37,840 nt of DNA from a virus. This document shows positions 1-37,840 of the stretch, piece by piece; within the stretch, counting starts at the first letter, position 1, and the number at the start of each line of letters is the position of its first letter. Location of the stretch: positions 1 through 37,840 of IMG/VR virus record IMGVR_UViG_3300021559_000198; one strand, 5' to 3'. The position numbers and the translations under genes are program-made. The notes below the pieces were generated by a model. That model did not search any database. It had not been told where the DNA came from and was given only the letters and a program-made list of their open reading frames with translations.

Positions 1-181
1 CGGTAATGAGAAGCTGCCCTTCGACGTCGATGGCCTTGAGGGCCCCAAACTTGACCCGGGCGACGCTCGAACCGTTGCGGCTCGCCTCGCAGGCTTGTTT
101 CATCTCGGGAAGGGTCCAAAAACGTTCATCGGCCGGCCGAGCGGCCCACTGAGACGATGCGGCATGCAAGTTGTTTGACAT
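1..181 (-). CDS. DUF932-like protein, N-terminus only (cut by window edge)
   Basis: Only the first 60 codons are present; the frame is still open at base 1. The start is the ATG at 181, preceded by a weak purine stretch. The peptide contains QWAARPADERFWTLPEMKQA, which resembles the conserved opening of DUF932 phage/plasmid proteins (a W, then RP-x-DER, about 300 residues when complete). That match is by memory of the family and rests on a short segment. DUF932 proteins have no established biochemical role. It lies head-to-tail with the small minus-strand gene at 283-552, with two hairpins in the gap between them. Confidence 0.6.
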   Translation of the reverse strand, partial: MSNNLHAASSQWAARPADERFWTLPEMKQACEASRNGSSVARVKFGALKAIDVEGQLLIT

Positions 182-198
182 GGGTTTCTTTCGTTGGG

Positions 199-216
199 GG
201 GATGATGCGGCATCCC
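199..216. other. Small hairpin upstream of the DUF932-like start
   Basis: GGGATG and CATCCC form a perfect 6-bp stem with loop ATGCGG. It sits about 18 bases before the ATG at 181 on the minus strand, so it would lie in the leader of that gene. It has no T run, so a role in translation control is as likely as termination. Confidence 0.3.
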
Positions 217-247
217 GTTACCGTCGCGTCGGTTGACCCGTCGCTCA

Positions 248-271
248 CTGCCCCTGTTTGACGAGGGGCAG
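248..271. terminator. Perfect 8-bp hairpin between two minus-strand genes
   Basis: CTGCCCCT (248-255) pairs with AGGGGCAG (264-271) around an 8-base loop. It starts 12 bases after the stop codon of the small minus-strand gene ending at 283. The stem is GC-rich and perfect, but no T run follows on either strand, so it could be a weak terminator, an mRNA-stabilising 3' structure or a protein site. Confidence 0.4.
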
Positions 272-282
272 GGGGCGAAGAT

Positions 283-552
283 TCAAACCCCGATCAGGCG
301 CCCTCTGGAGTCGACGCGAGGGAGGGCTGCGATCCGTGCCTCCTCGGCGGCTTCCTCGGCTGCCTTGACCGCTTGATCGTGCTCCTCACGGCCCTCATAG
401 ATCCGCTTCAAGACCCACGCGGCGAGGCGATACTGTTTTTCGGCCTTCCGAGCCTTCGCAGCGTTCTCGGGACCACCGTCGCGCTCACCTGAGAACCGGT
501 TGACGTGACTCGAGGGGCCCTTGGGTTGCCGTTGATGAGGTAGACGACTACG
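283..552 (-). CDS. Small charged helical protein, 5' end unresolved
   Basis: The minus-strand frame open from 552 to the TGA at 285-283 has strongly protein-like content downstream of about 500. It contains a lysine/arginine segment (AAKARKAEKQYRLAAWVLKR), a glutamate/alanine-rich helix (AAEEAAEEARIAAL) and a short end, RGRLIGV. It has no ATG or GTG, and the only TTG (411) lies inside the helical part. Restoring one base in the GGGG run at 514-517 would join it to a second frame with an ATG at 692, giving about 136 residues. Function unknown. Either the gene is frameshifted, the sequence has a homopolymer error, or the gene is truncated. Confidence 0.5.
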   Translation of the reverse strand, partial: RSRLPHQRQPKGPSSHVNRFSGERDGGPENAAKARKAEKQYRLAAWVLKRIYEGREEHDQAVKAAEEAAEEARIAALPRVDSRGRLIGV

Positions 553-722
553 TCAAGGATGTCACATCGACTCGAGCCGACGGCCGGTTGATGCGTCACA
601 TCGCGCTCGGTAACCTGGAACTCGTCGGCGCGCCCCCGAAGGCAGCCGATCAGGGTGACGCCATGGGCCCGATCAAGTTGCCCCTCGGACATCCGGACGA
701 TCCGCCGAGGGCCCGACGATGA
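504..722 (+). CDS. Hypothetical protein, start unresolved
   Basis: The plus-strand frame is open after a TGA at 501-503 and ends with TGA at 720-722, overlapping the next ATG (719) as ATGA, the coupling used throughout this element. The protein has an acidic segment (VAVDEVDDYVKDV) followed by RLMRHIALGNLELVG and a proline-rich end. The first canonical in-frame starts are TTG 588 and ATG 591. Adding one base to the GGGG run at 514-517 would instead allow a GTG start at 505. An antisense frame overlaps it (see the minus gene at 283-552), and codon statistics do not clearly separate them. Function unknown. Confidence 0.45.
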   Translation, partial: RDSRGPWVAVDEVDDYVKDVTSTRADGRLMRHIALGNLELVGAPPKAADQGDAMGPIKLPLGHPDDPPRARR

Positions 723-985
723 GCCTCGAATGGCATCGGGTCAAAAACAGTGAGCCGTTTCCCGACGCTTACTATGCCTACGTCGAGCCCCTCCCGAGCT
801 CCGCCCGCGTCTCGCCACGAATGGTGGTCGCGCCGATCGGCAAACGGTGGGGCCTTTTCCACGTCGTCGAAGGGGCACCACTTTGGTGCCTCAGTGAGTG
901 GAGAACCGTTCGCGCCGCGAAGGAAGCGGGTGACGCGTGGGTCGACAATCGGAAGGCTATCGATGCCGCGACGGCGAAGCCATGA
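719..985 (+). CDS. Hypothetical protein, 88 aa
   Basis: Starts at an ATG overlapping the previous frame's stop (ATGA) and ends in another ATGA overlap with the zinc-ribbon gene, so it sits in a tightly coupled plus-strand set. The protein alternates hydrophobic and charged residues (VAPIGKRWGLFHVV, then WRTVRAAKEAGDAWVDNRKA). This suggests a short beta-sheet followed by a C-terminal helix, a layout common in small phage accessory proteins. No family recognised. Confidence 0.75.
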   Translation: MSLEWHRVKNSEPFPDAYYAYVEPLPSSARVSPRMVVAPIGKRWGLFHVVEGAPLWCLSEWRTVRAAKEAGDAWVDNRKAIDAATAKP

Positions 986-1143
986 TCCCTGACGAGCTCT
1001 GTCCCGAATGTCACGGCCGTCCTTCCCTCGCTCTCGTGCGACGGACCCACAACACCCGCAAGTGCCTCGAGTGCGGCCATCGGTGGAATGAGGAGAGGCA
1101 AGAGCCGCTGTTGGATCGGAAAGGATGGGTGAGACGTGGGTGA
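982..1143 (+). CDS. Zinc-ribbon mini-protein, 53 aa
   Basis: Start ATG 982 is chosen because it overlaps the preceding TGA (ATGA); longer in-frame starts would run deep into the upstream gene. Residues 7-10 (CPEC) and 28-31 (CLEC), followed by G-H-R-W, form a two-knuckle zinc ribbon of the kind seen in small phage proteins and transcription-factor ribbons. No other domain fits in this length. It is one of at least seven short Cys-pair proteins in the window. Role unknown; nucleic-acid or protein contact is inferred only from the fold. Confidence 0.75.
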   Translation: MIPDELCPECHGRPSLALVRRTHNTRKCLECGHRWNEERQEPLLDRKGWVRRG

Positions 1144-1369
1144 GCTATCACATGTCATCAAAGCGCGTGCCTTCGCCGAGCACCTCACTAGCGAAGTGTT
1201 CCGAAAGGTCAACGCGAAGGCCCGAAAGCGTCTTTTCCTTACCCCGGAGCGATTCTCTGCGATGGCCGCAGACTTTTATGCAAGGGGCTACCTCGCACGC
1301 CATGAAGAGCACCTCGCAGAAGAGGACCGTAAGCACTGCTTAGAGATGGCCTCAAAACCGCCCCGCTAA
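1136..1369 (+). CDS. Hypothetical helical protein, 77 aa
   Basis: A GTG start at 1136 overlaps the end of the zinc-ribbon gene by 8 bases. The protein is highly helical and charged (VIKARAFAEHLTSEVFRKVN, then DFYARGYLARHEEHLAEEDR), soluble, with no Cys or TM segment. It ends the small plus-strand set; a 197-base gap with hairpins separates it from the integrase. No family recognised. Confidence 0.7.
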   Translation: MGELSHVIKARAFAEHLTSEVFRKVNAKARKRLFLTPERFSAMAADFYARGYLARHEEHLAEEDRKHCLEMASKPPR

Positions 1370-1566
1370 CCCCTCTCCTCCCCACCGCGCAACGCCGCAA
1401 AGCGCCTGCAATGAGCTAAGGCCTCCCGAGGGCCCTAGCCACACTGAGAGCTATCCTGGCCCGAGGGCCCAGGCCGAAGATCCCCTTGAAAAGTAGGGGG
1501 CCTCGACAGGGCCCCCATCGAGACCTAAAGTCTCGCTACGAGGTGGTATCACCGAAAGGCGAGCTC
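1370..1566. promoter_or_regulatory. Integrase upstream region with repeats and hairpin
   Basis: This is the largest gap on the plus strand. It holds two exact copies of CCGAGGGCCC (1426-1435 and 1461-1470, start-to-start 35 bases); a third copy is at 705-714. A perfect 7-bp hairpin, GGGGGCC-tcgacag-GGCCCCC, occupies 1496-1516. Tyrosine integrases commonly have their att core and arm sites beside the gene, so this is the first place to look for attP, but no core site can be defined from this sequence alone. A TTG at 1486 would extend the integrase frame through the hairpin. Confidence 0.4.
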
Positions 1567-2703
1567 ATGATCGGCAAATTCCCTAATGATATCAAGGACT
1601 TAGGACCACTCCCGGCCGTCGGGTTGTCGGAGTCGACTCGGAGGCCCTCCGAAGGGGCAAAGCAGGCCGATAGCACCGACGCTGGGACGGCTTCAATCGT
1701 CGTAACCCCGAAAGCAGACCTCTCGAAAGCCTTCGCCAACTGGCGCGTCGACATAGCTGAGAGCTTTATCGCCCAATTCGGGAGCATCGCGAGTCAACGT
1801 ACGATGCGGCAAGCGCTCGAACGATGCGCACGGCTGCTCGGGATGCCGTACGAGGGCCTTCCTTGGCACGAATTGCGGTTCGAGCAGACATCTTTCATAC
1901 GCGGGCGCTTGCTGGAGCCTGGTCGCTACGAGCGCGCAACGGCCGCATCAACCCTCGCGGCCCTTCGGGGGGTCCTCACGCACGCCTACAACCTCCAGCG
2001 CATCTCAGCGGAAGACCTGAAGCGCGCGACGACATGGCAAAAGCTCCCCAAGTGGGAAGGGAAGCTTCGAGGGCGCGAGATCACGCAACCGGAGATCGAC
2101 AAGCTACGCGCCTACTGGGGGGCCCAGGATGGCGCCTACGGGCTCTTCCTCGCCGCGACCTTCGGTCTGCTCATGGGGGCCGGCCTAAGAGCGTCGGAGC
2201 TTTGCCGCATGGCGGTGGGGGCCTACGACGGCGATCGGAAGGTGCACGTGCTCCGCAAGGGCGGCAAGAAGGAGACGCTTCCCCTAGGGCGGGTCGAGAA
2301 AGAAGCGCTCGACGCATGGCTGCCGGCGCGCCGAAGCTTTCGGCTCGTGAAGAGCGATGCTCTGGTGCTCCGGGTGCAAAAGAACGACTGGGTACGCCCC
2401 CAAAGCGCGGAGCTCAACGTAAAGGCCCTCGAGTACCTCTGCGAGGCGCTCGCCGAGGAGGTAGAGATCCCGCGGTTCACCCCCCACGATCTTCGCCGCA
2501 CCTTCGCAACGCGCATGCGGAGGGCGGGGGTAGATATCCGCGTGGTGCAATGGCTTATGAGCCACGAGAGCCCGGACACCACGGCGCGCTACGACATGGG
2601 GAAGCTAGAGGAGTTTGCGCGCCTTCGATGGGACGTGAATCTTTGGGATGCACTTCCGTCTGACGAGAAGAAGGGCGAGGAGAAGAAGGACGAGACGACA
2701 TGA
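1567..2703 (+). CDS. int: Tyrosine recombinase / integrase
   Basis: Site-specific recombinase of the lambda-integrase family, expected to integrate or resolve the element through a 3'-phosphotyrosine intermediate. All catalytic positions are visible (numbered from ATG 1567): Arg208 in AGLRASEL, Lys231 in LRKGGKKE, His307 and Arg310 in HDLRRTFAT, His333 in LMSHES, and nucleophile Tyr342 in TTARYD. The N-terminal part (about 50-150) has the SAM-like core-binding layout. It ends with a KKGEEKKDE tail. The start at 1567 is preferred because AAAGGCGAG precedes it at good spacing; a TTG at 1486 would add 27 residues through a hairpin. It is coupled (ATGA) to the next gene. Its presence implies lysogeny or plasmid resolution. 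Confidence 0.95.
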   Translation: MIGKFPNDIKDLGPLPAVGLSESTRRPSEGAKQADSTDAGTASIVVTPKADLSKAFANWRVDIAESFIAQFGSIASQRTMRQALERCARLLGMPYEGLPWHELRFEQTSFIRGRLLEPGRYERATAASTLAALRGVLTHAYNLQRISAEDLKRATTWQKLPKWEGKLRGREITQPEIDKLRAYWGAQDGAYGLFLAATFGLLMGAGLRASELCRMAVGAYDGDRKVHVLRKGGKKETLPLGRVEKEALDAWLPARRSFRLVKSDALVLRVQKNDWVRPQSAELNVKALEYLCEALAEEVEIPRFTPHDLRRTFATRMRRAGVDIRVVQWLMSHESPDTTARYDMGKLEEFARLRWDVNLWDALPSDEKKGEEKKDETT

Positions 2704-2963
2704 GCCTATTCGATCCCGCACACGTTTTTCATCTTCACATGATGGCGATCTGGGAGCAGTACAAGATCAACAGCGGCGAGGCGTCAGAGCCGACGTTCGC
2801 GGAGCGCGAGTCGGTTCTAGTCGGGACGCTCATCAATATCGCCAGTGATGGCCTTTCAAAGGCGGCGATGCGCTCGCGTGCTGCGGACGCGTTAGAGCTT
2901 TGGGCCTACAAGATGTCACCCGAGCTACGCGAACGACTAGGCCTACCACGCGAGGAAACATGA
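2700..2963 (+). CDS. Hypothetical helical protein, 87 aa
   Basis: ATG 2700 overlaps the integrase stop (ATGA), so expression is probably coupled to it. The protein looks alpha-helical: FHLHMMAIWEQYKI, then LVGTLINIASDGLSKAAM, then ADALELWAYKMSPELRERLG. It has no Cys pairs and no TM. A recombination accessory role (excisionase-like) is possible from position alone, but it lacks an obvious basic winged-helix signature. No family recognised. Confidence 0.75.
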   Translation: MSLFDPAHVFHLHMMAIWEQYKINSGEASEPTFAERESVLVGTLINIASDGLSKAAMRSRAADALELWAYKMSPELRERLGLPREET

Positions 2964-3133
2964 AGCCCATCGTTCAAGATGCCACCATGACGTTCAACGG
3001 CAGCAAGAAGACCGGCGCTATGGTGACCTGGGTCCTTGACCGGCAACTCTGCTACCGATGGTTTGACACCCGCGCCGAAGCGGAGGCCTTCGCTGCTCTC
3101 AAAGCAAATGAAGCCAAGAAATCTGAAGGGTAA
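2960..3133 (+). CDS. Hypothetical protein, 57 aa
   Basis: ATG 2960 overlaps the previous stop (ATGA) and follows a GAGGAAA ribosome-binding site; a longer frame upstream is rejected because it runs antisense to coding logic. The sequence has a basic strand region (FNGSKKTGAMVTWVLD) and a C-terminal helix rich in Ala/Glu/Lys (TRAEAEAFAALKANEAKK). It is the last plus-strand gene of this block and converges on the long minus-strand operon; its 3' end may overlap a short minus-strand frame. Function unknown. Confidence 0.7.
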   Translation: MKPIVQDATMTFNGSKKTGAMVTWVLDRQLCYRWFDTRAEAEAFAALKANEAKKSEG

Positions 3134-3284
3134 AGCCCGAAGCCACCTCGTAGGGGCTAACGTAGATGCTCTCGCGGATTCCGACGTGGAGCTCCCTCGT
3201 CGTGTAGAGCCTTCCTGCCGGAGTCGGGGGCGGAAGCAAAGGCGGGGGCGCTCCCTGCAAAGCGAGAGCGAGGAGCGCAATCAA
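3099..3284 (-). CDS. Possible short secreted/membrane peptide, 61 aa
   Basis: A weak candidate. A TTG (3284) overlaps the stop of the upstream zinc-ribbon gene as TTGA, and the product opens with a hydrophobic run (IALLALALQGAPPPLLPPP), like a signal peptide followed by a proline-rich linker. Against it: a rare start codon, a 35-base antisense overlap with the plus-strand gene ending at 3133, and no recognisable family. If not real, 3134-3280 is an empty convergent gap. Confidence 0.3.
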   Translation of the reverse strand: MIALLALALQGAPPPLLPPPTPAGRLYTTRELHVGIRESIYVSPYEVASGFTLQISWLHLL

Positions 3285-3469
3285 TTGCCCGACGGATCCT
3301 TCTTCTTCGCCATCCCTTGCGTCACGAACATCGCCGGCCGTTTCCCGCACCGCTTGCATTGCGTCGGACCTCGGTAGACGCCGAGTCGGATCTCACTCGG
3401 ATCGACGCAGCCGCCGCAAGTGAGGCTCCGAGGCGCCGGCCCGATCGCGGATGCGTAGAACTTACTCAT
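3281..3469 (-). CDS. Zinc-ribbon protein, 62 aa
   Basis: The start at ATG 3469 overlaps the upstream stop (ATGA) and has GAGGGG just before it, so longer starts are rejected. Two Cys pairs, CGGC (near residue 18) and CKRC (near 38), the second followed by GKRPAMFV, give a classic zinc-ribbon. The tail is basic (AKKKDP). It is the distal end of the 17 kb minus-strand run. Role unknown. Confidence 0.7.
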   Translation of the reverse strand: MSKFYASAIGPAPRSLTCGGCVDPSEIRLGVYRGPTQCKRCGKRPAMFVTQGMAKKKDPSGN

Positions 3470-3666
3470 GGCCCCTCGACGTCTAGAGCCCGCGCCGTGC
3501 AATCGGGCATCCGCTTGCCGCAGATCCAGCATCGCTTATAACGTTGGATGATGCCTCGGGCCCACGCGGAGAAGCGCGCGACCCAAGGCGCGGGCGGAGC
3601 CTTCGAGGGCCGCTTCAGCGGGATCCTATACACCGCTGACGACGTAGCGGGCGATGGCTTCGGCAT
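3466..3666 (-). CDS. Basic protein with single Cys cluster, 66 aa
   Basis: Ends with an ATGA overlap onto the zinc-ribbon gene. The 3' half is clearly coding (RYKRCWICGKRMPDC: three close cysteines in a basic context); the 5' end is uncertain. ATG 3666 has GGAG almost adjacent, whereas GTG 3633 overlaps the stop of the upstream gene. It is small, basic and aromatic. Likely a metal-binding or nucleic-acid-contacting mini-protein, by composition only. Confidence 0.55.
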   Translation of the reverse strand: MPKPSPATSSAVYRIPLKRPSKAPPAPWVARFSAWARGIIQRYKRCWICGKRMPDCTARALDVEGP

Positions 3667-4066
3667 GGCTCCGGAACCCTTTTGCATCTCGTTCGAAGAG
3701 CCGATCCAATAGCTCCGGGGTTGGCTCCCTCCCCTCACCGGCCTCGACGCAAAGCGCCGCGACGGCATCGAAGCTTTCCCAGATCTTCCGGGCCAAACCC
3801 GCGGTTTCCAATTCAACCGGGGGGTTGGAATGAGGGCACCATCGACCCTTCGTTTGCGCAAGCGACGCTTTGCAAGCCTTGCAGCGATCCCACATGGCGA
3901 AGCAGTGACCGGCATTGTAGGGGGCCGCTGTCGCGACGTGGTCATGGTATTCCAGCCGCGCGAGCTCCTCGGCGTGGGCCTTGTCGGTCACCAGGTCGCG
4001 GCCTTCGACGTCTTGGAGCCAAGGTCGGCCATCACCGTGGAAGGGAAGCCAAACTCCGTATTTCAT
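3626..4066 (-). CDS. Hypothetical protein with Cys/His cluster, 146 aa
   Basis: ATG 4066 is chosen because it overlaps the upstream stop (ATGA); in-frame extension upstream would be Arg-rich antisense-like sequence. It opens with KYGVWLPFHGDGRPW, carries YNAGHCFAMWDRCKACKASL and a later WCPH (a plausible four-ligand zinc site spanning residues 52-77), and ends in helices with EAIARYVVSGV. No recognised family. Confidence 0.75.
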   Translation of the reverse strand: MKYGVWLPFHGDGRPWLQDVEGRDLVTDKAHAEELARLEYHDHVATAAPYNAGHCFAMWDRCKACKASLAQTKGRWCPHSNPPVELETAGLARKIWESFDAVAALCVEAGEGREPTPELLDRLFERDAKGFRSHAEAIARYVVSGV

Positions 4067-4242
4067 CGACCCTGCTCCCGTTTCCAGTTGGCAGCCTTCT
4101 GCCGCGCCTGGTCTTTGACGCGCGCGCAGCTTTCCCCAAGGCCGTCGGCGCGGTCGACCTTTGCCTTTTCGCGGCCGCATTGCTTGCACTTGGTGGCTGG
4201 GGGTCGGGGGGAGAGGCGTCGCTTGAAGGAATCGCTACCCAT
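4063..4242 (-). CDS. Zinc-knuckle basic protein, 59 aa
   Basis: Start ATG 4242 overlaps the upstream stop by 8 bases (ATGGGTAG). The protein is strongly basic, with one CKQC knuckle and a downstream Cys, and a C-terminal helix (VKDQARQKAANWKREQG). It resembles the other tiny Cys-pair proteins of this element. Function unknown. Confidence 0.7.
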   Translation of the reverse strand: MGSDSFKRRLSPRPPATKCKQCGREKAKVDRADGLGESCARVKDQARQKAANWKREQGR

Positions 4243-4456
4243 TGTCGTTCTCCTGGTCTGGCTCTTCTTCAAAGGGGTTCTTGTAGGGCTCCCCCTTGCT
4301 CATCTTCTCGGCAGCATCGGCTGACTTGGTAAGAGCGTCGGTGAGGTGATGCCCTAGCTCCGCTCCAGATTTGAGTACCGTCGAGATGGCTGCGGAGGCG
4401 GCCCGGCGGCCAATGCGGCCAAGCGCCGCTAGAAACTCTTGCGCAGGATCAGTCAT
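4235..4456 (-). CDS. Hypothetical amphipathic-helix protein, 73 aa
   Basis: Predicted largely helical (FLAALGRIGRRAASAAISTV, then LTDALTKSADAAEKMSKGE) with an acidic tail (FEEEPDQEND). It overlaps both neighbours (8 bases each side) and follows directly behind a two-TM protein gene, so peripheral membrane or lysis-related work is conceivable but unproven. No family recognised. Confidence 0.7.
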   Translation of the reverse strand: MTDPAQEFLAALGRIGRRAASAAISTVLKSGAELGHHLTDALTKSADAAEKMSKGEPYKNPFEEEPDQENDNG

Positions 4457-4658
4457 GGTGGTGCCTCAGAGCTTTCCGCATTCGGCTATAGGCTTCGGTC
4501 GTAGCACCAGAAATCGCCATCGCCAAGGCAACGGCAAAGACGAAGGGCCAAGCCAAAGCCAACGCCGCGTCAGCCATCCAATCGTCGGGATCGAACTGCA
4601 TCGCGAAGGTAACGATCGCGACGAGGAGCCAGATCCCGAAGAGGATGCTGAGGATCAC
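4449..4658 (-). CDS. Two-TM membrane protein, 69 aa
   Basis: Two hydrophobic segments, residues about 2-20 (ILSILFGIWLLVAIVTFAM) and 31-50 (ALALAWPFVFAVALAMA), joined by a short acidic loop, with a basic/histidine-rich C-terminal tail. Small size, two TMs and location near a papain-like enzyme make a holin-like or virion-membrane role possible. No family assigned. Overlaps the next gene by 8 bases. Confidence 0.75.
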   Translation of the reverse strand: MILSILFGIWLLVAIVTFAMQFDPDDWMADAALALAWPFVFAVALAMAISGATTEAYSRMRKALRHHHD

Positions 4659-4849
4659 GTGGCCTCGATCTCATCGAAGTCGTAAGAGGCCACCGACCCA
4701 TCATCGTGCCTCACATCGTAGTATTCACCGTGCGCGTCATGCGCTTCGATGATGACGCCGGATACGCCCCACCTGAGACCTACCCTAGGACTAGCCCAGT
4801 CGGTTCGCTTGGCATCCTTAGTGGTTCTAACCGGTTGACCGATCTTCAT
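4655..4849 (-). CDS. Hypothetical small beta-barrel-like protein, 64 aa
   Basis: ATG 4849 overlaps the lipoprotein stop (ATGA). The sequence, KIGQPVRTTKDAKR ... GVSGVIIEAHDAHGEYYDVR ... GSVASYDFDEIE, has the pattern of a small SH3/KOW-like barrel: a charged loop, then a strand with YYDVR and an acidic end. Proteins of this pattern are frequent in phages. Soluble; function unknown. Confidence 0.75.
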   Translation of the reverse strand: MKIGQPVRTTKDAKRTDWASPRVGLRWGVSGVIIEAHDAHGEYYDVRHDDGSVASYDFDEIEAT

Positions 4850-5211
4850 GGAGCCGCCACTTTGCAATCTGCCCCGCAAGCCGCAACGTCAGCCGGCACC
4901 AATACTTTGACCAAGCAAGCCAAGTCGTAGTGGTGGAAACGGGGATCCGCGTTGACCTTGCAAATCGTCGCGGCGCAATCGGAGAGCACAACGCAGCCAA
5001 CGCGCTTCATCGCATCGCAGGCGCTTTGGCAATCGGCTACCGAAGCATCGGAGGGAACTGGTTTCGGCGCGGAATCTTTTTGGGCCGGGGCCCCGACGTC
5101 GGCGGCATCAGAGCTTGGCGATACCGGGCCGGGGTTTGGAGGACACGCCGAAATGAAAACCCCGATGGTCGCGAAAGCAACAAGGGGGATGGCTATCTCG
5201 CGGAGGATCAT
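4846..5211 (-). CDS. Cys-rich lipoprotein, 121 aa
   Basis: Residues 1-24 form a lipoprotein signal: MILREI, a hydrophobic core and lipobox ISAC with the acylated Cys near residue 24. A Pro/Ser/Ala linker follows (about 25-60), then a domain with six regularly spaced cysteines (CQSAC, GC, DC, IC, AC, then CGADC). Similar secreted Cys-rich lipoproteins are common in Myxococcota, which is the best host hint in the window. A virus could use it for superinfection exclusion, lysis (spanin-like) or host envelope alteration. Start ATG 5211 gives the signal peptide and overlaps the upstream stop (ATGA). Confidence 0.85.
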   Translation of the reverse strand: MILREIAIPLVAFATIGVFISACPPNPGPVSPSSDAADVGAPAQKDSAPKPVPSDASVADCQSACDAMKRVGCVVLSDCAATICKVNADPRFHHYDLACLVKVLVPADVAACGADCKVAAP

Positions 5212-6140
5212 AGCTGCCTCACGGGGAAGAGGAGACAATCGCTCATCACCTTTGCGAGACACCTCGCGGTGATCTCGTAGCAACCGGGGGTCCAGAAGGG
5301 CGACGAAGGCGGGGGGCCTCCGCTTGGCCAAGCCGACCCCCAAGAGTTGGGGCCCCCAAACACGACACCAACCGAAGCGTCGGTGTAGTGGTAATCCAAC
5401 GAGAGCCAATGGCCCCCGCCTTGTGGATCGTTGAGGTCGATGCTGTCGATCGGGCCGCTAGAGGGATTCCAATTCATGAAGGCGCTATCGACGAATATTC
5501 CGATCCCGGCTGCGGCCTTCGAGGCGATGGAGGCCTGGATCTGCGCCGCGAAGTTGGGGTTCCTCTCGTCGATGCGATACTCTCCGGTGAGTAGCTTCAA
5601 CCCGGAGGTTTCTAGATCCAATAAAGACGGTTCATCGTTGACGTTAGGAACGATGGTCACGGGCGGGTAAAGGTTGAGGGCCGCAACATCGTCGGGCCCC
5701 ATGATGTCAGAGTAACGGCCGTCGGGAGCCGGAGCTTGGATAGGGCTCACTCCGAATTGCCGGAGCACCGTCAAAAGGTCGGAGGGCATCGCCCCGGAGT
5801 CGGTAAGCGGCTGCGACGCATCTTGCCGCTCGAGGATTCTAACGAGCGCGTAGCCGACACGTGGGGAGGGGACAAACGGGAGAGTATTCCCCGACGCCGC
5901 CGCGGAGGTGTAAACGGCTTGAGGGGTTCCGTGAAAAGTGCAGCTTCCGGTCGCGCCTTGGTTGAATAGCGGAGCTCTAAAAGAGGCGAGGCTATCTTGC
6001 GAGGGAACCGTCGGCGAGGCTCCAAACCTCAGCGTCGAATCCTTCTGGCGCCGCTTGTGATCCGCGTCAGGGATGTAGCCGAAGAACTTCCCGTTGAAGG
6101 CCTTCGCGATGGCTTCGTGAGCTGCGGTTCGGAAGGTCAT
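5208..6140 (-). CDS. Papain-like (C1-type) cysteine peptidase, 310 aa
   Basis: A papain-fold peptidase is indicated by the ordered catalytic set: Gln61 and Cys67 in NQGATGSCTFHG, His244 in GGGHWLSLDY, and Asn265 in GGPNSWG, with the GPNSWG box typical of C1 peptidases. There is no signal peptide; the N-terminus (FRTAAHEAIAKAF) is helical and could be a pro-region. It ends with an ATGA overlap onto the lipoprotein gene. In a virion operon such an enzyme could process structural proteins, cleave host envelope peptides during entry, or act at lysis. Substrate unknown. Confidence 0.88.
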   Translation of the reverse strand: MTFRTAAHEAIAKAFNGKFFGYIPDADHKRRQKDSTLRFGASPTVPSQDSLASFRAPLFNQGATGSCTFHGTPQAVYTSAAASGNTLPFVPSPRVGYALVRILERQDASQPLTDSGAMPSDLLTVLRQFGVSPIQAPAPDGRYSDIMGPDDVAALNLYPPVTIVPNVNDEPSLLDLETSGLKLLTGEYRIDERNPNFAAQIQASIASKAAAGIGIFVDSAFMNWNPSSGPIDSIDLNDPQGGGHWLSLDYHYTDASVGVVFGGPNSWGSAWPSGGPPPSSPFWTPGCYEITARCLAKVMSDCLLFPVRQL

Positions 6141-6271
6141 CGTTTGGGGGCTTTCTTCGGCTCTGGCTTGATGAGGTCTACGGCGGTCTTGGCGACGAAC
6201 GCAGCGAGCTTGACGTCTTCCTTCGCATGGTCAACGCATCGCTCGACCACCGCCTGAATGGCCTTGATCAT
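6137..6271 (-). CDS. Tiny helical protein, 44 aa
   Basis: Coupled on both sides by ATGA overlaps (6271 with the upstream stop, 6137 with the peptidase start), which strongly supports reality despite its length. The sequence is one amphipathic helix (IKAIQAVVERCVDHAKEDVK) with a Pro/Lys-rich tail (KPEPKKAPKR). Function unknown. Confidence 0.7.
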   Translation of the reverse strand: MIKAIQAVVERCVDHAKEDVKLAAFVAKTAVDLIKPEPKKAPKR

Positions 6272-6876
6272 TTTCGGTGCGCTTCCGCAATCGGCCGCTC
6301 TTCCGCGAGCATCATCCGAGCCTGCGGGATCAGATTCGGGGGAATGTATCCCGCGTCGATGAGGAAGGTCAGAACGTCTTCCAACACGATCGCGACGTCG
6401 GCTCCGGGTTGACCCGCGAGCGCATTGCCAACATCGACTTCTATCTGAACGCGCGTCTTGCCAGCGGCGAGGTCATCGAGCACCACTTGCTCGATCTTGG
6501 AAAACATCGCTCCCTGAGCTGGGGTGCAAGCCACAACGGCCATACCGATCCCGAGGGCGACTAGCGGAGCGGATGCCCAAAGCGCCAAGCCGACCTTTCC
6601 TCGCATCGCAGCCGGGGGCGGGGGTTTCGGAGTTGAGGTTCCGCCAGAGGCGTTGGGCCCTACCGGAGGCGGAGGCGGGGGATTGGTGATGTCCCCCCAG
6701 AGCTGCACCAAGTCCTCGATGGCGTTCGCGATGTGGCCCGACGGGATCGAGATGATCGCCGAGATGAACCGCGCCACGTTGGGGGCGAAGGGGCCGAGGA
6801 GGAACTTGTTGACGATGGAGACCACCGCAATGAGGGCGGTCCAACCGGTGATGATTTGCGTCGGATCGAGCTTCAT
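6268..6876 (-). CDS. Two-TM protein with proline-rich linker, 202 aa
   Basis: TM1 about 10-30 (TALIAVVSIVNKFLLGPF) and TM2 about 95-117 (VGLALWASAPLVALGIGMAV) flank a proline/glycine-rich loop at residues 65-90. The C-terminal third is a soluble helical domain with a repeated VxxxLEDVLTFLIDAGYIP pattern. Layout and neighbours suggest a virion-membrane or lysis-cassette protein. No family recognised. Confidence 0.8.
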   Translation of the reverse strand: MKLDPTQIITGWTALIAVVSIVNKFLLGPFAPNVARFISAIISIPSGHIANAIEDLVQLWGDITNPPPPPPVGPNASGGTSTPKPPPPAAMRGKVGLALWASAPLVALGIGMAVVACTPAQGAMFSKIEQVVLDDLAAGKTRVQIEVDVGNALAGQPGADVAIVLEDVLTFLIDAGYIPPNLIPQARMMLAEERPIAEAHRK

Positions 6877-6885
6877 GATGTCCCT

Positions 6886-7290
6886 TCATTTCCAGCCGAA
6901 AGCTTCGGCCCACGTTTCAATCGCCCACGGAAGGCTCCAGGGGGCGGCATTCAAGACCCGCCGCTCGTTGCCGACGAGAAACTCCCAAGCTCCCTTCGCG
7001 AGGTCGCGGGTTGCCTCATCGAGGGTCTCCAACGAGAGCATGGCCTGAAGGCGCTGGAATTGATCCGCACGAGCGGCTTCGATTCCGCGGAGGCCTCCGT
7101 AGCGCCGTAGTCGTCGGGTCATGAGGAGACCATCGCCGCCAGAGTCGAGCCAACCGCGTGGCCTCTTCGACTTCGGAGACTTAGGCGGGAAAGGCTTCGC
7201 GAAGCGACCCGCGGGGCCTTGCTTGGCTGAATCCCAGATCAACCGGGGGGCGAGAAGCTCCTTCATCTTGCGTCGGCCGGGGCTTTTCAT
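6886..7290 (-). CDS. Hypothetical basic protein, 134 aa
   Basis: ATG 7290 overlaps the GroES-like stop (ATGA). The first half is basic and proline-rich (FPPKSPKSKRPRGW), the second half helical (ARADQFQRLQAMLSLETLDE) and tryptophan-rich at the end (PWSLPWAIETWAEAFGW). No TM and no signal. No recognised family; it could be a DNA- or scaffold-binding protein by composition only. Confidence 0.7.
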   Translation of the reverse strand: MKSPGRRKMKELLAPRLIWDSAKQGPAGRFAKPFPPKSPKSKRPRGWLDSGGDGLLMTRRLRRYGGLRGIEAARADQFQRLQAMLSLETLDEATRDLAKGAWEFLVGNERRVLNAAPWSLPWAIETWAEAFGWK

Positions 7291-7598
7291 TCCGGCTCCA
7301 ACACCGCAAGGATTGAGTCATCGTACATGCTTAGGTATTTCACCCCGTTGAGCTCCACCTGCGGGAAGGGGTCTCGCGCGTTGAAGACCACGCGATCGCC
7401 CGGTTTGCAGTCGGGCATCGGCCACAAGGTGCCATCCTTCCGGAGCATCCCAGGCCCCATCGAGGCGACAATGCCGGTGCCAGTTGGCTTCTTCGCGTTA
7501 TCCGGGATCCAGATCCCTCCTTTAGAGCGATCCTCCGCTTGATCTGGCTTCACCAAGATCCGGGCCCCTAGCAGCTGAATCCTCTCGACGTCGGTCAT
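7287..7598 (-). CDS. GroES-like co-chaperonin
   Basis: The sequence has the Cpn10 pattern over its whole 103 residues. It opens with LGARILVKPDQAE, followed by SKGGIWIPDNAKK (the mobile loop region), TGTGIVASMGPG, KPGDRVVFN and a C-terminal YDDSILAVLE strand. GroES caps the GroEL ring to enclose folding substrates. Phages such as T4 (gp31) carry a substitute so that GroEL can fold their capsid protein. It lies inside the structural operon, coupled to both neighbours, so folding of a virion protein is the natural inference. Length is near the bacterial norm of about 95-100. Confidence 0.88.
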   Translation of the reverse strand: MTDVERIQLLGARILVKPDQAEDRSKGGIWIPDNAKKPTGTGIVASMGPGMLRKDGTLWPMPDCKPGDRVVFNARDPFPQVELNGVKYLSMYDDSILAVLEPE

Positions 7599-7792
7599 CG
7601 GCCGCCCTCCAAGTAGATTTCAACCGGAGCATCGCCCGGAACCTCAGTGGCGCTCCCGTAGAGACCGGGGGGCCTCATAGACTTGAGCGTTGCTTCGAGG
7701 GCCCCCAAGCGTCGCGCCAAGGCGCTGGAATACTTCATCTCGAGCTCGAGGCATTTCGCCATCGTGTCGAGGCGTTCTTCAAGCGTTGCCAT
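7595..7792 (-). CDS. Short coiled-coil protein, 65 aa
   Basis: Residues 2-40 form a heptad-like amphipathic helix (TLEERLDTMAKCLELEMKYS, then ARRLGALEATLKSM), followed by a Pro/Gly-rich tail. It is coupled to the GroES gene (ATGA) and overlaps the KGG gene by 14 bases. Could be an oligomerising or scaffold peptide. No family. Confidence 0.75.
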   Translation of the reverse strand: MATLEERLDTMAKCLELEMKYSSALARRLGALEATLKSMRPPGLYGSATEVPGDAPVEIYLEGGR

Positions 7793-7996
7793 TCTTTCCC
7801 TTTTGCAGGCCGCCGCGACGGCCTATTTCGGCCATGTGCTCTCGCGAGTGGGTCTTGCCGCCCTTCTTGCCAGCGGCCTTGGCCTCTTCGCTCGTGAAGC
7901 GTCGGCCCCGACCACTCGCCTGGGCCGCTTTCCCGCCCTGGCTTGCGATTTCCCGTTGCCGCTCGGGATCCATGCCCGCAAAGCCTCGCTTGCTCA
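7779..7996 (-). CDS. KGG-repeat protein, copy 1, 72 aa
   Basis: Contains three related blocks, IASQGGKAAQ, AAGKKGGKTHS and IGRRGGLQKGK, plus the opening FAGMDPERQREIA. This is the repeat pattern of the 'stress-induced KGG' family (short proteins like E. coli YciG; biochemical role unclear). A second copy is at 36603-36857. ATG 7996 is preferred because longer starts add non-conserved residues and the family normally begins with a short M-x-K-R-GFA-type opening. It is the first gene after a small gap at 7997-8054. Confidence 0.8.
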
Positions 7997-8054
7997 TTGG
8001 AGAGCAAGCTAACGCATCAGGGAGCGAAGTCAACAGCCGCGATCGGCCACCGAC

Positions 8055-8639
8055 TCAGACCACAACGACTTGGCGCATGAGTTTACCGCCACCGGTCCCG
8101 ACCGTTAGAGTCCCGTCGCCTGTAGCGGCCGCTTTGACCGTTAGCACGCGAGATCCAGCCGCGGGCCCCACCTCAGTGGCAAACGCCGCGGAGACCCCGG
8201 TGGAACCACCCGCATACCCTTGCTCAATCGGGCCGCCGATCACCGAAACACCGTCGATCTGAATGTCGAGCTCCAACGCACCGCCCGACACGCTCCCAGC
8301 AACAGCGGCGGAGACGTAGCCGGTGAGAATGACGCTTTGTCCAGCTACGATCGTTATCGTCGCAGTGGCGACAGTCGCGAGGGCTCCGGTCAAAACGACG
8401 GGGGCGCCGTTGGTGGACGATCCCGTCGAGACCAGGTTTGCGGGGCCGGTGGGGCCCGTTGCGCCGGTTCCCCCGGCTCCCGTTGCTCCAGTGGGGCCCG
8501 TCGCGCCAGAACCCGCGGGGCCAGTCGGACCAGTCGCACCAGAAGGGCCGCCTGGCCCAGTCGCTCCGGCGCCGCCCGGGGGGGTTCCGACGGATGTTGC
8601 GATTGTGCCGACGTAGGTGCTGTAGGGGATGGGGGGCAT
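8055..8639 (-). CDS. Collagen-like spike/fibre protein, 194 aa
   Basis: Residues about 20-67 are Gly-x-y triplets, mostly GATGPTGPx, forming a short collagen-like triple helix. Before it is a short N-terminal strand. After it comes a Ser/Thr/Val-rich beta domain ending in KLMRQVVVV. Collagen-like stalks with a C-terminal beta domain occur in phage receptor-binding and spike proteins, including P5 of the membrane phage PRD1. A trimeric spike or fibre is the best reading. The neighbouring gene has a similar C-terminal beta domain. Confidence 0.8.
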   Translation of the reverse strand: MPPIPYSTYVGTIATSVGTPPGGAGATGPGGPSGATGPTGPAGSGATGPTGATGAGGTGATGPTGPANLVSTGSSTNGAPVVLTGALATVATATITIVAGQSVILTGYVSAAVAGSVSGGALELDIQIDGVSVIGGPIEQGYAGGSTGVSAAFATEVGPAAGSRVLTVKAAATGDGTLTVGTGGGKLMRQVVVV

Positions 8640-8656
8640 GGTTTTTCCGTCGGGTT

Positions 8657-9115
8657 CTACAGATCTACGACTACAATCGTCGCGTCGCCGGTGAGAATTT
8701 GCGCGGTGTGGCCGCCGCCGATTGACGCTCTGACCCCGTAGGTATGCGAGGCGCCGGGGGCTGGGCTGTCGATGAAGGTCGCGACACCGAATGCTTTGAC
8801 ACTTCCGGTGGCGGTGACAGCCCCTACCTCAGTGGTGCCTCCGATGGGGGTGGTTCCGTCGCGGAAGATCTGAACGGTTACCGCATCCCCATCGGCGAGG
8901 GTTCCGGGGGCGACGCTGATCGTTCCGACAACCAACACCTTCCCGGTTCCAGAAATAAACGCACTCGAGTCCCATTCCACCGTCGCTCCAGGCCCGATGG
9001 GGGCGGCGTTGGTCTGGCTCAAGTTGTTACCGGAGGGGCTTCCCGATGCGCCGCGCCCGAGGGCGCCGAGGATCGAGGTGTAGGCCTTGTTGGCCAGAGC
9101 GGTAACGGATTTCAT
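8657..9115 (-). CDS. Beta-rich spike-associated protein, 152 aa
   Basis: ATG 9115 is chosen; the longer frame overlaps the upstream gene. A short helix (SVTALANKAYTSILGALG) is followed by a Gly/Ser linker and a Val/Thr-rich beta domain with GKVLVVGTISV, DAVTVQIFRDG, FIDSPAPGASHTYGV and the end GDATIVVVDL. The ending resembles that of the collagen-like protein next to it, suggesting related or co-assembling head domains. Likely a virion surface protein. Confidence 0.7.
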   Translation of the reverse strand: MKSVTALANKAYTSILGALGRGASGSPSGNNLSQTNAAPIGPGATVEWDSSAFISGTGKVLVVGTISVAPGTLADGDAVTVQIFRDGTTPIGGTTEVGAVTATGSVKAFGVATFIDSPAPGASHTYGVRASIGGGHTAQILTGDATIVVVDL

Positions 9116-9119
9116 GGGA

Positions 9120-9614
9120 TCATCCTCGGCGGCGGTTTTTCTTCCAGTAAAGGTAGCCGAAAACACCGGCGGTCGCGACTCCGGCTCCGATGAGAGCAAA
9201 CGGAATCAGGTTCGACGGTGGTGGGTTTGTCGGAACAGTCGGAGTTGGCGTCGGGGGTGTTGGGGCCGGTGCCGGTGGCACAACGGGAGGAACGACAACA
9301 ACCGGAGGAACAACCGGCGGAGTCGGCGTAGCACCGTGGGGGGTAAAGCAATCCGGAGGCGCGGTCCCTTGCCCGAGGGTGCTCATCACAAATTGCAACG
9401 CCCCACGGGTCAGCGGCCCGTACTTCCCATCCTCAACGAGCGGGTTGTTCGAGTTGGCCAGGTTCCATTGCTGTTGGAAGGCCAAGCACTCCGGAAAAGG
9501 CTGTTGGGTACATGGGTGCGTAGAAAGCCATCCGATCAGATCGGCGGCGGTCTGCGCGAGGGGCGTCGGCGGGAGATCCGGTTGCCCGAAAGCCAGTCGA
9601 GGCATCCAACTCAT
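9120..9614 (-). CDS. Tail-anchored peptidoglycan-binding-like protein A, 164 aa
   Basis: Three parts in order: an N-terminal domain ending in a peptidoglycan-binding-like module (about 44-80, with FQQQWN and DGKYGPLTRGAL); a Pro/Val/Thr stalk (about 96-133); and a C-terminal TM (about 137-156) followed by KKNRRRG. This gives a protein whose head projects from a membrane on a stiff stalk. Its neighbour at 9611-10165 has the same plan, consistent with duplication. In a virion it would suit attachment to, or orientation toward, the host cell wall. Confidence 0.8.
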   Translation of the reverse strand: MSWMPRLAFGQPDLPPTPLAQTAADLIGWLSTHPCTQQPFPECLAFQQQWNLANSNNPLVEDGKYGPLTRGALQFVMSTLGQGTAPPDCFTPHGATPTPPVVPPVVVVPPVVPPAPAPTPPTPTPTVPTNPPPSNLIPFALIGAGVATAGVFGYLYWKKNRRRG

Positions 9615-10165
9615 CGATGATGCTTCTTTCGGCGGTAGGCCCAGTAGATCAAACCAGCCCCAAGAACAGCAGCACCGCCGATGATGACGGGGGTTGGAAT
9701 CCCGGTAGCTCCGGCGGGGGTAATCGAAGAAGATGGTGTCGACCCACCTGGAACCGGTGCGGGGGGCGCGTCAGGCTCCGGCGTCGAAGGCACCACGTCG
9801 CTGAAAACATTCTGGGGTGCCAGCTGCGAAGGCCCGATGACGTTGTTGAGCGCGACTTGAGTGTTGGGGCCGTATTGCTGATCAACGGTGAGGCTTCCCG
9901 GTAGCCCGGAGGTGTTATAGGCGGCCTGGAAAGCACCCACCTGCGGAACTGAATCCCGACTCGGAGCATTGGTGGCGAAGAAGGCCATCAAGTCCGCGGC
10001 GGCTTGCTGAGCCGCGGGAAGGTCGCCAAAGCCAGATCCCCCAGCAAGGCCTTGGCTATAGGCGACCCCGTCAGCGGCAACCCACCAAGTTTTTTCAACG
10101 AGCATCGGAGTTGATCCGAGGCCGGCGGGGCCACTTCCGAGAGGTGCTTCGATCCAGGTTTTCAT
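9611..10165 (-). CDS. Tail-anchored peptidoglycan-binding-like protein B, 184 aa
   Basis: Same design as protein A next door: a head with a peptidoglycan-binding-like module (about 74-110; VGAFQAAYN and QQYGPNTQVALNNVI), a Pro/Ser stalk (about 126-157), a TM (about 159-176, IIGGAAVLGAGLIYWAY) and a basic tail RRKKHHR. It is coupled to protein A by ATGA and starts immediately after the upstream stop. The two are probably paralogues forming a homo- or heteromeric membrane-anchored spike. Confidence 0.8.
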   Translation of the reverse strand: MKTWIEAPLGSGPAGLGSTPMLVEKTWWVAADGVAYSQGLAGGSGFGDLPAAQQAAADLMAFFATNAPSRDSVPQVGAFQAAYNTSGLPGSLTVDQQYGPNTQVALNNVIGPSQLAPQNVFSDVVPSTPEPDAPPAPVPGGSTPSSSITPAGATGIPTPVIIGGAAVLGAGLIYWAYRRKKHHR

Positions 10166-10972
10166 TTACATCTCCACCACGAGGGAAACACCAACCCGCC
10201 AATATCGAGGGCGCCCGCCTTCGTCGCTGCCGAAACTTCCGATGAAATTCTCCTCGAGAGGAAGGCCAATCGCGGGGGTCAACGCGGGGTAAGCTCCGGA
10301 GCTTTGCTTCACGCTGATGAAGAACGCGATGGTGTCGGGGCCTTCAACGGTGATGTCGAGGGCCTTCCAAGCACCATGGGTTCTCTGTTGGGTCCGGAGG
10401 TCAAAGAAAGTAGAGTGGTTGCCTTGGCTAAGGGGGGTTCCCCACGGGCGGCCCAACATCGGGGGTTGGTAGGAGGTCAGCTGGGTATAGATCCGATTCC
10501 CGGGGGCTATCGTGTATTTATTATACAAAAGACAAGGGCCGTCGGCCCAAAGCCGCTTGAAGGAGTTCAGATCCAATGGGGTTGGATCGGTCATCGGGTA
10601 GCCGCTGTTATTCGGCGGCCCGAGCCGATGCATGTGCCAAGAGATGTTGCCGTCGGGCAACCGGAAGTTAGGGGAGATGATCTCTTGCTCAACGAATCGC
10701 GTCGGGGAGATTGCAACCCCAAGAGAGGCGAATTGCCGGTAGCCAACGATGCGAGCAACCCCGCCTTCGCCAAGAGAAAACGAGGCCCCCAGGAAGAGAT
10801 ACCTGGAGGCCTTATCCGGAGTGGCTAAGGTTGGAACCCTCAAGCCAAAGGAGGAGGCCCCACCGAAGGGGTCTCCACCCTGAGCTTGTAAGAACTCATC
10901 GAGGCCGGTGGTCTCAAACTCCGAGACGCGCCGGCTCCCTCTGAGAAGTTCGGGGTTGAGGGGCTGGACCAT
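10166..10972 (-). CDS. Candidate capsid-associated structural protein, 268 aa
   Basis: A soluble, beta-predicted protein without signal or TM, in a three-gene block with the 250- and 451-residue proteins. It is rich in Pro, Gly and aromatics, with segments such as YLFLGASFSLGEGGVARIVG and ITVEGPDTIAFFISVK and the end WRVGVSLVVEM. Size and composition suit a minor capsid protein, penton or second single-jelly-roll capsid protein, but no family match was recognised. A hairpin (10974-10990) lies between it and the upstream gene. Confidence 0.75.
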   Translation of the reverse strand: MVQPLNPELLRGSRRVSEFETTGLDEFLQAQGGDPFGGASSFGLRVPTLATPDKASRYLFLGASFSLGEGGVARIVGYRQFASLGVAISPTRFVEQEIISPNFRLPDGNISWHMHRLGPPNNSGYPMTDPTPLDLNSFKRLWADGPCLLYNKYTIAPGNRIYTQLTSYQPPMLGRPWGTPLSQGNHSTFFDLRTQQRTHGAWKALDITVEGPDTIAFFISVKQSSGAYPALTPAIGLPLEENFIGSFGSDEGGRPRYWRVGVSLVVEM

Positions 10973-10973
10973 C

Positions 10974-10990
10974 TCACTGGATCACAGTGA
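10974..10990. other. Intercistronic hairpin between two capsid-region genes
   Basis: TCACTG (10974-10979) pairs with CAGTGA (10985-10990) around GATCA; the stop codon of the 250-residue gene lies in the structure. It could tune the ratio of the downstream 268-residue protein by slowing ribosomes or protecting the mRNA 3' end. Confidence 0.3.
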
Positions 10991-11734
10991 AAGGACCATC
11001 TTTATATACGAGTCTGACATCTCGATCCCGAAGTCATTCTGCAACGAGTCGATTGCTTCTCGCGTCGTCATTGTAACAAAAGATTGGGTCACTGGAACCC
11101 ATCCGCGGTAGGTGCAAACGACTTCGATCGGCGCGTAGGGGAGAAGGATCTTCGCGTTGAAGTCCATCCACAACTGCTGTTGGTAGGTGAGCACCCAACC
11201 GCCAGGCCAATGGGAGCTCCCGGTGACCATGTCGGCCAAAGTCGAGAGCGGCGTGTATTTGTTGGCGACGTCGTAGCGAGGCGCGCCTTGGATGCTCAGC
11301 TTGGCTTCGATTCCCGACTGGAAGCCGAAGAAGAAGTCGCTGAACGCTTGGAATTGGTTTTGGTTGGCGGTCAGGGATTCGTTCTGAACCCGGACCACTA
11401 GCGCATCGATGAGGGTGTCCTGAACGATCTTGACGTCGGAGCCGACCCCGGTAATGACGGAGGTCGCCGTATCGGGGAAGATGGCTCGAACGTTGATGAT
11501 GTAAGGCGCGAGGGGAACCCCCTTTGCCTTGGCGAGGGCGAGCCTCGGAGAGCCCGCCGCCAGCATCGCGTAGACGCCAGCAGCGAGGGGGCCCAAGACG
11601 TTGTCGGTGCAATCGCAGCTCCCCATACCGAAGGCCTTCACCTTCGGCTTTGAGGGGGCTCCGAGGCCGGCTGTTTTCGAGAGCAGCTTTTCGAGTTGCT
11701 CGTTGGAGATCCAGGCTCCTGCTTGCTGAGTCAT
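10982..11734 (-). CDS. Candidate capsid-associated structural protein, 250 aa
   Basis: Starts at ATG 11734 behind the strongest ribosome-binding site seen (AAAGGAGGT, 11743-11751), as expected for an abundant product. It opens with a helix (NEQLEKLLSKTAGLG), has a short Cys motif (GSCDC) and then a mixed domain with YIINVRAIFPDTATS and IEVVCTYRGWVP. No TM or signal. Between the candidate capsid gene and the 268-residue gene, it is likely a major or second capsid component; no family recognised. Confidence 0.78.
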   Translation of the reverse strand: MTQQAGAWISNEQLEKLLSKTAGLGAPSKPKVKAFGMGSCDCTDNVLGPLAAGVYAMLAAGSPRLALAKAKGVPLAPYIINVRAIFPDTATSVITGVGSDVKIVQDTLIDALVVRVQNESLTANQNQFQAFSDFFFGFQSGIEAKLSIQGAPRYDVANKYTPLSTLADMVTGSSHWPGGWVLTYQQQLWMDFNAKILLPYAPIEVVCTYRGWVPVTQSFVTMTTREAIDSLQNDFGIEMSDSYIKMVLSL

Positions 11735-11742
11735 CGAGGGTT

Positions 11743-11751
11743 ACCTCCTTT
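11743..11751 (-). promoter_or_regulatory. Perfect Shine-Dalgarno before the 250-aa structural gene
   Basis: On the minus strand AAAGGAGGT lies 8 bases before ATG 11734, a near-complete match to anti-Shine-Dalgarno. Most genes here rely on overlap coupling instead, so this site marks a gene meant for strong independent initiation. A short GGGGCTACCCC stem sits just upstream, after the 451-residue gene's stop. Confidence 0.7.
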
Positions 11752-11767
11752 CAGGGGGTAGCCCCGA

Positions 11768-13123
11768 TCACTGAGCAGCGAACCGCATCCCGACGCACTC
11801 GAACACGGCCGCGCGGATGTCGGCGCTCGCACTGAGCTGGTTGTACCAATCTTGCGAAACTTCGAAGCCGCGGATCGGAAGCGTCAGCTTCAAATCGCCG
11901 CTTTGATAGACGACGCGCTCGGCGTCGACTTGCTGCGCGACGTCGGTTCCGTCGAGGGTGCGCTCCAGCATGACAGGAGAGGCGCCACCCGCAGTCGGAG
12001 ACGCGATCCAGTTGGCGTCCGACGTGAAGATCGGGGGGATGCTCCCGCCGAAGCCCTGCGTGATGCTGAGGAACTGGCGCATCTGGTCGCCTTCCACGGA
12101 GTCGCACTCCTGGAGGAAGATCCCGATCGGAACGCCGCGGGGGATCACGTACGGAACGCAGAGCTTTCGCATCTCTTTGTTGCCGTTGAGCATCGACCGG
12201 AGATCCATGCCGCCGTAGGTGGCGCCAACGATCTCGAAGTCACGCGTCGGAGTGAACCGACCAACGTTGACGCCGGCAGTCGCCGCAGACCCGAGCCGGA
12301 GGAAGTCGACGCGGCTGAAGTTGAGCGCCGTGCCGAGCTCATCGTAGCGCTGGTTCATGTTGCGCTCGAAGGTGACAGTGTCGACTTCCGACGAAGAAGC
12401 CGAGCCTTCCTGAGCCGACGGGGGCATGTACGCCGTGTGCCGGAGCTGATCGTCGCAGATGTTGGTGTGCTGGCCGATCTTCCACCGGTAGTTGTAGGCG
12501 CGGCTCATGTGCCAGCAGACGTAGTTCGCCCACCAGCCGTGACGCCACACCGCAGGGAGAACGACGCCCGTCGGGGTTGCCCCGGCGAAGGTCGGGCCGA
12601 GGGCTCCATTGAAGCGGTCGTTCTGGGTGAAAACATCCGGGGAGGGCGGCTTTGCAACGGCCGCCGACGGATGCGTGTACGCATTGCCGCGCGCGGTGAA
12701 GCAGAGGGGCTCCGGCTCCATGATGAAGCCGACGTAGCAGGCGACGAAGTTCGTCTGGGTCTGCCCGGTCTGCGCCATCGTGGTCTCGACGAAGTCGATA
12801 CCGAAGGGCGACTTGCCGGCGCCGAAGAGGTCGATCTCCGCGCCGAAGTTACTCCGGACGGATTCGTCGACCTGGGGGCCGGTCATCGTCCAACGGACCT
12901 CTTCGATGACGTCCATGTTCCAGTAGGGGGTGTTGGAGCTCTCCTGCATCAGGTCGATGATGCTTCCGAACCCAGACTTGAGGGTCGCGGCATCCTTGAC
13001 CTTGCTGAGGTCGAGGGCTCGACCCTGGCCGACCTGGTAGCGGTCGCTAGGCCGATCCTTCTTGAGCACCTGAGCCGCCCGCGGGGCGACGTTGCGAGAC
13101 TGTACGAGACCTCTGTAATCCAT
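11768..13123 (-). CDS. Candidate major capsid protein, 451 aa
   Basis: The best capsid candidate by position and size: a soluble 451-residue protein with no TM or signal, its own leader (13124-13222) containing a hairpin, and a GGAGAA ribosome-binding site. It sits beside the 250- and 268-residue structural genes and the DNA-condensing membrane protein. Composition is rich in Gly, Asn, Phe and Thr with alternating strand-like segments (FVACYVGFIMEPEPLCF, VPYVIPRGVPIGIFL, LKLTLPIRGFEVSQDW), compatible with a beta-sandwich protein. I could not match it to HK97-fold, PRD1-type or P23-77-type capsid proteins by eye. A pore, portal or tail-tube role is less likely but not excluded. Confidence 0.6.
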   Translation of the reverse strand: MDYRGLVQSRNVAPRAAQVLKKDRPSDRYQVGQGRALDLSKVKDAATLKSGFGSIIDLMQESSNTPYWNMDVIEEVRWTMTGPQVDESVRSNFGAEIDLFGAGKSPFGIDFVETTMAQTGQTQTNFVACYVGFIMEPEPLCFTARGNAYTHPSAAVAKPPSPDVFTQNDRFNGALGPTFAGATPTGVVLPAVWRHGWWANYVCWHMSRAYNYRWKIGQHTNICDDQLRHTAYMPPSAQEGSASSSEVDTVTFERNMNQRYDELGTALNFSRVDFLRLGSAATAGVNVGRFTPTRDFEIVGATYGGMDLRSMLNGNKEMRKLCVPYVIPRGVPIGIFLQECDSVEGDQMRQFLSITQGFGGSIPPIFTSDANWIASPTAGGASPVMLERTLDGTDVAQQVDAERVVYQSGDLKLTLPIRGFEVSQDWYNQLSASADIRAAVFECVGMRFAAQ

Positions 13124-13143
13124 GATGCGATTCTCCGTGGTTA

Positions 13144-13166
13144 GGTGGCCCTCTTAGGCGCCCACC
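13144..13166. promoter_or_regulatory. Hairpin leader of the candidate capsid gene
   Basis: GGTGG (13144-13148) pairs with CCACC (13162-13166), with inner partial pairing, inside the 99-base leader 13124-13222. This is one of few real gaps in the operon, so a separate promoter or processing site for the capsid mRNA may lie here; no convincing -10/-35 pair was found. Confidence 0.3.
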
Positions 13167-13222
13167 AGTTTTGAACCGCACTCAGCTTTCGTTTCCCCGG
13201 AAGCTGGAATCTTGCTCAAGAT

Positions 13223-14746
13223 CTATTCGTCGTTGAAGCCCCAGTTGAAGCGGTTTCGGCCGCCATTCTTGGGAACTCCGGTGAGGTTCTGCATGTTGAG
13301 GTTCGGCGGAGGAGCCGCGGGGGGCGGCGGGGGAGGCGGCGGAGCCGTCATCTGGGGGGTCGGCGCCTGGGTTTGGGATTGGCCCCCAGTTTCCCGGGGC
13401 ATGCTCGGATAGCCCAAGTTGGCTTTGTCAGCGCAGGGAGCGCAGTCACCGAGGGGTTTGCCGAGCTGAGGCCGGCCCAACCCTGCGGAGGGAAGGGAAG
13501 CCAAGTCGGTGGCTTGCTGGTTTCCGTTGTTCGCCTTGAGAACCGCAGCTCTCATCTCACCGTCGTAAAGACGCTGACCGGTCCCCAGGCCCTTGGTGAG
13601 CGTCGCGATTGCGTCGATGGCGCCCTTGCCGACGACTCGAACGCCCCATCCGAACGCTGCGAATTGCATCGAAGCGCGGACCATCGGAGCCTTGACGAAA
13701 TTCGCGGTGACGAACATCGCCGCGGGAACGCCGATGCCGGCGGCCCATCGGCCAAGATCCATCGGAGCGCAAATCGCAGTCGGATTGAAGAGCCCGGAAT
13801 AGTTTCCGGAAGTCGGGGGGTTGTCGGCGTATAGCTCGTTCCCGTTGCTGTCTTTGGTGCCCTTGTCGGTCAGGGCGTGGGTCGCGATGAAGCGGTCGAG
13901 CGCATCGCCGCCGAGGAAGCCGAGGGTGCCGAAGATCGAGGCGACGAAGAGCTCTCCGCCGGTCAAGCCGTATTGGCTTGGGTTGCGCTTCGCTCGGCGT
14001 CGACGGCCATAGCTCGACAGTCCGGGGCCCTTGTGGGTCGTGATGGCCCGACTCGCCCGATGAGCGGTGCCGGCGGCCCGACGCGCGCGGCGCCGAGTGG
14101 CGGAACGCTTGCGGGGCTTGGACTTCCCATGACCTCGGCGGGCCGCGCGGGCCTTGCGTAGGTTGCGCAACGACGCGGCGCGTTGCTTCGCCGTCTGGCG
14201 CTTCCGGCCGGCCGACTTTCGAGCCGCCTTGCGTTTTCCAGCCCGCTTCGCCTTGCGCTTGCGCCAGCCCTTCCGAGCAGCGCGCGCGTGGCCGGCGGAA
14301 TCACCACGCCACTCTTCAGCAGCGCGACGGCGGGCCTTGCGACGACGCTTCGGGGCTTTCCGCGCCGTCCGACGCGCCTTGCGGCGCTTCGGGGCCGCGT
14401 GACTCTTTCTGGCCTTCCGGCGACGCTTGCGGGGAGCCGCGACTCGACCCTTCGACCGACGCGCCGCCTTCGCAGCACGGAGCATTTTCGCCGTTGCGCG
14501 CTTCTGAGCCGCGCTACGCGCCTTACGTCGACCCTTACGTCTTTTTGCCATCGGCGGTTTTCCTTGAAGTTTTGCTCGACCTCGCTTTCCCCGGTAAGAG
14601 GTGGTGCTCGAGTGAATTGAAGCGCGACGGCGACGGGATGTCAAGGACTTGGCCTTGACTTGGGCCCGGCGAGGCTTAGCTGTCGCGGCGTATTCCGGTC
14701 CGGTAGAGCGGTTTGCGTCGAGTTTTTGTAGGTAATCTATCGGCAT
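13223..14746 (-). CDS. Histone H1-like basic tail fused to membrane protein, 507 aa
   Basis: Residues about 67-254 are almost entirely Lys, Arg and Ala (e.g. RRKARKSHAAPKRRKARR), like histone H1 or sperm-protamine tails and made for DNA condensation. Then comes GRRRRAKRNPSQYG, a hydrophobic segment (about 265-285, ELFVASIFGTLGFLGG), a second at about 335-352 (AAGIGVPAAMFVTANF) and a further hydrophobic stretch, a CAPC pair, and a C-terminal polyproline region (about 468-480). A TM-anchored DNA-binding tail could tether or condense the packaged genome against an internal membrane. ATG 14551 (MAKRRKG, behind AAGGA) is a good alternative start that would drop 65 residues. Confidence 0.8.
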   Translation of the reverse strand: MPIDYLQKLDANRSTGPEYAATAKPRRAQVKAKSLTSRRRRASIHSSTTSYRGKRGRAKLQGKPPMAKRRKGRRKARSAAQKRATAKMLRAAKAARRSKGRVAAPRKRRRKARKSHAAPKRRKARRTARKAPKRRRKARRRAAEEWRGDSAGHARAARKGWRKRKAKRAGKRKAARKSAGRKRQTAKQRAASLRNLRKARAARRGHGKSKPRKRSATRRRARRAAGTAHRASRAITTHKGPGLSSYGRRRRAKRNPSQYGLTGGELFVASIFGTLGFLGGDALDRFIATHALTDKGTKDSNGNELYADNPPTSGNYSGLFNPTAICAPMDLGRWAAGIGVPAAMFVTANFVKAPMVRASMQFAAFGWGVRVVGKGAIDAIATLTKGLGTGQRLYDGEMRAAVLKANNGNQQATDLASLPSAGLGRPQLGKPLGDCAPCADKANLGYPSMPRETGGQSQTQAPTPQMTAPPPPPPPPAAPPPNLNMQNLTGVPKNGGRNRFNWGFNDE

Positions 14747-14749
14747 GGC

Positions 14750-15139
14750 TCAGTGCTTCGCGATGAGCCCCGCGGGAACCGGAGCGTTATTCGCTCCACT
14801 CCACGTACCGAGAATGGTTCCGTTTATGTTGGCGATGCTCGTGAAGCCAGCGGCTTGCGCGGCGGATGTCGGGTCGCCCCCGTTCGTGAGCGAGAGTCCG
14901 TAGGAGACCCCCGTTTGTAGCGTTGTCGCTGGGAGCAAATTCGCCGTGACGGCCTGTTGGCTTTGGTGGCTTACGTAGGCCCCGTAGGCGAAAACCGCCG
15001 CGACGCCAGCGCCGAAGCCAGCGAGCCCCCCGAGAACACGGTGCTTCTTACCGCCGACGAGAGCCCCGACGACAGCCCCGGCGATCGGAGGTCCGGCTAC
15101 AACTAAAAGCGCCCCAGTACCACCGATGTTGTCGCTCAT
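14750..15139 (-). CDS. Two-TM glycine-rich membrane protein, 129 aa
   Basis: Two Gly/Ala-rich hydrophobic helices, about 9-29 (LLVVAGPPIAGAVVGALVGG) and 36-55 (LGGLAGFGAGVAAVFAYGAY), are separated by GKKHR, giving a glycine-zipper hairpin. A soluble Ser/Thr/Gly-rich C-terminal domain follows. It resembles the 94-residue protein at 17785-18069 in layout. A virion inner-membrane protein is the likely role. It ends 3 bases before the histone-like gene. Confidence 0.8.
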   Translation of the reverse strand: MSDNIGGTGALLVVAGPPIAGAVVGALVGGKKHRVLGGLAGFGAGVAAVFAYGAYVSHQSQQAVTANLLPATTLQTGVSYGLSLTNGGDPTSAAQAAGFTSIANINGTILGTWSGANNAPVPAGLIAKH

Positions 15140-15151
15140 GAGTTCATCCTA

Positions 15152-16108
15152 TCACGGTCGAACGAAGCCTCTATCGTCAAGTTGAGCACCGCGGGGGAGC
15201 TCCAACCGACAGAACTTCCCCCGCTTGTAGAGCCGCACCTTCTTGTGGCCCCCCAAGAGCGACATCAAGCCCTCATTGAAAGAGTGACGGTAGTAGCCGG
15301 CCCGGCGACCGCTTCGGGTGTAGAAGATGTCCGCTACCTCGCCGAGGTAATCCCAGCTCTTGAGGGGCTTCGGCGGGGTGTTGACCCTTCCGACGTGGCC
15401 GTCGCTTCGGCCAAAGTAGGCCCTCGCATCGCCTTCGATGTCGGTTTTTGACTGACGGAGCCTAGCCGGCCCAATCAAGACGCTCTTAGAGGGCCACCAT
15501 CGCCCACTTGGGTCATGCATCATTGCCCCAGAGCAATGGATCTCGCGGCCGTCGGCCATCTCAAAAGTGACCCCGCGGCCCTTGGCGATGAGGGCCTTGC
15601 TTCCAAGTTTTCTTCCGCCGCCGCCGCCGCCGGTGGGATTTTCTTTGGGCCCCTTGAAGATCATCCACCCCATCACCCCGAGGCCCACCGCGACGAGGCC
15701 CCACAAAGCGGCCGTCGCAACGCTAGTCGGCGTCGACGTCGAAGCGGCTTTGACCGGCGTTGCGGGAGTAATCTGCGGCGCGGTTGAAACCGGCCCTCTC
15801 AGATCCGCTTGAATGAGCTTCGCGAGGTCTTGCGCGGTATGCGCGGTCTGAAGAGAAGCGAACCGCCACTGGAGCGCTTGTAGTTGTGGGAGGACCCCGT
15901 CGATTTCTGGGGGCCAAGAGGTAACCTGCGCCTTGATCGTCGCGACCTGCGGAATGATGGCTTGGTAGGCCTGGACCGCATTTTCAAATTTCAAAGCAGC
16001 GAGGTAGGCATCGCCGGAGTCGATCGTGACGCCGAGGTTTTGCAAGTCGACCGCGGCAGAACCGAAGCCTCGGTGGAGAACTATCGCCTTCGACTCCATA
16101 GCCACCAT
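15152..16108 (-). CDS. Single-TM structural protein, 318 aa
   Basis: From ATG 16108 (or 16099 in the same frame, behind AGGATGG): a helical N-terminal domain, a Pro/Thr/Ser linker, one TM (about 131-152, ALWGLVAVGLGVMGWMIFKG), a poly-Gly hinge (GGGGGGRK) and a basic C-terminal domain with YFGRSDGHVGRVN, FYTRSGRRAGYYRHSFNEG and LYKRGKFCRLELP. It overlaps the upstream gene by 28 bases, more than usual. The basic half beyond the membrane could face capsid or DNA. No family recognised. Confidence 0.8.
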   Translation of the reverse strand: MVAMESKAIVLHRGFGSAAVDLQNLGVTIDSGDAYLAALKFENAVQAYQAIIPQVATIKAQVTSWPPEIDGVLPQLQALQWRFASLQTAHTAQDLAKLIQADLRGPVSTAPQITPATPVKAASTSTPTSVATAALWGLVAVGLGVMGWMIFKGPKENPTGGGGGGRKLGSKALIAKGRGVTFEMADGREIHCSGAMMHDPSGRWWPSKSVLIGPARLRQSKTDIEGDARAYFGRSDGHVGRVNTPPKPLKSWDYLGEVADIFYTRSGRRAGYYRHSFNEGLMSLLGGHKKVRLYKRGKFCRLELPRGAQLDDRGFVRP

Positions 16109-16479
16109 CCTACCCCAGCCCCGATGAAGAGGCCTCCCGCGATCCAAACCGGAGCTGAACTAACCGGCTTGGATGGGATCTCCCCGCCGGGAGGCGTCGG
16201 GGTTCCACCATCCGAGTCGACCCAAGCTGAGACCGCGTGGGAATCATCGATCCAAGATAGGATCCCTGGAACCCCCCAAGGGATGCTTCCGTCGGCGGTC
16301 GCGGTTCCGGCTATCAAAACCTCGCCTGGCATCGCTGCGTAGGAATAAACCTGAAGCCCATGCTTCGCCGCAAACGACTTGATGTCGGCTTCGGAATGAG
16401 AGGTCGCTACCAAGGCCGCGTAGGCGGAGCCCTTCTTGGTGGCGATGTCTTTCCCGGTTGGGAGAGCTACCCAAGTCAT
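16081..16479 (-). CDS. Tail-anchored protein, 132 aa
   Basis: An N-terminal soluble domain of about 90 residues (ATSHSEADIKSFAAKHGLQV, EVLIAGTA, WGVPGILSWIDD) is followed by a Pro/Gly linker and a C-terminal TM (about 110-128, VWIAGGLFIGAGVGWWLW) ending in SRRR. Same membrane topology as the two peptidoglycan-binding-like proteins but with a different head. It is coupled to the transglutaminase-like gene by ATGA. Confidence 0.8.
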   Translation of the reverse strand: MTWVALPTGKDIATKKGSAYAALVATSHSEADIKSFAAKHGLQVYSYAAMPGEVLIAGTATADGSIPWGVPGILSWIDDSHAVSAWVDSDGGTPTPPGGEIPSKPVSSAPVWIAGGLFIGAGVGWWLWSRRR

Positions 16480-17774
16480 CGCCGCGGCAAGAGCCGATCG
16501 AGCGTGTAGAGTCCCACGATCGTGCCGACGATCCCGAGGATCAACCCAACCCCCCCGATCTCGATCGTGCTTGGATTGGTCAACTTCTGACCGAGCGTTT
16601 GGTAGGCCTCGAGAGCACCTCCCGCACCCTTCGTGAAGAGCTGAAGGACGCCGTGAGCGAGGATCCCAAGCCCCTCAACTTGACCAACGACCTGTTGTTG
16701 AAGACCAAGCCCAGGGGGATCCGGCAACGCTAACGTCGGGCAGTCCCGCTGAATCTGCGGCTGGTAAAAGTTGCCGACATCCGTCACCACTTTTTGGAAG
16801 TCAACGAGAATGTCTCCGGCGCTCGCGACGATCTCCCAGTCTTGAAGGCCCGCGTGCTGGTTCCAAGATGACGTAATGCTGTCGCTTATGTTTTGGTTTG
16901 CGTTAGCCCAGAGCTGCAACGTCTTCTGATCCGGAGGGGCGGCGAACTCGCTTGCGTTAGGAACTGGGCCGGTCCCATTTGCAGCGGCGGCCCAAGAAGC
17001 AGAGCAGGCGGCAGCGGCCCGAGCGGTATCCATCACGTAGCTGTCCCAGAGATTTCGGTACGAGAGGACATCACCTGGGGTGACGACGCCGGTTGCGCCG
17101 AAACCTGCCCCCCAATGAGGGGTGGTGCTTCGATTTCTTACTCGCCTCACCGCGCCAACTTTTCCGAGTGTGACCAATTCAGCGGATGCCTCGGGCAAGT
17201 TGCCGATCGGCTCCATCGGATCGACCCACACCTCGCTCACCGCGTTAGCCGCAGATCCGAAGGGCATCTTCGTTGAAGGGTCGGCGTACTGCCAGTCTTC
17301 GCCGGTGTAGACCGCGATCAGAACATGCTCTTGCGCATCGGCGCCGAAGTTTTGCTTCACGATCTGCGTTGGAAGGCCAATCGACAGATACATTGACCCG
17401 AGAGCGACCGTGAGGTCATCGCAGTCGCCACCTTGAACGCAGAGGTTGGGCCGCAAGCACAACGTTGCGCCGGCTGCTTGGATGCTCTCGGTTCCGTAGG
17501 GATCGGGGGTGTAGACCGTTGCGGCCCGAAGGCAATCGAGAATGGCGCTCGCTTGCTTCGCGGGGGTTGTATTTTGATCCCTTCCATCGAGCCCCTTCGC
17601 TTTGAGGCAATCCATCGCCCAACTGCGCACACCCGCGTCGATCTTGCCCTCACGCATCTTCTGCGCCATCGCGTCGAGGCTTTGGCGGATCCCCGCCTGG
17701 CCATTTGCATAGCCTTGGCGGGTCACCGGAATACCGGCGGCGCGCATGCTTTGGAGGCCAGGATCGAAGGCCAT
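16476..17774 (-). CDS. Transglutaminase-like protein with C-terminal membrane anchor, 432 aa
   Basis: A transglutaminase-like cysteine fold is shown by the ordered triad Cys118 in GGDCDDLTVALG, His150 in EHVLIAV and Asp165 in YADPS, with typical spacing. Such domains act as peptidases, cross-linkers or amide hydrolases. The C-terminal region ends in a TM (about 407-426, GVGLILGIVGTIVGLY) and LLPRR. The membrane anchor and position among virion genes suggest it acts on a structural protein or on peptidoglycan-linked peptides at entry. Start ATG 17774; soluble N-terminus, no signal. Confidence 0.85.
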   Translation of the reverse strand: MAFDPGLQSMRAAGIPVTRQGYANGQAGIRQSLDAMAQKMREGKIDAGVRSWAMDCLKAKGLDGRDQNTTPAKQASAILDCLRAATVYTPDPYGTESIQAAGATLCLRPNLCVQGGDCDDLTVALGSMYLSIGLPTQIVKQNFGADAQEHVLIAVYTGEDWQYADPSTKMPFGSAANAVSEVWVDPMEPIGNLPEASAELVTLGKVGAVRRVRNRSTTPHWGAGFGATGVVTPGDVLSYRNLWDSYVMDTARAAAACSASWAAAANGTGPVPNASEFAAPPDQKTLQLWANANQNISDSITSSWNQHAGLQDWEIVASAGDILVDFQKVVTDVGNFYQPQIQRDCPTLALPDPPGLGLQQQVVGQVEGLGILAHGVLQLFTKGAGGALEAYQTLGQKLTNPSTIEIGGVGLILGIVGTIVGLYTLDRLLPRR

Positions 17775-17784
17775 CGGAGGGCCC

Positions 17785-18069
17785 TTACTTACTCGACGAG
17801 GTAGACCCCGGAGCTAGTGAAGCACTTGTGGGGCCAGCCGGAGGCGTTGGGCCGGTGAGAGCCGTCGAAGCCGTAGCGGGGGGAGTCGGCGCTATCAAAC
17901 TCCCGGCGACGAAAGCCGCCACCAATGCCCCCACCGCTCCGAAGGCCGCGGTCACATTCCCGGGCCGCTTCGCGTTGGCGAGCTCTCCGATCACCAATCC
18001 CGCGACTGCTCCGGCAGCGCCCCCGAGGACCGTAACGAACCCAACCGTTGTGCCAGCCTTGACATCCAT
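17785..18069 (-). CDS. Two-TM glycine-zipper protein, 94 aa
   Basis: Two Gly/Ala/Val helices, about 8-29 and 41-60, joined by ELANAKRPGN; then a Pro/Thr/Ser-rich tail with no charged residues until the final SSK. Glycine-zipper hairpins pack tightly in membranes and are seen in phage membrane-pore and virion proteins. Likely a virion-membrane component; no family. Confidence 0.78.
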   Translation of the reverse strand: MDVKAGTTVGFVTVLGGAAGAVAGLVIGELANAKRPGNVTAAFGAVGALVAAFVAGSLIAPTPPATASTALTGPTPPAGPTSASLAPGSTSSSK

Positions 18070-18084
18070 AGGTAAACGATACTC

Positions 18085-18543
18085 CTAGGCGATTCTTACC
18101 GCAACGAGGCCGCTCCCGAGGAAAAGCGTTGTTGTCTGCCCGGCTGTCACGCTGGCGGCTTGAATCGCGACGGTTCCGGCGGTGCTGCCGTTGGTGATGA
18201 CGAACCGAATGACGTCGGGGGCAGGCGTCGTCGTGACGGTATGCAAGGGCGTTGCATTCAGCGCCCCAACAGCCGTGAGGCGCTGGTAGCTCAGCGTCGT
18301 CACTGCGTTGGTGGAGGAGTAGATCCAGCCTTCGATCGTGGCCCCGGCCGGAGCCGCAACGGCGTATTTGCTCCCCCCGTTCCCAGAGCACTGCGCGGTG
18401 ATCTGCACATCGACAGACCAGACCTCGTTGGGGCCGATGTTGAAGGTCAGCGCCGTCGAAGTCGCCGCGACGACGGTCGTTGTAAAGTTGGCGGCTAATC
18501 TAACAGCGAGAAACTCCCGGAGCCGCTTGACCAAACCCGCCAC
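18085..18543 (-). CDS. Beta-rich virion surface protein, 152 aa
   Basis: GTG start at 18543. A short basic helix (LVKRLREFLAVRL) leads into a Thr/Val/Ala-rich domain with repeated strands (TSTALTFNIGPNEVWSVDV, ATIEGWIYSSTNAV) and the end FLGSGLVAVRIA. Composition is like small phage fibre, decoration or spike domains and like the 152-residue protein at 8657. Function inferred from composition only. Confidence 0.7.
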   Translation of the reverse strand: MAGLVKRLREFLAVRLAANFTTTVVAATSTALTFNIGPNEVWSVDVQITAQCSGNGGSKYAVAAPAGATIEGWIYSSTNAVTTLSYQRLTAVGALNATPLHTVTTTPAPDVIRFVITNGSTAGTVAIQAASVTAGQTTTLFLGSGLVAVRIA

Positions 18544-18545
18544 GA

Positions 18546-19076
18546 CTACGGAAGGGTCTCAGAGAACTTCACGATCACGACGCCGACACCAGCAGCGGGG
18601 GCTCCGGCGATAGTGACCAACACCGCAAGGGGGGAAGCGCCCCAAGCCACATCCTGGTCGACGTGGTAGATGCCGTTCGCCGTCGAGAGATTGTCGGTTG
18701 TCGCCTGGAGCAACGCCGGGGTTCCGGTTTGCCCAACGGAAATAGTCGACCCACCAGAGTAGGGGGTGGTGACCTCGACCTCAGTCGAGGAGATGAAGGC
18801 GTTCGCTGGGATCTGGGTCGCGGAGCTTTGGCTTGCCCCCGTTCCGATAGCGAACCGGATCTCTTGGAGCGCCCCGCTTGCCCCACCCGAGTCGACGTAG
18901 GCCTTAGTGGCTAGGTCGTTCGCACCTACGGGGGTAGCGCCGCGCGCAACGGCGAAGGCTGTATCGCCTGCGTTGCGGACCTCGACAACACCCCCGTTGT
19001 TCTTTAGGTTCGGGCCGCCCAGCCCGATCTGCCACACCGTTTCGATCGTGCCTTTGATTTTTGACCAGACGCTCAT
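18546..19076 (-). CDS. Fibre-like protein with ATKAYVD motif, 176 aa
   Basis: Residues about 27-64 contain the phrase VEVRNAGDTAFAVARG ... ANDLATKAYVD, a motif widely shared by phage tail-fibre and spike N-terminal regions, probably a trimeric attachment segment. The C-terminal beta domain (LLQATTDNLSTANGIYHV, AGVGVVIVKFSETL) resembles other receptor-contact domains in this operon. No tail genes accompany it, so it is more likely a vertex fibre. Coupled by ATGA to the next gene. Confidence 0.78.
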   Translation of the reverse strand: MSVWSKIKGTIETVWQIGLGGPNLKNNGGVVEVRNAGDTAFAVARGATPVGANDLATKAYVDSGGASGALQEIRFAIGTGASQSSATQIPANAFISSTEVEVTTPYSGGSTISVGQTGTPALLQATTDNLSTANGIYHVDQDVAWGASPLAVLVTIAGAPAAGVGVVIVKFSETLP

Positions 19077-19468
19077 GGTAACCGCCGGAAGAAGATGTAG
19101 CCTCGGCCTTGGGTAGACGTCCCTAAAGTCAAGGTCAAAAGTAGCATGGCGGGGGCGTCGACTACGACAAGAGCCTCACTCGTATAGGTTCCCGTGGAGC
19201 CTAACCGGCATCCCTCTGGCGCTAGCAATAACCCTAAATCCGTAGGAATCCCGAGGCTTAGCGTCGCCGCCGGGTCATCGAAGGGATCTATAACCAAGAC
19301 CGATGCCTGGCTGAAGATGGTTCCCGCAGAGAGGCCTCCAAGGGTGACTACAGGCGGAGTCGATGGATCAAACTCGAAACCCGCAACAATCTCTCCGCCA
19401 GCCGAAGGATCGAAGACCTTGAGGGCGACAAGTGCGCGGAGACGGACGACGTCGGTTTGGCCGGTCAC
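19073..19468 (-). CDS. Beta-rich structural protein, 131 aa
   Basis: GTG 19468 overlaps the upstream stop (GTGA); the longer frame upstream is Arg/His-rich antisense-like sequence and is rejected. The product is all strand-like: LRALVALKVFDPSAGG, SQASVLVIDPFDDP, ALVVVDAPAMLLLTLTLGTS, then GYIFFRRLP. Fits the set of small virion surface proteins. No family. Confidence 0.72.
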   Translation of the reverse strand: MTGQTDVVRLRALVALKVFDPSAGGEIVAGFEFDPSTPPVVTLGGLSAGTIFSQASVLVIDPFDDPAATLSLGIPTDLGLLLAPEGCRLGSTGTYTSEALVVVDAPAMLLLTLTLGTSTQGRGYIFFRRLP

Positions 19469-19965
19469 GACACAACGATGGTGACGTCGAAGCCAGGGGC
19501 CCCGCTCATCGTGAAGTCGGGGCCGGTTCCGTGGTCTTCCATGACACCGGGGGTCAGGTGAATGACCGCGGTTCCGGTTGCAATCGCCTTGTAGGTCCCG
19601 GAGGTGAGATGCATCCCGGTCGGCGTCGGGTTGACTTCCGCAAGCGAGGGGTTGATCGTGAGGGGGCCACCTGAGGAGGTGGGCTTCAGGGAGACGGCCC
19701 AAACGAGAGTGGGATCGCTCACCACCGGCGTTATCTGGATCGTCTCACCGACATGCATCCCGGCCTCCACCGGGCCGGTCGGCTGAAGCAGGTAAGTGGC
19801 CCTCGGAGCCGTCGGAGGAGCGAATACCGGGGCGTTAGAGGGAGGCGGCGGGGTTGGAGCCGAAGCCGCGACAGCCGAAGGTGGGGGCCGGAAGATAAAG
19901 TAAAGCGCTACCCCCGCGACGGTCGCGCCACCGACGGCAAGAGCTATTTTGGTCTCCTTTTTCAC
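19465..19965 (-). CDS. N-anchored protein with Ig-like domain, 166 aa
   Basis: N-terminal TM (about 6-25, KIALAVGGATVAGVALYFIF) with a short Lys-rich cytoplasmic or interior stub, a proline-rich stalk (about 27-55) and a C-terminal domain with YKAIATGTAVIHLTPG and FDVTIVVS, resembling bacterial Ig-like repeats. Topology is opposite to the tail-anchored proteins downstream. Likely a membrane-anchored surface protein. Confidence 0.8.
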   Translation of the reverse strand: MKKETKIALAVGGATVAGVALYFIFRPPPSAVAASAPTPPPPSNAPVFAPPTAPRATYLLQPTGPVEAGMHVGETIQITPVVSDPTLVWAVSLKPTSSGGPLTINPSLAEVNPTPTGMHLTSGTYKAIATGTAVIHLTPGVMEDHGTGPDFTMSGAPGFDVTIVVS

Positions 19966-19972
19966 CGGCGGA

Positions 19973-20389
19973 TCAACCGGTTGCGAGGAAAGCGGCGTTC
20001 GTCGTGTTTACGCCATCTTGCAGCGCAACGACTCCATTCGGCACCGGCCCCGACTGACCGTTGTACTTGGCGATGGCGACGTAGCTGGAGCCGCTACCTT
20101 GAAGGCCGCCTGGGGTGACCCCGCTTCCGTTGAAGAAGAGGATCCCCACCGAAGTCCAGCTGGCTTGCTTCAACGCCGTAACGAGGGAGTTGACATCGGT
20201 AACCCCAGAGGGCACCGAAGCCGCGAAGGTGTACGTCTGACCGTTGGTAAACTGGGTCACCGGGGTTCCGGCGGCAAGTTGACCGGCCGGAACTGAGGGG
20301 GCCTTATACTTTTCGTAGTACCAGACGCCTCCTACGATCGCCGCGAGAACGCCACCGCCGATGAGCCAGTTTCGCGTGGAACGCTTCAT
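19973..20389 (-). CDS. N-anchored membrane protein, 138 aa
   Basis: ATG 20389 gives MKRSTRNW, then a TM (about 8-25, LIGGGVLAAIVGGVWYY) and a soluble Ser/Gly/Val domain (VNSLVTALKQASWTSVGILF). The upstream frame extension into the divergent gap is rejected. It is the first gene of the 17 kb minus-strand run. Function unknown; virion-membrane protein inferred from its class. Confidence 0.78.
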   Translation of the reverse strand: MKRSTRNWLIGGGVLAAIVGGVWYYEKYKAPSVPAGQLAAGTPVTQFTNGQTYTFAASVPSGVTDVNSLVTALKQASWTSVGILFFNGSGVTPGGLQGSGSSYVAIAKYNGQSGPVPNGVVALQDGVNTTNAAFLATG

Positions 20390-20456
20390 GCGGCTTATGC
20401 TACCGCCGGTGACACGGAAGTGCAATTGTCAAGGGGATGCGGTAGTCTGAGACCCG
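20390..20456. promoter_or_regulatory. Divergent intergenic region, likely promoter
   Basis: The only divergent gap inside the structural region. On the minus strand a perfect TTGACA is at 20432-20427, but the best -10-like element (TAGCAT) is too far away (24 bases). On the plus strand TTGTCA and TAGTCT are too close. Both transcription units should start near here, yet a standard sigma70 pair is not convincing. Confidence 0.4.
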
Positions 20457-21734
20457 ATGGTGACCCCGCCGCATTGGCCTCAGGGTAGGACCGGGGTTGG
20501 GGCCAGCCTTTCGGATTTTGCTGCTCTCACCTCTTCTGATCCGCACTTCCAAGCCGCTTGGGGTGAAATCAACGGCCAGCTCGACATCGAGGGCGCCGGC
20601 ACCACCGAGATCAACTCTGCCAAAATCGCGCTCACCAACGCCTTCGAGCAGCTTTCAACCCAGAGCTTCGGCCTCAGCGGCCAAGACGCGATCAACGCCG
20701 CAAAACAGTATGTTCTCATTGGTCAAACCGTTATGGGAGCCGTTCAGACGGTGGGGGGCCTCGTCGGCCAGCTCGAGAATGGGGCCCCTCCTCTTGAGGT
20801 CATGCAGGCCTTTACCGGAACCCTCATCGGGTTAGCGGCAGGGGCTGGGTTGATCTCAGCGGGAATCGGAGCGGCCATCGTCGCGGGGGTGGGGGCCATC
20901 CTCGACATCTTGGGCTCCGTTGGTCTCTTCGGATCTCCACCGCCGGGGGTTGCGGTTCCAGGCTGCAACTATTCGGTGCCTTCTCAACCGGATTTTCAGT
21001 TTGGCTGCATCGTCGCGTGGGGGCCGAAGGTCGAACCGACGTCGACCCAATGGCGCAAATTTCCCCAACCGGGAAATCCAACCGATGTCCCTTGGTTTCA
21101 ACCGATCCCTAATACCTCGACGGTCTACGGTGACTGGCCCCAGATTCCAAACGGGCCTCCCCCCATTCGACTTGGCGGACCCGCCCCAAGTGGAAGGCCG
21201 ATCGACACTGGCTTCCCGGCTTACCAACGGGCGCTCAACGACTCGAGCAACGGAGGCTTCTTCCTCGCCTTCTTCCAGGCCTGGCAATCCAACGCGGAGT
21301 ATGCGTTGAATGGGTTGAAGCCGCAGCCTGACGAGCAGGTCTTGATCCACACGTTGCGGTTGTGGAATCGGGCGCATGAAGGGCCGATGGTGCCGCTTCG
21401 AGGGGGCTTCTACGCTGAGTCGCTCGTGCCGCTCGCGATGAACACGTTGAGCGGAAATGACCCCCTCATGTTTGCGGGGGGCCTCGGGATCAATGCGGGG
21501 GCCATCAAGAGCCCTCCCCGGAAGGTCATCGCGCTTCACCTTCCGTCGGGAAGCATCAAAGCGTCGCCGACTTTGCCGGCGGTAACTTCAACCGGCGCCA
21601 AGGTTGCCGCGGGAACCGCCGTTGTCGGCGGGGCCGCCATTCTAGGAACCGTTGTTTTTAGCTTGGTCAAGGGCCAAGCGGTTGATGCGGTTTTGGGGGA
21701 TGCCTGGAAACATGTGAAGGGATGGTTTCGATGA
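20457..21734 (+). CDS. Multi-TM structural protein, 425 aa
   Basis: A helical N-terminal domain (about 15-110), a long Gly/Ala hydrophobic region (about 119-158, GLAAGAGLISAGIGAAIVAG), a Pro/Trp-rich soluble middle, and a C-terminal TM (about 385-405, VVGGAAILGTVVFSLVKG) followed by the basic end KHVKGWFR. The first hydrophobic region could be a helical hairpin used to penetrate membranes, as in viral entry proteins. It is plus-strand, unlike its neighbours. No family. Confidence 0.8.
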   Translation: MVTPPHWPQGRTGVGASLSDFAALTSSDPHFQAAWGEINGQLDIEGAGTTEINSAKIALTNAFEQLSTQSFGLSGQDAINAAKQYVLIGQTVMGAVQTVGGLVGQLENGAPPLEVMQAFTGTLIGLAAGAGLISAGIGAAIVAGVGAILDILGSVGLFGSPPPGVAVPGCNYSVPSQPDFQFGCIVAWGPKVEPTSTQWRKFPQPGNPTDVPWFQPIPNTSTVYGDWPQIPNGPPPIRLGGPAPSGRPIDTGFPAYQRALNDSSNGGFFLAFFQAWQSNAEYALNGLKPQPDEQVLIHTLRLWNRAHEGPMVPLRGGFYAESLVPLAMNTLSGNDPLMFAGGLGINAGAIKSPPRKVIALHLPSGSIKASPTLPAVTSTGAKVAAGTAVVGGAAILGTVVFSLVKGQAVDAVLGDAWKHVKGWFR

Positions 21735-22198
21735 AACGCCGTAAGTCAATCACCGGGACATTACGCCGCGAGGGGTACTCCAAATCAGAAGCCGATGCAA
21801 TTGCCCGACGCATCCGAAACAAGGCGAAGAAGCAGCGGGAAGCAAAGTCAAATCCCTCCGGCACCACCTGGGTGCTCCTCGGCGTCGGCGTCGCTGCCCT
21901 CGGAGTCGGGGTTTACTTCCTCCTGAAGCCCTCGACATCCTCAACTACCGCCACAACCGCCGCCCCTGTTCCTGCAAGCCTCCCTCCCGGAACCGATATG
22001 CATGCGGCAGTCACTGCGACGCGACTGATGCTCATCGGACATGACGCCGAAAGAACGCCAGCAGCAGCTTGGCTAAGGCAGTTCCAAGCGAGCGTTGGTC
22101 TTCCGGCTACTGGGATCCTCGACCCAACGACGCGGGTTCAGTTGAATAAGGCAACGGACCTCGCGCGACAGCTGCCGGCGACGACAATTCTTGGCTAA
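21731..22198 (+). CDS. N-anchored peptidoglycan-binding-like protein C, 155 aa
   Basis: ATG 21731 overlaps the previous stop (ATGA), so the earlier ATG at 21722 is rejected. A basic helical N-terminus (1-40, with ARRIRNKAKKQREAKSNP), a TM (about 47-65), a Thr/Ala/Pro stalk and a C-terminal peptidoglycan-binding-like module (about 108-142, LRQFQASVGLPATGILD and TTRVQLNK). It is the mirror image of the tail-anchored versions at 9120-10165. The basic inner tail could contact DNA. Confidence 0.82.
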   Translation: MKRRKSITGTLRREGYSKSEADAIARRIRNKAKKQREAKSNPSGTTWVLLGVGVAALGVGVYFLLKPSTSSTTATTAAPVPASLPPGTDMHAAVTATRLMLIGHDAERTPAAAWLRQFQASVGLPATGILDPTTRVQLNKATDLARQLPATTILG

Positions 22199-22210
22199 GC
22201 GCTAAGCGCT
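22198..22210. repeat. AGCGCT inverted-repeat pair between convergent genes
   Basis: Two AGCGCT palindromes separated by one A lie exactly across the 10-base gap between convergent stops. It is too short to be a confident terminator but is the only structure available to separate the two transcripts. Confidence 0.25.
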
Positions 22211-23684
22211 ACGGGGCTTCCCATCCACCGCTAGTCGGAGCCGCCCCATTAGGGGGAGGCGGCGACGATGGAACCGATCCTACCCCGCCATCAATCGCCC
22301 CCGCCGGGATCTCCTTCACGACTCGAGCCGGCACCGCTTGAGGGCCTTGGGTGAACTTCACGATCGCATCCTTCATCGCGTTCCCGAGCCCGTTGGCGAG
22401 ATCCATCGCTCGCTCCGCGATGACGGGGTTAGACATGAGAACCCCCAGAGGACTTATTTCCTCGGAGGCCTTATCCTTCGCGTAATTGATGGGGCGACCG
22501 TCAGACCAGGTAGCGCCAGGGACCGCGGCGACACTCCAGGGGATGTCATCCTCGGGGTTGCGCGGCGCCGGCTTTTCCTCTTCTGGCTCCTCTTCGGCTT
22601 CAACCGAAACCGAAGGGGCCCCGAGGCCCGAGGCTTGCTTTATGCTCTTCTCCATCGTCGCGCCTGCGGTGTTGATGATGTTTTCCATCAATCGGCCGGC
22701 CATTTTCTCGATCATGCCGCTAAGGCCACCTGCGGCTTGTTGAACTGGCGGTGGCGAAGCAACCGACGGAGCGGCGGCAACCGGAGCCGGGGGCGGAGCG
22801 GCAACCGCCGGCTTGAAAACCCCCGCCGTTTGGAGCGCCATCAAAACCTGAGCGGTTACCTTCTGAGCGAGGGCCTCTTCATTTATGACCGGGGCCGCGA
22901 CGCCGGGAGGGGCCGGGATATTGGGCTGTCTTCCTTCCCGCGCTGCGTTGAGGGCCTCACTCAGGGCCCCACGGAGGTAACCGAGTTCACTCATCAACCC
23001 GGGATCAGGAGGGGCTGGGGCTTGCTGTTGGGGGGGTTGGTATCCGGTGAAGCCGGCGGCTGGAGGAAACCATTGGGGTTGAGGCTGCCATGGAGGCTGA
23101 GGCGGTCCCATCGGCATCGGAATCCTAGGCGCCGCTACCCCCGGCTGACCCGCATCCGCTTGGTCCTGCGCGTTGATGATGTTCCGACAGGTCTGAACGT
23201 CGGGCATCGCAATGCTCGATGTCGTGATGCTTTGGCCGTCGGCCTTGCGCCCAAAGTAGACGTCGTAGGCCGCTGGGCCTTGAGCGCCGGCCCCAATGTG
23301 AGCGAAGCGCATCGCGTAGTCGACGAGGGCTTGGCCTGGGGTGAGCTCACTACCACCCGTGATTGACTCGCCGCCGACTCGCCCAACGAAGACCTTACCG
23401 TTAGGCGAAGGAGGATGGGTTCGATGGAAGCTGATGCTGACATCGCGTGGGCTAAGGTTTTGAGTCGGAAGCCACGCAACGAGGTCGTTCCAGGTTTGTT
23501 CTGCCTCACCGGTGCCGACTCCACCCGAGGCCCGATAGAATTTCTTCGGGTCGACGGCGCCGGCTCCGCGCTTGTTGGGCTTGGGTTTGCGTTGATGACC
23601 GGGAGGCCGCGTCGGCTCTTCGGGGGTATCGCCACCCTCATCTTGATCCTGATCGTCGTCGTCGCGATCGTTGTCGATGCTCAT
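22209..23684 (-). CDS. Large acidic/proline-rich structural-type protein, 491 aa
   Basis: ATG 23684 overlaps the upstream stop (ATGA). It opens with an Asp/Glu/Gln tract (DNDRDDDDQDQDEGGD), then a basic stretch and a folded domain (about 45-170; WNDLVAWLPTQNLSPRDVSI, TPGQALVDYAMRFAHIGAGA). A long Pro/Gln/Ala linker and a C-terminal helical region (VIAERAMDLANGLGNAMKDA) follow. No TM, no Walker motif. By composition it could be a scaffold or internal virion protein. The C-terminal segment NPVIAERAMDLAN weakly resembles NPQTAEAAMELAS in the RadC-like protein at 25624-27210, perhaps a shared interaction motif. Confidence 0.78.
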   Translation of the reverse strand: MSIDNDRDDDDQDQDEGGDTPEEPTRPPGHQRKPKPNKRGAGAVDPKKFYRASGGVGTGEAEQTWNDLVAWLPTQNLSPRDVSISFHRTHPPSPNGKVFVGRVGGESITGGSELTPGQALVDYAMRFAHIGAGAQGPAAYDVYFGRKADGQSITTSSIAMPDVQTCRNIINAQDQADAGQPGVAAPRIPMPMGPPQPPWQPQPQWFPPAAGFTGYQPPQQQAPAPPDPGLMSELGYLRGALSEALNAAREGRQPNIPAPPGVAAPVINEEALAQKVTAQVLMALQTAGVFKPAVAAPPPAPVAAAPSVASPPPVQQAAGGLSGMIEKMAGRLMENIINTAGATMEKSIKQASGLGAPSVSVEAEEEPEEEKPAPRNPEDDIPWSVAAVPGATWSDGRPINYAKDKASEEISPLGVLMSNPVIAERAMDLANGLGNAMKDAIVKFTQGPQAVPARVVKEIPAGAIDGGVGSVPSSPPPPNGAAPTSGGWEAP

Positions 23685-23893
23685 AGAAGCTCCAGGGTGA
23701 TCTTGCACCTTGCGCCGAATGGAATGCCCGCTGCATCCACCTCGGACATGTAGATTTGCATGTAAGGCGATTCATCCTTCGAAAGAGGTTGTAGGGGCTT
23801 TGACGGAGGAACTCTCTCGACGCCAAGAACCACCCTTCCCTCATCGTGGTAGACGATTTTTACGACTCTCCCCGTGACAACAACGGCCTTCAT
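23681..23893 (-). CDS. Small beta-barrel-like protein, 70 aa
   Basis: A compact all-beta pattern: KAVVVTGRVVKIVYHDEGRV, LGVERVPP, MQIYMSEVDAAG and RCKITLELL. It could be an OB/SH3-like barrel or a decoration protein. It is coupled on both sides by ATGA overlaps. No family recognised. Confidence 0.75.
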   Translation of the reverse strand: MKAVVVTGRVVKIVYHDEGRVVLGVERVPPSKPLQPLSKDESPYMQIYMSEVDAAGIPFGARCKITLELL

Positions 23894-24789
23894 GCAATCA
23901 CCGGGGGGCTAGCGGAAACGGGGCCGAGAGTAGCTTGCTCCAAAGCGACGTTCATCAAATTCTTGAAGGGGGCTGCTTGATCCGACGTCGGGGGGAAGAC
24001 GGCCTGGAAGTAAGGCGTCAGCACCACCGTCGGCGGTTCAGTGAAGCCGGCCCCGGGGTTGGTCAACAGGATCAAATCCAACCCCATCGAGGCAACTAGG
24101 ATCGCTCCGCTTCCGGGAACTACTGCTGGATCGATAACAGCAACTGAAGGCACGGAGGTATAACCGCTTCCTGGATCCGTCACGGTGACCCCGGTGACAA
24201 CCCCGAGGGTAATCGTCGGCGTCAACACCGCCGCTCGGCCCCCCTTTGCAAGGCCCCCTTGGATCAAAATGAAAGTCGAAGGCCCATAGCCTCCACCCCC
24301 GGCGGTTACCGTAGCCGAAACTACCTTCAGTCTGGCTTCGGCGTGGGCCGGAGCGTTGAGGCTTCCGTCGGCCAAGTTGACCGGATCCGGATCGCCCGGA
24401 GAAGTGTTGAAGTATTGGCGATCCATCTGATCGGGTCGAAAAGACAACACCTGGGGGGTCTCTTTGCTCCGGCCACCGGAGAAGGAAACGACCGGCGGAA
24501 GAATGTAGCCGCTTCCTGGGGAAGTCACCGTCAAAGCATCGATGGGGGAGCCAGAGCCATCGCCCGGGACCAGCGAAGCGGTGGCCGTCGCGGTGGAAAT
24601 CGGGTTCAAACCGAGGACAATCGTTCGCACGACTGGGGAGGCGACGGGAGTTGAATCCGAGATGACCCTCACTCCTAAAAACGAAAGGGCATCTTTCGGA
24701 ACAGGAACTGCCGCCATCAACGCCGCGACTTGCGCAGCGGAGGCGCCGCCGAGGAAGGCCTTATATACGAGTGTTGCGGTGGAAGACAT
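23890..24789 (-). CDS. Beta protein with GxGY repeats, 299 aa
   Basis: Four degenerate repeats of the form (P/G)GxG(Y/F)xxPPxVxx, at residues about 91 (PGSGYILPP), 164 (GGGGYGPST), 206 (PGSGYTSVP) and 245 (PGAGFTEPP), each next to Thr/Val strands. This repeat is known from phage virion proteins with beta-prism or beta-helix shafts. The N-terminus is helical (AAQVAALMAAVPVP). Likely a virion fibre or vertex protein; the start overlaps the upstream stop by one base (TGATG). Confidence 0.75.
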   Translation of the reverse strand: MSSTATLVYKAFLGGASAAQVAALMAAVPVPKDALSFLGVRVISDSTPVASPVVRTIVLGLNPISTATATASLVPGDGSGSPIDALTVTSPGSGYILPPVVSFSGGRSKETPQVLSFRPDQMDRQYFNTSPGDPDPVNLADGSLNAPAHAEARLKVVSATVTAGGGGYGPSTFILIQGGLAKGGRAAVLTPTITLGVVTGVTVTDPGSGYTSVPSVAVIDPAVVPGSGAILVASMGLDLILLTNPGAGFTEPPTVVLTPYFQAVFPPTSDQAAPFKNLMNVALEQATLGPVSASPPVIA

Positions 24790-24962
24790 CAGACTAACCT
24801 CGGTCGGTCGTAGCGAGGGAGCTGCTTGCGGAAGTCAGCGTCATCGGCCTTGAAGTTGAGGGCGCGGAGGGTCTCCGTCGAAATGCCGATCGGCTTTCCA
24901 TCAGGAAAACTCGGGTAGACCAGCTCTTGGCGGGCCCAGTCGTAGAGAAATATCGGACTCAT
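24789..24962 (-). CDS. Hypothetical small protein, 57 aa
   Basis: Coupled on both sides (ATGA at 24962, TGATG at 24789). Aromatic start SPIFLYDWARQELVYP, then a helix rich in Lys/Asp (LRALNFKADDADFRKQL) and a basic end. Such short proteins before fibre-like genes often act as adaptors, but this is speculation. No family. Confidence 0.7.
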   Translation of the reverse strand: MSPIFLYDWARQELVYPSFPDGKPIGISTETLRALNFKADDADFRKQLPRYDRPRLV

Positions 24963-25558
24963 GATGGTGTTGCCTCCTGCGCCGGAGCGTCAGTCGGAAC
25001 CGCGGGGGCCGCTGAGGCATCCGGTTCTGTTTCGGGTTCAGGATCTGAGTCATCTTCCTCTCGATGCTCTTCGTTGCGGAGCCCTTCGAGAAGAACCGAG
25101 CTATTGACCATCGCCCCTTCGATCGCCAACCCCTCGATGTATTCGATCACCGATTCGAGCTCGATGTCGGCCGCGTTGATCCCGTCGGCGATGGCGTTCC
25201 ACTCCTCGATCATTTCCGAAGCCATTGCATCGAGGTTCATCGTCTCGGCGAAGTAGGTGGGGGCTGTCTTCGTGAGGGTATAGCGCGTCGGGCTCCGGGC
25301 CTTCCAGTCAGCCGGGATCGGATTGGGGGGCGCCGCAGGCATCGTGTAGATGCGCACCACGTCATCGTCTTGGAATAGCGCGATGACCCGACTAAAACTG
25401 TCGAAAGGCACCGGCTCGCCATGCTTGAACATGGTCGGGCTGTTCGTCGACGGGTTATTGAACCAGGCGAAGGTCGCCCCCTTCGGCAGGTCGTTGAAGT
25501 CAGCGCGAACGCCTTCGAGGATAGCATCCCCGAACTCTTTGATCGTCGTGATGGTCAT
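24959..25558 (-). CDS. Hypothetical acidic protein, 199 aa
   Basis: A folded N-terminal domain (IKEFGDAILEGVRADFNDLP, FAWFNNPSTNSPTMF, VIALFQDDDVVRIYT) and a long helical middle (MASEMIEEWNAIADGINAAD) precede a very acidic, Pro/Ala-rich tail (EEHREEDDSDPEPETEPD). No TM or signal. The acidic tail suits a scaffold- or DNA-mimic-like role, unproven. A 65-base gap (25559-25623) separates it from the RadC-like gene and holds only a weak GAGGC/GCCTC stem. Confidence 0.75.
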   Translation of the reverse strand: MTITTIKEFGDAILEGVRADFNDLPKGATFAWFNNPSTNSPTMFKHGEPVPFDSFSRVIALFQDDDVVRIYTMPAAPPNPIPADWKARSPTRYTLTKTAPTYFAETMNLDAMASEMIEEWNAIADGINAADIELESVIEYIEGLAIEGAMVNSSVLLEGLRNEEHREEDDSDPEPETEPDASAAPAVPTDAPAQEATPS

Positions 25559-25623
25559 GTGGGTCCCCGGAAAACGGAAAGGGTTGGAGGCTAAGGTGGG
25601 CCTCGAAGAGGAGAAGTCAAGAT

Positions 25624-27210
25624 CTACTTGATCTTGTAGGCCTTCCCCTCTTCGATGCTATAAATCTGGCGTCGGCCGACAACAAAATGGTCGAGGTATT
25701 TCACCTCGCGGCCGAAAGGAACCGTCGCGGCTTTGATCTGGTTCGTCAGGTCTCGGTCAGCTTTCGATGGGGTGCATCGGCCGGTGGGGTGTCCATGCGC
25801 CACGAAGAAGCCCTCGCATCCCGACTGCAATACCGCCCGCATGACGTCGTTGACGCCTACCGCGACGTGGGAGCGTTGGCCTCGGGCGATCTCGATCGGT
25901 GGGCTCTTCAACTCACCGCGAAGGTTGAGGGGGATGACAATGAACACCTCTTGGTCTTCCTTCTCGAACTCATGACCCACCACCTCGTAGACCTTGGTGG
26001 CGCTACCGATGGGGCCATACTTTGAGGCGAGCTCCATCGCGGCTTCGGCGGTCTGGGGGTTGCGTTCGACCTTGGCCCAAGGGATGTTGCCCTTCGCTTC
26101 GGAGATGACCGGCGCCACTTCTGAGGCCCCCACGGCTGAGGCATCTCCTTCGCAAAGCCCGACTTCCTCCGCTTTATCTTTCGGCTGAACGATTTCTCCG
26201 CGACAGCTTCGCGCAAGCTCATACTGTTGTTCTGCCTGACGGGTATAATCGGCTTCTAGTTGATGTGCGCGCTCCGGTGAGGTACCCGGCATGTATGTCA
26301 TATAGTGTCTCGCACGATGCGCCATATCCGCAGCTAGTTCGGCGTTCTTGATGTGCTGGGCCGCGCGGTACTCAGGCGACGTTGAATACGCACGGGCGGC
26401 CTCAGATTGCTTAGCCCGCTCAGCCTTCTCGAGTTCCTCTCGCTTGAACTGATGGAACCGAAGATAACTAGCATATACCTGCCCGGCATCATGTACGGCC
26501 GTACCTCCGTACGTTCGATAAAAGAGGCTAGCGGCATTATAGGCGGCCCTAGCGGCGTCCTCTGCAATTTTATGGGAGGCGGCATTAGGCGTCGCCTTCG
26601 CTACTGCATCGGCTTCATCGGCGAGTTTGAAGAGCCGCTTGTACTCGATGCGCGCGGCCTTCTTCGCATCGGGGTCTCCTCGACGAGGGGCCTCTTCGGC
26701 TGAATTTTCCGCCGCCTCCGGCACCTTATGCGGCCCATACGTGACGATGTAGCCCGCCTTGGTCAACGTCTGAGCAAACGACCGGGCCGCTTCGTCGTCG
26801 TAAAAATCGCCGAAGATGACCAAGTTGCCCTCAACGGCGGTGGCTTTGCGGCCCGCGGCGTTGAGGAGCTTTTCCATCGGGCCTTGACGACGGGCGATCA
26901 CCTCCCATTCTTCCCGCGTCGGAGCCTCACTCGCTTCCTTCAAGGTGGAGGTTCCGGCGTGGCGGTGACGAGCCGTCGAATAGATGACGCTAGCGGTCAC
27001 CTCCGGGGCGATCCCAAGCTGCATGCAGTGACGCCAAAAGTCATTCGTCGCCGCGGTGTCGGCGTCGGGGTCGTTGGCCCCGAGCTTGAGCAGAGCCGCG
27101 CGGACCGTGCCCTCGTAGGCGTGCTCGCTTTGAGCCGCGACGTGGGTGCCGGAAGAGGCCGGAGCGGTGTAGACGGTGGGGGCGTTGGAGGGCATGGGGT
27201 ACTTTACCAT
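25624..27210 (-). CDS. RadC/JAB-domain protein with long N-terminal extension, 528 aa
   Basis: The C-terminal domain (about 400-528) has the JAMM-type signature HGHPTGRCTPSKAD (His472, His474, Asp485) followed by VKYLDHFVVG, as in RadC proteins; JAMM domains are usually zinc-dependent deubiquitinase-like peptidases, but RadC function is unsettled. The N-terminal 400 residues include a helical, Lys/Glu/Ala-rich middle (coiled-coil-like, about 185-370) and an FGDFYDDEAARSFAQTL segment. RadC is normally about 220 residues, so this is a large fusion. ATG 27210 overlaps the Nudix stop (ATGGTAA); ATG 27195 is the alternative. Confidence 0.82.
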   Translation of the reverse strand: MVKYPMPSNAPTVYTAPASSGTHVAAQSEHAYEGTVRAALLKLGANDPDADTAATNDFWRHCMQLGIAPEVTASVIYSTARHRHAGTSTLKEASEAPTREEWEVIARRQGPMEKLLNAAGRKATAVEGNLVIFGDFYDDEAARSFAQTLTKAGYIVTYGPHKVPEAAENSAEEAPRRGDPDAKKAARIEYKRLFKLADEADAVAKATPNAASHKIAEDAARAAYNAASLFYRTYGGTAVHDAGQVYASYLRFHQFKREELEKAERAKQSEAARAYSTSPEYRAAQHIKNAELAADMAHRARHYMTYMPGTSPERAHQLEADYTRQAEQQYELARSCRGEIVQPKDKAEEVGLCEGDASAVGASEVAPVISEAKGNIPWAKVERNPQTAEAAMELASKYGPIGSATKVYEVVGHEFEKEDQEVFIVIPLNLRGELKSPPIEIARGQRSHVAVGVNDVMRAVLQSGCEGFFVAHGHPTGRCTPSKADRDLTNQIKAATVPFGREVKYLDHFVVGRRQIYSIEEGKAYKIK

Positions 27211-27608
27211 GCCGTCGGGATGAGGTGGTGGATGCCGTCGGGTAGGATCCGCTGGTAGAAATCCCGGAAGGGCGAGGCCTGTAGTAGCTCGGGGAAGGTA
27301 AGCCACTTCAGGCCCCGGCCCTCGACGTCTCTCGGTGACCCCGATACCCGAGCGATGTGGTAGACGCAAACGAGTCGGTCGCCATCAACGCCGGAGGGGC
27401 CTTCGCCAACTAGGGCCAGATGCGCGGGAACCGTCTTTAGATCTGTTTCTTCCAGTAGCTCTCGAACGCACGCGAGCTTCGAGCTCTCGCCTGATTCGAC
27501 TTTGCCGCCCGGAAGGGCATAGCCGCCGAACTTTGAGCCGACCGTGAGGATGGTCGGCCGCCCGAGGGGCAGCTGTATGACGAGTGCGCAAGCAGCGTCT
27601 TGCTTCAT
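27204..27608 (-). CDS. Nudix hydrolase, 134 aa
   Basis: A full Nudix box is present: GGKVESGESSKLACVRELL followed by EETDL (GX5EX7REUXEEXGU with Asp in place of the last Gly), placed after GGYALPGG. Such enzymes split nucleoside diphosphates linked to another group, including oxidised or non-canonical dNTPs. ATG 27608 overlaps the ThyX stop (ATGA), so the long upstream frame is rejected. Next to ThyX it probably trims the nucleotide pool (e.g. dUTP-like or damaged dNTPs); substrate cannot be read from the box. Confidence 0.9.
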   Translation of the reverse strand: MKQDAACALVIQLPLGRPTILTVGSKFGGYALPGGKVESGESSKLACVRELLEETDLKTVPAHLALVGEGPSGVDGDRLVCVYHIARVSGSPRDVEGRGLKWLTFPELLQASPFRDFYQRILPDGIHHLIPTAW

Positions 27609-28300
27609 TGTGATCGGCCTTCCTCGAACAGCCCCCAGGTGCGAGGAAACTTCTCCGCGATGATGTCTCCGAGCGCTCCCGCGAACACCCGGATCTCGTA
27701 CTGGGCCGCGGGCGCCATCCGAAGCGTCAAAAAGTTGAGCCATCCACGCAGATTAGAGCTAGCCCTCATGCGGCTATAGCGACCGACCGGAAGATGGATC
27801 CTCGCTAGCTCCTTCGGCACCCCAGCATTGAGCGCGTTTTGGTAAAGCTCCTCATCCTCAGCGTACATCTTCGCGAGCTGCTTCCGGAATCGCTCGGCGT
27901 TGACTTCGGTCAGCTCGACCCCGGTTGAAGCGGCTTGCTTGTTGGCCCCGGATTTCGTCATGAGCCTTTCGACCGTCGGGATGTAATTGAGATCCGGCAA
28001 CGGAGCATAACGCGCACTCGCTTCGGAGTAACTAAATGGCACCCTATGTCTATGCCATTCCCGGAAGACGAAGATGGGGGCCTGCACTTCGACGGTGAGG
28101 CCGGCCATCTCAAAGGGGGTTGAATGCTTCATCGTGTAGAGAAAACGGAGGAGACCAGCGTCTCCCTTGGGGTGGCCCTCGTACGGATCCCAACTGACGA
28201 AGCCGCCACCTACTGACATTCGAGCGGCCTCGATGATGGCTTCATCGGAGCCCCAAGCCTCCACCAAATTGAGGAAGCCGTGATCGAGTAGGTCAACCAT
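27605..28300 (-). CDS. thyX: Flavin-dependent thymidylate synthase
   Basis: ThyX makes dTMP from dUMP with FAD and methylenetetrahydrofolate. The signature RHRVPFSYSEASARY (residues 84-98) matches the ThyX RHR-x7/8-S motif, with HSTPFE (59-64) before it and SRMRASSNLRGWLNFL for dUMP binding. At 231 residues it is normal length. It is coupled to the Nudix gene (ATGA) and overlaps the DUF3310 gene by 8 bases. It points to a virus making its own dTTP independently of host ThyA. Confidence 0.95.
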   Translation of the reverse strand: MVDLLDHGFLNLVEAWGSDEAIIEAARMSVGGGFVSWDPYEGHPKGDAGLLRFLYTMKHSTPFEMAGLTVEVQAPIFVFREWHRHRVPFSYSEASARYAPLPDLNYIPTVERLMTKSGANKQAASTGVELTEVNAERFRKQLAKMYAEDEELYQNALNAGVPKELARIHLPVGRYSRMRASSNLRGWLNFLTLRMAPAAQYEIRVFAGALGDIIAEKFPRTWGLFEEGRSQ

Positions 28301-28727
28301 TCTTCGTCTCCAACCGTGAGATCTCCCGGTCGAGATACCACCGGGCCTTCTTCAGGTCTTCTAGACCGTTCTTCTGCCTTGCGCGCCAGATGTACTTCAA
28401 GGCGTTGCCGAGGTTGAAGTTGAAGTGCTCGGCGACGGTGATACACTCAATGCCGGAAGGGTGGCTCGTATAGTGGCTCGGGTGGTTCACCGGATCATGC
28501 GCCTTTGGCGCGTTGACGGCATCGGCAGGGTTCAAAATCCCTTTATTCCACCATCCCGGAAGCTTCTTTGGATCTACCTCTTCGATACTCTTTACCTTCG
28601 AGTGGTCGATGTCATGGTTAGCACAGACCGGTCGGTGGGCCCCATCCGACGCGATGAACCAACAAGCCTCCCGGCCGCAAGTCCCATCCGGGCTACTCCC
28701 CGGCATATCGCATCGATACTCTCCCAT
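28293..28727 (-). CDS. DUF3310 phage protein with Cys/His N-terminus, 144 aa
   Basis: The C-terminal half has the DUF3310 pattern: DPVNHPSHYTSHPSGIECI followed by LGNALKYIWRARQKN and LKKARWYLDREI. DUF3310 proteins are common in phages and sometimes labelled nucleotide-metabolism or kinase-like, without proof. The N-terminal 60 residues add CDMPGSSPDGTCGREACWF and VCANHD, a possible zinc site not typical of the family. Overlaps ThyX by 8 bases; the start overlaps the upstream stop (TGATG). Confidence 0.85.
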   Translation of the reverse strand: MGEYRCDMPGSSPDGTCGREACWFIASDGAHRPVCANHDIDHSKVKSIEEVDPKKLPGWWNKGILNPADAVNAPKAHDPVNHPSHYTSHPSGIECITVAEHFNFNLGNALKYIWRARQKNGLEDLKKARWYLDREISRLETKNG

Positions 28728-29236
28728 CAGTAATTCTCCCTTTCTGGGAAGCCATGCTCCTTATTGATGGCCTCCATCTTCCCCGGCAACCAACGGACCG
28801 AAGCCCATCGCCTCAAAGCCAGCATCGAGATAATGTAAGACGCGAACATCACCGCGATACTCCAAGCAGGGCCCCAGATGCCGAGGATGAAGAAGGCTAT
28901 CGCGTAGCCGATCATCATCCACATGGAGAGTCGGTCGAGCATGTTTATTTCTTCAAGCCCTAGCGCAACCATCTTCTTCATCTTGGCTTCAAGCCTTTCC
29001 GAGCGACCGAGCTTCATGACCAAAACCTCGCGCGCTGGAATGAGCTCCATCAAAGAAAACTCCATCAGGTTGGTGGCTCCGCCGCCGGGGCCCCCGGCTT
29101 TATAACGGCGGGCGCAGGTGTCGCAAACGAGCCGGGTGGCGATGGCACTTTTGTAGATGCTCGACGCGAGGTTTCCGCAGGGCTTACCGTCGACGGTGGA
29201 TTCACACTGGAACGGGTTGTTCGTCTGGGAGCCCAT
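28727..29236 (-). CDS. Zinc-ribbon two-TM protein, 169 aa
   Basis: ATG 29236 overlaps the upstream stop (TAATG). Cys residues at 11, 20, 38 and 41 (CDTC) form a zinc ribbon, then a Gly-rich linker and a Lys/Met-rich helix (about 72-100), then two TMs (about 104-121 and 124-141). Membrane-linked with a cytosolic metal site; function unknown. It is the only membrane protein of the replication half. Confidence 0.78.
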   Translation of the reverse strand: MGSQTNNPFQCESTVDGKPCGNLASSIYKSAIATRLVCDTCARRYKAGGPGGGATNLMEFSLMELIPAREVLVMKLGRSERLEAKMKKMVALGLEEINMLDRLSMWMMIGYAIAFFILGIWGPAWSIAVMFASYIISMLALRRWASVRWLPGKMEAINKEHGFPERENY

Positions 29237-29532
29237 TATTTTTCCACATTCGGCATATTGGCCCGCTTCTGCTCCTCGATTGACTGAGCCCCGAAGGCCC
29301 AGAGGACGCCTTGGATCCAGCCGAGCCACCGCATCTTCTTCTCGAGCTTCTCTGCCGGAAGATCGATGCCCGCCAACGCCAACGCGTGGCAGTGGCTCAT
29401 CGCCTCACGGCAAGGTCGGACGCCGAAGGGACCTTGCGGAAGGTCCTTCTCCAGACGATGAGGGGGGTAGCCGTCGCGTTGGAGCTTGTCGGCGATTCCG
29501 CGGAGCACTTCGTTTACTTTGGCGTTGTCCAT
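29236..29532 (-). CDS. Hypothetical helical protein, 98 aa
   Basis: A soluble, helix-rich protein (VNEVLRGIADKLQRDG, REAMSHCHALALAGI, EKLEKKMRWLGWIQGVLWAF) with a basic end. No Cys pairs beyond two isolated residues. It lies between the RecD-like helicase and the two-TM protein. No family recognised. Confidence 0.72.
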   Translation of the reverse strand: MDNAKVNEVLRGIADKLQRDGYPPHRLEKDLPQGPFGVRPCREAMSHCHALALAGIDLPAEKLEKKMRWLGWIQGVLWAFGAQSIEEQKRANMPNVEK

Positions 29533-29541
29533 AAAATTACC

Positions 29542-30957
29542 TTAGAGGATGATCGTTAGGCGCCCCGAAGCGCGAGTTACACAAGTGTATGCCCATCTCC
29601 TGAAGTCATCGTCGAAAGGCCTCATCGGCCGGTCGATGTAAACGATCGCATGAGCGAAGGAACTTCCTTGGGCCTTATGCCCGGTAAGGGCGTACCCAAA
29701 ATCCATCAAAAAACCTGCGCCCTTGAATGTTTCTGGCATCCCCCGCTCCTTCAACTCCTCGACGCTTCCGAAGGTCTTCTCGCGGTAAAACTGCGGCGCG
29801 CACATCGTCAACAGCTGCGGCGGTAACCCTTCATCGGGAAACTCCACCGGCGCTTGAATGAGCCAGGGGCGCTTGCCTTCAATTGGGTTATCGCAGGTGG
29901 TGCATTCGCAACTGCACTCCCCAGGCCCCGCGCAACATCCAATCGGCCCTGGGTCTCGCATACAATGGCCGTCAACCGGCCTCGCGTCAGCCGTCAGGAT
30001 CCCACGCATCCCGTTGTAGATCGGCGGCTTGTTCCGAAGAGCGATGACGACCTCACCGGTTTTGGGTGGGCCGGAGAAGCCTAGGGCTTTGCGGGCCATC
30101 CCGTTGAGTTGAACCCGGCTTCGGTTGGTCCAGCAAAGGATGCCGACATCAAGCGGGGAGGGTGGCTCACCTAGAGCATGGGGGAGTAGAGCACGTTCTA
30201 GGCACGGCCCGATGTGGCTCTTCTTCGTGAAGAAGACTCGCCCATCCGACCCGGGATCCGCTAGAGACATATCGAACTGGCCGGTTTCCCGAATGTGATG
30301 CGCCAACCGTATAATCGGGTTGTCCGCCGCTTGACGATGGATCTTCTCCAACCTCAGATCCGGATTCTTCATCAACTCCCCGGAATCCATCACCGGCGGA
30401 AGCTGACCATGGTCGCCGACGGCCATTATGGGAACCCCAAAAACCTTGAGGTCTTCCAACATGCTTGAGCCGACCATGGAGGCCTCATCTATGACGATCA
30501 GATCGTATTGTCGATCCAACCTATCCCGTTTGGCCCAACCGAGGAGCTCCTCGGTTTCGTTGTCGATGACCGGCTTGTAGATCAGCTTGTGGATGGTCCC
30601 TACGAACGAAGGGCCACCTTGAAAGGGAAGGGAGGGGTCAAACAAAGGAAAGATGTCCTTCCGAAGGCCCCGAAGCTTCATCCCATCCGGGGGCCGCATC
30701 TTGTCGGTCATCGCGGCGCCCGCAGCGCGAAGCTTCCGAGCCAAAACAGACGAAGCCCGGCCGGTGAAGGTGACGTATGCAACCAGCAGCGTAGTGTTGG
30801 CTGCGAAAACACCGAGGAGGGTTGTCTTACCCGTTCCCGCCAGCCCGCCCGTTGTGAGGAGTCTTCCGGATCGGTTTTCGACCCAAGCCATCATCGAGTG
30901 GTATACCTCGAGTTGATCAGGACTAAGGTCTGAAACGGTGAGGCGTTTGTCAACCAT
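29542..30957 (-). CDS. RecD/Dda-like SF1B DNA helicase, 471 aa
   Basis: ATP-dependent 5'-3' helicase by motif: Walker A GGLAGTGKTT (37-46), Walker B VIDEASM, GDHGQLPPV (motif III), KIHRQAADNPIIRLA (motif IV region), and C-terminal ALTGHKAQGSSFAHAIVYI and VTRASG (motifs V-VI). It likely unwinds DNA at the viral fork or clears bound proteins. A cysteine-rich insertion, GCCAGPGECSCECTTC, lies between the GDxxQ half and the C-terminal motifs, absent in the families I know. ATG 30957 gives a normal N-terminus; it overlaps the next gene's stop by 8 bases. Confidence 0.92.
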   Translation of the reverse strand: MVDKRLTVSDLSPDQLEVYHSMMAWVENRSGRLLTTGGLAGTGKTTLLGVFAANTTLLVAYVTFTGRASSVLARKLRAAGAAMTDKMRPPDGMKLRGLRKDIFPLFDPSLPFQGGPSFVGTIHKLIYKPVIDNETEELLGWAKRDRLDRQYDLIVIDEASMVGSSMLEDLKVFGVPIMAVGDHGQLPPVMDSGELMKNPDLRLEKIHRQAADNPIIRLAHHIRETGQFDMSLADPGSDGRVFFTKKSHIGPCLERALLPHALGEPPSPLDVGILCWTNRSRVQLNGMARKALGFSGPPKTGEVVIALRNKPPIYNGMRGILTADARPVDGHCMRDPGPIGCCAGPGECSCECTTCDNPIEGKRPWLIQAPVEFPDEGLPPQLLTMCAPQFYREKTFGSVEELKERGMPETFKGAGFLMDFGYALTGHKAQGSSFAHAIVYIDRPMRPFDDDFRRWAYTCVTRASGRLTIIL

Positions 30958-31189
30958 TCGCGGTCTCCGCAAGATGCTCGTCCAACATCGCCCCCGCATC
31001 CTCCCAGTTATCGCACGCATGTTCCGTATTCCAACCGCAAAGGCAAACTATGTGAGGCTGATACCCGAAGCCGCTGTTGGAGTAACAGGCGACCTCGATG
31101 CCGTGCTCTACCGGAGGTTTGGCCGGCTCCTTTTTCGGGATGCGCGTGATCGTAGCGAAGGGCACTCGGAGCTTCTTCTTAGATGCCAT
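30950..31189 (-). CDS. Hypothetical Cys/His protein, 79 aa
   Basis: ATG 31189 is preferred since it overlaps the stop of the new 58-residue gene by a few bases. A Lys-rich start (ASKKKLRVPF) leads to a core with CYSNSGFGYQPHIVCLCGWN and EHACDNW, four Cys and two His as possible ligands for one zinc ion. It sits directly upstream of the helicase gene. No family. Confidence 0.75.
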   Translation of the reverse strand: MASKKKLRVPFATITRIPKKEPAKPPVEHGIEVACYSNSGFGYQPHIVCLCGWNTEHACDNWEDAGAMLDEHLAETANG

Positions 31190-31355
31190 CCTTCTTTCCC
31201 CTCCTTGCCTTGATCTCGTCGTAGATGAACTCACTTGCCTTCGTGAAGAAAGCCGTCGCCGCCGCAATGACAATTGCTTCAACGACTCGCGCGCGCCCGT
31301 CAGGCGGGCAGGGGCAGTAGTCGGGCGGATCGTCGGTGGTGCGCCAAGGGACCAT
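31179..31355 (-). CDS. Hypothetical short helical protein, 58 aa
   Basis: Starts at ATG 31355 and ends at TAA 31181-31179. N-terminal PPDYCPCPPDG, then an amphipathic or weak TM helix (VVEAIVIAAATAFFTKASEF) and a basic end (KARRGKKDG). AAGGAGGGGAAAGAAGG lies within its 3' end as the ribosome-binding site for the next gene. Function unknown. Confidence 0.65.
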   Translation of the reverse strand: MVPWRTTDDPPDYCPCPPDGRARVVEAIVIAAATAFFTKASEFIYDEIKARRGKKDGI

Positions 31356-31411
31356 GAGTTAGCCTCCGATTCTGCTCCGGTCGAGTTCCAAACGCACGTC
31401 TCTAACGGGTC

Positions 31412-31747
31412 TCACTCGCGGTCCTTAGGGTTTCCCCGCGTCACGTACGCTTTCTTGTCGACCCCTTCGACGAGGGCCCTAAGCGCCCCCATCATCATCT
31501 TCTCCCGCTCACCCTGCCCGGCCGCTAAGAACTTCTGTCGCTTCTCGAGTGACCAAGCCAGACGAGGCTTACAGCAAGAGAAATCGGGGCAGCACTCATG
31601 GTTCTCATTAGGGCAAACTGAGTCACCGATGGCCCAACGCTGAAGCTGCTCCTCGGGCGAGAGGGCACCGGCCGGTTTCCAAGTCATCAAACATCGCATG
31701 TCGGAGCATTTCCGGTCAGCGACAGAGTGGCGGGGGCAACCTTTCAT
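31412..31747 (-). CDS. Cys-rich phage protein with CPDFSCC motif, 111 aa
   Basis: ATG 31747 overlaps the HNH stop (ATGA). The N-terminal half has CPRHSVADRKCSDMRC and then HECCPDFSCC, a Cys-rich motif I associate with a conserved phage protein of unknown function; the second half is helical and basic. It probably binds metal. Beside it, 31356-31411 is a short gap without a gene. Confidence 0.75.
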   Translation of the reverse strand: MKGCPRHSVADRKCSDMRCLMTWKPAGALSPEEQLQRWAIGDSVCPNENHECCPDFSCCKPRLAWSLEKRQKFLAAGQGEREKMMMGALRALVEGVDKKAYVTRGNPKDRE

Positions 31748-32379
31748 CTTTCCTCCAAAGCCGACTGCTCCCCGAGCCTCGGGAAGTTGAGCCGGGCAAA
31801 TTCGCCAAAGTGGCGACGGGCGGCCTCGTCGTAAGCGTAGGCAGCCTCCTCCTCGGTCTTGAAGCAGCGGCTTGCAATCCGACGGTTGTCCTCCGAGATC
31901 TGCATGAGCCACCGATCACGTCGCGTGACGAAACAAACGCCCTTGTACCGTGATGAACGACCCGCCTCCTTACGCTTGTTCATGAGGTTTTGCGAACGCG
32001 TAGCGGGCCGAAGATTCGCGCGACGGCAATCAGCGCGGTCGTTGTTGATGTGATCGACATCACCTTCCGTGATCCCGAGGATGACGCGGTGGAGCCAAAT
32101 GACCCGTTGGCCGTCGAACCGAACGACGTAGCCCCACTTCGACTTGTACCAGAACTCAGCGTTGAGCTCCTCGAAGCGGTCAGCGTCGACGAGTGCGAAG
32201 CCGCCACCGCCTAGCGGTATCCAACGAGCTCCCCGAGGCGCCTTAGGCGCAACTACGTCTCGACGCGCCTTGCACTTCAGAACGTGGTGGAATTTGCAAG
32301 CGCATCCTGGTGAACAGAATCGCTTTTGCCGAGCCCCGAGGAGCGGGCCCTTGCAGTTTTCGCATTTACCCGAAGTCAC
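31744..32379 (-). CDS. HNH-AP2 endonuclease, 211 aa
   Basis: Three domains: an N-terminal zinc ribbon (CENC at 6-9, then C22 and C26), an HNH core (His97 in WLHRVILG; DHINNDRADCRRANLR at 109-124) and a C-terminal AP2/ERF-like DNA-binding domain (about 144-199; SRYKGVCFVTRRDRWLMQI, EAAYAYDEAARRHFG). HNH-AP2 enzymes are typical homing endonucleases of phages. It overlaps the 5' portion of the polymerase reading context by 14 bases and follows that gene, so it may be an intruding mobile gene. Its 3' stop couples to the Cys-rich gene. Confidence 0.92.
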   Translation of the reverse strand: MTSGKCENCKGPLLGARQKRFCSPGCACKFHHVLKCKARRDVVAPKAPRGARWIPLGGGGFALVDADRFEELNAEFWYKSKWGYVVRFDGQRVIWLHRVILGITEGDVDHINNDRADCRRANLRPATRSQNLMNKRKEAGRSSRYKGVCFVTRRDRWLMQISEDNRRIASRCFKTEEEAAYAYDEAARRHFGEFARLNFPRLGEQSALEER

Positions 32380-34969
32380 TTAGTCGCCTCCCAGTTTTCG
32401 CCTCGATAGGCTGCATAAACTCGATCCCGTTGTCTGGCACCCGGATCTTTTCGGACCAGACATCCTTGATGATCGCCATCTGCTTGTCGACCAAATTCTC
32501 AGGGGTCTCGTAGATCGCCGAGTCATACTGGTACATGACTTGCCTAATGCGCCTCGACATCCGATCGTCGATGACCCCCAGGCGGTAATTCATGATGTCG
32601 GCGACCCCGGCGGAAATCGGGAAGGCGCTCACCTCAGTCGGCTTCGGGTGGAAGCCAAGCCAACGCTTCCGACCTAGGAAGGCGGTCCGCAGGTACCCTT
32701 GACGTTGGCATAGAGCTACGTTCTCGTCGACGTATTGGAAGTAGCGCCAGTAGGTCGAATGGATCGCATCGATGGCGTCTTGACAAACGTCGATCTCAAC
32801 ATCGAAGCCGTTCTCTAGGAGCGTCTTGAAGAGCTTCTCTGCCTCACCGAGGTAAGAGATACAGAAGCCGCACTTCTTCGCGAGGTCGCGGAACCGGAAG
32901 CCAGCTCCTTTCGGGTCCTTCAGGTCCTCTAGGGCTCCAGGCACCGCCCGGAAGAGGAGGCGCGCGTTTCCGGTATGGATGTCGGTCTCGCAAGCTTGGA
33001 TGAAGGCTTCATCCCCTGAAAGATTAGCGGCGAACCTCATCTCACATTGGCTTAGGTCAAAGTAGATGAAGACGTGACCGGGCGAGGCAATGTAGATGTC
33101 CCTGAGTTGGTCCTCAGGCTGAGGGTCCTTGCGCTTCTTCGGCTTGCAAGTCTCCTTGTGGACCATCCCGTCGATGAGCTGTAGGCCGCACCCAGGGCAC
33201 CGCTGCATCTTGGTGATGTTGAGGATGTTTGGGTTGCGTGTTGCGGCTCTTCCAGTCTCGGTCCCATAGCTCCGCCAGTGGGGGTGGACTCTTCCATCGG
33301 CCCCGATCTTGACGTTGTCAAGGTACTCACTTCTAGAGTCATTCGCGGCCCGCCAGCGGATGATGAGGTCCGCAAGCTTCGCGGCTCGATTGTGACCTCC
33401 CTTCAAGGCCTCGAGAACGACCGCGTTAGCGGCCGGAAGCCCCGTCGGGGTGAGGGGCGCCAAATAGGTGGGGGCCTTCAACTGCTGGAAGAGCGCCCTC
33501 CGGATGTCATTCGGCTTCGACGGCGAGAAGTTGCGGCGCCCGAGGAGCTCCCTCATCTCCCCCAACAAAGCAGCGGATCGGAATCGAAGCTTCTTGGAAA
33601 GGGCTTTCTTCCGCTCGACATCAACTAGGATCCCGTTGATCTGGAGCTTTTGGCAAAGCAAAGCGTGCCGCTTGTCATGCTCGTAAACCTTTCGCTCCGC
33701 GTTCAGATCCGATTGCATCCGGATCCAAGCGAGGCTCCCTAGAACGACATCGGCGCGGTTATATTTGGCGAGGTCTTCCTTCTTGACTCCGAAGCCAGCA
33801 ACCCCCTTTTCCTCGGAGCCTTGCTTGAAGCGGGTCTTCCACGCAGAAGTGTCGGTGTAGATCGAAGCGACGTGAGCCAATGACTTGGGCTTGTCGGAGG
33901 CGAAGGCATAATGGGCGAGGAGGGTATCCTCATACCGAGGGTAGCGAATCCCCAAGCGGCCAAGGGCGATGGAATCGAAGGCGGGCCCATTATGAGTCAA
34001 CGCGGTCCTTGATCGAAGGGCTTCTCGGAGAACCGGGATCAACCGCTTGTGCCAAGGGTCGAGGATTACCACCGCGCTCCGGGGGATCTTCTTGATCTTG
34101 CCCTTCTCCCACCGCTCGATGGCTCCGACGTCAGCAACCCCGATGCAGGTCATCCCGACGCTCATCGGGTCGTTACCGTCGGTCTCGATGTCGACGTTGA
34201 CGAGGGGGCCCATCTTGCCGAGGAGCTTCTTGGCTAGCTCGGGGTTGTCGGTCTGAACGAAGGTCCCTTCATCTTCAAGCTGAAAGGGGGCCCGGCTCCA
34301 GCGAACCGCCCGGTCGATGTCGATCCGGAGAACCGGCAACCAAGAGTCAGCCCCCCGAAGGATGAAAGCCGGATGAACGCTAGGGATAACAACCCTCCCG
34401 GAGTAAACCTGTCGGCTACTGATGATGGCTAAGGAATCCTCGGCGCTCTCCAGTTGCTTTTTGACTTTCTCGGTTGGCTCCTTCAGCCGGAGCTTCTCAA
34501 CCTTTCGGGTGGCGTTGGAGACCTGGCCGGGTTTGATCTCCGAGGCATGCCAAATAAACCCTCTGGATTTCATCACCCCGGTCTTGCCCAACACCGATCG
34601 GGTGGCTTCAGCGCCGAGGGCCAAGATGGGGATGGCCTTGTCGATCGAGGCCAGCTCATTGGCCAACCGGGGGGCGCAACAAGCAACGGCCCGCTTCATC
34701 TCTTGGTCGGAGTCGTTTCGGCAGAGCGCCGCGTTGGTTACCCAAGCGTCGGCGCGGTCGAAGCCAGCTTCCTCAAGGCAGCGATCGAGCATCTTCCCGC
34801 TGGGGCCAAAGAATGGAATGCCGGATCGCTCTTCTAGTCTACCCGGGTTCATTCCCACAATCACGAGCTTGACCTTGCCGGAAGCCGGAGCTTGGGGAGG
34901 AACCGGTTGCTTCTGATTTAGGGGGCACCTAGAACATTGCGCGCCTAGGGCTTCGGGGTCGAAGGTCAT
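32366..34969 (-). CDS. UDG-DNA polymerase I fusion, 867 aa
   Basis: Residues 1-230 are a family-4/5-type uracil-DNA glycosylase: C12-x2-C15 and a later Cys pair (CC in AVACCAPRL) for an Fe-S cluster, VGMNPGRLEE, FFGPSGKMLDRCLEEAGF and SVHPAF. Next is a 3'-5' exonuclease domain (VDIETD, THNGPAFDS, YNRAD), all catalytic acids present. The polymerase domain has motif A DLSQCEMR (D638), motif B RDLAKKCGFCISYLG (R694, K698, F702, Y706) and motif C QYDS (D816), where the usual VHDE is YDS. A zinc-finger-like CPGC...H...C insert lies before motif A (C591, C594, H604, C608). SPO1 polymerase has a similar UDG-like N-terminus. It is the replicative enzyme of the element. Confidence 0.95.
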   Translation of the reverse strand: MTFDPEALGAQCSRCPLNQKQPVPPQAPASGKVKLVIVGMNPGRLEERSGIPFFGPSGKMLDRCLEEAGFDRADAWVTNAALCRNDSDQEMKRAVACCAPRLANELASIDKAIPILALGAEATRSVLGKTGVMKSRGFIWHASEIKPGQVSNATRKVEKLRLKEPTEKVKKQLESAEDSLAIISSRQVYSGRVVIPSVHPAFILRGADSWLPVLRIDIDRAVRWSRAPFQLEDEGTFVQTDNPELAKKLLGKMGPLVNVDIETDGNDPMSVGMTCIGVADVGAIERWEKGKIKKIPRSAVVILDPWHKRLIPVLREALRSRTALTHNGPAFDSIALGRLGIRYPRYEDTLLAHYAFASDKPKSLAHVASIYTDTSAWKTRFKQGSEEKGVAGFGVKKEDLAKYNRADVVLGSLAWIRMQSDLNAERKVYEHDKRHALLCQKLQINGILVDVERKKALSKKLRFRSAALLGEMRELLGRRNFSPSKPNDIRRALFQQLKAPTYLAPLTPTGLPAANAVVLEALKGGHNRAAKLADLIIRWRAANDSRSEYLDNVKIGADGRVHPHWRSYGTETGRAATRNPNILNITKMQRCPGCGLQLIDGMVHKETCKPKKRKDPQPEDQLRDIYIASPGHVFIYFDLSQCEMRFAANLSGDEAFIQACETDIHTGNARLLFRAVPGALEDLKDPKGAGFRFRDLAKKCGFCISYLGEAEKLFKTLLENGFDVEIDVCQDAIDAIHSTYWRYFQYVDENVALCQRQGYLRTAFLGRKRWLGFHPKPTEVSAFPISAGVADIMNYRLGVIDDRMSRRIRQVMYQYDSAIYETPENLVDKQMAIIKDVWSEKIRVPDNGIEFMQPIEAKTGRRLSDFG

Positions 34970-35280
34970 GGCTCAAACGGGGCGTCGATGGTATCGGGGT
35001 GCTCGGGCCGATGCGCATACAGAAGAGCGCCGCAACTGCAAAAGCACGGCTCACTCACACGCTCATGCCCGCCATGCTCCCGACGCCAATTGACCGACCA
35101 CGATTTACAAATGAGGCAGTTATGCCCATGCTCATAGCTAAAAATAGAGCCGGTAGGCATCCCCCATCTTTTGTTGTCGAACCGATTTTGGGCCCTCAAC
35201 AGCAACCGAAACTTCACCTCGGCGGTCGCGATGTCGAGGGGGGCCGCGGAAGCTAGACAGGGGTAGTCACGGGGCTTCAT
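34966..35280 (-). CDS. Zinc-binding-like protein, 104 aa
   Basis: ATG 35280 overlaps the upstream stop (ATGA). After KPRDYPCLASAAPLD and a helix with FRLLLRAQNRFDN come EHGHNCLICKSWSVNW and ERVSEPCFCSCGALLY, two Cys clusters that would form one zinc ribbon. Ends acidic/Pro-rich. It is just upstream of the polymerase, coupled by ATGA. No family. Confidence 0.78.
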   Translation of the reverse strand: MKPRDYPCLASAAPLDIATAEVKFRLLLRAQNRFDNKRWGMPTGSIFSYEHGHNCLICKSWSVNWRREHGGHERVSEPCFCSCGALLYAHRPEHPDTIDAPFEP

Positions 35281-35633
35281 CGCTTTTGCTCCCTCCGCCG
35301 AGCGACATCGCACCGGATAGGCGCGCAAATGGGGCAAGCGTTCGGGTTGTCTGGCGTATGCCTTCGTCGAGGGTGGAGGCTGGGCGACGTTTTACGTAGG
35401 TATTTCTCTACATACCGTTTCGCGTTCTCAACCGTCTTGAATCGAAGCGTTCCGGTGTAATCCCCATGGCGGCGCAAGAAGGGCTTGTCTCGAAACCGAA
35501 CCTCCCACGGTAGGCGCCACCCAGGTTCGCTTTTGATACACCAGTCGCCGAACGTGGCCCCACCATCCACCGCCGCCTTCCAATTGAGTCGATAGTTGCG
35601 CCCCCCTTTGCCGCTATTTCCTCCGGGCTTCAT
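35277..35633 (-). CDS. Basic hypothetical protein, 118 aa
   Basis: ATG 35633 overlaps the upstream stop (ATGA). Middle region WEVRFRDKPFLRRHGDYTGT followed by FKTVENAKRYVEKYL looks like a small RNP/strand-helix fold; the C-terminal part is Arg/His-rich (RRRHTPDNPNACPICAPIRC) with a CPIC pair. Might contact nucleic acid. No family recognised. Confidence 0.75.
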   Translation of the reverse strand: MKPGGNSGKGGRNYRLNWKAAVDGGATFGDWCIKSEPGWRLPWEVRFRDKPFLRRHGDYTGTLRFKTVENAKRYVEKYLRKTSPSLHPRRRHTPDNPNACPICAPIRCDVARRREQKR

Positions 35634-35845
35634 AGGAGCTTGCTGCACCTCCGGCACCAGGGCCTACCATAGTGCTTCGCAAAAACGGGCGGCCCGTAGG
35701 ATACGCATTGATCCCCTTCTGGGTGGGGGCATTCCGCTTGGCTCTTGTCGACGGCCGCCGCGGCTCGCTTGAAGGCCTCCGACGTTGAGCCTTTCTTGCG
35801 CTCGACTTCGCAGGCTCGAATCAATGAGGCGTTGGCGTAGCCCAT
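35630..35845 (-). CDS. Zinc-ribbon mini-protein, 71 aa
   Basis: Helix (ANASLIRACEVERKKG ... FKRAAAAVDKSQ), then ECPHPEGDQC and WCRRC, giving a C-x2-H...C...C-x2-C metal site. The start directly follows the HD gene's stop (TAAATG). Unknown function; one of the repeated small Cys proteins. Confidence 0.72.
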   Translation of the reverse strand: MGYANASLIRACEVERKKGSTSEAFKRAAAAVDKSQAECPHPEGDQCVSYGPPVFAKHYGRPWCRRCSKLL

Positions 35846-36448
35846 TTACCTGATCCCCAGCGCAGCCGCCATCCCCAAGAAATTCTCCCGCGCCTCCGTC
35901 GGGCTCCACGGAACGATCCGTGCCATCCACGGGGTTGGCAGAGGAGCCCATGGGGCCGGTTCTGCAACAAGTAGATCCCGCTTTTCGGTCGCGAGCGCCT
36001 TGTTATCCTGGTGATGAACTTCCGGATCGAGCGAGCAAAGCTCCACCCCGAAGCGGTCTCCGATTGTCGCCGCGAGCCGCGCTTCTACGACGTCGTAGTT
36101 GATGAGGTACCGCTTCAGAGGTCTTGGGACATCGACGATATAGGCCTCCGCGGCATCATGAAGGAGCGCTTGCTTCCGAAGCTTCGCGGGGGAGTTCATA
36201 GCCACCAAGACGCAATGTTGCGCCGTGGGATAGAAGGGCCAAACGTGACCACCGAAGCGGCAAAGGTTGCTGAGCGCTACGGCGATGTCGATGAGGTGGA
36301 CCTCCCTAGGGCGAGGATCGAGCGGGAAAAATTGGACCCCCGTGAAAGTTTGACACCAGTCACCGCGGCGTGGCTCATTGATACGGGTGGAGCTGGTTTC
36401 TTCCATCGGGAAGGAAACCCTCTTGCGGTTGACGAGGGGGAAGGTCAT
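35846..36448 (-). CDS. HD-domain hydrolase, YfbR-like 5'-nucleotidase type, 200 aa
   Basis: The pattern of phage HD hydrolases of the YfbR group: WCQTFTGVQFFPLDPRP, DIAVALSNLCRFGGH (His68), FYPTAQHCVLV (His78), QALLHDAAEAY (His97-Asp98) and later ATEKRDLL. These enzymes remove phosphate from deoxynucleoside monophosphates, shaping the dNTP pool. With ThyX it could supply or drain dUMP/dCMP-type nucleotides. ATG 36448 overlaps the upstream stop (ATGA). The family assignment is confident; the substrate is inferred. Confidence 0.88.
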   Translation of the reverse strand: MTFPLVNRKRVSFPMEETSSTRINEPRRGDWCQTFTGVQFFPLDPRPREVHLIDIAVALSNLCRFGGHVWPFYPTAQHCVLVAMNSPAKLRKQALLHDAAEAYIVDVPRPLKRYLINYDVVEARLAATIGDRFGVELCSLDPEVHHQDNKALATEKRDLLVAEPAPWAPLPTPWMARIVPWSPTEARENFLGMAAALGIR

Positions 36449-36606
36449 TTTTCTTCTTCCTCTTCAGCCGCCGCCACCTCGTCGAGGACTTCCCAGGCGT
36501 CGCCCATGAAGAGGTAAACCTCCCCTTTCTCATCAAGGGCGTAGACACTATCGCCGGTGGCGGGATCGTGGGTGACGGCAATCTGACAAAACTTCGGATG
36601 AGTCAC
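36445..36606 (-). CDS. Small acidic protein, 53 aa
   Basis: GTG 36606 overlaps the KGG stop (GTGA), and the stop overlaps the HD start (ATGA). The peptide is THPKFCQIAVTHDPATGDSV, then YALDEKGEVYLFM, then a long acidic tail ending EEEEEK. The core reads like a small WW/beta-hairpin repeat ('YALDEKG..YLF..DAWEVL'). Function unknown. Confidence 0.75.
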   Translation of the reverse strand: MTHPKFCQIAVTHDPATGDSVYALDEKGEVYLFMGDAWEVLDEVAAAEEEEEK

Positions 36607-36857
36607 GACTCGATTCCTTCCGGAGCCAGCGCCGCATCGCCCGTCGGGTCAAATATCTCGACTTGCTTCTTTGCGGCCCTCAACTTCGCATGCACCGCCC
36701 GGCCTCCCTTTCGGCCCGCCTCCCTAGCCTCTTCGGTCGTAAACTGATGGGCCTTCCCCTGAGCATGGGCGGCCTTTCCGCCTCGGCTCGAGATCTCCCG
36801 CACCTTGGCCGGATCCATCGCTGCGAAACCCTTACGCGACTTCCCATTATTTTCCAT
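36603..36857 (-). CDS. KGG-repeat protein, copy 2, 84 aa
   Basis: Same family as the gene at 7779-7996: KGFAAMDPAKVREISSRGGKA, then FTTEEAREAGRKGGRA, with a longer Lys-rich helical tail and the end GDAALAPEGIES. A GGAGG ribosome-binding site lies 8 bases before ATG 36857, next to a 14-bp palindrome in the gap. Two copies in one viral genome are unusual. Confidence 0.82.
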   Translation of the reverse strand: MENNGKSRKGFAAMDPAKVREISSRGGKAAHAQGKAHQFTTEEAREAGRKGGRAVHAKLRAAKKQVEIFDPTGDAALAPEGIES

Positions 36858-36928
36858 GTGAAACCTCCGTGGGCCGGGCCTGGAACGACCAGAACCTCTC
36901 AGCGCTCCGCGCGCCTACTCCCTACCGG

Positions 36929-36942
36929 TTGGTAGCTACCAA
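36929..36942. promoter_or_regulatory. Perfect 14-bp palindrome, possible operator
   Basis: TTGGTAGCTACCAA reads the same on both strands. It overlaps an alternative hairpin CTACC-ggtt-GGTAG (36922-36935), so GGTAG/CTACC occurs three times. It lies 72 bases upstream of the KGG copy-2 start, the right place for an operator or RNA switch-like structure. Confidence 0.4.
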
Positions 36943-36965
36943 TAACCCGGTCGGCCCAAAATGTT

Positions 36966-36987
36966 GCCGCAGATATCCCGCTGCGGC
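36966..36987 (-). terminator. Hairpin after the 70-aa gene, terminator-like
   Basis: GCCGCAG (36966-36972) pairs with CTGCGGC (36981-36987), 8-base loop. On the minus strand it follows the stop at 37052 and is followed by AACATTTT, a modest T run, so a partial Rho-independent terminator is plausible. The rest of 36858-37051 has no convincing gene; a 19-codon frame (MPAPQRDIC...) is not supported. Confidence 0.4.
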
Positions 36988-37051
36988 GCCGGCATCGCTA
37001 GGGCCCTCAGAATGACCCGCCAAGGCCGAGAGGTTTGCCCTTCGCGAATCT

Positions 37052-37264
37052 CTAAAGTGGCTCGAAGTTATCCGCGAAGTACTGCGCGGCCACAAGCCAC
37101 TTGTCGGCGTGGTTTTTCGGGTTGCGGGCGATCATGTCCCCCTCTTTAGGGGAGCCCGCCTCCCGATCTACGGTCGATACAGCGACCCCGTACATGTCAT
37201 CGCCCGGGGCCCATGGCCGGAGCTCTGCGATTTGGCTCCGGCGGTATTTCCGGAAGTCGGTCAT
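37052..37264 (-). CDS. Conserved phage protein of 70 aa
   Basis: The sequence runs FRKYRRSQIAELRPWAPGDD, then DREAGSPKEGDMIARNPKNH and a final WLVAAQYFADNFEPL. I recognise this as a widespread small phage protein type (KYRR...AE.RPW.PG; MIARNPKNH) of unknown function. It is coupled to the probable ssDNA-binding gene by ATGA. Ends before a hairpin gap. Confidence 0.82.
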   Translation of the reverse strand: MTDFRKYRRSQIAELRPWAPGDDMYGVAVSTVDREAGSPKEGDMIARNPKNHADKWLVAAQYFADNFEPL

Positions 37265-37840
37265 CGACGGGCCGGCTTGCCCTTCGTGACCTTCGTCGAT
37301 GTCTTCGCAGGTTTTGCCGGGGGCGCCTCCGGCTCCTCGTCGTCATCCGTTCCACCCATCGGAGAGAGCGTTCCCTCCTTCGGAGCCGAATAGGCCAACT
37401 GGGTGTCCTCGCCCTCTTCGCCTTCGGCCGCAGTGACCCAAACGTCGGTCTCCTGGTTCTTCAGAGCCGCACAAAGGTCGCGCAGGTCATTGATGGAGCC
37501 GATGGCCGTCGGGATGACGTCGGGATCCAACCCCAACCCGTCGCGGAGTGCCCGGAGCTTGAGCTTGCCGAAGTTGCCGCCGCGACCACCGGTGAAGACG
37601 ATCCAGTCTCGCTTCTCGGCGCCGATGCTCTTCTGGGGGCCTTCATCTTCGCTCTCCGTGGACGTCATGGTCCAGGTGAGCTCGATCATGGGCTTGCCCT
37701 TTTTGCTCGCCTTTGCTTCCGCCTTGGTGCACTTCGCCCGGTAGGCGCCGGGGTAGACGTCGGGCTCCATCGTGTCGACGTCGTAGTTGATGGGTTCGAA
37801 GGATTGTCCGCCGTAGGAGCCCTTGCCGGCGTGGTTTTGC
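37261..37840 (-). CDS. DUF669-like / ssDNA-binding-type protein, 5' end missing
   Basis: The frame stays open to the window edge, so the true start lies outside; an ATG at 37770 is internal (upstream codons give ...FEPINYDVDT). Visible features: YPGAYRAKCTKAEAKASKKG followed by MIELTWTM, the pattern of phage proteins often annotated DUF669 or single-strand-binding; GRGGNFGKLKLRALRDGLG; a D/E-rich segment; and an Ala/Pro/Lys-rich tail (PPAKPAKTSTKVTKGKPARR). Consistent with a replication-module ssDNA-binding or annealing accessory protein. Confidence 0.75.
   Translation of the reverse strand, partial: QNHAGKGSYGGQSFEPINYDVDTMEPDVYPGAYRAKCTKAEAKASKKGKPMIELTWTMTSTESEDEGPQKSIGAEKRDWIVFTGGRGGNFGKLKLRALRDGLGLDPDVIPTAIGSINDLRDLCAALKNQETDVWVTAAEGEEGEDTQLAYSAPKEGTLSPMGGTDDDEEPEAPPAKPAKTSTKVTKGKPARR

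Follow-up and report, generated by a model that had tools for sequence, protein, structure and literature searches.

For prokaryotic viruses with double jelly-roll capsid proteins, genome sizes of 7–18 kb are given in PMC5894146 and of less than 20 kb in PMC8812541, and an FtsK/HerA-type packaging ATPase is present in most viruses of the PRD1, PM2 and SH1 types (PMC8812541). Such an ATPase is lacking in SPV1, which has circular dsDNA, a membrane and a nucleoprotein core, and in FLiP (PMC8459092, PMC8812541); it has been proposed that jelly-roll viruses without an ATPase assemble around their genome (PMC5894146). The sequence analyzed here (the window) is the single contig of IMG/VR record IMGVR_UViG_3300021559_000198 (37,840 bases; also labelled G000), and it represents about half of a circular dsDNA virus genome. 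According to our analysis, the window and its relatives are best read as a new group, at family or order level, of tailless viruses, probably of bacteria, that contain a membrane and have large circular genomes.

Protein and pattern scans of IMG/VR revealed eight full-length relatives and one near-identical fragment. In the closest relative, G1 (76,031 bp), a 451-aa protein is 97% identical to that of the window; the identity of this protein is 74% in G2 (73,439 bp), 62% in G3 (78,382 bp), 58% in G5 (69,254 bp), about 45% in G8 (78,563 bp) and 36–37% in G7 (77,344 bp), G9 (69,616 bp) and G10 (75,631 bp). When the motif AY[MT]PPxAQ[ED]G was searched as a degenerate DNA pattern, only group members were matched. 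All eight relatives carry direct terminal repeats of 62–172 bp that are 99.3–100% identical. The window alignment crosses the join of G1 without a break (one 862-column match over the junction), and homologous ORFs span the join in G1, G2, G3 and G10. These relatives are complete closed circles with unit lengths of 69.1–78.5 kb, and the absence of genes can therefore be judged. The initial annotation, made from the window, had put the genome at more than 37.8 kb, and the circular relatives place its true size at 69–78 kb.

In about 50,700 phage records, a tblastn search matched neither the 451-aa protein nor the neighboring 250-aa protein. The last pattern scan also brought up two short contigs (L048 and L050), which have nothing in common with the group and were discarded as chance matches. 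The core described below is also carried by a 4.4 kb contig of a Chloroflexota-labelled MAG (451-aa identity of 48%); its GC content of 68% is alike in three other pieces of the same MAG. No match to the group was obtained in 399 other Chloroflexota genomes. Because a binning error is possible, we claim no host; the hosts of the group are probably bacteria.

The ORFs on which the initial annotation was based are present in the window. Reciprocal best hits delineated 11 gene families that occur in 8/8 complete genomes, all of them drawn from the 7.3–25.6 kb block of the window. In their conserved order, with both members of the stalk family given, they are:

24959..25558, minus strand: core protein of about 200 aa (8/8 genomes)
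23890..24789, minus strand: core repeat protein with PGSGYT..P.V repeats (8/8 genomes)
22209..23708, minus strand: core Pro-rich protein of about 500 aa (8/8 genomes; no PHROG match)
16476..17774, minus strand: transglutaminase-like protein with a C-terminal membrane anchor (membrane segment, TM, in 9/9)
15152..16147, minus strand: core protein (8/8 genomes; TM in 2/9, the window and G1 versions)
13223..14746, minus strand: basic (protamine-like) membrane protein with a Lys/Arg-rich N-terminus, hydrophobic segment(s) and a Pro-rich C-terminus
11768..13123, minus strand: 451-aa capsid candidate, proposed as major capsid protein (35–97% identity in 10 homologues, the highest conservation in the block)
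10982..11734, minus strand: 250-aa single jelly-roll capsid candidate (predicted model of a 204-aa orthologue)
10166..10972, minus strand: 268-aa third capsid or vertex candidate (8/8 complete genomes)
9611..10165, minus strand: C-terminally anchored stalk protein, paralogue of 9120–9614 (same family; TM)
9120..9614, minus strand: C-terminally anchored stalk protein (core family, 8/8; TM in 9/11 members)
7287..7598, minus strand: GroES co-chaperonin (PF00166, E = 6.3e-18; 8/8 genomes)

The order and strand of these families are identical across the eight complete genomes and the window, which makes the structural block more than a chance grouping, and the order is kept down to about 35% capsid identity. 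In the eight complete genomes, 10166–10972 always adjoins the other two capsid candidates.

The replication families are next in constancy, with PolA-UDG, Dda helicase, VapE, Sak4-like, PDDEXK and Snf2 families found in 7/8 genomes; G8, with neither the PolA nor the Dda family, encodes a primase-polymerase and different helicases. We infer that a structural core steadier than the replication genes is the pattern of a virus morphogenetic module. The genes flanking the block include the PolA-type polymerase noted at the outset:

1567..2703, plus strand: tyrosine integrase (PF00589, E = 2.3e-24; 7/8 genomes)
27605..28300, minus strand: ThyX thymidylate synthase (PF02511, E = 7.4e-41)
29542..31020, minus strand: Dda-like helicase (phrog_325, E = 3.1e-67; 7/8 genomes)
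32366..34969, minus strand: uracil-DNA glycosylase fused to a family-A DNA polymerase (PF03167, E = 5.8e-21; PF00476, E = 1.7e-35; 7/8 genomes)

The circular form, the integrase, the lack of a terminase and a virus label that comes from IMG/VR only would also suit a non-viral reading, namely a large element that is conjugative or integrative, or a plasmid derived from a virus. We consider this very improbable: the core is a conserved cluster of capsid-like proteins with a co-chaperonin, the genomes encode spikes and an endolysin, the Pfam lists of G1 and the window hold no mobility or plasmid family, and tblastn of the 451-aa protein against 72,556 plasmid records gave no match.

The three capsid candidates of the window (451, 250 and 268 aa) had no match in Pfam or PHROGs, and their sequence profiles gave nothing significant against the PDB. 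No similarity was found by hhalign among the three, nor between them and PRD1 P3, PM2 P2 or lambda E, a result that does not exclude a common fold. The 268-aa candidate appears strand-rich by Chou-Fasman, a method too crude to carry weight; an early cellulase-like match of this protein (E = 0.03) was lost once more homologues were added and was dropped. A model of the 451-aa protein from 4 sequences reached a pLDDT of 28 and was discarded.

For the 250-aa family, an AlphaFold model was built from 10 sequences on the 204-aa member from contig L040 (pLDDT 77.9, pTM 0.69, eight strands). The first ranks of a Foldseek search with this model were held by the Pam1 capsid chain H (E = 5.6e-4) and by SPV1 (E = 1.2e-3; probability 0.99, 184 columns, TM-score 0.43–0.47). 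The VIA-align comparison gave Z 7.9 for PBCV-1 (111 residues, rmsd 3.2), Z 7.4 for SPV1 (142 residues, the longest among the matches listed, rmsd 4.0; below the level of kinship), and Z 6.7, 6.0 and 5.8 for HHIV-2, SH1 and HCIV-1, respectively; non-viral jelly rolls, e.g., PHM and nucleoplasmin, were matched as well. HK97 chains were absent among the VIA-align matches listed for this model, a table that cannot in itself exclude the fold. Based on the model and its Foldseek and VIA-align matches, the prediction of a jelly roll for the 250-aa family is well supported, whereas kinship with the SPV1 capsid protein is only suggested. For this one of the three capsid candidates, the fold check called for by the initial annotation returned a predicted jelly roll and not HK97. 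The fold searches also brought up Pam1 and KHP chains, which are jelly-roll cement proteins from tailed phages, and these lend some weight to a different reading, that of a very divergent tailed phage in which the 451-aa protein would be an HK97-type capsid protein, the jelly roll would be a cement protein, and the terminase, portal and tail genes would have diverged past recognition.

The composition of the block bears on this choice. A strict Kyte-Doolittle TM scan (19 residues, mean ≥1.6) flagged 11 of the 26 proteins in 6137–23684 vs 6 of the 37 in the remainder of the window (Fisher P = 0.02). The same scan flagged 10/23 PRD1, 4/10 PM2 and 1/20 lambda morphogenetic genes; in its share of membrane proteins, the structural block resembles PRD1 and PM2 and not lambda. 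Besides the core families, the proteins concerned include:

8055..8639, minus strand: collagen-like spike or fibre protein (GATGPTGP repeats; similar proteins in G1, G2, G3 and G5)
14750..15139, minus strand: small two-TM protein (TM)
16081..16479, minus strand: small C-anchored protein (from its sequence; orthologue in G1)
17785..18069, minus strand: small two-TM protein (TM; orthologues in G1, G2 and G3)
19465..19965, minus strand: N-anchored protein (from its sequence; orthologue in G1)
19973..20425, minus strand: N-anchored protein (from its sequence; orthologues in G1 and G3)
20457..21734, plus strand: conserved membrane protein (7/8 genomes; TM in 8/8 members)
21722..22198, plus strand: membrane protein with a peptidoglycan-binding motif (PF01471, E = 6.2e-5, over the cut-off)

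The initial annotation had counted at least 12 TM proteins, among them those at 16081, 19465 and 19973, which did not reach the strict threshold or had a later start in the gene call; by eye, these three have clear hydrophobic segments beside basic residues. Two flagged proteins (8055 and 18546) are probably hydrophobic strands and not TM helices. On these grounds, a count of about 12–13 is fair.

The collagen-like gene and the basic membrane protein described from the window are both real. In 9/9 orthologues of the latter, the first 230 residues contain 31–44% K+R, with a net charge of +61 to +95, compared to a mean K+R of 10% for all proteins; TM is flagged in 6/9. In the 16476 family, the transglutaminase profile PF01841 matched the window protein just under the curated cut-off (E = 2.6e-4) and the L038 protein over it (1.7e-6). 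Next to the 9120-family stalk, L038 encodes a protein that matches bacterial SH3. A phage lysozyme and collagen-like and beta-helix proteins are encoded in other regions of G1. In a divergent tailed phage, the membrane proteins would serve lysis or host takeover; the many anchored stalk proteins within the structural cluster argue against such a phage.

The terminase profiles PF03237, PF20441 and PF03354 gave no match at E ≤ 1 in the window and the relatives searched, and the HK97 capsid profile PF05065 was negative in nine records; the control genomes were positive in both cases. In agreement with what had been noted from the sequence, the searches of the window at E ≤ 0.001 yielded no family of terminase, portal, HK97 capsid, sheath or baseplate proteins, the one exception being the repeat in 23890–24789. 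The complete Pfam lists for G1 and the window gene set (E ≤ 0.001; 16 and 19 families) contain no terminase, portal, protease, capsid, tail-tube, tape-measure or tail family. The G1 sweep left out two long proteins, a spike-like protein and the Snf2 helicase; the lists for G7 and G8 cover the first 25 of 43 and the first 25 of 53 Pfam families, respectively. The tailless membrane-virus reading is thereby supported beyond the window: the targeted profiles and the Pfam sweep of the closest relative found no terminase in the complete circles, and a tape-measure family, also looked for, is missing from that sweep.

Several observations still favor a tailed phage. The 23890–24789 repeat is common to several PHROG virion families, including phrog_460 head closure (E = 4.7e-11, about 70 residues) and baseplate families; the collagen-like proteins match PHROG tail-fibre families; and the genome size is typical of tailed phages. 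A weak PHROG match of 20457–21734 to tape-measure proteins (E = 0.0027) was rejected as tail evidence, a two-TM protein of 425 aa being a poor fit. Against these stand the negative terminase and HK97 searches of complete genomes, Pfam lists without any tail family except fibre-like repeats, and a core with neither a large tape-measure nor a terminase-like P-loop protein. We therefore regard a divergent tailed phage as unlikely.

The packaging ATPase poses a separate question. The Pox_A32 and DUF87 profiles were negative in the members searched, apart from a HerA-like ATPase of 593 aa (DUF87, E = 1.7e-6) in G8 only. A P-loop scan of all genomes revealed Dda, VapE, Sak4-like (AAA_24) and kinase proteins, with no additional ATPase shared by the genomes; a conserved Walker A motif is absent from all 11 universal core families. 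The absence of both terminase and ATPase is judged from family profiles and motif scans, which a very divergent copy could escape. With this qualification, a packaging ATPase is apparently missing from the whole genome of most members. The initial annotation, which noted its absence from the window, is to be corrected in this respect: the apparently genome-wide absence separates the group from the PRD1, PM2 and SH1/P23-77 types used there for comparison and places it closer to SPV1 and FLiP.

In a variant of our best explanation that differs in the packaging step only, a tailless membrane virus would have an unrecognized motor: some atypical ATPase, the AAA_24 protein (Sak4-like) or a translocase of the host. 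The prevalence of FtsK/HerA-type ATPases in the comparable viruses speaks for it, as do the AAA_24 and VapE proteins of nearly all members and the HerA-like protein of one. However, the AAA_24 protein matches Sak4 annealing proteins and sits in the replication region, HerA is confined to a single genome, and the profile and Walker A results are negative. We consider this variant rather unlikely.

Overall, we think it quite probable that the group is tailless and membrane-containing. As a general description, a circular dsDNA virus, probably bacterial, whose particle is icosahedral and tailless and encloses a membrane is likely; motorless assembly round a tethered genome is a tentative proposal. 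In such a particle, the shell would be built by the 10982 and 11768 proteins, perhaps with 10166, and folded with the help of the virus GroES. The 13223 protein would line the inner face of the membrane and condense the genome, and membrane and shell would form round this tethered nucleoid, with no pumping of DNA into a finished shell. The C-anchored stalks, with peptidoglycan-binding, SH3-like or transglutaminase-like heads, may be placed at the vertices and help to breach the cell wall, and the collagen-like and beta-helix proteins would be spikes. Motorless precedents are about 20 kb or smaller, which counts against the motorless model. The fullest version, a new lineage at order level or above, comprising tailless viruses of bacteria of 69–78 kb that are motorless and have a jelly-roll shell and membrane round protamine-like-condensed DNA, is more tentative still.

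The group is about four times larger than the known bacterial viruses of the tailless membrane type, and the lack of a recognized motor is unexpected at this size. If true, a group this large that has replication machinery of its own would change the view of tailless bacterial viruses as small, and would mean that an icosahedral virus of bacteria can enclose a large dsDNA genome without pumping it in at the cost of ATP; motor-free packaging of such a genome would be directly testable. The group would then also be a bacterial, large-genome counterpart of the SPV1-like state proposed to be ancestral to single jelly-roll viruses.

In our full-text literature search, with subscription journals and most preprints outside its reach, the group was not found described. 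Among known systems, Portogloboviridae (SPV1) share circular dsDNA with the group, as well as glycosyltransferase and methyltransferase genes, and the single jelly-roll capsid protein of SPV1 (VP4) gives the longest alignment among the structural matches listed for the 250-aa protein. The internal membrane, the DNA condensed as nucleoprotein and the lack of a packaging ATPase are described for SPV1 (PMC8459092, PMC8812541) and predicted for the group. The likeness is structural, with no sequence similarity shown in this analysis. Unlike the group (69–78 kb), SPV1 is archaeal and about 20 kb in size, has the nucleocapsid protein VP1, and has no polymerase, GroES or peptidoglycan-active proteins. 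Finnlakeviridae (FLiP) resemble the group as membrane-containing tailless phages without a packaging ATPase (PMC8812541), but have ssDNA and a small genome.

Helvetiavirae/Singelaviria (SH1, P23-77, HHIV-2 and HCIV-1) are tailless, with a membrane and single jelly-roll capsids, and the SH1, HHIV-2 and HCIV-1 chains match our model. They have two vertical single jelly-roll MCPs (PMC8812541), whereas one single jelly-roll candidate was modelled in the group; their FtsK/HerA-type ATPase (PMC8812541) is absent from most group members searched, and their genomes are smaller. Tectiviridae (PRD1) and Corticoviridae (PM2) have a similar share of membrane proteins among the structural genes and wall-active virion proteins, but differ in their genomes of 10–15 kb, their double jelly-roll MCP and the packaging ATPase P9 of PRD1. 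In Bamfordvirae/Tectiliviricetes, an FtsK/HerA-type ATPase occurs in most members, whereas in the group a HerA-like DUF87 protein occurs only in G8. Caudoviricetes share with the group the genome size, PolA, Dda, VapE, ThyX and fibre-like collagen proteins, while their terminase, portal, HK97 capsid and tail module were not found in it. The predicted fold class and the layout of the group are known from tailless jelly-roll membrane viruses, and it is distinguished by its sequence, its size and the apparent absence of a motor.

The virus group recurs and coexists: G004 (IMG/VR 3300050821_016907) and G005 (3300021168_000026), which come from two different metagenomes, are 99.98% identical across 40,748 bp, and metagenome 3300050821 is the source of G003 as well as G004. 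The following genes were located in the window and in two complete genomes of the group, G1 and G008:

Window 5208-6140: 310-aa protein, kept in the complete relatives G1, G2 and G5
Window 7779-7973 and 36603-36857: a pair of small proteins with KGG (stress-induced acidophilic) repeats
Window 31744-32379: gene resembling HNH/AP2 homing endonucleases, adjoining the polymerase gene
Window 32366-34969: uracil-DNA glycosylase fused N-terminally to a family-A DNA polymerase
G1 28941-31276 (sequence piece L005:8941-11273): methyltransferase gene adjoining a glycosyltransferase-methyltransferase gene
G008 (78,563 bp) 33057-34838 (piece L053:13060-14838): HerA/DUF87-like ATPase, 593 aa

The glycosylase-polymerase fusion may indicate unusual nucleotide pools when taken together with ThyX, a NUDIX protein and a protein matching a dNMP phosphatase PHROG. 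No orthologue of the neighboring homing-endonuclease-like gene was found in G1, G2, G3 or G5. G008 lacks the PolA and Dda families, in place of which it carries a primase-polymerase, and it is the only group member with the HerA/DUF87-like ATPase. The KGG-repeat family is present in seven of the eight genomes.

The 310-aa protein had no Pfam match at E <= 0.001; its Cys and His motifs (GSCTFHG, GGHWLSLDY, GPNSWG) look papain-like by eye. The PGSGYT..P.V repeats of window 23890-24789 also occur in PHROG families annotated as head closure, baseplate wedge or virion structural protein, and are taken as a common virion repeat, not a diagnostic gene.

A 113-aa ORF in one group member (L038:15086-15427) has an N-terminal hydrophobic stretch followed by ~35 residues resembling the 451-aa capsid candidate (YGGMDLRHMLRGNSEFR..PYLI..GVPIGL in common), and is probably a partial duplicate or capsid-derived fragment.

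The methyltransferase and glycosyltransferase-methyltransferase gene pair of G1 is also kept in G2. A glycosyltransferase and a methyltransferase have also been described as encoded by Sulfolobus polyhedral virus 1 (PMC8459092, PMC8812541).
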